Part shown: positions 1 through 64,000 of the stretch, one piece after another
How the letters are laid out: every line of letters starts with the position of its first letter
How positions within the stretch are numbered: the stretch's first letter is position 1
The notes under the pieces: generated by a model
The model's database searches: none
What the model was told of the DNA's origin: nothing
Seen by the model: the letters and a program-made list of their open reading frames with translations, nothing else
Assembly (NCBI GenBank): GCA_020746105.1
Contig: CM036628.1
Coordinates: forward strand, 4,598,001-4,662,000
Source of the DNA: Trogon surrucura
Lineage: Eukaryota; Chordata; Aves; Trogoniformes; Trogonidae
Direction: 5' to 3'
DNA length: 64,000 nucleotides
Translations under genes and position numbers: made by a program

Positions 1-2881
1 ATTACTGCATGGTTTTCTGTAGCTATGTCCTTAGTATAGCTAATAGCAACATATATAACTGTATCGTTCTGCAAGAGTTTGATTTTTATTTTGGGTTTTT
101 TTTTTTACTTCAGTGCCACATCACCATACCCACTGCATGTGTCCTGACTGTCTTGGTATCTGTGTTATAACTTCACCTCTGCCATTAGCAGCCATGGATA
201 GAATGGTGATATGCTAAAATATCAAATGCAGATGACAGAAGAAATTAGTGTTCTGTCATCTCCAATGTAGAACCTCTTTCTGCTGCACTTGGAGATAGAA
301 GTTCCACCTCATAGTGTGTGTATTTCAATACTTGTGTGTATTTCAATATTGCCTTCTCTGTGTGCTTTATGAATTTCGTTTATATGGTCCTATGTTAAGT
401 TTTGTGTTAAAGGCCTCAGATCTCGCCATCAAACAAAGGTATACTGAAAACATTGTCAAGTCTGACATGTGTCCTTCAGCGATTATATAATCATTAAATT
501 ACTTTTTTCACCTGAAAAGCAAGTTACATATATTACACTATATTACTAAAAAAAGACTGTGGAACAGCAAGTTGCTAAGGCTAAGTCGCTGTTTTTTTTT
601 CTATACTGCTTAAGAAATATTTGAGACTTATACTATTATGCTCTGTTGTCTTTCGACTGCGAGTTTATATCTTCATATATTTAGATATAGGCATATATGG
701 GGTTTAATGAAGTCCAGCAAAAGAGGATTTGTCAAAGGCCTTTTGGGACATAATCCAAGGAAAGTTTATCAATGCTACCCAAGCTTTAATATGCAACCTT
801 TTCTTCCTGCAGTCACAAAGTACCTCTATCCCTTAATCCATTTGCTTTTTTACTAGCAAGCTAGAATTTGTTCAGCTCACACAGATTATTTCTGCACAGA
901 TTCTAGTGCTTTAGCTAAATTTACGCCTATGAAAACTTGTAATTTTGCTTGTTTTGATCAATGCGCGCATTATGAACCAACCCGTGTTAAAGCATCCTTT
1001 GCTGAAGAGCCTGTGAGCTGGAAATTATTTCACTTTGAAAAACATCCAGTGTATTATTAAAACAATTTCCTTTGTCATATCCCTACCCTTTTACTCACTG
1101 TTCTGTTCATAGAGGCTAATTAAACGTTATGCTGCTAATCAGTGTTGATAGATACAAAGTACTGTAATGTCTTCTGGCTTTATGGATTATGCTAATGGCC
1201 ATCTGCCTATTATTGATAATTTGTTCTTCAGTTACTGGAGGGGGAGGAAGAAGTTGTTTGGTTAACACCAAAATGGAGCTATTCGGTTTATGATGCATTC
1301 AGCTGTATCACCAGTTGTCTTTAGCTATTAAAGTTTCTGTAACTGCAAAGAATATAATTTCATCAAGGTCTGAATGTTCTCTGGTAATTGTATATGAAAT
1401 TTGTATGTTCAAGACATCTAGAATGCATCACGAGCGATAGCTTGATGGCAGTGAGCTTAAGTACTCAATGTGTTAAACCAAAGTTAGAGAGATACATGAT
1501 TAAATTTAATACTGTGGCTGTCTAAAATGATATTAACTATGAAAAGGCCATGAAAAAAGTCTAACTAAATTCTGTAACATGAAAATCATTAACAAAATCT
1601 GTATGTATAAGGACTGCCTCAAATAAGTCTGCAAATCACAGCATATGCCACTGGTAGGAGGAAAATTTCAATTACAACAACTCTGCTCAGAGGTAATGTG
1701 CACACCTATTTTCACGTACTGTGGTAGATAGTACAGGATTTTCTCCAGTATGAAACATATCGGTAAAGGAACTTTAGCAGCCCATTAAATTTTGCAAAGA
1801 CTTCTTGGGTGGTACTGAACATTCCAGTTTTACTTACGTGAGTCCTGTTGTTCAACCAGAACAGACAGCTCTGAGATAGACAGAACAGATGAATGCCAGA
1901 TGTTTCAGCTCTAGCATTAGCTGAAAAATACCCACAATTATTGCAAGACATGAAAATACCATTCAGTTTTCTATAATATGCCTTCTTCCTTCCTGATGAG
2001 CGAAAATATAAGGAAAAGCTGAAATTTGAAATTTTAATACATTTTGGAAAGAATATTAAATAAAACACAATAGATTTTTTTTTGCTTAAAACTTTCCTTA
2101 GCGCTATTTGGGAATCGTATCGACACTTGAAAATAAAGATTCTAAGCAGTAATCACATTGAAGAACTTACACCTTTACCTTTTCTTTCTTGAGAAACAGT
2201 GCAATTGTGAAGTTTTTGAGCAAATGAAACTTCATTTTCTTCCAGTTCCTTAGGATGAAACTAATCTGGGAATACTCAGCACTGGGAAAGGAAGTCTTCT
2301 AAAAAGAACTTGAAAATTTGCTGATGGAGACCAAGGGGAGAGTCTGACTGATGGAATAGCATTTTTTTTTTGGCAAATACATTCAGTGGTGACCATTGTA
2401 TGTTCTGTAGCTGTTGTTTTTCATTCGAGTACTTTACAGGCAGCGCGGATCTCGGTAATGAGCCCGAGGTTCCTTGGGGGTTACCAAAACTTCACAAAAC
2501 CAAGAGTTTTTATCATGACGCCTGTCAGTGAAGGGCACCATTGAAAGTTCCCTCAGGCAATCTGAAGAAACTCTGCTTGAATTCTGTAAATGCTTTGAAG
2601 AGCCATTGAAATACTGTATCAGTAAATTGAAACACTGAACAGTGCAGCTTTCTCTGACTACAATTTTTATTCTATATACCAGCAAAATATGAAAGGCTAG
2701 AGTTAGCACAAAAAGAAATTTTTGCCTTGCATATAATATCTTTAAAAATGGTTAATTTTTATCTCATGCAAAGCAGATTTCTCATATGTTTCTCACAAGA
2801 TTATACTTTGATTAATGAACTGACCTTACTACTTTGGAGATATTTTATGCAGTTTTCAGAGCCCCCGTGGCACTAATAGGT
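1..2881. other. AT-rich non-coding flank, nothing recognised
   Basis: No open frame with plausible coding character, no RNA gene and no repeat family I can name. The short frames here (about 60-120 codons) lack splice context or a recognisable product. Poly-T and poly-A tracts are scattered through it. Confidence 0.5.
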
Positions 2882-3373
2882 TGTTGTGGCTGTGATGAGC
2901 CATATGTGTGGCCTAATGGGCCTCCGTCCCTCCTCTCCCCACCCTTATTTATGGGCCCAGGATGCTTATTTAAGCTCAGTCTTGAGGTTTTGTTCCTCAC
3001 ATGAGCAGCGCTGTGCAATTGCTCATTTCCAGCTCAGCCACCACCATGTCCTGACTGGCCATGGGTTGACTTCCCAGCTTGATCTCACCACTCCATCTGT
3101 CTCGTGCAAGCTGGACAATGCATGTTCCTAACCTATGGATTGACTTTATTGATTGAATTTACACTTGTCTTATCATCGTGAAACTGTCTCATAATCTGAA
3201 TTTGTGATTGACTTTGGCTGCCACCTCTGTCTTGTCTCGGTTGGACACTGTGGGATGGACCCCGTCCGGTGAGGTCCTGGATTATCCCCAGCTCCCCATC
3301 CCTGAGGGCAAAGCTTGGCCTTGTTATTCCCTGTCAGCTTGTGGAGAAGGCTGGAAAGAAAAGTTGTCCTACA
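2882..3373 (+). mobile_element. Possible solo LTR (ERVL-like), uncertain
   Basis: A stretch more GC-rich than its flanks. It begins TGTTGTGG and could end at TCCTACA, and holds a TATA-like TTATTTAAGC near 2970. That layout resembles an LTR promoter. I find no matching target-site duplication at these ends, so the boundaries and the identity are guesses. It could equally be unrelated unique DNA. The open frames of 71-86 codons in it overlap one another in different frames and look fortuitous. Confidence 0.25.
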
Positions 3374-4639
3374 ACAATTTATTTCTCATTCCTGGTATGT
3401 TCATATTCTTCTGTATTTTGCAGGACAGACCCAAGAAGCTGCCCCTACCCTCTGTATTTTGGTTCTAGTTTTCCTGTCCTGTAGGTATCTTAGACTCCCC
3501 AGGTACCTGAAAGTGGAGTATTATTGTTTTCAGTTATACCTCGTATTTGTCTACTATGGATAAAGAGAAAAACACAGATATCAGGAATTCCCCATGACTG
3601 ATAACAGATTTACACCCTGTAAACACCTCCAGTTTCTTCCCCGAAGTTCACTCCGGAATCTCGCACATGGTTAGTATTTCTACAGAGGAAAAACAAATCT
3701 TTAGGCTAGTATTGGTTCTGTAGAGCTGCACGTTTGAAGATTGCTGTATAAACATTGTTATCTGCTTCTGGAAATGGAAAAAAAAGTAATCAAGAGATAC
3801 TGTTTTACCCCATTATTGAACAATGCAGATTCTTTTGGGCAGAACTGAAACATGAGATGATTTTTGTCTTTTGGGTACTTGTTTGAGGCAATCTTTTCCT
3901 GCTTGTGGAATCCTATGGTTCTAAGAACTTGATATTATAGATGACCTGCTCTGGGAGGGTTTTGATGTTGATAGCATTGCAAAAGAGTCACTGACTCAAC
4001 AATGCTGGCAGATTTCTATTTTTTTTTTTTTCTTTTGCTTACACCTGTGTTGTTAAAAAACCCCACAATACTCAAAAATCCTAAAGAGAGAGTCTTAAAG
4101 ACTGCCACTCAAGGTCAGATTTGGTCAAAAATCTCCTAATAATTTCAGACACAGGTTTCTGTAACATTCAGGACAGCAGCGGTCTCTTTAAAGTAAAGCT
4201 AAAATAAATATGTAACTAATACTTTGCCAGTATTCATAGGTCAGTTTTCAAGTATTTCAAGGTTTGAACTAATGAGAAAGGATGTCAGCTCATACAATGG
4301 GGAAAAAAAGGATCTCTGAAAAATTGCTAGATTTTATGTTAGGAAAATTTGTGAATGTGTGATAACTTGGAATTTGCAACTTTCAGAGACATAAGTATTT
4401 GTGATGATAGGTAATTGAATATAGAATTAATGTATGAATATATAATTGCGTACAGAATTAATATCTACTTGTTGTATATAACCTTTTTATTGTTTCAAAA
4501 TATTATGTGTAAAAACCCCAAATCTTGAAACACTTCATCTTTCCCTTCTCCCCTTCGTCATCAATGTGTGTTTCCTTAAAACTGAATTAAGTATACTAAG
4601 AGGGAACGTACATTTCTATGTCTCTCTTCTGCTCTCTAG
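3374..4639. other. Non-coding, nothing recognised
   Basis: AT-rich DNA with a poly-T run near 4020. No supported gene or repeat. Confidence 0.45.
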
Positions 4640-4679
4640 GAAAAGTTCTCATGCTCTACAGTTCAGAAGGAAATCTCAG
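4640..4679 (+). CDS. Candidate internal exon A (unidentified gene)
   Basis: A 40-nt segment after a strong acceptor (pyrimidine tract ending ctctctag), ending CTCAG before a weak GTGGCA donor. Read in phase 0 it gives EKFSCSTVQKEIS plus one base. That base joins the phase-1 start of the next candidate exon at 5244 without a stop. The donor is the weakest part of the model. The product is not recognised; if real, it is an internal exon of a gene whose other exons lie outside the window or were missed. Confidence 0.25.
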
Positions 4680-5243
4680 GTGGCAGTGCCCATGCGGGTG
4701 TGTTCTCTCTCTCATGTCCCAGTTGGCAGGAAGACTTTGCTTTGAGAATGTGTCTGTTTCTCCTCTCTTTAGGATGCCTTGCAGTACGCCCTTTTCCACA
4801 ACCACTGCTTTCTGGAAATCCCTTGTCTGCAGTAGTTAAGAGGTTTATGCTGCCCTGTTTCTTACTGGGGTGTTTTCCTCTGCTCAGGTAGCGGGGATTT
4901 GTTGAGCAAAACCAAATTTCACACAATAATTCAATCCTAACTTCATAAGTCTCAGCGAAAAAATTTTGCTGTCTCAAGTTTTCTAAGCCTTCGAAACAAA
5001 TCCCCTTAGGGTGAGACAGAGCAGATGGGTTCTTGCGTATTGCTTCCCATCATTCTTATTAAAAACATGAATCCACTGAAAACAAGCAGTTCGCAAAATG
5101 TGCCTGTGAAGGTACTGCACAGGTTACTGGGCAGCTGCAGAACTACTTACTGCATGTTTTCATGTGGGAAATATAAGACACATCATGCCTAGATGAATAT
5201 TTTTAATGGCTTATGACTGAAGTGGGATGCATCTGTCTTCTAG

Positions 5244-5375
5244 AGCATTTAAAAAGTTTAAAAGAAAAGACTGGAAACTTTGCAGTTCCCTGTGCAAATG
5301 AGTATGCTAGGGCATTGGTTAAGGCAGTCAAGAAAAATTCAGTGCCTGAACTAGAAGAAATTCATAGGAGAATAG
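5244..5375 (+). CDS. Candidate internal exon B (unidentified gene)
   Basis: A 132-nt segment between a tctgtcttctag acceptor and a GTATGA donor. It is open in one frame for 44 codons in a symmetric 1-1 phase. The peptide is Lys/Glu-rich and looks helical, containing NFAVPCANEYARALVKAVKK and PELEEIHRRI. Its composition looks more protein-like than any other short frame in the left flank. It joins in phase to candidate exon C at 5681, giving EIKLLALTRDNMTE after the junction. I do not recognise the protein. It could also be a decayed gene copy. Of the three candidate exons this is the best supported. Confidence 0.42.
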
Positions 5376-5680
5376 GTATGAAATCACCACAGAAGGCAAA
5401 CTGATCTTGATATGTATGCAGCATCTTTTGTCCAAAACCAATCCATTTCTTTGGATAATCATGAAGAGCAATAAATGTTGAGTTGTTGACTTGAGAGCAA
5501 TTTGTGTTGGGAATAATTTTTGTGAAACGTAGCTTTGAAAGGATGGCACAACCTGTCAAGGAACAAATAAAGCTTTCGTTGACCAGCCAGCAGTAGAGTT
5601 TAAAAGCAGTCAAAGTGAAGCAAGCTGTGGTTTTTAGCAATGTTTTGGGATATTAACCTTGTGACTTGTGTTTATTGCAG

Positions 5681-5721
5681 AAATCAAGTTGTTGGCTCTT
5701 ACAAGAGACAATATGACAGAG
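5681..5721 (+). CDS. Candidate internal exon C (unidentified gene)
   Basis: A 41-nt segment after a good acceptor (tgtgtttattgcag), ending ACAGAG before GTATGG. Starting in phase 1 after exon B it reads (G)AA-ATC-AAG and onward, IKLLALTRDNMTE, and ends in phase 0. The agreement of phase with exon B across a 305-nt intron is the main evidence that these are true exons. No convincing next exon was found. Phase-0-compatible acceptors occur at 6137, 11809 and 18184, but each is doubtful. Confidence 0.38.
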
Positions 5722-8700
5722 GTATGGCTTCAGTGTTGTTAACCTTCAGATCAAACAGTGGCGTTGGTTAAGCCTAATGAAAAAAAAATGCATCCACTCT
5801 GTTGTTAAGGTTACGCTGCTGTCACACCAGCCAGTGTTGTCTCTTGTGAGAAACTGAACAGCTTGTTGGAAGTGTATCCCTACTATTCATAGCTTTGTGT
5901 TTCATCCCGCGTTTTTCTTTCGCAGTAAGCTGCAAAAGAACCTGTCTGCCCTCTGTGGGGATATGGCAGAAAACATTCTTGTCCTGGAAATGTGAGATGT
6001 GAGTGCAGTTCCACAGGCAGCCTGCTTTAAGAGTGGGAGTCTGCATTCTCGCCACTGCTTAGAATGTAATTTAATTCACTGCAATTCAAACTGTCAGGCT
6101 ACCATGGATTTAAAAATTCTTCCTTGGTGTTGCAGAATGTGACCTTGACGCTCTTTGCTTATTTTCTGCATTTGTCAGTGTAGGGCTTGTGACTATTTGC
6201 TGCTAGGCAGTGTTGTGAGGATAGCCTTGAACTTTGGTAGGAATGTCTTGTGTTTAACTGTGTTTTGCCTGAAGAGGAGCAAAGCCTCAGAAACTGCAAG
6301 AAATGTGATGCTGAGGATGCTGAACAGAAATACACGGAGATAGATAAATTTTGGTCAAGGTCAGAGCACATATGCTAACGTCATTTACAAGTAGGTTACA
6401 GGACCACTAGAAGATAAATTTATTAGATCACATGAATCTTAGGCTACCAGTAAGTAATAAACTTACTTGGGGAACAGTCTGTGCTTTGCTATGCCTTGTT
6501 TTGTACCAAGGATTGAGGAAAATATGTGTAAACTCTGAGGATGTTAGACTGAAAAATAGATGAAACCTTAGATTGAAGTCTGCTGTGAAAGCAAGGCTGA
6601 GGTGCTATACCTTTTCAGCAGTGAAACTTATTGATCCTAGTAGGATACAACAGTTTCCCACTGTCAGCATAAGAGTTCACAAATTCTTGGATTCTTCTGA
6701 AACAGAATGTGGGAGGAAATCACACAGTGCACATTTACACTACAAAGCCACAGCAGTTTATCAGGAGAGACAGCTCACTTGGCAATCAAGACAGACAAAC
6801 TGCTGCGTTAAAAAGTGGCTACCAGGAAGGAAATAAATGATCTAAATATGATGGCAGACATGGAAGTCTCCCAAAGGTGTAAAGAATTCCTGGTGGACAG
6901 TTAGATACTTGTCTCTTTTTTTTTTTTTTTTCTTCTATGTGATTTCCTTCAATTCAAAAGGAGTTTCAAATACCGTATGACCTTTTTCCTTTATAGCTTC
7001 TTTTTTGGTTTTGTTATTAACTCAAGCACTTCTGTCTGCGCTTAACGCTGATTTTGATGGGACTTTGATGTGGCAAGAAGTTAAGTGCATGTGCTTTATG
7101 AAGCAAGTATCACCTTAGTGAAAGACCTGGTCATCTCTCCAGTCTGTAGTCAAGCAGCTAATGCCAAGAAGGCTGTGGATATGCCTCCAAGTGCAGGCAA
7201 AATTCACAGAGAGGATGGAGAGACCGGTAGAAGAGAACAGTGCTAGAGTACAGTAGTCAAGCCTTAGGGAGCATGTGGGAAGCCACTCAAAGGAGATGGG
7301 AGAAGCATGTGGCAGCAAAACCCCCTTCAATGTAGACCTGGAATGTGAAAGAAGCTCAGTACCTTTTTTTTTTTTTAATCCCCCTGTGTCTGATATCAGC
7401 AGAAACAGAGGCATTGAGGTTGTGGGAGAGCAAGGCCAGCTATGCAGTTTCCTGAAGTTTTGGCGTTTGTGGTGACGACTGGACAGTTTTATTCCAAGAT
7501 GATTGACCAAGTCGTACCTATGAAACTGGTCACAAAATACGTTGTCTCCTAGCTATCATGCCTGTATGACAGCAGGGGATGGAGCCATTTCACAAGTGAT
7601 TAGTGCACTGAGAACCTTGAAAACGGTTTAATAATGTAATGATTTCAAGTTTCAGTTAGAAATAGCTCTGGTTTGGGCCTATTCTAGCAAAATATCTCGC
7701 ATATCCTGGTTAATACTAAATCAGTTAAAATTTCTTTGCTGCTGTTCCTGATTAGGGGTTTTGCTGAGGTGTTGCAGCTGAAGGTTTCCACAGAAAATTC
7801 TGTCCATTTCAAGGTATAGGTACTTAGTCTGTGTGCCTTTATCAGGAAATTGCATCACTTCCCATGTTGGCTTTTTTTTTTTTTTTTTTTTGATGAGAAA
7901 TGTTAAAAGCCTTGAACGAGAACAGAAAATATAATGATGTCACCACTGTGACTTCTAAATCTGAGGAGAGACTAGTGCAAAAAGTCTGTCTCTGACCTGC
8001 AATGACTTCCACTTTTAAAAACTCTAAGTACTGTTTTGCACCAGATCGCTACATAAATCTTTGGGCAGAAAAGTGAATAATAACCTATTGAGACTGAAAC
8101 TACAGGGGGCATGTTAGGCAGACTAAATGTAATTAGCTAAAATGGGATTTGGCTAGGACATTGGAGTTAATTAAAAAAGTATTACAGAGTCTTGGATGAC
8201 CAGAAGCAGTCAGGATCTTGGCAGATGTCACACCTGAATGATGACAGGTCAGTGAGAGCACTGATCTCTTGCACCGTGTTCGGACACTGGCTCGGAACTG
8301 ATTCAGAGGAGGGAGGGCAGTGTCTTGACTGATTTATCTTTAAGTGCGGTGTGTGTGATGAGGGCAGTGTCTTGACTGATTTAAGTGTAGTGTGTGTGAT
8401 CTAAGTAGTAGGTTTTGGACAATTTTGAGAGTGACGCTTTTTTTGTATGCTTCTTTCATGACAGAAAAAGTGTGCAGCCCAAAATGAAGCAGGGTGTTTC
8501 CAGCAGACGACATGTCTAACTCTAAAAAGAATACTTTAATTTTTCTTTATTGCTAGGCCTTGGGGGGAAAAAAGTACTTGAACATTCACTGTGCCTGACC
8601 ATAAAGTAGGATAGCAGCACTTACAAAGACAATCTGAAGCTCAATTCCTTGCAAGGTGCCATGAAATTTTGGAAGAAATTGTTCTAAGATGCTGAGTAAA

Positions 8701-8834
8701 ACCGTTCTCTCTAAATTTTAATGTCTTACTGTCACGAGCTGTGAAGTGGTAGTCTCGAGGAACTAAAACTGGGGAAACTGCTGATGCATTTATTTCAGTT
8801 ACTGGAAGCATTTGGTGGGGGACTTACTGATAAA
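5722..8834. other. Non-coding, with a short tandem duplication
   Basis: AT-rich DNA with long T tracts (near 6910 and 7870). A near-perfect tandem duplication of about 40-47 bp lies at 8315-8400 and is listed separately. A frame at 6233-6378 looks mildly protein-like but has poor splice signals and was not called. Confidence 0.4.
8315..8400. repeat. Two-copy tandem duplication, about 40-47 bp
   Basis: Copy 1 (8315-8361) and copy 2 (8362-8400) both begin GGGCAGTGTCTTGACTGATT and both end in a GTGTGTGTGAT run. They differ by a 6-bp indel and a few substitutions. This is a simple local duplication with no coding role visible. Confidence 0.75.
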
Positions 8835-8835
8835 T

Positions 8836-9262
8836 CACAGAATGCCTTGAGTTGGAAAGGACCCTAAAGATCATCCAGTTCCAACACCCTGCCAGGGACT
8901 GGGACGCCTTCCACTAGACCAGGTTGCTCAAAGCCCCATCCAGCCTGACCTTCAACACTTCCAGGGATGAGGCATCCACAACCTCCCTGGGCAACATGTT
9001 CCAGTGTTTTACCACCCTCCCCAGCTTTCTGTGGGCCCCTTTCAGGTACTGGAAGGCTTCTGTAAGGTCTCCCCAGAGCCTTCTCTTTTCCACGCTGAAC
9101 AATCCCAAATCTCCGAGCCTTTTCTTTTAGGAGAGGTACTTCAGCCCTCTGATCATCTTCGTGGCCTCCTCTAGACCTGCTCCAACAGGTCCCATGTCCT
9201 TCTTGTGTTGAGGGCTCCAAAGCTGAATGCAGGACTCCAGGTGAGGTTTCACAAGATCAGAG
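8836..9262 (-). mobile_element. CR1 LINE, 5'-truncated copy
   Basis: The plus strand reads as the reverse complement of a CR1 3' end: it begins CACAGAATG...GTTGGAAAGGACC...AGATCATCC and continues through the conserved CCTCCCTGGGCAAC and GTCTCCCCAGAGCC blocks. Truncated upstream, as is usual for avian CR1, and several per cent or more diverged, so an old copy. The 118- and 68-codon frames across it are not functional. Confidence 0.9.
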
Positions 9263-10103
9263 CAGATAAAAAAAAAGGTCTCTGGTTATGTCAGTTGGAG
9301 ATTAAAATCCATGCCTCCATCTGTTGTATATATTTTTCAACTAACATCTCGCAACTAGAATTCAGGTTTTTTTTTTTCCTGATTTTCCTTCTTATTGAAA
9401 CACGACTTCTTGAGTTCCTGGGAATGCAGGGGTTGAAAATTTGATAATACGAAAGATCTAGAGAGATCTTATTCTGTTTATTCTTCTCTCAAAGCTTCAT
9501 TCCAGATGAGTGAAGTGAAAAGCTAAACAACTGTAATTACATTTGATCTGCAAGCCAAATGTTTTGCAATTCCTTTATCGTGTTATAAATTATAGAATAA
9601 GGGACGTACATTATCAAAGATGTTTTTGCATTCTTTCTGCATATGGTTGGGGCATGGCTCTGCCGTGGTGTAGGGACTGGGGCACAAGATTAATGCCTTA
9701 TTTCTCTTCTCTGCATGAAATGTTTTCTTCTGTTCTGTTCAGAGCACTAGCTCAAAGGGCTCTACTCTCCTGCTTCTGCTGATCATCAGCAGAGTCTGTC
9801 AAAGCAGCAGAGCATCTTTTACATTATACTCTCTACTCTCTACAATGGTTAAAACAAGGTAAACCATCATGCTTTTCAGTGAGCTCTTTCATGTTCAAGC
9901 CAAGAAAGAGAATTCTTCTTGTCTTTGATCTGCCTCATACAGATAATGAGTTACACATTCAGCAAAGTAATATATATATTTTGCCTCTTTGCAACGTATA
10001 TCAAATATGTGGTTATGGTTGTGCTATTGTTCTGTCAAAGCATGCAGCAAAGTTGATTGAAAATTAACATTAAAGCAAACCTAAGTTTTATCTCTAAAAG
10101 TAG
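9263..10103. other. Non-coding, nothing recognised
   Basis: AT-rich DNA between a CR1 copy and a SINE. Several short open frames are present, none with splice or homology support. Confidence 0.45.
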
Positions 10104-10289
10104 GGGGCCGGTTAGCTCACTTGGTTAGAGCGTGGTGCTGATAACACCAAGGTCGCGGGTTCGATCTCCGTTGAGACCCCAGGTGTTGCCTGATCTAGTT
10201 GAGAGGCGTCCCTGCCCATGACAGGGAGGTTGGATTAAATGATCTCTAAGGTCCCTTCCAGCCCAGGCCATTCATTCTATGATTCTATG
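10104..10289 (+). mobile_element. tRNA-Ile-headed SINE with CR1-type tail
   Basis: Positions 10106 to about 10180 follow tRNA-Ile closely: GGCCGGTTAGCTCA-like 5' end, A box TAGCTCACTTGG (10113-10124), anticodon-loop region CTGATAA and B box GGTTCGATCTC (10158-10168). The acceptor-stem 3' side is degraded. A middle region follows (TGTTGCCTGATCTAGTTGAG...CATGACAGGGAGG). The tail (about 10230-10289) has the CR1 3'-end GGTTGGATTAAATGATCT and an ATTCTATG repeat. A tRNA head on a CR1 tail implies mobilisation by CR1 reverse transcriptase. Both pol III boxes look largely intact. It is a SINE, not a functional tRNA gene. Confidence 0.88.
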
Positions 10290-13200
10290 TAGCCTTTGTA
10301 TTTACTGTTAGCCTCAGGACCTAACTACCTGGCGGGTGGTTGTTTATTGTGGTCTGAAGTTGTTTCTCCCCTAAACACTTATAATGATTTCCAAAATAAC
10401 ATTTCAACTTATCTGCTCCGGTAGTTTTCTTTTTTTTTTGTAATGAGCTTCTTGTCAGAATATCTGCAGAAGAGCTCTTCTTTCTCCCACACCAGTTCCT
10501 GCTACTATTTAAACCCAATTTAATCTGCTTCATGAACAATTGGTATTAAACATATTGAGTTGCTTTCAGTAGTTTATTTGCTCATAGTACCTCAAGACTG
10601 TTGTTGGTCTTTCCTATTTCTTCCTTTGAGAAGCATTGATAACTTTTGACTTACAAAATAAGGGATGCGTGACTAATTTTTTTTTCTTGGAACTAGTGTT
10701 TTTGACTTGAATTTTTGCTGACTGATTTAAAAAAAAAAGAGGACTCCATTTCTTAAGGGGAAAGTGTGGTTGAAAAAATGAACATATGGCTAAGAATTCA
10801 ATCCTAAGTACAATTGGATATCAACAATTAATAAAATAGTCATTTTCCCTGTACAATATATTAATTGCACAGCAAATATGAAGGAAAAAATCACTATGGT
10901 GAATTTATTCATCAGATGCAAATGAAATACAAAAAGGTTATGCAGGTTGCTCAGCTGAAGTAGTGCTTACTCCTCTTATAGATCAGTGAAGGTTATGAGT
11001 GTATGTCAGATCCTTCCTTTGGCCTCAAAAAAAAGAAAAAAAACAGGGTCCTCAGAAAGCACAGAAAGAGAAGAGACAGAGGATTATGCACTGGAAATTG
11101 AAGTTTTGGAGATGGGATTAGCATGCTGAGTCTGTTATTGGGTTGATTCAAGCAGCTGAGTAGCTTGAAGCAATATGGAAGAAATCAAAGTTTCCTAAAA
11201 CATTGCTAAAATATGTCTACTGAAACAGAGACATTGACAATTGACTAGAGTAGTCAGACTGCCAAAAAGTATTTCAAACCAGGTGCATCTTCATGTTTTT
11301 GGAAACTGAGTGTCTTGAAGACACAAGATACAGGTCAGAATATTATGCAGGTGCTGGGGAAAAGAGAAGGAAAGTTGCTTTTTTGTGTTAAGTTTATATC
11401 GGAGACCAAGCCAGTCCTTTGCTCATGTATCAGCCTTGAAATGAATCTCTGTTGACGTAAATTCCTCTCAGTGCAGGATCTGAGAAACTAAAATTTCACA
11501 TCCCTTTTCACATAAAATCCCTGAAAAAACTACGAGTCAGAAAAGGAACACTCTTAAAGTTAAGAAATGCTTGTGGAACCTTCTGCACCACGTGGAAGGT
11601 AGCTTATAAATGTTCAGGTAGAAGTGTAAGTCCAGAATAATGAGTATATGAAAGGAAAACCATGTCAAAATGAAGAAATACATTATATTCTCAATCTGTA
11701 CCTAATTATTCACCTTGTAGTAACAACTAACCATAGTTGGGATGAGACAGAACCCATATAATAGAAGCCAGAATAATATGTAGGTATTATTAAATTTGTT
11801 TCTTATAGGATTGGATGGTATTTGGATACTATTTGGCAGTTGAGGTGAGACAAATTAATCTGTGCCTAAAGGACCTCACGTGTTTCCCATGCCCATCAGA
11901 AGGTACCAGAAACCAGATACTGAATTATCTGTGTAGTATTTTAAAATCATTACAAGATCAAGGAATTTTTCAAATGTCGATGAGGTCAAGAGGCTTTGCA
12001 TGGAATCTTTGTGAATCTATATGAAAAGGAAACTGTTTCCCAAGATTTTAGTACTTCTGTCCCTAGGTGTTTGCAAACAGCAATATGAGATGTTTTGAGA
12101 TGACATCTATCATTCGATTTTGATAAATTCCTTGTAGTAAGTGTTCTGAAGTAGAGAGAAATATAGCAGTAAAGGATTGTTGATGGAAAATACAAGCAGC
12201 AGTGAGAGGATGGATGAATTGAAATTGGGTAAGGCTAAGGCGGTTTAAATGGATTAAAAGCATATAGTAAAATTGACAGATGGCTGATAGGAGAAAAAAG
12301 AATTGGAGGTCAACAGTGGGAGAAGACATGGTGTTGTGGAAAGACGGTAATATGGAATGTAATATACCTGGTGAAGCATGGTAGAAGAAAAGTCTTTAGT
12401 TCTGTGACTTGATTTACGTGTTTGCTGAGACAGTGTAATTTAACTCACTGAATCTGAGGGAGGACAATAAACAGAGAGCTGTGTACAATGGGCAAGAGAG
12501 GGGAGGAGTACACAGAAGCCTTATAGATTCAGGAGTGACATAGTTCTTGAGGAGGATGTTTTCTGACATCTCAGGGACACCTGATCTCTAAACCAGCTTG
12601 TGCACTGCTGTGTCTGTGGATGGAGCACCGAGTACCCCAAGAGCCTGTAAAACCTGCACAAGTCAGAAAACTTGAAGGGAAGTCTTAAGGCAGCATGGAG
12701 CGGCTGAGCGAGGCTCACAATGGAACTCGACTGAGAGATCATTACAGCAACCAGTGAAGCTTAAAGTAGTCAACAAAACTTTCAGGAGTCCCTTTGGGTT
12801 TGCAGGCTGCCTGTTCCAGTCCCCAGGGTCTCAGGCCTGTAGGGAAAAACCTTCCTGAGTGAAAAAACTTAACAGTCCCCTGAGGGTATGTGTTGTTTTC
12901 CTTAGTGTCTCCAATGACTTGCAGCTATTCTGAGGTGATTGGCTATGGAACAGAGTATTGTATCTCAGGGAAGGGAAAAAAAAGAAGAAAAAAGAGCAGT
13001 ATTCTTTATACTGCTGTCATGAAAGCCATGCTTTAAAAATTCAGGAGCGTGGCACAAATAGAAGCAGATATCCAGACTCGGTGATCTATTTCAAACAGAA
13101 AGAGAGGCATGGTATGAATGTTTTCAAGTTTTTCCCCTAATAATTTTTGATGCTGTCTCCTTCTGAGGTTGACAGCTCATACGTTTCCATGAAAATACTA

Positions 13201-14201
13201 TATAGATTTATGTAAGTGTCAGGAAAAAAATGGCATAATTCAGTTTAAAAAGCCAATCAATCAAGAGACTCAAATCTGTTGGAAATGGGGCTTCATTAGC
13301 TCCAACGCTCATGAAACTGTTTGTTCCCTGAAGCAAGCTACTAAATTTTAAAATATGAAGCATGTTATATTAAAAATGAAAGAAAATAAGGAAGACCACA
13401 CTGAACTGCAATTGGTCAACCTCCTGAAAAGCCCTTGCCTTTTCACATGCCAAGTCCAATACAGACAGAACAAAAAAGAGCTGTGCCGATGAACTTGAGG
13501 TTACCCATGCTGGGTTAGCAGAGACAGATATTGCCAACATGACGTGGTGGTTTTCCTTCTCAACCACCTCAGCTATTCATGATGCTGAAAGAAACCTCCT
13601 AGAGAGGGCTCGTTTTTTTCAGTTATTCTGCAGTCGTCATCTTTTAATGTTTAGATTTTCTATACAAGTGCTCCACAGTGGAAAGAATTTAGAAGAGCAG
13701 CTTTTGAAGTACAAGGACAAATCAATCAATTAAAAGTTGCTGTGAAGATGAGAGCAATGCTGCTTGCCTTTCATGGTATCTTTGTGCAGCACCTAAAACT
13801 GAGAGGCTCAGATCCAACTAGTCTCAGAGATAATAATTTGAATTTGTACTTGTTTGTGGCTTAGCAGATGATGAGGAATCCTGCTGGACAGACAATCTGA
13901 AAGGAATCCACTGGGGCCTTGGAATAAAGATATGTTTAGAGAAACTAGCTTTGTGTTCCATGATGAAATTGGATTGTCTTCAACCAGCTCTTCATTCCAG
14001 TTCTGGTGGATTGATTTGACCTTTTAAGGATGTTAAAGAAAAACCATTGAAGAACTTGGAAGCAAAATATATGTTCGAATTTAAATAAATATTGAACTCA
14101 TGGTTACTAAGCTTCGAAGTTGCTAGAAAATAAAATAAGCACAGATAAATGTATGATACACTTTGACTATCAGGATTTACTGCCTTTAGGATGATTATAC
14201 A
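10290..14201. other. Non-coding, one micro-exon-like segment
   Basis: AT-rich DNA without a supported gene. At 11809-11844 a 36-nt in-phase segment lies between a good acceptor (ttgtttcttatag) and a good donor (GAG|GTGAGA). It would encode DWMVFGYYLAVE, but it is too short to trust. Confidence 0.4.
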
Positions 14202-14330
14202 CAGAATGTTAGGGGTTTGGAGGGACCTCACATATCATCTAGTCCAACCCTCCAGCCAAAGCAGGATTACCTAGAGCAGGTCATGCAGGAATGCATCCAG
14301 GCAGGCTTTTGAACATCTCCAGCGTCCCCA
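14202..14330 (-). mobile_element. CR1 LINE, short 3'-end fragment
   Basis: Reverse complement of a CR1 3' end: ACAGAATGTTAGGGGTTTGGAGGGACC...ATCATCTAGTCCAACCC, then a degraded AGCAGGATTACCTAGAGCAGG block. Only about 130 bp is recognisable. Confidence 0.85.
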
Positions 14331-17210
14331 AGCGTATGCACATTTTCCGAAGGACTTCAGGATTCATCATGTGGAGTTGGAAATATTCTTTCTTCCGTGG
14401 GTTTTCTGCAGCAAGGTTGGCTGTTTTCACGTGTCTTCTCAAAATCTTCAAACTCTGTCAAAATTGCCTTTAGCACGACTTGCCGTGTGCATTTTAAATG
14501 GTGCCTTTTCGCTTGCTGCCTGTTGTCATTTCAAAAAGCAGGTATGAGGGTAGTGTATTAAATTCAAGTATGCACGCCTAGCAGATTAGCCAGGTTTGCC
14601 TCTTATCCTTAAATAGACAGTATTGTGGGTTTGTAATAACATCAGAGACTTTCAAATCAAACAGCTTGTTCAATTGCCTTAAAGTATTCTGAGTTACCGT
14701 GAAATGAACAGGTTAAGAAAGAAATGGTTGTTTCTTAAATTCAAGTGTCTTCAAATATTACCAAATGTAAGGTGCCATAAATGAGGTTCTTGTTAAATCA
14801 GCAGCAAGATACCCATCATTTCTTTGATCTGGTGTGATTTATCACATCAAGTGGAGATATATCAAATTAGAAAACTATCAAAGGAAAACTTTCCAAAGGG
14901 AAGATAGGCAGAGTGAGAATGAGTTGCAGCCATTATGCCCTACCTCCTTCTTCTGAGAGGCTATGCTTCACAAAAATGTAACAGATTCTAGATAATGTAA
15001 ATGTCATAGTCTTTATTTAAGCAATTCCTATGTAATTGTGGGTGAGCGTACACTATAAATTCCATTTAGGGGAAGTCCCATTATTACAATGACTTCCCTG
15101 GCACTAGTGGGAAGGGGCATTCAAATACATCTTTCACCTTGAGGAACACTTTAGGCTGGTCAGAGCAAGGTAATAATGTTATCCAGTGCAAATAATTGCA
15201 TCTTTGCCACTATACTACAGTAGGAAAAAAATGAGGTTGCACTTTAAACATACTGAATATTAGTTTGTTGTGTGGTTTGTTTGTTTGGGTTTTTTTGTGG
15301 TCACTCCAGTAAATTTTAGCCATTGGTGGCTGCTCAAGGATTAGATCGAGAAAAAATAAATATCATAGAACAAAAGCATGCTGAAAAAAGATGGAAAATA
15401 CTTGAAATATGTAGAATTTTTAAGTCACTCAGATTTTTGGCCATGATTTTTCAGACTTCAGATAGCTAGATGCTTGTATTTGATCTGATTCCAACCGTTT
15501 GCTGTTATTACTTCCTACTCACAGGATTGTGGAATAATTTATTATGGATGGACTTCTGGAGGCCAACCCCTTGCTCAAATCTAGTTTTATTTCAAATTTA
15601 CATGAGATTGTTTAAGGCTCTGTCTAACTGAGTTTGAATTGGACTTGTGAAGGTCTTTTCCTTGTATCTAACTGAAAATTCCTGTGCTGCAGCTTATGTC
15701 TCTTGCCTTTTGTTTTGCTAAACTACAGATTTTATATTACCACCCTTCTGTTGGGAGGCCTGAATATTTCTCAAAAGTTTTCTCATTTCCCTCTGGAATG
15801 AGGTACGATTTTCCTGGGATGCTTTGGAAAAATCTGTTAGATGAGATATGAGCCAGGGAGGGGCAGAAGGTGGTCACTTGTGTTGTTTTGAAGGACGGTG
15901 GCAGTAGCGGAGAAAACCAGTAGTTGCAGAACGTTCCATTGTTAAATAGTATTCCTGTCTTTGTTATTTGTAACAACCAGTTACTCTTTTATCTTGTCTA
16001 TTTTCTGTTTAATAAATCCCCTCACTCTTTTTTTTATACCTCTCCTATTTCATCAAGAGCTATAACTGATATGTCTAGTATTTATTACAAGCTCAGCCTA
16101 GTCTTTTATCATGACAAAAACCTCAGCTTGTGTATAATTAAACATGGTTCTGGACTCCTTTTCTGGTGGAGACCATTCCTGTTACAGAAGTCTCTGAGGA
16201 TACAGAAATCTCTTTTTGTGTGCATTAGAAAAGCAGTGACTATTCTGTATTTATTGACATTTTTGACAAAGGTGTGTTAGGTTCATCTGCTCCACTTTCT
16301 TTTCTTCACTTCCCTAATCTCTGTTTCTGGAAATTTTATCCATGTTATCAAATAAAATTCTGTTGTAATGAGGAAGAAGGGAGGATGCTTTAGTTTCTTA
16401 GACAAAGTGCAAACAGAATTTCAGTTCATAATTAGAACCTGAAGGTTTTTCTTTTTCTCATTCTTTAGAGAATATAGTAGAAATAGAATTATAAAAGAGG
16501 ATAATTAATGTAACAAGCACTCATTCTTGGATGTCTTCTGCTCAATAACTTTTATATAGAATTAAAACCAGTCAATGGCAACATCTTCTGTTTTTATGAA
16601 ATCTGTAGTTAAGAAAATGCCTGGGTTTTTGTATCTGTAGTATTTATAGAGATGTTTTTACAGATGTTGTGCTGAGTTTAACTTTCTGTAGAAGAGATGC
16701 TCTTCATGTGTATGTGTATTTGTGTCGGTATTGTTAGGGCTGCAGCAACATTTATATCCTCCCAAACTATACTTAGCTGGTTTAGGCTACAAACACGAGA
16801 AGACATTGTTCTAACATTGCTTTGTCTTAAATAAGACAGGAAAGGGCTGGTGACAAAAAGAAAAAAAATGCATCGTTTTGCTTTTGGTGATAGTCTGAGT
16901 CTTGGAAGTTTTAAAAGAATACCTAATAATAAATAGAGGTGGCTGGGGAGCAAGAAATGCAACGTTCTTTCGAAGGACAGAATTAATCTCTCTTTGCAGG
17001 GATTTCACAGTGAAAGAATAAATACAGCATTCACACTCCGCTTGCTCTTCATTTCAATTTGCTCTTCTTTTTTTTTTTGTTTTGTTTTGTTTTTCTGTTT
17101 CTTATGAGGTACTGTTGATGCTTTTTGAGACTTAGCATGAGCTGGGTGAACTTGTAGTCACCGGTGTTTTACATGCTGTTACCTGCACTACGTAACTGCA
17201 TAAACAAATC
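14331..17210. other. Non-coding, nothing recognised
   Basis: AT-rich DNA. Frames of 60-118 codons here show no product I recognise and no consistent splice context. Confidence 0.45.
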
Positions 17211-17616
17211 CCAGAATCACAGAGTGTCAGAGGTTGGAAGGGACCTCAAAAAGATCATCTAGTCCAGCCCCCCTGCCAGAGCAGGATCACCCAGAGTAGG
17301 TCACACAGGAACACGTCCAGGCGAGTTTTGAAAGTCTCCAGAGAAGGAGACTCCACAACCTCTTGGGCAGCCTGTGCCAGGGCTCTGTCACCCTCACAGT
17401 GAAAAAGTTTTTCCTAATATTTTTGTGGAACCTCCTGTGTTCCAGCTTCCACCCATTGCCCCTTGTCCTGTCATTGGACATCACTGAAAAGAGCCTGGCT
17501 CCATCCTCCTGACACTCACCCTTGATATATTTGTAAACATTAACGAGGTCACCCCTCAGCCTCCTCTTCTCCAAGCTAAAGAGACCCAGCTCCTCCAGCC
17601 TTTCCTCATAACCTTT
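17211..17616 (-). mobile_element. CR1 LINE, 5'-truncated copy
   Basis: Reverse complement of a CR1 3' end, starting AATCACAGAGTGTCAGAGGTTGG and running through CCCCCTGCCAGAGCAGG, CACCCTCACAGTGAAAAAG and CTTCTCCAAGCTAAAGAGACC. A 95-codon minus-strand frame crosses it but is a decayed CR1 piece, not a gene. Confidence 0.9.
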
Positions 17617-18183
17617 GAGCCTTTAAAGTCTGCCTGTATTCTTCATGTGCCACTCCTTCTGCATTATAGAGTGTTACGTGATTTAAGCTGGGGGTGGGGA
17701 GGTAGAGGTGGTAACTGAAGTTAAATAAATCTGTATCACAGAATATATCATGATGCTGCACAAACCATTTAAGCACTTGTACTATTCAGAGTGCAAATAA
17801 GTGCATTAATGCTTGACGTTCAAACCAAATAGGAACACATTTGTGATCAGGAAGCTTTTCATTGACCTGACTACAGTGGCTTTGCATACATTTAAACTGA
17901 AATTCAAGGTGTCTGTGTCACAGCTGCTTGGCAATGCACTTATAAGCGTACTAGAAAGAAATATATGCGATCTGCCTCACTGAAAATAGAGTGCATTGTT
18001 TAATGTTTGTATATAATTGGCTTTTCCTGCTGGAAAATATGATTATAAGCACAAAGGGATTATGCTTGTGGTAAGCTAATACTCACTGGTGATCGAAGGA
18101 GTGAAAAGCTGGTGTCACAGAAGATATTCTTGTGTGCATAATCGTTTCAAAAGTTAGACTTACTCTGTCTTTTCCTTTTGCAG

Positions 18184-18260
18184 GTGGCTGACATTATTTC
18201 AGTGTATGTTTTCCTGTAAGCTTGGAAGATAATACTCAAATCAACTTGGAGTGATATCAG
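18184..18260 (+). other. Exon-like segment, stops in all frames
   Basis: Strong acceptor (tctgtcttttccttttgcag) and near-consensus donor (ATCAG|GTAAGTCC) bound 77 nt. All three frames contain a stop. In phase 0 it reads VADIISVYVFL then TAA, so it could be a stop-containing exon followed by a spliced 3' UTR, or a non-coding exon. Phase 0 also fits the end of candidate exon C at 5721, but the 12.5-kb gap makes a link speculative. Confidence 0.25.
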
Positions 18261-21200
18261 GTAAGTCCAATAACTGACTTACCAATTCAACAAAAATTAC
18301 GACTTTTTGGACCCAATTCCCCAGGCAGGAGGCTTCTGTGCTTGTTATTGTCAGTGACAAAACAATGGTAGAAACTTCCTTACTGATACGGAAAATATTT
18401 TGAAAACATGCTTACCAAAAACAGTCTTGTGACTTTATTCATCTGGTCCCCTAAAACTTATGTACTTACTATTATTGAAAATTTTCCTGTTCACCTTAAG
18501 GTTCCTTGGCTTGTGATTTAGTGCTTGTAAGCAGCAAGAAAATGGGAACTTTTTCACCTCTTATAATTGTCTGAGACCTCACTTCTGTAGTAATATTCTC
18601 TGGTAGACACATGGTTCTACTTTTGCTGGTAGCAAACAAGTTTCAATACTGATATTCTGAAATAAGGTAGTTTTTCATGATATCACACATGCAAAAATGT
18701 ATTCCCATATTCCCCAGGCCCAACAAATTGCATATAAATATGGCTCCTGAGAACAGAATCAAACTTTATATGCTTCTAAAAAGTTATCCTCTAGTCTGAC
18801 TTAGAAACTGAGCCCTAAGCTTATAATTGTTCTTTTATACCAGTCCACATAAAAATATAGAGGAAAAGCAATCCAGCATTCAAGGGAGTAGGTAGATGTA
18901 TAAAAGAGAAGACTGAGATACTAAGAAAATTGGGGAATTAGTAGGAGCTTTAGTTATCTGCTTCTGGGACCTGCCTTTCTACAGGATTCTAGATGAATGT
19001 TTACTGCACTATTCCTGTATTTTCTGTTTAGAAAGTATTTATGGGAAGTTATTTTTTACCATATTGGATATATATATGAAAATGATGGTCTTGGGAGAAG
19101 TCAGAGTGCTGGTTACTATCTCAAGAAATAAACACAATTTAAAAAAAGCTCAGATTAATTTATGCTTTTACTTTCTTCAGTTGCTTTCAAGATGACTGAT
19201 ACCATAGAGATTACATTTTGTTATTCATATTAAGGTAAAATTGTTATTATTATGTATATATGTTCACACTAACTTATATTCGTGTATCTGGTTTTGTCCA
19301 TTTGGATGTATTTTTAGTTGGTAAATAATATTGGGAGGGAAAAATTCCTACTTATAGGAATATTCCTACCTAAGATGTCTGAAAAATGCAAACGCATTTC
19401 CTTCCCTATAAGAGTTGGTTCAGTTCCAGTCAATGTCATTCGGGGATGATGCTAATTGCTGTTGCACCTATTTTACAAAGGATACTATGATGATCTTTAG
19501 TGGTCCTTTTTTCTTTTTTTTTTTCCCTTTTTAATGGAAATGTAGTTTCTTTTCCTTGGTTTTGTAGTGGTCTGTGCCTTTCACTTCTTTCTGCTGTAAG
19601 GTTCACAAGCTGTTACTGGCTTGTCACTTGGATCAGGTAGCAGCTGGCACTGTTGATGTGTTCTCCCAAATGTGTACAGCAAGGATGTGGCTGAAATGTG
19701 AGAGCTCTATTCTCTGGTTGCTCTGCTTTTACAAAAATAACCCAGGTGTGCTAAGCCTAGCCACCTTCAAATAAGATTTCTTCACTGGTTAAATGACAGA
19801 ATGACACATTAGCATTTCAGTGAGGCACTTGGTGACTTAACTTCTTAATTTCCGTGTACTATCTTGTTTCTCACTGAAATTGAAGTTGTGAAGATAGTAG
19901 AATTCATGTCCCAGTCTTGTTGATGTGTTTATATGTTTTGTTTTACAACCTCGGCTTTTCCCTCTATCTCCTTGATATAATGAATGGCTTAGTAGCTCTT
20001 CAGCTGTCTTCTTCCTTTTAAATGTTTCAAGGTGTCTGAAAAATTATTCTGAATTTTGTAACAGTCCTTTGAGATCTCTGATTCATTCTACAACAGACAG
20101 TGTGAATTCTGAAATTTGGAGTCCATTTCTGTATTCCCAAAACTGAGCTGCAATATCTGTGTATGGTTTGAGAGAAGTTTAAAAGGTTTAGGAGGGCAGA
20201 GACAAGTGTAGTGAGCAGAAAGGATATGAGGTTCTGACATAATTCCTCTTGTGCTGCATCCATGGGTTTCACAGAGTTTCATTTTAACTGGAGTTAATGC
20301 AGTCCAAGTTCATAAACAGCAAAGTAATCTACAGCTGGTACATGTTTATTATGAGGGAAAATACTGTGCTTCTGTAATATACAAATTTAGCAAGAATTAC
20401 ACTTACTGACCCTCTCTACCAATCTCTTCATTTCATGTTCTTTCTCTTTCTGGGTTCCACGATTTTTTTTTTTTTTCACTACGCCCTTCCTGTTTGAGTG
20501 GATTATGCCAATTAACTTTGTGAGCATTCTTAGGGGGCTTTTGATTTGTACTTTTCCCCCTCAGCTAACTTCATAGATAGTGCTGTGAGCCGGTCTTCAA
20601 AGCTACTGAGCACTGACAGTTCCGTGTAGAACTGGGAAACAACTGGGGAGTTTAGCACCCTTTGAAAATGTGGCTGCATGTTTATCTCTTCTATTTGATC
20701 AGCAGGCTTCTTATGTCAGGATTACATTGGTATCGACTGGTAATGTTAGTTTGGCTCTGAACACAGCGTAACTCAATTACCCAAATTTTACTTCTCTGGG
20801 CTTGCCTGCTTCCTTTCTTCTCTGTGCTTTCTCTGTGGATCAAACTCTTCTCTTGGAGTGAGGGAGGGCTAAAAAGCTGAGCTAGCTAAAGCTCCACAGT
20901 CGTTTCGTTCAGGATTTGATTGTGATTCACAGGAACTTGGCAAAATGAAAAACAAACAAATAAATGAGCTTTTCCCTGAAATGCTGTTCCCCTGAGTGAT
21001 TTTGTTTCACCTCTCACAAAGAGGGTGCAGGGATAAAAGGGAACTTAGGTTAACTCTAAATTCAAAATCCAAATTGTAGATAAATAAATAAATTTGCTAA
21101 CCATTTTTCTTCCAAGAGCCGACTGACTTGCTTAAAGATGAGGGTATCCTCATTTATACAGCAAGGAGACCAATACTGAGTAGCAAAGTCATTTAATACT

Positions 21201-22246
21201 AAATTACAAGCAGTTTCTCTGTTTTGCTTGCTTTCTCAGCCATAATTGGGCAAATCCTGATTGGTCTGGGCATTTAAAGATTTGTTCTTGGGTATTTTTA
21301 GACACAGATGCAACATATTTGCAAAAATCCTGTTTAAAATCTCTGTTGAGGTGCTACAGTCTTCTGCCTTTAGGATAGAGAATCCTCCTGAGGCTGGCTG
21401 GCATCCTGGATTGCTCATTATAGATGGAGAGAACCTCTACAGCATCAAAATGCAACTTTTTGCCAAGTTTGTAAAAAAAAGTTGCAGATCAAAAATAAAC
21501 TTTCTAACCCCTCTGGGGCTTCTTTCAGTGCAGAACCCTATTGGGGAAGTACAGTCTCCTGCAAAATAATGCTCAGGGTGACAAAAGTAGCAAAACAACT
21601 TCTTTGCCAGACGTGGTGTCTGGTGTCCTAGACATGCTTGGTTTTTTCAGCAGTCCCTTGGACTGTCAGGGGTGATAAATCCTCTTATTTCTCCAAAACC
21701 AGCTAGCTAAATGAATATGCAACTTTGGGATTTTAGCTAAAAGAGGAGGAATCAAAAATCTGGCCATTGCCATATATGCCTTCCGCTTTGTCTTGAAGTC
21801 TCGCTGGGAATTCTGTTCTTGTCATAGAAATCAGTTAGTTTTGCCTGTATGAGCCTCTGGCAAGATGGAGGTGCAACTGCATTCGTATTTTGCTGATTGT
21901 TTTTAAAACAACTAGTCAAAAAAAAAATCATAAGTTCTGCTACAAAGTTGTATTTCACTTTTAAAATGGTCAAACCGAGGAGAAATCCACTGGAGAATTT
22001 GGCAGACCTGCAGGAGCTAAGGTGCTGGGGAAGCAGAATCATATCCCTGCTGAGCATCTTTTGTGTCTGTTGTGTAGGCAGAGAGGCTTTGCCTGGGAAA
22101 AGGGAAGGTGAGATGCCCCTGGCTGACTTCAGACATCATAGGCTCAAGTGCACACTGGTCTTCTGATCCCTTGCCACTCCTGCCACAGCTAGCACCCTCT
22201 TATCACAGTGCCTTCTTTATTTTTCTTTGAATTTTCTTTTCATCAG

Positions 22247-22286
22247 AATGCCAAGTGTGTCCTGCTGGAAGCGTGAACATGCCCAG
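22247..22286 (+). other. Exon-like 40-nt segment
   Basis: Long pyrimidine-rich acceptor ending tttcatcag and a CCCAG|GTAGGA donor. Two frames are open, one giving MPSVSCWKREHAQ and another CQVCPAGSVNMP. Too short to choose between a micro-exon and chance. Confidence 0.2.
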
Positions 22287-25200
22287 GTAGGAGTTACAAA
22301 ATAAGAGGGGAAGCATTAGGGTCTCCAGACCCTTTGTAGAGGCCCAGGCAGATCTGAACCTGAGTGGGCTTCACATTCTTATGTAAAATTATTCATGAGA
22401 AGTGTATAGAAATTATATATAAATAAATGAATAAAAGTTGAAGCTTTCTTCCTTATTTCCCCGCAACTGCGCCTTCTCCCCAGATCTAAGATGAAGAATC
22501 AGCAACGAGAACGACGGTAGCCTTAGGCAAATTGTTGCAGAGACGAGACTGTGAAGTAAGAAAAGAGAAGGCTGAAAACTTTCAGCACAGTCTGTCTGCC
22601 TCGGGCACTGCATATGAATCTAGCAGGTCTGGAAAGACTTCGTCAGTGACTAACGATTGCGTTCTTCTCTGCAAACCTTTTGTAATAGCTGCTGCAAATT
22701 AAGTTTTGATAGTTAAATAAGCACACGGAGCAACCGAATATGCTTTTTGATATCTCTTGTGTGTATGCACCGCCTGTATTTTTCCATGGATAGCTTGCCT
22801 GTACTCTGTTGTAGCACGGGACAGGTTCAGCATAGCTGTTAAACAGTGGCCATGTGGGAGCTGATATAACCCAACACGTAGGTGCGTTTTTCTCGTTAAA
22901 GAGACCTTATGTGCAGGTAAGCCTCAGGGTGCGCTATGAAAGCATTAGAAGCAGCCAAAGTATTTCAAACTAATGCTATTGCAATAAAATAATTATGTCT
23001 GGTATTGGTTGGCTTAGACTGCTGACTGAAACTGTGCTACATGAAAATGCCGAGATACTGGTATATGAAACAGCGCTGCCTTTGAAATAAGCGTATTTTG
23101 AAAGTTCTGGGCCATATTCACGGATATATATCCATTGATGCTGCTGTTAAATTAATTATAGGCAAAACTTCTATTGCAGTATGGTAGAACAGGATGACTG
23201 TAGTTTAGGGCTTTCTGGAAAGTTTTCCTCTCTTATGCCCGATGTACATATCCCAACACTATCCTATTATCTGGTAACAGCACCTCTGCTGTAAGCTTTT
23301 CTGCTTGACATATGTCTGTCCCAACAAGACACCAAGAAGGTAGGGTAAGAAAACAAGTATACAGATAAGCATAGGTAAAGGGATAGTTAACATATATCAT
23401 ACAGTAAGATAAAAATGATCTATTTACTCGGAGGTGTAAGAATTATTTTTTTTTTTTTTTAGTGCCTGAGTGAGTACCTGTGAAACACAAGGTTTCAAAA
23501 CCAGCATATCAATCTAGTAATATTGTGCGATAGTAGTTTATTGAACATTATTTTGGTATTGTTAAAAGGTAACAAAAAGGCAAGTAAAGGACAAAATCAC
23601 CATACACTCATTAAAAACATTCGTATTCAAATGTTTCATTCTGTCTGATTATACCTGAAGAATCATAAATTGCTGAAACCAAACATTCCTCCCTAAATTA
23701 CCTTTGAAATAATTTTTGGTACCTCTTCTTTCATATCTTCTCATTAGGTAGCCTAGGAAGTATGTAAGTAAGTTGGTTCTGTTTGCTCTTATTTTTGTTT
23801 CTTTGTACTTAGAAGCAGTTTTACTAGAATAGCGAAGGGAAACCTATATTTTATACAGTGATAATATGATCTGGTATATTTTCAAATGCAACACATGTTC
23901 AAATCAGAAGTGCTTTAAATAATTTCCACTACTTCTAGAATTACATGAGGGAGAATAACATAAAGGAACTTGCCCATAGTCACTGCACTTATTAGGAAAT
24001 GTCTCAGAAACTTCCCCAGTGAAATGCAAATGAGATTCATAAGTCAATATAGGAGATGCAACAGAACCAGCTCAAAGAAGATCTGCTTCCTAGAGACATC
24101 TTAACATGCCAGTGTTAACTTCCCACTTTTAACTTCTTTCATTATAAATTCACAAATCTCAAATCTATTGTCTGTTATGAATTTGTTAGTTGATACTATG
24201 ACCTTTCTGATTTAACGCAGCAAAAAGAACAAAACAAAGCTAAATTTATAGGGCTGGTAATTGGCATGTAGCATGTTGATGAAAATAAAAGCGTGACATG
24301 GTTGTTCTTTTCCTTCCAAGGAAAAGTCTGCCGTGTTTTAAACATACTTTTTATTAATAATATCTGAAATTATAGTGTTAGCTTCCAACTTACGTGGCAG
24401 ATGACTTCCAGAATGTCACATGAGGCTATGGATAATAACTGGGGTTCTGCTGTAGGCTCAGATAAAATGTTAACAAGGCACTTACATGGCTTAATGCCTT
24501 TCTCTGCCTATCAAGATTTAACAGTCAGCTGCTAGGATCAATGCCTGAGCTAGTTATTAGAACATTTTTGCATTCTTTCTTGGGAAGACCGATCTCCAGG
24601 TAACATACTGACAATAGCAGACATAGAGTAAAGCAGATGTAGCTTTTTTTCTGAAGTTAGATTTGAAATTAGTGCAGATCGTGTTTATAGAATCCCTGTG
24701 AGCTTTCTTTCCAATGATTTAGTCTAATATCCATATCTAAAGGAAGAGCAGAGAGGGATTTCTAGTAGAGATTCTTGATCCACTGCAAGTACCTCAAGGA
24801 AGCAATGAAGTAAAGAGCTTTTCCTTCTTTCTGTGCTTGTGGCAAAGACTTGGTAACTATGTAGAAATAGAAATGCTAGTATCTTTATATACTGGTCAGC
24901 AGACGTTGCATAAATTCTAGGCGAGAATACAGAGGGAACAAGTTCACATTGATAAAACATGGTGTGGGCCAGGGGCTAGAATTAAGCATAAGCGATATAG
25001 ACAATTATTTATAGGTTGGAGTCAAAGGCCACAAAGCTTACAACTTGTTCTCTACGAAAGCATTTTTTGTGAGGATGGGAATAATAATTGTCATTTTAAA
25101 ACAAACAGACAAAAACCCAACAACCTCAAAGTGTTTACATTCATATTATGGTAGAATAAGGATATTTTAGAGTCTTGACTCACTTCAGGAAAAAAAAAAA

Positions 25201-25440
25201 ATTTCCAACCCACCTCTAGATGCAACATCAGATAAAGCCTCTGGGGACCATCTTAAAATAGGCTTGGTACTATGGATGGGAAGACTAGAATGCAGCATTT
25301 TAATTTCTTTCTATTTAAGGGAACAACAGAATAGTGGTCTTTTCCTGTGAATAACAGTGTCTTTTTTTTTGTGGATTATAGTATCTGATTAGAATATTTG
25401 TTGCCTAATTTATGTAAAGCTAACTACTGCAGAGTGAACA

Positions 25441-25912
25441 GAATCATAGAATTGTTTGGGTTGGAAAAGACCTTTAAGATCATCAAGACCACCTTTAACT
25501 TCGCACTGCCAAGTCTATCACTAAACCATGTCTCTAAGAACCACATATACACTTAAATACTTCTAGGGATGGTGATGTCACTTCCTTGGGCAGCCTATTT
25601 CAGTGCTTGACAAGCTTTCCAGTGAAGAAATTTTTTCTAATGTCCAATCTAAGCTTCTTCTGGCACAACTTGAGGCCATTTCCCCTTGTCCTATCAGTTG
25701 TTACTTGGGAGAAGAGACCGTCACCCACGTCACTACAACCTCCTTTCAGGAAGTTGTAAAGAGTGATAAGGTCTCCCCTCAGCCTTCTCTTCTCCAGGCT
25801 AAACAACTCCAGTTCCCTTGACCTCTCCTCATCAGACGTTCTCCAGACCCTTCACCATCTTCATTGCCCTTCCTTGGACGTGCTCCTCAATGTCTTGTTG
25901 TGAGGGGCCTGA
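25441..25912 (-). mobile_element. CR1 LINE, 5'-truncated copy
   Basis: Reverse complement of a CR1 3' end: AATCATAGAATTGTTTGGGTTGG...AAGATCATCAAGACC, then the conserved CTTCCTTGGGCAGCC and CCCCTTGTCCTATC blocks, ending near TGTTGTGAGGGGCC. Short frames on both strands in it are decayed CR1 sequence. Confidence 0.9.
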
Positions 25913-28900
25913 AAATTAGATAGATAGTATTTTTTTTGGTACCCACAGGAGTTTAAATATTGTATTATCTTCATTTCAACAAAACATCTCTAAAGTAAAT
26001 CAAATAAACGCGTTTCAGTCTCTTTAAAAATCATTTCCATGATGTAAGCTTATGAAGTAACTGTTCAAATGAACTAAATATTATAAATACATATAAATAA
26101 GAAAATGGTGGATGAAAGTACATTTTTCTAGTATTTTCTGTTGAAGAGGTCAGTCCTGATTCACTTTCACTTGCATTAATTTTATATTGGATCTATTCAT
26201 CTGATTTTTGGTTCCTCCTGACTTAAACCAATTTGTTGTCAAAGGAGAACTGGAGCCAATTTCTCTGGGTTGATAACCACTTGGAACGGCTAGGGAACAA
26301 ATCTTAAGTTTCCTTTCATCCGTACTGAGCTGATTAAATTTAACGTAGGAGTATTTCGATTAATTACTTTGCAATTCAAAATACAAAAACATTTACATAA
26401 AGCGTTTTCTAAATATCAAATACTCCATAGAATAATTTTTATGCTGTTATTAACTTACTGAGGATATTGGCAAGAATGCCATTTTAGGTATTTAAAAGCT
26501 CAATTCTGTAGCATGAAGTGTGTAAGGCACACTTCAGAACTCAGCTAAGTTCATTTGAAAATGAGGTGTAACAAGGGAGGAAAAGGTGTTGCCAAATGAT
26601 ACTTGGTGAAGAGAGTTTTAAGCACTGAGGGATTTTGGTTTGGTTTGGTTTTTTTCAGCATGTGTGGGTGAAGGCTTTGATTTTGTGTGTTGCCGTGGGT
26701 AATGTTATCTCTCTCTAGTCCTCTAGTGCTACCTTGCTCTAGAACACTGGTCCCCATGAAGAAAAGGACTGTTGATTCCTCACAGATTTGATACAGCAGA
26801 GCTACAAATTTTACCTCTCTCTAGACTCAGATGTTTCATGTGTCAGGGGAAATGGGTATAAACTGGTGTCATTTAGACTTTTCTCTGAGCTCTCAATACT
26901 AGAAAGTCGCCTATGCTCATCACTGAATGATTCTTTTAGTGGTTTAAATAGTAAATAAAAAATCCGTGTCAGTGATTTCTGAAGCTGTCTTAGTGCAGTA
27001 ATTGTGTACAGGTTTGAAAAAAGACATATAACTAAAATGCTGGCTTAACAGATGATATCCACTTGTAAGAATTACTCATTGAAATTCATTCAAACTCAGC
27101 GGGATCCTGGAGTAACAACTGCAAAACCAAACAAACAGGCTATTGAATTGTAACAAAGCAAAATTTGGAAGAAAACATTTGTATCTTGGAATTTGGACCT
27201 TGTGGAAGCAGGTGGCTCAGTGCGTAGTGAATAACTAATCAACAGCAGGTTTAGCCTTTAAAAGATGTTTCTCATTAGAAGTTTTCCTGTGTAAGCACTT
27301 ATTGGTTGACCTCAAATAAAACAGTGCATACTTTTGATATAATGGCTTACTTGCAGGGCATTTTATCCCCAGGTGATCATTGTCATCAATCATGTGCTTA
27401 CAAACGCAAAGATTTTGAAGAGTGGAAAACAAAAATGAAAAATGCGTGTTTGAATGTGGTGTCGTTTTTAAGTGTCTTCTAAGTGCAACTTTTCCCAGAA
27501 AGCTGGAATAACTTTATTTCAACTTTGTGGTCACTGAGAACTAAAGCTCAGTCTGTCGGTCTCAAAGTACCTCCAAGCAGCAATGTGTAATTCTTTTTCA
27601 GGTAATACTGCTGTCACATCTGTCTTTCTTTTGAGCTGGCAGTAAGAGAACAGATGGAAGGAGATAATAAATGAAGAGAGGGAAGCTATAGAGTTGGTTC
27701 GTGTCAAAAAGGACAGAAGTACTTAGCACAGTAAAAGTTCAAAAATGCATCAGGGTTAGTTCTCTGGAAGCTAACATACTTGGCTCTCTTGGGACCTCAC
27801 ACAACTGTGAGCAGAAAAAAGGGAACCAAAACTCTTAGGAACAGAGTGAAATCTGGATTCAAAAGCCTGTAATTCCACAGATGTGTGAAAAAGTTTGAGC
27901 ATTTATAACGCAACAAAATTTATATATAAAATGTGAATTTGGACAACAAGTTGAACGACTAAATTGTGCAAACCTTATTCTAAACCACTTTAGATATTCA
28001 GTACAGACTTGAAAAGTTTAAATTATACTTACATTGGAGGGTAATAACAGAGTGAAACCTTAATCTAAGATTCTTTTAGTGTTCTTAGCTAAAACCATTG
28101 CATAACTACTAGGATTAACATTTTTGAAGGCAGTTTGATTTTTTTTTCCCATTCCATGACCTTTTATCTTTCAAGTAGTATGACATTTTTTTTCTGAAAA
28201 AGAGGAATAAAGCCTGCAGCAATCCAGTTTTAGAAGCTGCTGTGAAGAATATAGTTGAATGAAATAGTTTGCCTGCACTATCTACATTCTAGGTGACAAA
28301 GCTTTGAATTATTTTTCTGATTAGAGTTTACCTTGTCTGTAGGGTGGTTTAGTGGCTTTCCTACTTGGATGCTGCAAACTGAGAAGGTAATGAATGAGAT
28401 GAAATGGTAGCAGCAATTAGCAGTGTCTGGAGAACTGAACGGTCTCATATGCACAGTACAGGCAGACAAAACTGGTCTGCACTGAAGAAGTGACAATACA
28501 CAGCACTGAAGATGTAGCCACGGCTCTCAGTAAGAGTCTCCCTTTCCCTGCTGGTGGGCTGCATGGCAGAGGTGAATGCCATGGCATGACGAATCCTCTG
28601 AGGGGACCTGGACAGTGAGTCGTTAGTGAGCAGGATAGAATGACTTCAGGGCGTTGTGTTTCTACAGCACCCCCAAACATGATACTCAGTTTTAGTGAAC
28701 AGTTGAACTCCTATAACTCTTTCAGAAGAGAAGCTAAATATTCATAGTTTTATAGTTGAATTTTTTTCTACCTGCAAGCTGTCTATCTCACTGAGAAGGA
28801 TGCAATTATGCTGGTAAAAAAAAAAGCAGCATTCTAAATCTTTCGCTTTGAAACAATTTATTTCAAACAGATATCTTAATTAGTGTTTTAACACAGATGC

Positions 28901-29482
28901 AAAAAAAAGCGCCAAGTTTATTCTCAACTTTGTTAACCAGGCCCAGCTGGTCATTATGCTAAGCATTATGTAATGTTAACAAAATAGAGTTGGTGCCTAC
29001 ACATCTTATGCTAACTGATGCACTTTATAGAAATACAAATATCAATTTATGCAAGTAAATAACTGCAGAACAAACAGTAAAATATTAATTCCCACATTGC
29101 AATGCTACTAAATAACAACACAAATATTTGTCAGCTTGCAGAGCAGTTCAGATGCCAGTGCTGATCCACAGCAATTAAACAGGTATGCAAGTGCTAGAAT
29201 ACGCAGCTGGACCAGTGAATCCATCCCACTAACCAGTGACCTGCGTAGCCTGTTAACGTGATAAACTTGCAGCTACAGAGTCATGCAAGTCAGACTACAT
29301 GCTACAGTTTAAAATGAAACAGTGATGGTCCACTGTAATTTCTTGCAGAATGTAATTCTTGTATTACATTTTATTCTATTGTAAATCCAAGGGTTTTTAT
29401 CAGACATTATTATTCTCTGTGTGATTTAGCCTTAAAGTGGATTCAGCCTTCAATGGATTTCAAGTTTAGAAACCTTGAAGTT
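25913..29482. other. Non-coding, nothing recognised
   Basis: AT-rich DNA up to the left edge of the GC-rich array. No supported gene, RNA or repeat. Confidence 0.45.
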
Positions 29483-30228
29483 AATCTAGTTCCCAACCCA
29501 CCTGCCGGGAGCAGGGACACCGCCCACTAGACCAGGTTTTTCAAACCATCGTCGAACCTGCCCTTCAACACTTCCAGTGAGGGGGCATCCAGAACCTCTC
29601 TGGGCAACCTGTTTCAGTGCCTCACCACCCTCCTGCTGAAGTAATTCCTTCCTAATATCTAATCTAAGTCTACCGTGCCCTGGATTAAAACCATTGCCCC
29701 TTGTCCTGCCGCTACGTGCCCTTGTAAACAGTCCCTCCCCAGCTCTGCTGTAGCTTCTTTTAAGCACTGGAAGGCCGCTATAAGGTCTCCCCAGAGCCTT
29801 CTCTTCTCCAGGCTGGCCAAATCCATCTCTCCCAGCCTGCCTTCATAGGAGGTGTTCCTGCTTTGGCAGGGGGATTGGACTAGATGATCTTTTGAGGTCC
29901 CTCCCAATCCCTAGCATACTGTGATACTGTGAGATGTGCTCCAGCCCTTGGACCATCTTCACGGCCCTGCTCTGGACTTGCTCCAAGTGGCCCATGGCCT
30001 TCTCGTGCTGGGGGCTCCAGATGGATACAGGACTCCAGAGCAGAGTCGAGGGGCTGAATTACCTCCCTTGACCTGCTGGCCACTCATCTCTTGATGCAGC
30101 CCAGGTGACGCTTGGCTTTTTGGGCTGTGAGTGCACGTTGCTTGCTTGCATTGAGCATCTCGTCAAGCAGCACCGCCAAGTCCTTCTCCAAAGGGCTGCT
30201 GTCAGTCCACTCCAGGGGCTGGCTTCTG
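29483..30228 (-). mobile_element. CR1 LINE at left edge of the array
   Basis: Reverse-oriented CR1. It starts near its 3' end (GTTCCCAACCCACCTGCCGGGAGCAGG) and runs to the GCACCGCCAAGTCCTTCTCC block, which in CR1 lies further upstream. Positions 29483-29605 occur only in this leftmost copy; the rest recurs at every unit boundary. A forward-oriented CR1 3' end is nested in it at 29851-29930. Confidence 0.88.
29851..29930 (+). mobile_element. Nested forward CR1 3' end
   Basis: GGATTGGACTAGATGATCT...GAGGTCCCTCCCAATCCC followed by a CTGTGATACTGTGA tail is the plus-strand form of a CR1 3' end. It interrupts the minus-oriented CR1 between CTTCATAGGAG and ATGTGCTCCAGCCC. The same insertion is present at 35431-35510, 39225-39304, 44816-44895 and 50407-50486, so it predates the array amplification. 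Confidence 0.85.
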
Positions 30229-30840
30229 CTGCTTTTCCTCCCAGAGAGGGGGAGATCTCCCCTTCACCTGGTTCTTCTCCCTTGCTGCAGGGCAACACGC
30301 CATGCACCACATTGCCCCAGGGAGAGCGCATCCTCCTGAGCATCGCTGAAGAGAGAGCCCAGACACTGGTGGGAGAGCTGCAGCTAGGGCCAGCAGCAGT
30401 CCTTTTAGCCTGTGGATTAAAGCATTTACTAAATGGCTGTGGGACTGGCTGGGGAGCGTGCCAGGGCTGGGGGGAGCCTTGCAGTGGCAGAGCGAGGCCA
30501 TGCTCTGCTCTCTGGAAGGGCCTGCTGATCCGGGGAGACTCGTGGCGACCTGAGCGATGGCCAGAGCCATCTTCCAGAAAGGCAAGGTGGGTCAGTGGGA
30601 GAACCTCCAGGCTGCTGTGTCCCTGGGAAGGGGCTGGCACAGGCCTTCCTGGACATTGTTCCCAGGGCCATGCTGGAGGAGCAGGGGACTGGGCAGAGCC
30701 AGCTGGGCTCTTCCTGGGGCCCATGGTGCCAGACAGGCTTGAGTCCCTCTGCGATTGGCCCTGGCCATGGGACTGAGCAGAGGGAAAGATCTGTGACCAG
30801 CGGACCTTCAGTGCCTTGTCTCCAGTGTCCGCACCCATCT
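30229..30840. other. GC-rich spacer in array unit 1
   Basis: Between the CR1 fragment and the gene's polyadenylation signal. Overlapping frames of 61-259 codons are open on both strands, and all are repeated in the other units because the DNA is repeated. None has a promoter or splice evidence. On the plus strand, fragments such as GERILLSIAEERAQTLVGEL and AFLDIVPRAMLEEQ look mildly protein-like in successive frames, so a decayed coding segment is possible. Equivalent spacers lie at 35809-36420, 39603-40214 and 45194-45805. Confidence 0.4.
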
Positions 30841-30891
30841 TTCTCCTGAGAGAAACCAGGCAGAGTTGAGTACTGGGGGCAAATTGTCATT

Positions 30892-30897
30892 TTTATT
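30892..30897 (-). terminator. Polyadenylation signal, gene copy 1
   Basis: AATAAA on the minus strand, about 190 nt downstream of the predicted stop of gene copy 1, with no other canonical signal between. It fits a 3' UTR of about 200 nt. Confidence 0.65.
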
Positions 30898-31084
30898 GCC
30901 CATGGAAAATATCGGTGGCCAAGCGGAGGTTGGTAACACATTGTCCTCAGAGCTTTTGAAGTTCTGGAGTGCCATCCATGTCCCCATCCGTCGTGTGGCC
31001 CCCCGATCCACTCCCTCTGGACGCTGTGCAGGCTCAGGGCCAGCTGCCATCTCCAGGGATGTGCCTGGTGCTGGCAGCAGGGTG

Positions 31085-34000
31085 CTACTGCTCTTGCTGT
31101 CCTGCAATGCAGGCACAGCAGAACGCCCTGCGCAGAGCCCTGAGCGCTCTCCTGAGCAGGGAGGGCCGTCGTCGAGCTGAGGTGTGTGGGCCTGTGGGGG
31201 AAAGGAAATCTCTAGGTGAGGGGCTGGGTGAGCAAGAGGCAAGCTCCTGCCTGTCCCCCACCACCGAGGTCTTTCCCCAGGGAGGGGTGGGGCCAGCCCC
31301 CCTGTGTGCAGTGCTGGCGGCCTGGCGTGGGTGCCACTCACCAGCCAAGGCAGTATCGGTGTTCGCAGGTGCTGCAGGTGCTGCAGGAACTGGTGCCTTC
31401 GCTGCCTCTTGCCTCATGGTAGCGAAAGGCTCTTCATCAGCAGCTCCAGCCAGAACAGAAGCTGCTGATTCAGCATTGGTGGGAGCTTCCCGGGCAGGAG
31501 ATGCTCCCTGCAGCTCGCTGGTTGCCTGTCCTGCTGCCTCTGGGCCTGTTATGTTGCTGGACCAGGCAGGCTCCTGCTGGGGACCATTGTCGGAGCCCTG
31601 GAAAAGCTCCGGGACTGAGGGGTTGACCCATATGCTGTAGATCTCAATGTCTTCCCCTGGGGACAGCTCTTTGTCCCTGTGCTCTTCCCATTGCTCCTCC
31701 TCCAGTCTCTCAGGGACAGCCTTAGCCTGGAATTCTCTTGTTTGGTACCGAGCCGTCCGCTTCACACCTGTACAGCTACGAGAGCCAGACCTCCTGCTCT
31801 GCCCTCTAGCAACTCTGCCCCCATCAGCGTGGATGGTGTGAGCATAGGGCAGACGATATGGGCGTCCACCGGCTGCGCTCCTTCTGGCTGAACGGGGGAT
31901 CGGTGACGGCCTCTCCCCACGGAGGGACAGGGCCTGGCTCTGGCTGCCCTGCGACGCTGGTTGGGAATGCCTGGGGGCCACCTGCGGGAAGAAGGAGGAG
32001 GAGAAGGCATGGGATGGAGGCGGTTGCCTTGGCACAGCAGCCCCCACCCTGACCGGTCCCTGACTAAGGCAGGAGAGCTGAAGAAATGGCACTGGAGTGC
32101 TCTCTGGAATCAGTATTCCATGCTAGTAAGTGTAGCTTTCCTTCTAAGAAAAATTGGAGAGGATCTATCACCGATACAACGCTGGGCAAAAATGCAAAGC
32201 ACCTGAACAGATGGGCAGGTGAAGGCCAAAATACAAGGCCAATTGTTTAAGAAAAAAGAACACAAAAAAGCCACCAAAAACTGAACAAAAGAGAACACCC
32301 GAAGCAAAGAAAAAACGTTTGAACTTGAAGGAGTGCTTTCGTAAGTCGTGCTTGGCAGGGTGGCATCCAGACCCTTGCTGAGTGGGCCCGGCAGATGATG
32401 GGCCTCGGGAGGGGTCTCTGGGGAAGACCTGCCGCAAAGCAGGAGGTGGCACTGGAAGCAGGATTTCAGTGGGAAAAGGCAGAGGGAGAGGCCCACTGAT
32501 CCCCTCCTGTACCTCCTGCCTGCAAGGCGGCAGCTCCTGAGGCCAGGAATATGCTCGGCCCCATCTCCCTCGGGCTCCCTACCTGTGCGCAGCAGCTCCC
32601 ACGGGCCTGCGATCTGTCGCGCTGAGGGATCCGTGATGGCCTGTCTCCACGGACGGACAAGGCGTGGCTCCGGCTGCCTCTGTTCTCAGAGGCTGCTTGC
32701 ATGGGATCAGACGATGCGTCCTCCTCTGCTGTGGCAAGGTGGGCCCTGCCAGCATGTGCAGGAGGCTGCTGAGGCAGCGAAGAAGCCGCTTGCTCCTCCT
32801 GAGCTGCTGGGGAGAAAATGGCTGTACTGGCCTCTCCGTGATGGTCCTGTGCCGTGGGAGGAGCCGTGTCTTGTCCATCCTCGCACGTTGTTGGGACGAG
32901 GGAGGTGGTGCTGGCCTCTCCCTGAGGCTCTCCAGCCAAGGCAGTATCGGTGTTCTGAGGTGCTGCAGGTGTTGTTGACACCGCATCCACCCTTTGTGTC
33001 GTGTCCTGTTCCTCTCCCAGCTGCTGGCCAGGCGTCTGGATCGCAGCCAAAGGCTCAATCACAGCCTTCCTCACCATGTCCTGCTTTGTGACCAGCAGTG
33101 CCATGGTGCAGGCTGGGGGGCTTTGTGCAGCGGAGTCCTGGCTCTCCACCTCTGCTGCTGTGACCTGCTCGCCACAGCTGGGAGAAGCCGGTGCCTTCTG
33201 CTCCTCTTGTGCTACGGGAGCGAGAGGCTCTTTTTCAGGAGCTCCGGACAGGTCAGAAACTGTCAGCTTGACAGCTGTGGGCCCCACCAGGCCAGCAGAT
33301 GCTCTCTGCTGGTCGTCAGTTCCCTTTCTGGCTGCCTCTGGGCCTGTGCTGCTGTTGCTGTGAGGCTGGGGCAGGACCATCTCTGTGTGGGGGTCTTGGA
33401 AGAGCTCCGGGAGCGAGGGGTTGACCCAGATGCTGTAGATGGGGAAGTCTTCCCCTGGGAACAGCTCTTGGTCACTGTGTTCTTCCCATTGCCCCTCCTC
33501 CTGACTCTCAGGGACAGCCTTAGCCTGGAATTCTCTTGTTAGGTACCGGGCTGTCCGCCTCACACCGGTGCAGCTGTGCAGGCCAGGCCCCCTGCTGTGC
33601 CTTCTTGCAGCTCTGCCCCCATCAGCGTGGATGGTGTAAGCATAGGGCAGACGATATGGGCGTCTGCCGGCTGTGCTCCCTCTGACTGAACGGGGGATCC
33701 GTGACGGACTCTCCCCACGGAGGGACAGGGCCTGGCTCTGGCTGCCCTGCGACGCTGGTTGGGAATGCCTGGGGGCCACCTGCGGGAAGAAGGAGGAGGA
33801 GAAGGCATGGGATGGAGGCGGTTGCCTTGGCACAGCAGCCCCCACCCTGACCGGTCCCTGACTAAGGCAGGAGAGCTGAAGAAATGGCACTGGAGTGCTC
33901 TCTGGACAACGGAATCAGTGTTCCATGCCAGTAAGGGTAGTTCCTTCTAAGAAAAATTGGAGAGGATCTACCACTGATACAATGCTGGGCAAAAATGCAA

Positions 34001-34734
34001 AGCACCTGAACAGATGGGCAGGTGAAGGCCAAAATACAAGGCCAATTGTTTAGGAAAAGAAGAACACAAAAGAGCCACTGCAAACTGAACAAAAGAGAAT
34101 ACCCGAAACAAAGAAAAAACGCTTGAACTTGAAGGAGTGCTTTCGTAAGTCGTGCTTGGCGGGGTGGCATCCAGACCCTTGCTGAGTGGGCCCGGCAGAT
34201 GATGGGCCTCGGGAGGGGTCTCTGGGGAAGACCTGCCGCAAAGCAGGAGGTGGCACTGGAAGCAGGATTTCAGTGGGAAAAGGCAGAGGGAGAGGCCCAC
34301 TGATCCCCTCCTGCACCCCCTGCCTGCGTGGCGTCAGCTCCTGAAGTCAGGAAGATGCTCGGCCCCGTCTCCCTCGGGCTCCCTACCTGTGCGCAGCGGC
34401 TCCCACGGGCCTGTGATCTGTCGCGCTGAGGGATCCGTGATGGCCTGTCCCCTGGGAAGGACGAGGCCTGGCTCTGGCTGTCCTGCGGCGCCTGTGGCTG
34501 CCTGGGGGCCACCTGCAGGAAGAAGGAGGAGGAGGAGGCATGGGATGGAGGCGGCTGCCTTGGCACAGTGGCCCCCACAGTGCCGGCACAGAGACAGCTC
34601 CGTACGGCCCCATTCCAGCAGCGGCCTCTTTCTCTTGCCCCATCCCTCACCTGGCGCCTCTGGGGCTGGCTCAGCAGCCCGCTGCCGGGCTGGGAGCGGG
34701 CGTTTGCCTTCTCCTCGACGGGCATCTTCGACAT
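31085..34734 (-). CDS. Array gene copy 1: modular Pro/Ser/Gln-rich protein, 717 aa
   Basis: Unrecognised protein. Exons (minus strand): 34651-34734, 34387-34512, 32583-33779, 31342-31981, 31085-31191; phases 0,0,0,1. All introns are GT-AG. The start is the first AUG after the TATA box and has A at -3. Residues 1-28 are the leader. Residues 29-70 (exon 2) are Gln/Ser/Arg-rich. Residues 71-198 and 470-597 are two copies, about 80% identical, of a module holding YRLPYA(Y/H)TIHADGG, TREFQAKAVPE and YSIWVNPS(L/V)PELFQ. Residues 199-450 and 598-682 are low-complexity, rich in Ala/Gln/Glu/Ser/Thr. S-x-I-P motifs lie at 53-56, 96-99, 452-455 and 495-498. The C-terminus (683-717) is a basic helix RRALRALRRAF followed by CCAC. 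No signal peptide is visible. Introns 1 (138 nt) and 4 (150 nt) are open and in frame, so retention isoforms are possible. Function unknown; S-x-I-P suggests EB-protein binding (inference). Confidence 0.7.
31982..33779 (-). repeat. Internal 1.8-kb exon-plus-intron duplication
   Basis: Exon 3 with its downstream intron repeats the structure of exon 4 with its upstream intron at a spacing of 1798 bp. Both exons begin VAPRHSQPASQGSQSQALSL and have the same acceptor context. The introns share the same 3' half, differing by small indels. Exon 3 additionally ends with an exon-2-like tail (GDRPSRIPQRDRSQARGS). So exons 2, 3 and 4 derive from one ancestral exon. Present in units 1, 3 and 4; collapsed in unit 2. 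Confidence 0.85.
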
Positions 34735-34799
34735 CCTCTGTCGCCGACCCGCCACAAGCACCCGGGGAGACGCTGCCTCCTGAGGGAGCTGCTCTCCTG

Positions 34800-34875
34800 G
34801 GAGCGAGCACCCCTGGGGCTCGCGCTCCTTATATACCCCCACGGCCAGCGCGTCACAATGGGCTTGGGCGTGACG
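34800..34875 (-). promoter_or_regulatory. TATA promoter of gene copy 1, with CRE-like half sites
   Basis: TATATAA on the minus strand at 34829-34835 lies about 95 nt upstream of the predicted start codon, placing the transcription start near 34800 with a 5' UTR of about 65 nt free of upstream AUGs. Two TGACG-type half sites in opposite orientation lie just upstream (34851-34855 and 34871-34875). Such elements close to a TATA box are used by CREB/CREM-family factors, so cAMP-linked or germ-cell expression is possible (inference). Confidence 0.6.
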
Positions 34876-34928
34876 CGGCCCCCGCATCACAAAGCCCTGG
34901 CGGTTGCTGTGGAGATGCCCACGCCCAG

Positions 34929-35000
34929 AACCGGCTGGGACCGGCTGAGACTGGCTGGGACCAGCTGGAACTGTCTTGGACCAGCTGGACCTGGCTTGGG
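34929..35000. repeat. Minisatellite upstream of gene copy 1
   Basis: About seven imperfect 10-bp repeats of the type CTGGCTGGGA / CCAGCTGGAA. Equivalent tracts upstream of copies 2-4 are about 85 bp and nearly identical to one another; this one is shorter and more divergent. Confidence 0.8.
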
Positions 35001-35183
35001 ACAGCCCCTGCTGGCCCCTGGCAGAGGCCCTGACGGGCCCAAGCCAGCCCCTCCCGCACGGCCCCTCCCTGCAGAGCCCTCCGGTGTGCGTCCAGCAGCT
35101 CTGGGTGCCACCACCCTTGGCCTTGTCCCCAGGCGTGGCTCCCATGCAGGGCCCACAGTCCTGGGGTGCTCCAGTGCTCACGG

Positions 35184-35808
35184 AGCAACCTGTTGCAGTG
35201 CCTCACCATCGTCCCACTGAAGAATTCCTTCCTGATATCTAATCTAACTCTACCCTGCCCTGGATTAAAACCATTGCCCCTTGTCCTGCCGCTACGTGCC
35301 CTTGTAAACAGTCCCTCCCCAGCTCTGCTGTAGCTTCCTTTAAGTACTGGAAGGCCGCTATAAGGTCTCCCCAGAGCCTTCTCTTCTCCAGGCTGGCCAA
35401 ATCCATCTCTCCCAGCCTGCCTTCATAGGAGGTGTTCCTGCTTTGGCAGGGGGATTGGACTAGATGATCTTTTGAGGTCCCTCCCAATCCCTAGCATACT
35501 GTGATACTGTGAGATGTGCTCCAGCCCTTGGACCATCTTCACGGCCCTGCTCTGGACTTGCTCCAAGTGGCCCATGGCCTTCTCGTGCTGGGGGCTCCAG
35601 ATGGATGCAGGACTCCAGAGCAGAGTCGAGGGGCTGAATTACCTCCCTTGACCTGCTGGCCACTCATCTCTTGATGCAGCCCAGGTGACGCTTGGCTTTT
35701 TGGGCTGTGAGTGCACGTTGCTTGCTTGCATTGAGCATCTCGTCAAGCAGCACCGCCAAGTCCTTCTCCAAAGGGCTGCTGTCAGTCCACTCCAGGGGCT
35801 GGCTTCTG
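35184..35808 (-). mobile_element. CR1 fragment at unit 1/2 junction
   Basis: Minus-oriented CR1 lacking its 3'-most 120 bp, fused to upstream promoter-side DNA of gene copy 1. Contains the same nested forward CR1 end at 35431-35510. Confidence 0.88.
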
Positions 35809-36471
35809 CTGCTTTTCCTCCCAGAGAGGGGGAGATCTCCCCTTCACCTGGTTCTTCTCCCTTGCTGCAGGGCAACACGCCATGCACCACATTGCCCCAG
35901 GGAGAGCGCATCCTCCTGAGCATCGCTGAAGAGAGAGCCCAGACACTGGTGGGAGAGCTGCAGCTAGGGCCAGCAGCAGTCCTTTTAGCCTGTGGATTAA
36001 AGCATTTACTAAATGGCTGTGGGACTGGCTGGGGAGCGTGCCAGGGCTGGGGGGAGCCTTGCAGTGGCAGAGCGAGGCCATGCTCTGCTCTCTGGAAGGG
36101 CCTGCTGATCCGGGGAGACTCGTGGCGACCTGAGCGATGGCCAGAGCCATCTTCCAGAAAGGCAAGGTGGGTCAGTGGGAGAACCTCCAGGCTGCTGTGT
36201 CCCTGGGAAGGGGCTGGCACAGGCCTTCCTGGACATTGTTCCCAGGGCCATGCTGGAGGAGCAGGGGACTGGGCAGAGCCAGCTGGGCTCTTCCTGGGGC
36301 CCATGGTGCCAGACAGGCTTGAGTCCCTCTGCGATTGGCCCTGGCCATGGGACTGAGCAGAGGGAAAGATCTGTGACCAGCGGACCTTCAGTGCCTTGTC
36401 TCCAGTGTCCGCACCCATCTTTCTCCTGAGAGAAACCAGGCAGAGTTGAGTACTGGGGGCAAATTGTCATT

Positions 36472-36477
36472 TTTATT
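36472..36477 (-). terminator. Polyadenylation signal, gene copy 2
   Basis: Minus-strand AATAAA about 190 nt after the predicted stop, in the same position as in copy 1. Confidence 0.65.
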
Positions 36478-36664
36478 GCCCTTGGAAAATATCGGTGGCC
36501 AAGCAGAGGTTGGTAACACATTGTCCTCAGAGCTTTTGAAGTTCTGGAGTGCCATCCATGTCCCCATCCGTCGTGTGGCCCCCCGATCCACTCCCTCTGG
36601 ACGCTGTGCAGGCTCAGGGCCAGATGCCATCTCCGGGGATGTGGCTGGCACTGGCAGCAGGGCG

Positions 36665-38516
36665 CTACTGGTCTGGCTGTCCTGCAATGCAGGCACAGCA
36701 GAACACCCTGCGCAGAGCCCTGAGCGCTCTCCTGAGCAGGGAGGGCCGTCGTCGAGCTGAGGTGTGTGGGCCTGTGGGGGAAAGGAAAGCTCTAGGTGAG
36801 GGGCTGGGTGAGCAAGAGGCAAGCTCCTGCCTGTCCCCCACCACCGAGGTCTTTCCCCAGGGAGGGGTGGGGCCAGCCCCCCTGTGTGCAGTGCTGGCGG
36901 CCTGGCGTGGGTGCCACTCACCAGCCAAGGCAGTATCGGTGTTCGCAGGTGCTGCAGGTGCTGCAGGAACTGGTGCCTTCGCTGCCTCTTGCCTCATGGT
37001 AGCGAAAGGCTCTTCATCAGCAGCTCCAGCCAGAACAGAAGCTGCTGATTCAGCATTGGTGGGAGCTTCCCGGGCAGGAGATGCTCCCTGCAGCTCGCTG
37101 GTTGCCTGTCCTGCTGCCTCTGGGCCTGTTATGTTGCTGGACCAGGCAGGCTCCTGCTGGGGACCATTGTCGGAGCCCTGGAAAAGCTCCGGGACTGAGG
37201 GGTTGACCCATATGCTGTAGATCTCAATGTCTTCCCCTGGGGACAGCTCTTTGTCCCTGTGCTCTTCCCATTGCTCCTCCTCCAGTCTCTCAGGGACAGC
37301 CTTAGCCTGGAATTCTCTTGTTTGGTACCGAGCCGTCCGCTTCACACCTGTACAGCTACGAGAGCCAGACCTCCTGCTCTGCCCTCTAGCAACTCTGCCC
37401 CCATCAGCGTGGATGGTGTAAGCATAGGGCAGACGATATGGGCGTCTGCCGGCTGTGCTCCCTCTGACTGAACGGGGGATCCGTGACGGACTCTCCCCAC
37501 GGAGGGACAGGGCCTGGCTCTGGCTGCCCTGCGACGCTGGTTGGGAATGCCTGGGGGCCACCTGCGGGAAGAAGGAGGAGGAGAAGGCATGGGATGGAGG
37601 CGGCTGCCTTGGCACAGCAGCCCCCACCCTGACCGGTCCCTGACTAAGGCAGGAGAGCTGAAGAAATGGCACTGGAGTGCTCTCTGGACAACGGAATCAG
37701 TGTTCCATGCCAGTAAGGGTAGTTCCTTCTAAGAAAAATTGGAGAGGATCTACCACTGATACAATGCTGGGCAAAAATGCAAAGCACCTGAACAGATGGG
37801 CAGGTGAAGGCCAAAATACAAGGCCAATTGTTTAGGAAAAGAAGAACACAAAAGAGCCACTGCAAACTGAACAAAAGAGAATACCCGAAACAAAGAAAAA
37901 ACGCTTGAACTTGAAGGAGTGCTTTCGTAAGTCGTGCTTGGCGGGGTGGCATCCAGACCCTTGCTGAGTGGGCCTGGCAGATGATGGGCCTCGGGAGGGG
38001 TCTCTGGGGAAGACCTGCCGCAAAGCAGGAGGTGGCACTGGAAGCAGGATTTCAGTGGGAAAAGGCAGAGGGAGAGGCCCACTGATCCCCTCCTGCACCC
38101 CCTGCCTGCGTGGCGTCAGCTCCTGAAGTCAGGAAGATGCTCGGCCCCGTCTCCCTCGGGCTCCCTACCTGTGCGCAGCGGCTCCCACGGGCCTGTGATC
38201 TGTCGCGCTGAGGGATCCGTGATGGCCTGTCCCCTGGGAAGGACGAGGCCTGGCTCTGGCTGTCCTGCGGCGCCTGTGGCTGCCTGGGGGCCACCTGCAG
38301 GAAGAAGGAGGAGGAGGAGGCATGGGATGGAGGCGGCTGCCTTGGCACAGTGGCCCCCACAGTGCCGGTACAGAGACAGCTCCGTACGGCCCCATTCCAG
38401 CAGCGGCCTCTTTCTCTTGCCCCATCCCTCACCTGGCGCCTCTGGGGCTGGCTCAGCAGCCCGCTGCCGGGCTGGGAGCGGGCGTTTGCCTTCTCCTCGA
38501 CGGGCATCTTCGACAT
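36665..38516 (-). CDS. Array gene copy 2: recombinant short form, 318 aa
   Basis: Exons (minus strand): 38433-38516, 38169-38294, 36922-37561, 36665-36771. The third exon is a hybrid. Its first half matches exon 3 of the long copies (ESPSRIPRSVRG, YRLPYAYTIHADGG), and from RVARGQSRRSGSRS onward it matches exon 4. The switch falls in a 27-bp tract identical between the two (37393-37419). The flanking intron on the promoter side is exon-3-type. The frame stays open and all splice sites remain, so a shortened protein with one core module, two S-x-I-P motifs and the basic Cys C-terminus (VFCCACIAG) is predicted. Promoter, start and polyadenylation signal are as in copy 1. Function unknown. Confidence 0.68.
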
Positions 38517-38584
38517 CCTCTGTCGCCGACCCGCCACGAGCACCCGGGGAGACGCTGCCTCCTGAGAGAGCTGCTCTCCTGGGA

Positions 38585-38658
38585 GCGAGCACCCCTGGGG
38601 CTCGCGCTCCTTATATACCCCCACGGCCAGCGCGTCACAATGGGCTCTGGGCGTGACG
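38585..38658 (-). promoter_or_regulatory. TATA promoter of gene copy 2
   Basis: Minus-strand TATATAA at 38611-38617, 95 nt upstream of the start codon. TGACG-type half sites at 38633-38637 and 38654-38658. Nearly identical to the other copies. Confidence 0.6.
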
Positions 38659-38710
38659 CGGCCCCCCGCATCACAAAGCCCTGACAATCGCTGTGGAGAT
38701 GCCCACGCCC

Positions 38711-38794
38711 AGAACTGGCTGGGACCAGCTGGAACTGGCTGGAACTGGCTGAGACTGGCTGGACCTGGCTTGGACTAGCTGGACTTGGCTTGGG
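38711..38794. repeat. Minisatellite upstream of gene copy 2
   Basis: About eight imperfect 10-bp repeats (CTGGCTGGAA-type), about 12 bp longer than in unit 1 and nearly identical to units 3 and 4. Confidence 0.8.
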
Positions 38795-38978
38795 ACAGCC
38801 CCTGCTGGCCCCTGGCAGAGGCCCTGACGGGCCCAAGCCAGCCCCTCCCGCACGGCCCCTCCCTGCAGAGCCCTCCGGTGTGCGTCCAGCAGCTCTGGGT
38901 GCCACCACCCTTGGCCTTGTCCCCAGGCGTGGCTCCCATGCAGGGCCCACAGTCCTGGGGTGCTCCAGTGCTCACGGA

Positions 38979-39602
38979 GCAACCTGTTGCAGTGCCTCAC
39001 CATCGTCCCACTGAAGAATTCCTTCCTGATATCTAATCTAACTCTACCCTGCCCTGGATTAAAACCATTGCCCCTTGTCCTGCCGCTACGTGCCCTTGTA
39101 AACAGTCCCTCCCCAGCTCTGCTGTAGCTTCCTGTAAGCACTGGAAGGCCGCTATAAGGTCTCCCCAGAGCCTTCTCTTCTCCAGGCTGGCCAAATCCAT
39201 CTCTCCCAGCCTGCCTTCATAGGAGGTGTTCCTGCTTTGGCAGGGGGATTGGACTAGATGATCTTTTGAGGTCCCTCCCAATCCCTAGCATACTGTGATA
39301 CTGTGAGATGTGCTCCAGCCCTTGGACCATCTTCACGGCCCTGCTCTGGACTTGCTCCAAGTGGCCCATGGCCTTCTCGTGCTGGGGGCTCCAGATGGAT
39401 GCAGGACTCCAGAGCAGAGTCGAGGGGCTGAATTACCTCCCTTGACCTGCTGGCCACTCATCTCTTGATGCAGCCCAGGTGACGCTTGGCTTTTTGGGCT
39501 GTGAGTGCACGTTGCTTGCTTGCATTGAGCATCTCGTCAAGCAGCACCGCCAAGTCCTTCTCCAAAGGGCTGCTGTCAGTCCACTCCAGGGGCTGGCTTC
39601 TG
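38979..39602 (-). mobile_element. CR1 fragment at unit 2/3 junction
   Basis: Same truncated minus-oriented CR1 as at the other junctions, with the nested forward end at 39225-39304. It shares the CTGTAAGCACTGG variant with the terminal CR1 at 50161. Confidence 0.88.
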
Positions 39603-40265
39603 CTGCTTTTCCTCCCAGAGAGGGGGAGATCTCCCCTTCACCTGGTTCTTCTCCCTTGCTGCAGGGCAACACGCCATGCACCACATTGCCCCAGGGAGAG
39701 CGCATCCTCCTGAGCATCGCTGAAGAGAGAGCCCAGACACTGGTGGGAGAGCTGCAGCTAGGGCCAGCAGCAGTCCTTTTAGCCTGTGGATTAAAGCATT
39801 TACTAAATGGCTGTGGGACTGGCTGGGGAGCGTGCCAGGGCTGGGGGGAGCCTTGCAGTGGCAGAGCGAGGCCATGCTCTGCTCTCTGGAAGGGCCTGCT
39901 GATCCGGGGAGACTCGTGGCGACCTGAGCGATGGCCAGAGCCATCTTCCAGAAAGGCAAGGTGGGTCAGTGGGAGAACCTCCAGGCTGCTGTGTCCCTGG
40001 GAAGGGGCTGGCACAGGCCTTCCTGGACATTGTTCCCAGGGCCATGCTGGAGGAGCAGGGGACTGGGCAGAGCCAGCTGGGCTCTTCCTGGGGCCCATGG
40101 TGCCAGACAGGCTTGAGTCCCTCTGCGATTGGCCCTGGCCATGGGACTGAGCAGAGGGAAAGATCTGTGACCAGCGGACCTTCAGTGCCTTGTCTCCAGT
40201 GTCCGCACCCATCTTTCTCCTGAGAGAAACCAGGCAGAGTTGAGTACTGGGGGCAAATTGTCATT

Positions 40266-40271
40266 TTTATT
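40266..40271 (-). terminator. Polyadenylation signal, gene copy 3
   Basis: Minus-strand AATAAA about 190 nt after the predicted stop, same position as in copy 1. Confidence 0.65.
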
Positions 40272-40458
40272 GCCCTTGGAAAATATCGGTGGCCAAGCAG
40301 AGGTTGGTAACACATTGTCCTCAGAGCTTTTGAAGTTCTGGAGTGCCATCCATGTCCCCATCCGTCGTGTGGCCCCCCGATCCACTCCCTCTGGACGCTG
40401 TGCAGGCTCAGGGCCAGATGCCATCTCCGGGGATGTGGCTGGCACTGGCAGCAGGGCG

Positions 40459-43400
40459 CTACTGGTCTGGCTGTCCTGCAATGCAGGCACAGCGGAACAC
40501 CCTGCGCAGAGCCCTGAGCGCTCTCCTGAGCAGGGAGGGCCGTTGTCGAGCTGAGGTGTGTGGGCCTGTGGGGGAAAGGAAATCTCTAGGTGAGGGGCTG
40601 GGTGAGCAAGAGGCAAGCTCCTGCCTGTCCCCCACCACCGAGGTCTTTCCCCAGGGAGGGGTGGGGCCAGCCCCCCTGTGTGCAGTGCTGGCGGCCTGGC
40701 GTGGGTGCCACTCACCAGCCAAGGCAGTATCGGTGTTCGCAGGTGCTGCAGGTGCTGCAGGAACTGGTGCCTTCGCTGCCTCTTGCCTCATGGTAGCGAA
40801 AGGCTCTTCATCAGCAGCTCCAGCCAGAACAGAAGCTGCTGATTCAGCATTGGTGGGAGCTTCCCGGGCAGGAGATGCTCCCTGCAGCTCGCTGGTTGCC
40901 TGTCCTGCTGCCTCTGGGCCTGTTATGTTGCTGGACCAGGCAGGCTCCTGCTGGGGACCATTGTCGGAGCCCTGGAAAAGCTCCGGGACTGAGGGGTTGA
41001 CCCATATGCTGTAGATCTCAATGTCTTCCCCTGGGGACAGCTCTTTGTCCCTGTGCTCTTCCCATTGCTCCTCCTCCAGTCTCTCAGGGACAGCCTTAGC
41101 CTGGAATTCTCTTGTTTGGTACCGAGCCGTCCGCTTCACACCTGTACAGCTACGAGAGCCAGACCTCCTGCTCTGCCCTCTAGCAACTCTGCCCCCATCA
41201 GCGTGGATGGTGTGAGCATAGGGCAGACGATATGGGCGTCCACCGGCTGCGCTCCTTCTGGCTGAACGGGGGATCGGTGACGGCCTCTCCCCACGGAGGG
41301 ACAGGGCCTGGCTCTGGCTGCCCTGCGACGCTGGTTGGGAATGCCTGGGGGCCACCTGCGGGAAGAAGGAGGAGGAGAAGGCATGGGATGGAGGCGGTTG
41401 CCTTGGCACAGCAGCCCCCACCCTGACCGGTCCCTGACTAAGGCAGGAGAGCTGAAGAAATGGCACTGGAGTGCTCTCTGGAATCAGTATTCCATGCTAG
41501 TAAGTGTAGCTTTCCTTCTAAGAAAAATTGGAGAGGATCTATCACCGATACAACGCTGGGCAAAAATGCAAAGCACCTGAACAGATGGGCAGGTGAAGGC
41601 CAAAATACAAGGCCAATTGTTTAAGAAAAAAGAACACAAAAAAGCCACCAAAAACTGAACAAAAGAGAACACCCGAAGCAAAGAAAAAACGTTTGAACTT
41701 GAAGGAGTGCTTTCGTAAGTCGTGCTTGGCAGGGTGGCATCCAGACCCTTGCTGAGTGGGCCCGGCAGATGATGGGCCTCGGGAGGGGTCTCTGGGGAAG
41801 ACCTGCCGCAAAGCAGGAGGTGGCACTGGAAGCAGGATTTCAGTGGGAAAAGGCAGAGGGAGAGGCCCACTGATCCCCTCCTGTACCTCCTGCCTGCAAG
41901 GCGGCAGCTCCTGAGGCCAGGAATATGCTCGGCCCCATCTCCCTCGGGCTCCCTACCTGTGCGCAGCAGCTCCCACGGGCCTGCGATCTGTCGCGCTGAG
42001 GGATCCGTGATGGCCTGTCTCCACGGACGGACAAGGCGTGGCTCCGGCTGCCTCTGTTCTCAGAGGCTGCTTGCATGGGATCAGACGATGCGTCCTCCTC
42101 TGCTGTGGCAAGGTGGGCCCTGCCAGCATGTGCAGGAGGCTGCTGAGGCAGCGAAGAAGCCGCTTGCTCCTCCTGAGCTGCTGGGGAGAAAATGGCTGTA
42201 CTGGCCTCTCCGTGATGGTCCTGTGCCGTGGGAGGAGCCGTGTCTTGTCCATCCTCGCACGTTGTTGGGACGAGGGAGGTGGTGCTGGCCTCTCCCTGAG
42301 GCTCTCCAGCCAAGGCAGTATCGGTGTTCTGAGGTGCTGCAGGTGTTGTTGACACCGCATCCACCCTTTGTGTCGTGTCCTGTTCCTCTCCCAGCTGCTG
42401 GCCAGGCGTCTGGATCGCAGCCAAAGGCTCAATCACAGCCTTCCTCACCATGTCCTGCTTTGTGACCAGCAGTGCCATGGTGCAGGCTGGGGGGCTTTGT
42501 GCAGCGGAGTCCTGGCTCTCCACCTCTGCTGCTGTGACCTGCTCGCCACAGCTGGGAGAAGCCGGTGCCTTCTGCTCCTCTTGTGCTACGGGAGCGAGAG
42601 GCTCTTTTTCAGGAGCTCCGGACAGGTCAGAAACTGTCAGCTTGACAGCTGTGGGCCCCACCAGGCCAGCAGATGCTCTCTGCTGGTCGTCAGTTCCCTT
42701 TCTGGCTGCCTCTGGGCCTGTGCTGCTGTTGCTGTGAGGCTGGGGCAGGACCATCTCTGTGTGGGGGTCTTGGAAGAGCTCCGGGAGCGAGGGGTTGACC
42801 CAGATGCTGTAGATGGGGAAGTCTTCCCCTGGGAACAGCTCTTGGTCACTGTGTTCTTCCCATTGCCCCTCCTCCTGACTCTCAGGGACAGCCTTAGCCT
42901 GGAATTCTCTTGTTAGGTACCGGGCTGTCCGCCTCACACCGGTGCAGCTGTGCAGGCCAGGCCCCCTGCTGTGCCTTCTTGCAGCTCTGCCCCCATCAGC
43001 GTGGATGGTGTAAGCATAGGGCAGACGATATGGGCGTCTGCCGGCTGTGCTCCCTCTGACTGAACGGGGGATCCGTGACGGACTCTCCCCACGGAGGGAC
43101 AGGGCCTGGCTCTGGCTGCCCTGCGACGCTGGTTGGGAATGCCTGGGGGCCACCTGCGGGAAGAAGGAGGAGGAGAAGGCATGGGATGGAGGCGGCTGCC
43201 TTGGCACAGCAGCCCCCACCCTGACCGGTCCCTGACTAAGGCAGGAGAGCTGAAGAAATGGCACTGGAGTGCTCTCTGGACAACGGAATCAGTGTTCCAT
43301 GCCAGTAAGGGTAGTTCCTTCTAAGAAAAATTGGAGAGGATCTACCACTGATACAATGCTGGGCAAAAATGCAAAGCACCTGAACAGATGGGCAGGTGAA

Positions 43401-44108
43401 GGCCAAAATACAAGGCCAATTGTTTAGGAAAAGAAGAACACAAAAGAGCCACTGCAAACTGAACAAAAGAGAATACCCGAAACAAAGAAAAAACGCTTGA
43501 ACTTGAAGGAGTGCTTTCGTAAGTCGTGCTTGGCGGGGTGGCATCCAGACCCTTGCTGAGTGGGCCCGGCAGATGATGGGCCTCGGGAGGGGTCTCTGGG
43601 GAAGACCTGCCGCAAAGCAGGAGGTGGCACTGGAAGCAGGATTTCAGTGGGAAAAGGCAGAGGGAGAGGCCCACTGATCCCCTCCTGCACCCCCTGCCTG
43701 CGTGGCGTCAGCTCCTGAAGTCAGGAAGATGCTCGGCCCCGTCTCCCTCGGGCTCCCTACCTGTGCGCAGCGGCTCCCACGGGCCTGTGATCTGTCGCGC
43801 TGAGGGATCCGTGATGGCCTGTCCCCTGGGAAGGACGAGGCCTGGCTCTGGCTGTCCTGCGGCGCCTGTGGCTGCCTGGGGGCCACCTGCAGGAAGAAGG
43901 AGGAGGAGGAGGCATGGGATGGAGGCGGCTGCCTTGGCACAGTGGCCCCCACAGTGCCGGCACAGAGACAGCTCCGTACGGCCCCATTCCAGCAGCGGCC
44001 TCTTTCTCTTGCCCCATCCCTCACCTGGCGCCTCTGGGGCTGGCTCAGCAGCCCGCTGCCGGGCTGGGAGCGGGCGTTTGCCTTCTCCTCGACGGGCATC
44101 TTCGACAT
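40459..44108 (-). CDS. Array gene copy 3: modular Pro/Ser/Gln-rich protein, 717 aa
   Basis: Exons (minus strand): 44025-44108, 43761-43886, 41957-43153, 40716-41355, 40459-40565. Same domain order and splice phases as copy 1. The 399-codon exon 3 encodes a protein segment that appears identical to those of copies 1 and 4. The C-terminal exon differs from copy 1: ARQRPS for ARRRPS, and VFRCAC...QPDQ for AFCCAC...QQEQ, which removes one of the three clustered cysteines. No frameshift or stop interrupts the model. Function unknown; intact frames in several copies argue against a simple pseudogene, although recent homogenisation could also explain them. Confidence 0.7.
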
Positions 44109-44174
44109 CCTCTGTCGCCGACCCGCCACGAGCACCCGGGGAGACGCTGCCTCCTGAGAGAGCTGCTCTCCTGG

Positions 44175-44250
44175 GAGCGAGCACCCCTGGGGCTCGCGCT
44201 CCTTATATACCCCCACGGCCAGCGCGTCACAATGGGCTCTGGGCGTGACG
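44175..44250 (-). promoter_or_regulatory. TATA promoter of gene copy 3
   Basis: Minus-strand TATATAA at 44203-44209. TGACG-type half sites at 44225-44229 and 44246-44250. The start codon lies 95 nt downstream. Confidence 0.6.
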
Positions 44251-44300
44251 CGGCCCCCGCATCACAAAGCCCTGACGATCGCTGTGGAGATGCCCACGCC

Positions 44301-44385
44301 CAGAACTGGCTGGGACCAGCTGGAACTGGCTGGAACTGGCTGAGACTGGCTGGACCTGGCTTGGACTAGCTGGACTTGGCTTGGG
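44301..44385. repeat. Minisatellite upstream of gene copy 3
   Basis: Imperfect 10-bp CTGGCTGGAA-type repeats, nearly identical to those of units 2 and 4. Confidence 0.8.
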
Positions 44386-44569
44386 ACAGCCCCTGCTGGC
44401 CCCTGGCAGAGGCCCTGACGGGCCCAAGCCAGCCCCTCCCGCACGGCCCCTCCCTGCAGAGCCCTCCGGTGTGCGTCCAGCAGCTCTGGGTGCCACCACC
44501 CTTGGCCTTGTCCCCAGGCGTGGCTCCCATGCAGGGCCCACAGTCCTGGGGTGCTCCAGTGCTCACGGA

Positions 44570-45193
44570 GCAACCTGTTGCAGTGCCTCACCATCGTCCC
44601 ACTGAAGAATTCCTTCCTGATATCTAATCTAACTCTACCCTGCCCTGGATTAAAACCATTGCCCCTTGTCCTGCCGCTACGTGCCCTTGTAAACAGTCCC
44701 TCCCCAGCTCTGCTGTAGCTTCCTTTAAGTACTGGAAGGCCGCTATAAGGTCTCCCCAGAGCCTTCTCTTCTCCAGGCTGGCCAAATCCATCTCTCCCAG
44801 CCTGCCTTCATAGGAGGTGTTCCTGCTTTGGCAGGGGGATTGGACTAGATGATCTTTTGAGGTCCCTCCCAATCCCTAGCATACTGTGATACTGTGAGAT
44901 GTGCTCCAGCCCTTGGACCATCTTCACGGCCCTGCTCTGGACTTGCTCCAAGTGGCCCATGGCCTTCTCGTGCTGGGGGCTCCAGATGGATGCAGGACTC
45001 CAGAGCAGAGTCGAGGGGCTGAATTACCTCCCTTGACCTGCTGGCCACTCATCTCTTGATGCAGCCCAGGTGACGCTTGGCTTTTTGGGCTGTGAGTGCA
45101 CGTTGCTTGCTTGCATTGAGCATCTCGTCAAGCAGCACCGCCAAGTCCTTCTCCAAAGGGCTGCTGTCAGTCCACTCCAGGGGCTGGCTTCTG
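44570..45193 (-). mobile_element. CR1 fragment at unit 3/4 junction
   Basis: Same truncated minus-oriented CR1, with the nested forward end at 44816-44895. Confidence 0.88.
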
Positions 45194-45856
45194 CTGCTTT
45201 TCCTCCCAGAGAGGGGGAGATCTCCCCTTCACCTGGTTCTTCTCCCTTGCTGCAGGGCAACACGCCATGCACCACATTGCCCCAGGGAGAGCGCATCCTC
45301 CTGAGCATCGCTGAAGAGAGAGCCCAGACACTGGTGGGAGAGCTGCAGCTAGGGCCAGCAGCAGTCCTTTTAGCCTGTGGATTAAAGCATTTACTAAATG
45401 GCTGTGGGACTGGCTGGGGAGCGTGCCAGGGCTGGGGGGAGCCTTGCAGTGGCAGAGCGAGGCCATGCTCTGCTCTCTGGAAGGGCCTGCTGATCCGGGG
45501 AGACTCGTGGCGACCTGAGCGATGGCCAGAGCCATCTTCCAGAAAGGCAAGGTGGGTCAGTGGGAGAACCTCCAGGCTGCTGTGTCCCTGGGAAGGGGCT
45601 GGCACAGGCCTTCCTGGACATTGTTCCCAGGGCCATGCTGGAGGAGCAGGGGACTGGGCAGAGCCAGCTGGGCTCTTCCTGGGGCCCATGGTGCCAGACA
45701 GGCTTGAGTCCCTCTGCGATTGGCCCTGGCCATGGGACTGAGCAGAGGGAAAGATCTGTGACCAGCGGACCTTCAGTGCCTTGTCTCCAGTGTCCGCACC
45801 CATCTTTCTCCTGAGAGAAACCAGGCAGAGTTGAGTACTGGGGGCAAATTGTCATT

Positions 45857-45862
45857 TTTATT
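45857..45862 (-). terminator. Polyadenylation signal, gene copy 4
   Basis: Minus-strand AATAAA about 190 nt after the predicted stop, same position as in copy 1. Confidence 0.65.
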
Positions 45863-46049
45863 GCCCTTGGAAAATATCGGTGGCCAAGCAGAGGTTGGTA
45901 ACACATTGTCCTCAGAGCTTTTGAAGTTCTGGAGTGCCATCCATGTCCCCATCCGTCGTGTGGCCCCCCGATCCACTCCCTCTGGACGCTGTGCAGGCTC
46001 AGGGCCAGATGCCATCTCAGGGGATGTGGCTGGCACTGGCAGCAGGGCG

Positions 46050-49000
46050 CTACTGGTCTGGCTGTCCTGCAATGCAGGCACAGCGGAACACCCTGCGCAG
46101 AGCCCTGAGCGCTCTCCTGAGCAGGGAGGGCCGTTGTCGAGCTGAGGTGTGTGGGCCTGTGGGGGAAAGGAAATCTCTAGGTGAGGGGCTGGGTGAGCAA
46201 GAGGCAAGCTCCTGCCTGTCCCCCACCACCGAGGTCTTTCCCCAGGGAGGGGTGGGGCCAGCCCCCCTGTGTGCAGTGCTGGCGGCCTGGCGTGGGTGCC
46301 ACTCACCAGCCAAGGCAGTATCGGTGTTCGCAGGTGCTGCAGGTGCTGCAGGAACTGGTGCCTTCGCTGCCTCTTGCCTCATGGTAGCGAAAGGCTCTTC
46401 ATCAGCAGCTCCAGCCAGAACAGAAGCTGCTGATTCAGCATTGGTGGGAGCTTCCCGGGCAGGAGATGCTCCCTGCAGCTCGCTGGTTGCCTGTCCTGCT
46501 GCCTCTGGGCCTGTTATGTTGCTGGACCAGGCAGGCTCCTGCTGGGGACCATTGTCGGAGCCCTGGAAAAGCTCCGGGACTGAGGGGTTGACCCATATGC
46601 TGTAGATCTCAATGTCTTCCCCTGGGGACAGCTCTTTGTCCCTGTGCTCTTCCCATTGCTCCTCCTCCAGTCTCTCAGGGACAGCCTTAGCCTGGAATTC
46701 TCTTGTTTGGTACCGAGCCGTCCGCTTCACACCTGTACAGCTACGAGAGCCAGACCTCCTGCTCTGCCCTCTAGCAACTCTGCCCCCATCAGCGTGGATG
46801 GTGTGAGCATAGGGCAGACGATATGGGCGTCCACCGGCTGCGCTCCTTCTGGCTGAACGGGGGATCGGTGACGGCCTCTCCCCACGGAGGGACAGGGCCT
46901 GGCTCTGGCTGCCCTGCGACGCTGGTTGGGAATGCCTGGGGGCCACCTGCGGGAAGAAGGAGGAGGAGAAGGCATGGGATGGAGGCGGCTGCCTTGGCAC
47001 AGCAGCCCCCACCCTGAACGGTCCCTGACTAAGGCAGGAGAGCTGAAGAAATGGCACTGGAGTGCTCTCTGGAATCAGTATTCCATGCTAGTAAGTGTAG
47101 CTTTCCTTCTAAGAAAAATTGGAGAGGATCTATCACCGATACAACGCTGGGCAAAAATGCAAAGCACCTGAACAGATGGGCAGGTGAAGGCCAAAATACA
47201 AGGCCAATTGTTTAAGAAAAAAGAACACAAAAAAGCCACCAAAAACTGAACAAAAGAGAACACCCGAAGCAAAGAAAAAACGTTTGAACTTGAAGGAGTG
47301 CTTTCGTAAGTCGTGCTTGGCAGGGTGGCATCCAGACCCTTGCTGAGTGGGCCCGGCAGATGATGGGCCTCGGGAGGGGTCTCTGGGGAAGACCTGCCGC
47401 AAAGCAGGAGGTGGCACTGGAAGCAGGATTTCAGTGGGAAAAGGCAGAGGGAGAGGCCCACTGATCCCCTCCTGTACCTCCTGCCTGCAAGGCGGCAGCT
47501 CCTGAGGCCAGGAATATGCTCGGCCCCATCTCCCTCGGGCTCCCTACCTGTGCGCAGCAGCTCCCACGGGCCTGCGATCTGTCGCGCTGAGGGATCCGTG
47601 ATGGCCTGTCTCCACGGACGGACAAGGCGTGGCTCCGGCTGCCTCTGTTCTCAGAGGCTGCTTGCATGGGATCAGACGATGCGTCCTCCTCTGCTGTGGC
47701 AAGGTGGGCCCTGCCAGCATGTGCAGGAGGCTGCTGAGGCAGCGAAGAAGCCGCTTGCTCCTCCTGAGCTGCTGGGGAGAAAATGGCTGTACTGGCCTCT
47801 CCGTGATGGTCCTGTGCCGTGGGAGGAGCCGTGTCTTGTCCATCCTCGCACGTTGTTGGGACGAGGGAGGTGGTGCTGGCCTCTCCCTGAGGCTCTCCAG
47901 CCAAGGCAGTATCGGTGTTCTGAGGTGCTGCAGGTGTTGTTGACACCGCATCCACCCTTTGTGTCGTGTCCTGTTCCTCTCCCAGCTGCTGGCCAGGCGT
48001 CTGGATCGCAGCCAAAGGCTCAATCACAGCCTTCCTCACCATGTCCTGCTTTGTGACCAGCAGTGCCATGGTGCAGGCTGGGGGGCTTTGTGCAGCGGAG
48101 TCCTGGCTCTCCACCTCTGCTGCTGTGACCTGCTCGCCACAGCTGGGAGAAGCCGGTGCCTTCTGCTCCTCTTGTGCTACGGGAGCGAGAGGCTCTTTTT
48201 CAGGAGCTCCGGACAGGTCAGAAACTGTCAGCTTGACAGCTGTGGGCCCCACCAGGCCAGCAGATGCTCTCTGCTGGTCGTCAGTTCCCTTTCTGGCTGC
48301 CTCTGGGCCTGTGCTGCTGTTGCTGTGAGGCTGGGGCAGGACCATCTCTGTGTGGGGGTCTTGGAAGAGCTCCGGGAGCGAGGGGTTGACCCAGATGCTG
48401 TAGATGGGGAAGTCTTCCCCTGGGAACAGCTCTTGGTCACTGTGTTCTTCCCATTGCCCCTCCTCCTGACTCTCAGGGACAGCCTTAGCCTGGAATTCTC
48501 TTGTTAGGTACCGGGCTGTCCGCCTCACACCGGTGCAGCTGTGCAGGCCAGGCCCCCTGCTGTGCCTTCTTGCAGCTCTGCCCCCATCAGCGTGGATGGT
48601 GTAAGCATAGGGCAGACGATATGGGCGTCTGCCGGCTGTGCTCCCTCTGACTGAACGGGGGATCCGTGACGGACTCTCCCCACGGAGGGACAGGGCCTGG
48701 CTCTGGCTGCCCTGCGACGCTGGTTGGGAATGCCTGGGGGCCACCTGCGGGAAGAAGGAGGAGGAGAAGGCATGGGATGGAGGCGGTTGCCTTGGCACAG
48801 CAGCCCCCACCCTGACCGGTCCCTGACTAAGGCAGGAGAGCTGAAGAAATGGCACTGGAGTGCTCTCTGGACAACGGAATCAGTGTTCCATGCCAGTAAG
48901 GGTAGTTCCTTCTAAGAAAAATTGGAGAGGATCTACCACTGATACAATGCTGGGCAAAAATGCAAAGCACCTGAACAGATGGGCAGGTGAAGGCCAAAAT

Positions 49001-49699
49001 ACAAGGCCAATTGTTTAGGAAAAGAAGAACACAAAAGAGCCACTGCAAACTGAACAAAAGAGAATACCCGAAACAAAGAAAAAACGCTTGAACTTGAAGG
49101 AGTGCTTTCGTAAGTCGTGCTTGGCGGGGTGGCATCCAGACCCTTGCTGAGTGGGCCCGGCAGATGATGGGCCTCGGGAGGGGTCTCTGGGGAAGACCTG
49201 CCGCAAAGCAGGAGGTGGCACTGGAAGCAGGATTTCAGTGGGAAAAGGCAGAGGGAGAGGCCCACTGATCCCCTCCTGCACCCCCTGCCTGCGTGGCGTC
49301 AGCTCCTGAAGTCAGGAAGATGCTCGGCCCCGTCTCCCTCGGGCTCCCTACCTGTGCGCAGCGGCTCCCACGGGCCTGTGATCTGTCGCGCTGAGGGATC
49401 CGTGATGGCCTGTCCCCTGGGAAGGACGAGGCCTGGCTCTGGCTGTCCTGCGGCGCCTGTGGCTGCCTGGGGGCCACCTGCAGGAAGAAGGAGGAGGAGG
49501 AGGCATGGGATGGAGGCGGCTGCCTTGGCACAGTGGCCCCCACAGTGCCGGCACAGAGACAGCTCCGTACGGCCCCATTCCAGCAGCGGCCTCTTTCTCT
49601 TGCCCCATCCCTCACCTGGCGCCTCTGGGGCTGGCTCAGCAGCCCGCTGCCGGGCTGGGAGCGGGCGTTTGCCTTCTCCTCGACGGGCATCTTCGACAT
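46050..49699 (-). CDS. Array gene copy 4: modular Pro/Ser/Gln-rich protein, 717 aa
   Basis: Exons (minus strand): 49616-49699, 49352-49477, 47548-48744, 46307-46946, 46050-46156. Same model as copies 1 and 3, with all GT-AG junctions and phases preserved. The C-terminal exon carries the VFRCAC...QPDQ variant shared with copy 3. The exon 3 peptide is the same as in copies 1 and 3. This copy is closest to the right edge of the array. Its promoter faces away from the LTR element at 51.3 kb, so any LTR transcription would diverge from it. Function unknown. Confidence 0.7.
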
Positions 49700-49764
49700 C
49701 CTCTGTCGCCGACCCGCCACGAGCACCCGGGGAGATGCTGCCTCCTGAGGGAGCTGCTCTCCTG

Positions 49765-49841
49765 GGAGCGAGCACCCCTGGGGCTCGCGCTCCTTATATA
49801 CCCCCACGGCCAGCGCGTCACAATGGGCTCTGGGTGTGACG
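49765..49841 (-). promoter_or_regulatory. TATA promoter of gene copy 4
   Basis: Minus-strand TATATAA at 49794-49800. TGACG-type half sites at 49816-49820 and 49837-49841. Confidence 0.6.
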
Positions 49842-49891
49842 CGACCCCCGCATCACAAAGCCCTGGCGGTCGCTGTGGAGATGCCCACGCC

Positions 49892-49976
49892 CAGAACTGG
49901 CTGGGACCAGCTGGAACTGGCTGGAACTGGCTGAGACTGGCTGGACCTGGCTTGGACTAGCTGGACTTGGCTTGGG
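49892..49976. repeat. Minisatellite upstream of gene copy 4
   Basis: Imperfect 10-bp CTGGCTGGAA-type repeats, nearly identical to those of units 2 and 3. Confidence 0.8.
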
Positions 49977-50160
49977 ACAGCCCCTGCTGGCCCCTGGCAG
50001 AGGCCCTGACGGGCCCAAGCCAGCCCCTCCCGCACGGCCCCTCCCTGCAGAGCCCTCCGGTGTGCGTCCAGCAGCTCTGGGTGCCACCACCCTTGGCCTT
50101 GTCCCCAGGCGTGGCTCCCATGCAGGGCCCACAGTCCTGGGGTGCTCCAGTGCTCACGGA

Positions 50161-50695
50161 GCAACCTGTTGCAGTCCCTCACCATCGTCCCACTGAAGAA
50201 TTCCTTCCTGATATCTAATCTAACTCTACCCTGCCCTGGATTAAAACCATTGCCCCTTGTCCTGCCGCTACATGCCCTTGTAAACAGTCCCTCCCCAGCT
50301 CTGCTGTAGCTTCCTGTAAGCACTGGAAGGCCGCTATAAGGTCTCCCCAGAGCCTTCTCTTCTCCAGGCTGGCCAAATCCATCTCTCCCAGCCTGCCTTC
50401 ATAGGAGGTGTTCCTGCTTTGGCAGGGGGATTGGACTAGATGATCTTTTGAGGTCCCTCCCAATCCCTAGCATACTGTGATACTGTGAGATGTGCTCCAG
50501 CCCTTGGACCATCTTCACGGCCCTGCTCTGGACTTGCTCCAAGTGGCCCATGGCCTTCTCGTGCTGGGGGCTCCAGATGGATGCAGGACTCCAGAGCAGA
50601 GTCGAGGGGCTGAATTACCTCCCTTGACCTGCTGGCCACTCATCTCTTGATGCAGCCCAGGTGATGCTTGGCTGTTTGGACTGCGAGTGCACCGT
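50161..50695 (-). mobile_element. CR1 at right edge of the array
   Basis: Minus-oriented CR1, with the nested forward end at 50407-50486. It matches the other units almost perfectly to about 50660. Substitutions then accumulate (GTGATGCTTGGCTGTTTGGA against GTGACGCTTGGCTTTTTGGG) until similarity ends near 50695. This marks the right edge of homogenised DNA. Confidence 0.88.
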
Positions 50696-51281
50696 GCTTT
50701 CCCTTGTTTTCTCTTGTGGTTTGGTTTTTTTCCCCCACCCTCTAAATAGCATTGTCTTCACCTTTTTCTTGTGACACTTTTTTTGATACATTCTTACATT
50801 TTGTCTGCTTTTGTATATCTGACTTCTTGAATTTCTGATGATTTCAATCTAATAGTTAGAAAATGTAAAGTTGCCTAAAAAATAGGGAAGACTTTGAAGT
50901 ATTTTTTTAACTTTTAGTATGTTCCCATTGCAGACAAGATAAAAGCAGCCAAAAATATTTCCACACCCAGCTATTTTTTGGTATTTGCGCAATTCTGAGG
51001 AGGCAATGAAAAGCTTCTGTGTTAGGTGTCCTTAGCCCTTTTAGAAAATATAGTAAGATTTTTCCAGGTGAAATGGACAGATAATGGACAAAAATGTAAG
51101 AGACTGAATGTGATACTAAGGAGTCCGAGTATATTTTAAGAATACAGGCCAAAATTAAAATATTAAATTGGTCTACGCTAAACACTATTTTCAGACTACG
51201 TTCCTAGTGTTTCTTCAGTACATTATGCACTTGTTCTGCAGTAATCCACTAAAGGATGCATATGGAATTCTAGTCCAATAA
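50696..51281. other. Unique AT-rich spacer
   Basis: Non-coding DNA between the gene array and the LTR element. A 92-codon minus-strand frame has no support. Confidence 0.5.
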
Positions 51282-51286
51282 CACAT

Positions 51287-52474
51287 TGTTTTGGTTTGGC
51301 CTGGCCAGATTTCGGCGGCGGGGGGGGGGAGCTGCAGGGTGGCTTCTGTAAGAAGCTGCTAGAAGCTCCCCAAGATTGATAGAGCCAATGCCAGCCGGCT
51401 ACAAAGAGGGAACCGCCGCTGGCCAAGGCTGAACCTATCAGTAAGGTGATAGGAGAGGAACGCCTCTGTGAAAAACATATTTAAGAACGGGAAAAAGAAC
51501 TGCGCCATAACAGCTGGCACAGAGATGGAGGAGTGAGAGTCTGTGCAGACACCAAGGTCAGTGAAGAAGAAGGAGGGGGGGAGGATGAGCTCCAGGCGCC
51601 GGAGCAGAAGGAGTCCCCCGGGTCCGTGGTGAAGACCATGGTGAAGCGGGTTGTCCCCCTGCAGCCCATGGGCGAGGTGCAGAGGTCCACCGTGAAGATC
51701 ACCGCGTAGATGTCCACCGAGGACTCCATGCTGTGTGGGTGGATGCCTGAAAGGGGACTGTAGCCCGTGGGAAGCCCGTGTCAGAGCAAGTCGCTGCCGG
51801 AACCTGTAGCCCGTGGAAGAGAGGAATGCCCACGCTGGAGCAGGTTGGCCGGTGGGACTTTTGGGACGCTGCGGGTGGCTCACGCTGGAGCAGTTTCCCC
51901 TGAAGGACTGCGCCTCAGACTCACGAGGGGTGGGCTGCCCCTCGTGAGGTGTCTCCCGTTGGGCAGTTTGTGATGAATTGCCCTTCGTGGGACGACTCAT
52001 GTGGAGAAGAGAGCATGAAGCTTGTCTCCCGTGAGAGGGACCCCACAATGGCCCTGGGGAAGAGTGAAGAGTCCTCCCCCGGAGTGAAGAAGCGGTGGAA
52101 CCAACGTCGGATGAACTGACCGCAGCCCCCATTCCCTGTCCCCCTGCGCCGCTCGGGGGGAGGAGGTGGAGAAACCGGGATTGATGTTAAGCCCGGGAAG
52201 AAGGGAGGGATGGGGGGAAGGTGTTCTGTTTAAGATTTGTTTGCTCTTTCTTACTTCTCACTACTCCTCTCTGATTAGTTCTTTTAATAAATGTACCTAA
52301 TTTCCCCAAAACTGAGTCTGTTTTGCCCGGGACGGTAAATGAGGGTGATCTCCCTGTCCTTATCTCAAACCCTGAACCCTTGGAAATATTTTCTCCCCCT
52401 GTTCAGCAGTGAAGGGGGGAGTGAGTGAGCGGCTGTGTGGGTACCTGGCGGCTGGCCAGGGTCAACCCACGACA
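51287..52474 (+). mobile_element. LTR 1 (1188 bp)
   Basis: TG...CA ends. TATA-like TATTTAA at 51478-51484, AATAAA at 52286-52291, and an 11-bp perfect hairpin at 51920-51948 (stem CTCACGAGGGG, loop TGGGCTG). The G-tract at its 5' end is one base longer than in LTR 3 and two longer than in LTR 2. A 257-codon antisense frame and a 74-codon sense frame cross it; neither is recognised. Confidence 0.85.
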
Positions 52475-52758
52475 GTCATTTTGGTGGCCCGTACGGGGAA
52501 TGAAACCTGGGAACGGAGGAATTTGAGATAAGGACAGTAGTGGAGAGAGGTAACGGGCAAAACACGGACTGAGCAATGTTGAAAAGTAAAATGATTTTGG
52601 GGAATTTATGTTTTTGTGATTGAGGTGAAGGAACGAGGGGTGGATTCTGATTTTGGTGTTGGGAGTCTTTGGTTTTTCTGTTTCACTGTTAATGTTGGGT
52701 GATGAATATAAATTTTAATAATTCTTAAATATGTGATTCACAGAGGCGAGGGGTGGAA
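52475..52758 (+). mobile_element. Internal leader region 1 (284 bp)
   Basis: Begins with a 7-nt spacer, then the primer binding site, and ends with the polypurine tract GAGGCGAGGGGTGGAA immediately before LTR 2. No open frame of note. Confidence 0.8.
52482..52499 (+). promoter_or_regulatory. Primer binding site, tRNA-Ile type
   Basis: TGGTGGCCCGTACGGGGA is the complement of the CCA-bearing 3' end of vertebrate tRNA-Ile(AAU). It lies 7 nt after the LTR, a little further than usual. The same site is at 53952-53969 in the second internal region. Confidence 0.82.
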
Positions 52759-53944
52759 TGTTTTGGTTTGGCCTGGCCAGATTTCGGCGGCGGGGGGGGA
52801 GCTGCAGGGTGGCTTCTGTAAGAAGCTGCTAGAAGCTCCCCAAGATTGATAGAGCCAATGCCAGCCGGCTACAAAGAGGGACCCGCCGCTGGCCAAGGCT
52901 GAACCTATCAGTAAGGTGATAGGAGAGGAACGCCTCTGTGGAAAACATATTTAAGAACGGGAAAAAGATCTGCGCCATAACAGCTGGCACAGAGATGGAG
53001 GAGTGAGAGTCTGTGCAGACACCAAGGTCAGTGAAGAAGAAGGAGAGGGGGAGGATGAGCTCCAGGCGCCGGAGCAGAAGGAGTCCCCCGGGTCCGTGGT
53101 GAAGACCATGGTGAAGCGGGTTGTCCCCCTGCAGCCCATGGGCGAGGTGCAGAGGTCCACCGTGAAGATCACCGCGTAGATGTCCACCGAGGACTCCATG
53201 CTGTGTGGGTGGATGCCTGAAAGGGGACTGTAGCCCGTGGGAAGCCCGTGTCAGAGCAAGTCGCTGCCGGAACCTGTAGCCCGTGGAAGAGAGGAATGCC
53301 CACGCTGGAGCAGGTTGGCCGGTGGGACTTTTGGGACGCTGCGGGTGGCTCACGCTGGAGCAGTTTCCCCTGAAGGACTGCGCCTCAGACTCACGAGGGG
53401 TGGGCTGCCCCTCGTGAGGTGTCTCCCGTTGGGCAGTTTGTGATGAATTGCCCTTCGTGGGACGACTCATGTGGAGAAGAGAGCATGAAGCTTGTCTCCC
53501 GTGAGAGGGACCCCACAATGGCCCTGGGGAAGAGTGAAGAGTCCTCCCCCGGAGTGAAGAAGCGGTGGAACCAACGTCGGATGAACTGACCGCAGCCCCC
53601 ATTCCCTGTCCCCCTGCGCCGCTCGGAGGGAGGAGGTGGAGAAACCGGGATTGATGTTAAGCCCGGGAAGAAGGGAGGGATGGGGGGAAGGTGTTCTGTT
53701 TAAGATTTGTTTGCTCTTTCTTACTTCTCACTACTCCTCTCTGATTAGTTCTTTTAATAAATGTACCTAATTTCCCCAAAACTGAGTCTGTTTTGCCCGG
53801 GACGGTAAATGAGGGTGATCTCCCTGTCCTTATCTCAAACCCTGAACCCTTGGAAATATTTTCTCCCCCTGTTCAGCAGTGAAGGGGGGAGTGAGTGAGC
53901 GGCTGTGTGGGTACCTGGCGGCTGGCCAGGGTCAACCCACGACA
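52759..53944 (+). mobile_element. LTR 2 (1186 bp)
   Basis: Preceded by the polypurine tract and followed by a second primer binding site. AATAAA at 53756-53761. Same hairpin and layout as LTR 1. Confidence 0.85.
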
Positions 53945-54228
53945 GTCATTTTGGTGGCCCGTACGGGGAATGAAACCTGGGAACGGAGGAATTTGAGATA
54001 AGGACAGTAGTGGAGAGAGGTAACGGGCAAAACACGGACTGAGCAATGTTGAAAAGTAAAATGATTTTGGGGAATTTATGTTTTTGTGATTGAGGTGAAG
54101 GAACGAGGGGTGGATTCTGATTTTGGTGTTGGGAGTCTTTGGTTTTTCTGTTTCACTGTTAATGTTGGGTGATGAATATAAATTTTAATAATTCTTAAAT
54201 ATGTGATTCACAGAGGCGAGGGGTGGAA
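53945..54228 (+). mobile_element. Internal leader region 2 (284 bp)
   Basis: Same length as, and essentially identical to, internal region 1, with primer binding site 53952-53969 and the polypurine tract before LTR 3. Confidence 0.8.
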
Positions 54229-55415
54229 TGTTTTGGTTTGGCCTGGCCAGATTTCGGCGGCGGGGGGGGGAGCTGCAGGGTGGCTTCTGTAAGAAGCTGC
54301 TAGAAGCTCCCCAAGATTGATAGAGCCAATGCCAGCCGGCTACAAAGAGGGACCCGCCGCTGGCCAAGGCTGAACCTATCAGTAAGGTGATAGGAGAGGA
54401 ACGCCTCTGTGGAAAACATATTTAAGAACGGGAAAAAGAACTGCGCCATAACAGCTGGCACAGAGATGGAGGAGTGAGAGTCTGTGCAGACACCAAGGTC
54501 AGTGAAGAAGAAGGAGAGGGGGAGGATGAGCTCCAGGCGCCGGAGCAGAAGGAGTCCCCCGGGTCCGTGGTGAAGACCATGGTGAAGCGGGTTGTCCCCC
54601 TGCAGCCCATGGGCGAGGTGCAGAGGTCCACCGTGAAGATCACCGCGTAGATGTCCACCGAGGACTCCATGCTGTGTGGGTGGATGCCTGAAAGGGGACT
54701 GTAGCCCGTGGGAAGCCCGTGTCAGAGCAAGTCGCTGCCGGAACCTGTAGCCCGTGGAAGAGAGGAATGCCCACGCTGGAGCAGGTTGGCCGGTGGGACT
54801 TTTGGGACGCTGCGGGTGGCTCACGCTGGAGCAGTTTCCCCTGAAGGACTGCGCCTCAGACTCACGAGGGGTGGGCTGCCCCTCGTGAGGTGTCTCCCGT
54901 TGGGCAGTTTGTGATGAATTGCCCTTCGTGGGACGACTCATGTGGAGAAGAGAGCATGAAGCTTGTCTCCCGTGAGAGGGACCCCACAATGGCCCTGGGG
55001 AAGAGTGAAGAGTCCTACCCCGGAGTGAAGAAGCGGTGGAACCAACGTCGGATGAACTGACCGCAGCCCCCATTCCCTGTCCCCCTGCGCCGCTCGGGGG
55101 GAGGAGGTGGAGAAACCGGGATTGATGTTAAGCCCGGGAAGAAGGGAGGGATGGGGGGAAGGTGTTCTGTTTAAGATTTGTTTGCTCTTTCTTACTTCTC
55201 ACTACTCCTCTCTGATTAGTTCTTTTAATAAATGTACCTAATTTCCCCAAAACTGAGTCTGTTTTGCCCGGGACGGTAAATGAGGGTGATCTCCCTGTCC
55301 TTATCTCAAACCCTGAACCCTTGGAAATATTTTCTCCCCCTGTTCAGCAGTGAAGGGGGGAGTGAGTGAGCGGCTGTGTGGGTAGCTGGCGGCTGGCCAG
55401 GGTCAACCCACAACA
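54229..55415 (+). mobile_element. LTR 3 (1187 bp)
   Basis: Right-hand LTR, ending CCCACAACA at the CACAT target duplication. AATAAA at 55227-55232. A few private substitutions (for example CCTACCC for CCTCCCC near 55016, and GTAGCTGG for GTACCTGG near 55382). Confidence 0.85.
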
Positions 55416-55420
55416 CACAT

Positions 55421-56730
55421 ATAACACAATAACACCTCCCAAACCCCTTTTTTCTCTCTTCTGTCATATGAATATTCGTGCTTTGTCTTGTTACTTAGAT
55501 AAGGAGTTTGAAAATTATCTTTCCTGTAGTTTGTGGTGTGATGGGGAGTAAAAGTAAAGACATTTCTGCTGATTCCTTCTATTCCTTGTATAAGCAAGAT
55601 GGGTGATGTCAGAACATATAAAAAGGCATAATTCACTTAAGAAACTGAATTCATATATGGTCTATGAATGTGCTGGATCAGTACTTGGGACATGAATTTT
55701 AAAAATAGTGGTATAGCAGACTGTGTGTTTTGTGGGCTTTGGTCTCCTTCCCTGTCCTCCCCGACTCCAACAAATGGTGATTGCAACTGTTAGATTTCCT
55801 AGGAGTTCTTCTTAAGACTGCTAGTTACACTGATTTTCATTACCTGATTAATTTACATGATGCTGACATGAAACCTTATTGGCACCTTAATACTCTTATT
55901 TGCAGTTACCATTTCTCAGGGAAAAAAAAAAAAAAAGATTACATAGAAATGGAAGACATCAGAAATATTTAATAAATGCTAAATTTCTGCTAAGAAAATC
56001 CTGTTAAAACCCAGTTATAAGCATTAGCGGCCTAAGAATTTAATAAACCAACAATTTTAAATTATCGTAATATGGCAGGTAATGAAGGTTTCCCTTGGAA
56101 GACTTTGGATTTAGAAAGCAAATTTGTAAGCGTACACAAATGCTTGATATAAGAGATTGCTGAAATTTCATAGAGAATGCATATGTTCTGGAGCTGGAGA
56201 TTACCAGTTTACTTGATAAACCTGTGAAGTGTTTGAATTGGAAACATAGATGGAGATGTTTCATGCAGACTTTCCAGTTTTGTAGTCACTATTAAATTCA
56301 TCACAACTTAAGAGAGAGAAATTCAATTTCCATTTAATTAATGTGCTATGATACTTTGAGTCATTTCTCTTCTTATAACAATCTTTCTTAACTGTAAGTA
56401 TTTGTTTAAATTCCATTACTCAAACGGTCCCAGTGGCTGAGTTTCCAGGAAACATTCTTTGATATAACGCTTTAGTTCTTTGTAACTGATATTTTGGACA
56501 TTTTCAATCAATATTTCATTGTACCTTAAAATAAAAACAAAGCTCAAAAATTCTAATTTTCTACCTCAAAGAATATTGAAATAGAAGTACATATAAAAAG
56601 GATCTAATTACAACATGCAAAAATAGAATAGTATAAATTCCTCACTTTTGAAGAACTTTGTTTGAATTGAAGTTTAATCAAATTGCACTTCAAGTGTTTG
56701 AGTTCCAACAGAGAGGAAAGCTCAGAGTAT
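55421..56730. other. Non-coding, nothing recognised
   Basis: AT-rich DNA with a poly-A run near 55921. No supported gene. Confidence 0.45.
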
Positions 56731-57075
56731 TAGAATCATAGAATGTCTTAGGTTGGAAGGGACCTTAGAGATCATCGAATCCAACATCCCTACCATGGGC
56801 AGGGATGCCTTTAACCAGCCCAGGTTGCTCAAGGTCTCATCTAACCTGGCCTTGAACACCTCCAGGGAGGGGGCAGCCACAGCCTCTCTGGGCAATCTAG
56901 TCCAGAGTCTTGCCACCCTCGTACTGAAGAGTTTCTTCCTAAGATGCAACCTAAACCTATTCTCCTTCGATTTAAATCCATTTCCCCTTGTCCTATTGCT
57001 GGACACTTGTAAAAAGTCTCTCTCCAGCCTTCCTGTAGGTGTTGGAAGGCAGTGGTAAGGTCCCTCCGGCCTTGG
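56731..57075 (-). mobile_element. CR1 LINE, 5'-truncated copy
   Basis: Reverse complement of a CR1 3' end: AATCATAGAATGTCTTAGGTTGG...AGATCATCGAATCC, then CTCTCTGGGCAATC and CCCCTTGTCCTATTGC blocks. The 150-codon minus frame through it is decayed CR1 sequence. Confidence 0.9.
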
Positions 57076-60000
57076 TCCTGTCAACCCATTCTCCTGTGAT
57101 AAGCCCTTCTTCACCTGGACAGTCTGACTGATGTCAATGACTTGAGTCTTCAGCTGCCTCAAGTTACAAAGCACAATTCCCGAGGAAATTAGCCTTTGAA
57201 ATTTTGGCAGACTATTTTATGGCCACACAATTCGCCTACATTAGTCTTCCCTCTCTACAAGACAGAGGGGGAAATTTCCATGACTGATGCAATGACAGCG
57301 GAGACTGTGGCTGTCTGGTAGGATTAAAGGCAGTGATCCTCTTATTTGTGGAGGGCTACTATAAATTCTAAACTGTATGAGGTCTGATGGATGTATATTT
57401 ACCATATATATGTTCACAGAGACTGTTTGGGTTCTCTGCAGTGTGCTGGGGGCATTCCAGGCTGCTGGCAGATGCTGTGAAAGAATCAGATGATTCCCAG
57501 CAGGTATTCAAACACTATATATGAATGTGTAGTGGTTGGGGAATGTCAGTTAAGGCCACAGAACTGAACCCAGCAAATAAATATCTAGGGAAAACAGCAA
57601 ATCCCACTCTTCAGAATCATTCCAGAGAGACTGCCGGATAGAAAAAAGAGACGTGACTGGGGGAAAAGCAGATGTGTGACAGATCTAGGCACAAATGCCA
57701 AGTATAAATAGGGACAGATTAGTTAAGTGGCAGCTATTGATTCTTGTGCCTTTCCCCTCTGCTTTGATTGATGCCTTCTATTCCCTCTTCCCACACACAG
57801 TAATTCATTTATTATTTTTCTTAGAGCAGTGTTCCCATTTCCTTCTATGCATAAAGCATGACCCCTCAGATTTCAGCAAGGCTTCCACTTATGCTTCAGA
57901 GCTGGTTTACCCTCCACTGCCTTCAAGCAACGAGCTTACTAAAATCGAGCAATGTGTGTGGGTGTACTTACCAGAAGTAGGGAAACACGAGACAGGAATT
58001 GTATGGGCTTTTCTTCATTCTTTGCCTGTATCCTCTATGCATGTTCCTTACTGATGTTCTGTGTTAGGAATGAAAACAATCCAGGGGAAAAAAATCCAGC
58101 CAGAAATCACTTAACTCTAATTAGAGCTGGGGTACAAGTACGTGGAGCAAAAAAACCAGTGAAAATTAAACAGTAGATTCAGATTGAAATTCTAAGTTTT
58201 GTTCTTGTTTCTGCTTTTTGTTCTTTTGTTGAAATAAGAAAGACGGTAAATTTAAGTTCACTCTCAACCTCCTTGTAATAATCTTTGGGTATTTTGTTCT
58301 CTTTTAATTTTATTCAGTTAAAATACTATTTCACTGTGGAACATGTGAAATTCAAGTGTTTCAGAAATTTCCTTCCGCATATGTTGAATGAATTTATGTG
58401 GTGATTTGATCTGGATTTAATTTTTTTTCAGATGCTAAATGCTCTTTATATTCAAAAATTATACATAGTGTTGAAACACCCGAGTGTAGTAAAATAGGTA
58501 GCTTAAAAAAACAAGTAATTAATAGCTTATAGACTAGGTACAATCCTAGCATTCATGTAATATTTTGAGTGTACTAGAACATAGTACAAATGCCTAAATC
58601 ATATGAATTACCCTAATAAAATAGAACTGAAAAATTACTTTAACCTTTTTAAAACAATGTCTTCTGACATATCCAAAATGAAACAACAACATAGATTTCA
58701 CGTAGACTTTTCCCACTGAAGCTGTCATAAAAATCAACAAGTTTTCATGACACACTTTGAAGGAGAACGCATTGTATTTTCTAGTTAGAAAATGGTATTG
58801 TTTATCAATCTTTTTCTTACGTGGCTCTACTGTCAAAGAGATTTCGGAACTTAGAGCATGGGCTTCAATTGTTTTTTAATTGATTTTTAGCCGTGCATTT
58901 TCTTTGAACACTTTTTCGCTTTTAGTAATTGAAGCCCTGAGGTACAGGACTACTTTACAGCACGGACGCTCTTTCGATCTGAGGTTTAACTCCAGCTGGT
59001 CCCAAGAACCCCTCCCCACCAGAATGAAGAGTCATGATGGTTATAAAGAACAATTGCCTGTCGGTCCTGTACATTTTAAATTTCCTCCACAATATTCTCT
59101 TTCCATAAGAAAGCATTGTAGTCAGTGAAGTGTGCATTGAGTAGAGAGACATTTATTAGATGAAGACTGAGTGATCACCAGCCATTGTGGAGTTTGATTG
59201 AATATGCAGACACGGGCACTGTGCTTCTGCAACACAGTCGGTCTCAGGTCCCCAGATGATTTTTCGTGGAGGGAGATGGAATCTAGTATTTAATTCATAG
59301 TAAGGGAACTTAATAAAAAATTTACATTTAAGAGATTATTATTTGTGCTATTTGCAACCACATACTGATGTTCAAGTTTCAATTGATAGTAACTTTCAAC
59401 TATTCCTCTGTAAAAAAGATACTGTGCTTCCCTCTTTCTTTTTCAAACCTCAGTAGCTTACTGTTGCAGTCAGACACAAGCGAGTTTGACAGAACATTGC
59501 TGAGCCTGATTCTTTTCTCTGCTTTACTTTTCTAAAGCAAGAAGTCAATCCACTGCAACAAATGCAGTCACATTATAGCAAAAGTGGTGTTGGATCAGAT
59601 CCAGACTGACAGAATAGAAGCCCACTGATCTGTTAAATCCTGAGGTGGTGGTGTGCAGAAAGGAGAATGACATGTGGCTTTTCAGAGCTAAACCCGGATA
59701 ATAATTCTCATATTGGTTAGATCTCGGCAGGTGAATGAAAGTGCTTACCAAGCGAGCGCTAATTAAACACACCGTCTGGTTTTGATCTCTGAAGAGATCA
59801 ACTGCTATTTCACATACATAAAAGAAATACCGTATTTTATTTCTGGTGGCTTTGATAGAGATAATTTAAAAGAATATTCTCTTTTTTTTTTTTTTTTTAA
59901 GATTTCCAACAAGATTTCATTATATGGCAAAGCCCGAACAACAAAACAAAAAAACCCCACCAGTCATGTCATGTATAATAAGGTGGCATACCGAGAAAGG

Positions 60001-60647
60001 CATTCTGGATCAGATCCAAAGACCATTTTAACGAATTCAGCTTTTTCCCTTGACTTCTTTTAAGTCTCAGAAGCTCTTGCTGAAGAGAGAACTAGAGCAA
60101 AATTGCTATTGTAGAAGACTTAAAATTCTTTTTTTTTTTCCTTCCATTACTTGTTAAACTTTCTAATGATTTTAGGTGGGCCTATGACAGCCTTACTGAA
60201 GAAAGGCTTGTTGTAGGCCTGAAAAGGACAAGGTGTTGGGCTCTCAAATGTGGATCAACGTGAATGATTTTTGTGCAGAAGCACTGTTTTGGAATAGTGA
60301 GATGAATTACGCAGTTTGGGAACTATTTGTAATAGACCTCAAGCCTTTCAAGATACGTAATTTTTAGTTTTTATTAGAAATGATCGTAGGGGTGGCAAGT
60401 GATTCAAATGTGTGTCAGTAATGATTTAGGTCAGAGGAAGGTGAATGATGCTCTCAGTCACACTGAGCCCAATTTTATACAATAACTGTGACCTGTAATG
60501 AGAATAGTAGGGTGGCACATTACCTCTGCACACAGTGGATTCGAACTTAATACTTGAATGCTGCATTTGCTCCCTGCATGTAGGTTTGTAAAGGGATGAT
60601 AGAATCTTGGGTAGAGAGAATAGCTATAAAAGCCATTTGATAAAAAA
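57076..60647. other. Non-coding, nothing recognised
   Basis: AT-rich DNA. A 119-codon plus frame at 57695-58054 has no recognisable product and no splice context; it was not called. Confidence 0.45.
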
Positions 60648-61013
60648 ATCACAAAATCGTAGGATCATTCAGGTTGGAAAAGACCCTTGCGATCATCGAG
60701 TCCAACCGCCAACCTACTGTACAAAGCTCACCCCTAAACCATATCCCCCAGCACCACATCTAAACGACCTTTTAACACATCCAGGGATGGGGACTCAACC
60801 ACCTCCCTGGGCAGCCTGTTCCAATGTCTGACTACTTTTTCTGTGAAAAAAGTTTTGCTAATGTCCAGTCTAAACCTACCCTGTTGCAGTTTGAATCCAT
60901 TCCCTCTTGTTCTATCGCTAATTACCTGTGAGAAGAGACCAGCAACAACCTCTCTACAAAGTCCTTTCAGGTAATTGTAGAGAGTGATGAGGTCTCCCTT
61001 CAGCCTCCTCTTC
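60648..61013 (-). mobile_element. CR1 LINE, 5'-truncated copy
   Basis: Reverse complement of a CR1 3' end: AATCGTAGGATCATTCAGGTTGG...GATCATCGAGTCCAACC, then CCTCCCTGGGCAGCC and GGTCTCCCTTCAGCC. A 101-codon minus frame is decayed CR1 sequence. Confidence 0.9.
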
Positions 61014-62862
61014 TTTGCGAGGTCAATTGATAAATTCATTCAAATCAACCAACCAGGCCTTGTCCCTCCCACCTCCAAATTTATTACCATGTGTGGTGTC
61101 TCAGAAGGAAAGAAATGACAAGTTTTACATGGTCATCAGCCAGAAAAAAAGCATAGCAAGAAACAAAGGCTTGAAGCTAAGAATCCATGTCTGCATGTTT
61201 AATGGAGAATGACTAGTGCCAATCAGAGATAACAGTGTTTAACCTTAAACTATCATTCGAAGTGGTGAATCTGTCTGTCTTTTGAATCAAAACTCAACAC
61301 AATGCAGAAGATGAGGTTCAGTACCAGAGCATCTGAATCTGGTTTGCATGAGAATTCAATCCTGATATTCTGGCCTTAAAAGCTATTCAGCCTTGTTATT
61401 ATTAAAAGCTACAACGAATTGCTGTTAAAACGACATGCTGCTCAAAACAGAAGACATTTCTTAATAATTTAATTAAAATTAGTTTTCTATCAAAATATAC
61501 CAACAAGATAAATCTGTTGTTAAAAAAGCTTATTGTATCATCTAAACTAATCAAAGCTGGTTTTTTTTTACTTCTATCAGACCCCTTGGGCACATCAGTA
61601 ACATGTTGATATATGCCCTTGGAAACATGAAAATGCTAGATTAGTTGGGATAAATTTGATCTGAACTAGATAAACTGTTAATTCAGTATTATGTACAAAC
61701 TACTGTCTCAGTGGTGAATCTTTCGTACTCATCTAGTTTCACCAGAAGAGAGAGAGCACGATATAAGATAAACCTGATGGAATACTTAAGTTTTCTAGTG
61801 CTCCATCATGATTGTCTCCAAATGTAAAATGGGTTAAGCACATTGTGATGTCTGGATTATATTCTGGTTGTGATTTGAAACTCTATTTTGTGTTTCAAAC
61901 TAATAAGTTTCAAATGCCAGGCTTTGGCTTTTTTGCTTGTAATATTAGGTCTAACTCAATCTGCTGCATTTTTGTTTACTTTTTTTCTAGTTTCCAGTAT
62001 TTTTGCAAATCAAAGGTATTCTAAATTATTTTAACCTCCCGATAATCAAGAAAATCTGTACTTGTAAGGACTGTCAAATTGACGTTTGTGTTAAGGGGAA
62101 CAGGCTAAAACGAATAAATTCTTCCTAAATTCATGTAAAGAATCCAAAAGGGCAGAAATCAGCCCACTGTACAGAGGGAAGATGCCCTTTGCCTCCAAAA
62201 TGAATCCAGCCCTTGAACCAAATATGTCCAATGGTTGACAGCAGAGAGCAAGACTACTCAGTCCATAATGCTAATTATGCTTTGACTTCAAAGAAAGTAA
62301 ATAGTTACTGCACGCTTGGAATATACAAAATTTGATTTAGAAACCCATTTGTTAGGTATAATGCAATGCCTGCTTCTGCAAGTAGCTTGTCATTGGACTT
62401 AACAAAAGCATACCTTCATATTTGTTCTCTTCACTATTCCCTAACTTTCCTTGAAAAAACCAAAACATCAAGAAATCTTGGAATATATTGTATAATGTTT
62501 AAAGTAGTGTTGATTTAACTTCAATCACTAGTGTCTGGAAATGTCTCACGTATAACATTCTGTTGCGTTAGTCCTGAGCTCTTAACTACTTTTCTCACTG
62601 TAGCACTGACTGTTCTTAGGCGACACTGTTACGTGAATAATTTTTAACGTACTCTTACAAGTTAAATTTGAATCATGGCACACCCCTGCTTTGTATAAGG
62701 ATTTAAAAATACTCGTCTTCTGACAACTGCGTGCCAAATTCTGTCCTGCAACCTCTTTCCCCCTGCACCCCAAGGTACTACTGTTTTCAGCCTCTCTGCC
62801 TTCCTGGGAAATGTCTTATCATTGAAAAGCTGTGTCGCAAACTGGAATATTAAGGTCACCCT
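61014..62862. other. Non-coding, nothing recognised
   Basis: AT-rich DNA without a supported gene or repeat. Confidence 0.45.
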
Positions 62863-63060
62863 ATGTGGAATAAAGGAAGGGACCTTTCAAGATCATCCAG
62901 TCCAACCACCCTGCAATAAGCAGGGACATCTTCAACTAGGTCAGGTTGCTCAGAGCCCCATCCACCCTGACCTTTGCCTCCACCACCTCTCTGGGTAACC
63001 CGTTCCAGTGTTTCACCACTCTCATTGTACAAAATTTCTTCCTTTTATCCAATCTAAATC
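62863..63060 (-). mobile_element. CR1 LINE, 3' part (split by a SINE)
   Basis: Reverse complement of a CR1 3' end (GGAAGGGACC...GATCATCCAGTCCAACC) through TTTATCCAATCTAAATC, where a SINE interrupts it. Confidence 0.88.
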
Positions 63061-63234
63061 ACAGAATGGCCTAGGCTGGAAGGGACCATAGAGATCATTT
63101 AATCCAACCTCCCTGTCATGGGCAGGGACGCCTCTCAACTAGATCAGGCAACACCTGGGGACCGAATGGGAATCGAACCCGTGACCTTTGGCATTTCAGC
63201 ACCATGCTCAACCGAGTGAGCTAGACCAGCCCCC
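63061..63234 (-). mobile_element. tRNA-Ile-headed SINE, nested in CR1
   Basis: Minus-strand SINE of the same family as 10104-10289. Head GGGGCTGGTCTAGCTCACTC, B box GGTTCGATTCC, the same TGTTGCCTGATCTAGTTGAG middle region and CR1-type tail. It interrupts a CR1, apparently with a short AATC duplication. The head has more changes from tRNA-Ile than the first copy. Confidence 0.88.
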
Positions 63235-63366
63235 TAATCTACTCTCCTTTACTTTAAAACCATGAGCCTTGTCATATTGCAACAGGCCCTACTAAAAAGT
63301 TTGTCCCCATGTTACTTACAAGCTCCCCTTGCATACTTTCAGCAATTAATAAGGTCTCCCTGGAGA
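63235..63366 (-). mobile_element. CR1 LINE, 5' part (split by a SINE)
   Basis: Continuation of the CR1 at 62863-63060: CTACTCTCCTTTACTTTAAAACC then a degraded CTTGTCATATTGC block and AAGGTCTCCCTGGAG. Confidence 0.82.
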
Positions 63367-64000
63367 CTTTACTCAATTCCTTAGACAACTATGTTTTAGT
63401 AACTGCCTGACCAGAAAAGCAAGTGACTGACTCAGCCGGAAAATAGCTGGTTTGAAAAATGGTGGCATAGATCCATATGTGAAAATATGTTCTAATGCAC
63501 AGAAAATGATTATAAATCTGTTTATAGTTCTATGCATCTTCCTTTTGTTATTTTTTTCCTGTACATGACCGGAAATTAAAAATCAGAATACAAGTATGTT
63601 CTTCTGCTTTGGTTGGACAAATCAAAGCAAAGATGTAACAAAATTATATGAATGTTTCTGACCTGAATGAAAACTGTATGAAGGTAGGACGTCGATACTA
63701 TTTTTTTTTAATCTAAATAGAGCTGTCAGTATGTTTAAAACATAAAGAAGTGAGAGAGGTGTTTTTCAGGTGATAACCAAATAAAATTTGGATTAAGGTT
63801 GGATTTAAACTTCCAAATTAGCTGTCTAATAGTCAGGGAGGCAGTCTGCATTTTCAAAATACAATTTTTTCTCTTAGGAATGACTTCTTTGCAGCATGAC
63901 ACAATAAAATGTGTTGCATCCTTTCTCCGTGCCCATCATTTAGATGTGTGGAAGTTCACCAAGTTCAGTGATATTTATTTTAACAGTATTACAAAATTAA
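63367..64000. other. Non-coding, nothing recognised
   Basis: AT-rich DNA to the window end, with no supported feature. Confidence 0.45.

Follow-up and report, generated by a model that had tools for sequence, protein, structure and literature searches.

Multicopy gene families amplified on sex chromosomes are represented by the chicken Z amplicon and by the testis families of the mammalian X and Y. The family described here resembles them in its many near-identical tandem copies, its enrichment on a sex chromosome and its fast evolution, but it is also dispersed to contigs C15, C6, C2 and others. Two further systems bear on its protein. The PKA-anchoring helix has the consensus LxxxAxxIVxxAIxxA, as given in PMC3682517; several relatives of our gene carry a candidate helix that fits this pattern of the A-kinase anchoring proteins, whereas the helix of the copies studied here contains K and P and does not match it. 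Human FSIP2 is presented in PMC11276731 as a single sperm-tail protein of 6907 aa, and differs in this from the family, to which it is linked by the Pfam match of one ibis relative. The same source describes the fibrous sheath of neognath birds as reduced, with no ribs or columns.

The copies studied here lie in a window of 64,000 nucleotides from Trogon surrucura. We read them as members of a dispersed, Z-rich ampliconic family of birds, possibly encoding a disordered male-germline scaffold, and give this reading as a whole a probability of about 0.43. Its parts differ in strength: sequence comparison makes it very probable that the copies belong to a genuine multicopy family of avian proteins, tandemly duplicated and dispersed, with its largest share on Z, and the part of a male-germline scaffold is proposed tentatively. 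As far as our searches show, the family is undescribed, and the records they yielded give it neither name nor function: no paper in the literature searched names it in the title or the start of the abstract, and a literature search with the LOC names of bird relatives (six tried) found no papers.

Tandem array and gene model

The minus strand of the window carries four tandem units of a multi-exon gene at 29643-50198 (Table 1), confirming the four-copy array reported in the earlier note. The unit period is 5.58-5.59 kb, with unit 2 shortened to 3.79 kb, and every unit starts in a CR1-like piece, labelled as such by eye without a repeat library. The AT-rich surroundings noted earlier are found in the flanks (35-42% GC, against 59-63% in the array), except at 50001-56000, where GC content is 49-54%. 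An LTR-like array sits in this last stretch.

Table 1. Features of the tandem array and its gene copies, in window positions
Feature	Unit	Positions	Strand	Remark
Tandem unit	1	29643..35222	-	
Tandem unit	2	35223..39016	-	short, ~1.8 kb internal repeat missing
Tandem unit	3	39017..44607	-	99.77% identity to unit 4
Tandem unit	4	44608..50198	-	
Unit-edge CR1-like piece		50199..50498	-	fifth and terminal copy, extends at least to 50498
Half-CRE CGTCA	1	34871..34875	-	
Half-CRE TGACG	1	34851..34855	-	
TATA box	1	34825..34835	-	TATATAAGGAG
TATA box	2	38607..38617	-	
TATA box	3	44199..44209	-	
TATA box	4	49790..49800	-	
Exon 1	1	34651..34734	-	MSKMPVEEKANARSQPG...
Exon 2	1	34387..34512	-	
Exon 3	1	32583..33779	-	399 codons
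Helix in exon 3	1	33027..33119	-	codons 221-251, sole confidently predicted structure of exon 3
Exon 4	1	31342..31981	-	paralogous to start of exon 3
Exon 5	1	31085..31191	-	with stop; cationic C-terminal helix
AATAAA	1	30892..30897	-	
Exon 1	2	38433..38516	-	
Exon 2	2	38169..38294	-	
Hybrid exon 3/4	2	36922..37561	-	breakpoint between 37392 and 37420
Last exon	2	36665..36771	-	with stop
Exon 1	3	44025..44108	-	
Exon 2	3	43761..43886	-	
Exon 3	3	41957..43153	-	
Exon 4	3	40716..41355	-	
Exon 5	3	40459..40565	-	with stop
Exon 1	4	49616..49699	-	
Exon 2	4	49352..49477	-	
Exon 3	4	47548..48744	-	
Exon 4	4	46307..46946	-	
Exon 5	4	46050..46156	-	with stop

The complete gene model proposed earlier is borne out: the TATATAAGGAG TATA box, the ATG, splice donors and acceptors, the stop codon and the polyA signal are present in all four units. 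The copies do stay open, but not at one length: units 1, 3 and 4 encode a protein of 717 aa, and unit 2, an in-frame internal-deletion form that lacks about 1.8 kb, encodes 318 aa. The introns of unit 1 (34650-34513, 34386-33780, 32582-31982 and 31341-31192) are of the GT-AG type; the junctions named in the earlier note are correct, with the third of these introns as an addition, and the phases (0, 0, 0 and 1) are compatible, as had been supposed. The first ATG of the window gene does have A at -3. A start at this first AUG applies to the four window units, whereas all seven Z copies in the promoter alignment read ACG at this position and start at the next Met. Introns 1 and 4 carry open reading in frame and their retention is therefore compatible with the sequence, so that either may be retained; an automatic gene finder, whose models of other loci are rough, read through both.

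The spliced 717-codon frame stays open in none of 5000 first-order Markov shuffles, which contain 14.8 stops on average, although the test is somewhat generous because exon bounds were chosen for openness. This result, together with protein relatives in other species and copies on other chromosomes, makes it highly improbable that a non-coding tandem repeat or an assembly artefact mimics a gene here, as the near-identity of the units and the second tandem array adjoining them might suggest.

Copies elsewhere in the genome

The genome holds at least 55 loci of the family, 30 of them on contig C67; the total is a lower bound, since the larger of the two protein searches behind it scored 62 of 391 candidates. 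From the 106 matches of that search 51 were taken, further exons of a gene already counted being set aside, and from the other search all 31 matches. With CHD1, and with three DM-domain matches that lie within 100 kb, C67 is identified by its gene content as the Z chromosome, so that many similar copies are concentrated on a sex chromosome, the pattern of Z-linked ampliconic families. In a tree that took in 16 of the 28 loci from this genome and 10 of the 16 proteins from other birds (those left out being near duplicates or matching too little of the core region), the 16 own-genome sequences form one group with support of 93/87, and the expansion in this genome therefore looks lineage-specific.

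The copies have in common the start exon, the last exon (RRPSLLRRALRALRRAF.C.CIAGQ) and a promoter whose TATA box is preceded by half-CRE sites. Among 28 loci, 22 promoters were found, and a half-CRE precedes the TATA box in every one of them, so that each has a CRE-type element close to the start site, as is expected of CREM targets. In 21 of the 22, the TGACG half-CRE stands 21 nt ahead of the TATA match, and in two divergent Z copies, L059 and L060, the CGTCA half-CRE belongs to a complete TGACGTCA. According to PMC3091680, CRE and TATA alone do not predict control by CREM. Downstream, the AATAAA that the earlier note placed about 190 nt past the stop is found at 190 nt in the four window units, and at 172-190 nt in 22 of the 24 family loci having the last exon.

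Relatives in other birds

The protein had been thought to match nothing recognisable; protein searches contradict this with 16 related proteins, annotated as uncharacterized, mucin-1-like or KIAA0754-like, in 12 bird species (Calonectris, Theristicus, Buteo, Aquila, three Falco, Strigops, Tyto and three manakins). Homologous uncharacterised proteins include Calonectris LOC142087876, Theristicus LJ206_002187, Buteo LOC142043385, Strigops LOC115603218 and Corapipo LOC113941086. The relatives share with the window copies a related start exon (in those models that extend to it), a modular middle and the conserved C-terminal motif of the RRALRALRR type, the three features by which we assign the window gene to the family. 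They differ in sequence, the best local alignments spanning 4-40% of the window query at 34-62% identity, and some keep an anchoring-like helix or an FSIP2-like piece, both of which the window copies lack.

An orphan or passerine-only gene is rejected, as the 12 species belong to several bird orders. From this distribution we infer that the family is old within birds, and the proposal of a new lineage-specific family survives for its expansion in this genome but not for its origin.

Predicted protein

Structure prediction renders exon 3 disordered except for one confident helix, with block pLDDT of 81-93 at residues 221-251 and 40-59 elsewhere. The strict anchoring-helix pattern, which was fixed after the sequences had been seen, occurs in 7 of 25 family proteins against a mean of 0.19 and a maximum of 2 in shuffles. 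The window protein has neither a strict nor a literature-type match and is not classed as an A-kinase anchoring protein. A relaxed pattern occurs in 20 of the 25 proteins (9.4 in shuffles, maximum 18), the two matches of the window protein falling outside the helix; it was not used, because many matches in eight proteins inspected are the C-terminal helix.

No PDB structure was matched by sequence, and a Pfam scan of the window protein gave nothing above the cut-off. One ibis relative matches the FSIP2 model PF15783 over about 120 residues (35.7 bits, cut-off 27), while 19 other proteins and pieces fall below the cut-off, the window protein has no FSIP2 match, and a whole-genome FSIP2 profile search returned nothing, though its control genomes gave no signal either; membership in FSIP2 is rejected, as a single family member passes. 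An HU-CCDC81 domain occurs at residues 12-83 of Falco P0006, a model that is most likely a fused prediction. The window protein has no such domain, tblastn with residues 1-240 of P0006 reaches no better E than 0.9 in the window, and an HU-CCDC81 origin is likewise rejected. Matches of P0001 to phospholamban and the like are below the cut-off and taken as chance.

Possible function

In the preferred reading, the CRE/TATA promoter would drive expression of the copies in male germ cells. The protein would be a flexible scaffold, docked at a membrane or structure by its cationic, cysteine-bearing C-terminal helix, and the middle helix would bind a partner. At first this partner may have been the docking domain of PKA RII or a related sperm protein. 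A fuller scenario, which we consider doubtful, is that disordered proteins of a Z-centred male-germline family tether PKA or related docking-domain partners in sperm, that sperm competition or Z-linked conflict led to separate expansions of the family in many bird lineages, and that the window array moved from Z to another chromosome.

The same promoters would also suit a real family outside the germline, whose genes are induced by cAMP in somatic cells (epithelial, immune or other) and encode a disordered protein: according to PMC3091680, the same CRE and half-CRE sites serve CREB in somatic tissue, and one relative is annotated mucin-1-like. We consider this somewhat unlikely, since the Z enrichment, the FSIP2-like piece and the anchoring-like helix seen in some relatives speak for other readings, none of them decisively, and the start exon reads as polar. 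If expressed in testis, a family with more than 50 loci, over half of them on Z, and relatives in several bird orders would be a bird counterpart of the mammalian sex-chromosome ampliconic families, and the purpose of Z amplification would become directly testable.

Sequence evolution

The repeat-rich middle of the gene remains open even though its dN/dS is close to 1: values for the middle exon, computed on 15 of 28 loci, range from 0.52 to 1.78 and mostly fall at 0.6-1.1. Weakly constrained or non-coding DNA is also expected to give values in this range. Ungapped alignments of the exon-3 core to L039, L042 and L040 extend over 241, 241 and 368 codons. They contain 27, 68 and 119 differences, none of which makes a stop; among random substitutions, about 3.3% are expected to do so. 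Coding indels in the whole-gene alignment, which mixed repeat modules, are multiples of three in 1/7, 5/9 and 0/6 cases; the clean core comparison has no indels. Exon divergence exceeds intron divergence against three relatives, yet positive selection in the middle exon is not claimed, because different repeat modules were aligned with one another and synonymous divergence is just as high.

The last exon shows an excess of synonymous over nonsynonymous change in three deep pairs (17:6, P 6e-6), which were hand-picked after the values had been seen. In tree-defined pairs, which were not selected in this way, the excess is smaller (9:8, P 0.017), and a third pair set crossing an insertion in L059 gives 8.75:17.25 (P 0.22). 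Pairs of C15 and Z copies reach ratios of up to 2.4 on few differences, and between units 1 and 3 the last exon has five nonsynonymous changes but no synonymous one. Because the signal depends on the pairs chosen, the case for purifying selection on this exon is supported but not firm.

These patterns bear on the view that the family is mostly a decaying or neutral amplicon, in which recently active copies drift and the openness of the window copies reflects recent duplication. The middle-exon rates, the pair sets without last-exon constraint and the near-identity of units 3 and 4 are in keeping with it, as is a stop inside 22 of the 106 genome protein matches, several of which run past the exon end and some of which lie in apparent pseudogenes. 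We nevertheless judge it quite unlikely: exons of 360-699 codons are still open in divergent Z copies (in rough models), the promoter and polyA signal persist, and the exon-3 cores are free of gaps and stops. The search for disrupted frames in related copies, suggested earlier as a check, gives a mixed outcome, with open exon-3 cores in the three close relatives but stops among the genome matches.

For the preferred reading of an ampliconic protein family, the sequence organization indicates that the middle consists of repeated in-frame exon modules and changes in length, up or down, through unequal exchange, as in unit 2. The family also shows a simple route to variation in protein length, in which phase-0 exon modules are swapped by unequal crossing-over.

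Array architecture and gene models

Four units, arranged head to tail on the minus strand, make up the gene array, as the earlier note had proposed; their lengths are 5.58, 3.79, 5.59 and 5.59 kb (units 1 to 4). Identity is 99.77% between units 3 and 4 and 99.1–99.2% between unit 1 and either of them. GC content is 59–63% in the array and 35–42% in the flanks, save for 49–54% at 50001–56000. A CR1-like piece, named by eye, stands at the start of every unit and a fifth copy ends the array, an arrangement that unequal crossing-over commonly leaves. Directly adjoining the genes is a tandem array of three LTR-like copies (spacing 1470–1471 bp; 98–100% alike in 300-nt pieces); by its appearance it is a series of endogenous-retrovirus LTRs that arose by recombination.

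Features of the array and its surroundings (window coordinates)
Feature	Position	Strand	Source
Array of four head-to-tail units	29643-50198	minus	window sequence comparison
Exon 5, unit 1	31085-31191		
Exon 3 predicted helix, residues 221-251	33027-33119		AlphaFold2
Exon 3/4 hybrid breakpoint, unit 2	between 37392 and 37420		
Exon 5, unit 3	40459-40565		
Three LTR-like copies	51297-55412		

The exon junctions predicted earlier match the gene models exactly, and all introns are GT-AG with phases 0, 0, 0 and 1. The predicted 717-aa product holds for units 1, 3 and 4, each with five exons, but not for unit 2, where four exons encode 318 aa; the frame is nonetheless open in every copy, as claimed. 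Exons 3 and 4, spaced 1.8 kb apart, are paralogues of each other, and unit 2 carries a single in-frame hybrid of the two modules. The spliced frame stayed open in none of 5000 shuffles, with 14.8 stops expected by chance. Since introns 1 and 4 are also open in frame, isoforms retaining them are possible; intron 1 is read through, as judged by eye, in the annotated manakin models P0013 and P0015 and in a Tyto model. Units 1 and 3 have no coding differences over the 2047 nt of exons 1–4 and five base differences, all nonsynonymous, in exon 5, a pattern suggesting that most of the gene was homogenised recently. The confinement of all five to the last exon marks a sharp, gene-conversion-like boundary.

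Relatives in other birds

That this is a genuine gene family is very likely; it is neither an orphan nor unique to this locus. The protein had matched nothing recognised from sequence alone and had been put forward as a candidate for a lineage-specific family, whereas protein searches show relatives in other birds: seven were found with a single protein, and two profile searches raised the total to at least 16 proteins from at least 12 species, a lower bound, as each search scored the 8000 candidates with most shared words. The species are Calonectris borealis, Theristicus caerulescens, Buteo buteo, Aquila chrysaetos, Falco biarmicus, F. cherrug, F. rusticolus, Strigops habroptila, Tyto alba, Corapipo altera, Neopelma chrysocephalum and Manacus candei. 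These proteins are named uncharacterized, mucin-1-like or KIAA0754-like, and searches of titles and abstract starts found no paper naming the family. In the F. biarmicus protein P0006, residues 12–83 form an HU-CCDC81 domain (E 1.2e-18) that the annotation places in one protein with a family member; this is either a genuine fusion or two genes merged in the model.

Selection on the gene parts

Among copies in the Trogon genome, pN is close to pS in the middle exon, with dN/dS of 0.52–1.78, mostly 0.6–1.1. Even so, the core of this exon aligns with L039, L042 and L040, loci elsewhere in the genome, without a gap or a stop; the aligned lengths are 241, 241 and 368 codons and the differences number 27, 68 and 119. 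In the last exon, dN/dS is 0.08–0.39 among the listed pairs that include L059, L060 or L061 (divergent Z copies) and 0.44–2.4, with few differences, in pairs of C15 (the window's contig) with other Z copies. Three deep pairs, picked after their values were seen, gave 17 synonymous and 6 nonsynonymous changes (P 6e-6); six pairs set by the tree gave 9 and 8 (P 0.017), and a third set, crossing an insertion in L059, gave 8.75 and 17.25 (P 0.22). Taken with the conservation of the last exon between bird orders, these counts make constraint on it likely, though not firmly so. The family appears to include pseudogenes as well, since stops lie within 22 of 106 protein matches in the genome.

Protein structure, promoters and a possible role

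Judged from sequence, the copies have promoter and gene ends in common, and a modular, fast-changing middle that is mostly disordered save for one helix. Disorder-promoting residues make up 70% of the protein, and AlphaFold2, run on exon 3 with 13 sequences, gave a mean pLDDT of 50.9, the only predicted element being a helix (block mean pLDDT 81–93) whose counterpart in relatives recurs across several modules. In the last exon lies a cationic segment that is strongly amphipathic and contains cysteines. In several relatives the counterpart of the exon-3 helix fits the PKA-anchoring consensus LxxxAxxIVxxAIxxA (PMC3682517). Of 25 proteins, 7 match a strict pattern, defined after the sequences were seen, at 13 places in all, versus 0.19 in shuffles; some of these proteins are near duplicates. 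A looser, literature-type pattern occurs 19 times, in 8 of the 25 (shuffles: mean 2.45 proteins, maximum 7). The window protein matches neither pattern. The Theristicus protein P0002 scores 35.7 bits against Pfam FSIP2 (cut-off 27), the 60-residue core of the matching segment alone 15.2 bits; by tblastn, the second half of the segment can be recognised in L048 and the first half in L057 and L060, copies of the same genome as the window, which itself holds nothing better than E 4.6. In neognath birds the sheath is reduced (PMC11276731), which speaks against a fibrous-sheath role.

Promoters were compared at 28 loci, 24 fetched and the four window units, with 16 entering the alignment. A TATAAGGAGC box is present at 22, and in every one of these the 110 bp upstream hold one or more half-CREs; 0.1–0.5 half-sites per promoter are expected by chance, although these promoters come from related copies. 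TGACG lies 21 nt before the box in 21 of these promoters and CGTCA at -41 or -42 in 17; the full TGACGTCA occurs in two divergent Z copies. CREM, an activator in haploid spermatids, binds CRE and half-CRE sites, but CREM control cannot be predicted from a CRE or a TATA box (PMC3091680). The sites are a lead towards germline expression rather than proof.

The protein may be expressed in male germ cells, where the C-terminal helix might dock it and the middle helix bind a partner, and selection may favour change in the middle part. Since neither the FSIP2-like piece nor the anchoring consensus is present in the window copies, these may bind another partner or be partly without the function. To the whole reading, a gene family encoding a male-germline scaffold, we give somewhat less than even odds (about 0.43), lowered slightly because last-exon constraint is weaker in the tree-set pairs.

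Copies in the genome and the Z chromosome

The 1.17 Gb assembly, in which the window is C15:4598001–4662000, yielded 31 promoter and 106 protein matches, merging into at least 55 loci: 30 on C67, 13 on C15, five on C2, two each on C1 and C6, and one each on C3, C7 and C117. Another search added one further C67 locus. C67 (87.9 Mb) has one CHD1-type match; a second, on C89, is probably that of the W. Three DM domains at 71.92–72.02 Mb on C67 we take to be the DMRT cluster, which in birds is on the Z, and with the CHD1-type match they mark C67 as the Z; family copies also lie at 71.34–71.48 Mb, about 0.5 Mb away. In a midpoint-rooted tree of 26 rows, the 16 from this genome form one group (support 93/87), within which Z copies surround the C15/C6 clade that includes the window array, and the C15 copy L048 branches early. 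The nesting fits a spread from the Z, but the midpoint root and the early branch of L048 make this reading less secure. A second C15 array (L045–L048, 6.77–6.79 Mb) has the family promoter; the last exon was not recognisable in the stretches fetched, and this array may have a different 3' end. Copies also occur at low contig coordinates (C2:11239–44373, C3:86031 and C117:8592), which may reflect subtelomeric spread.
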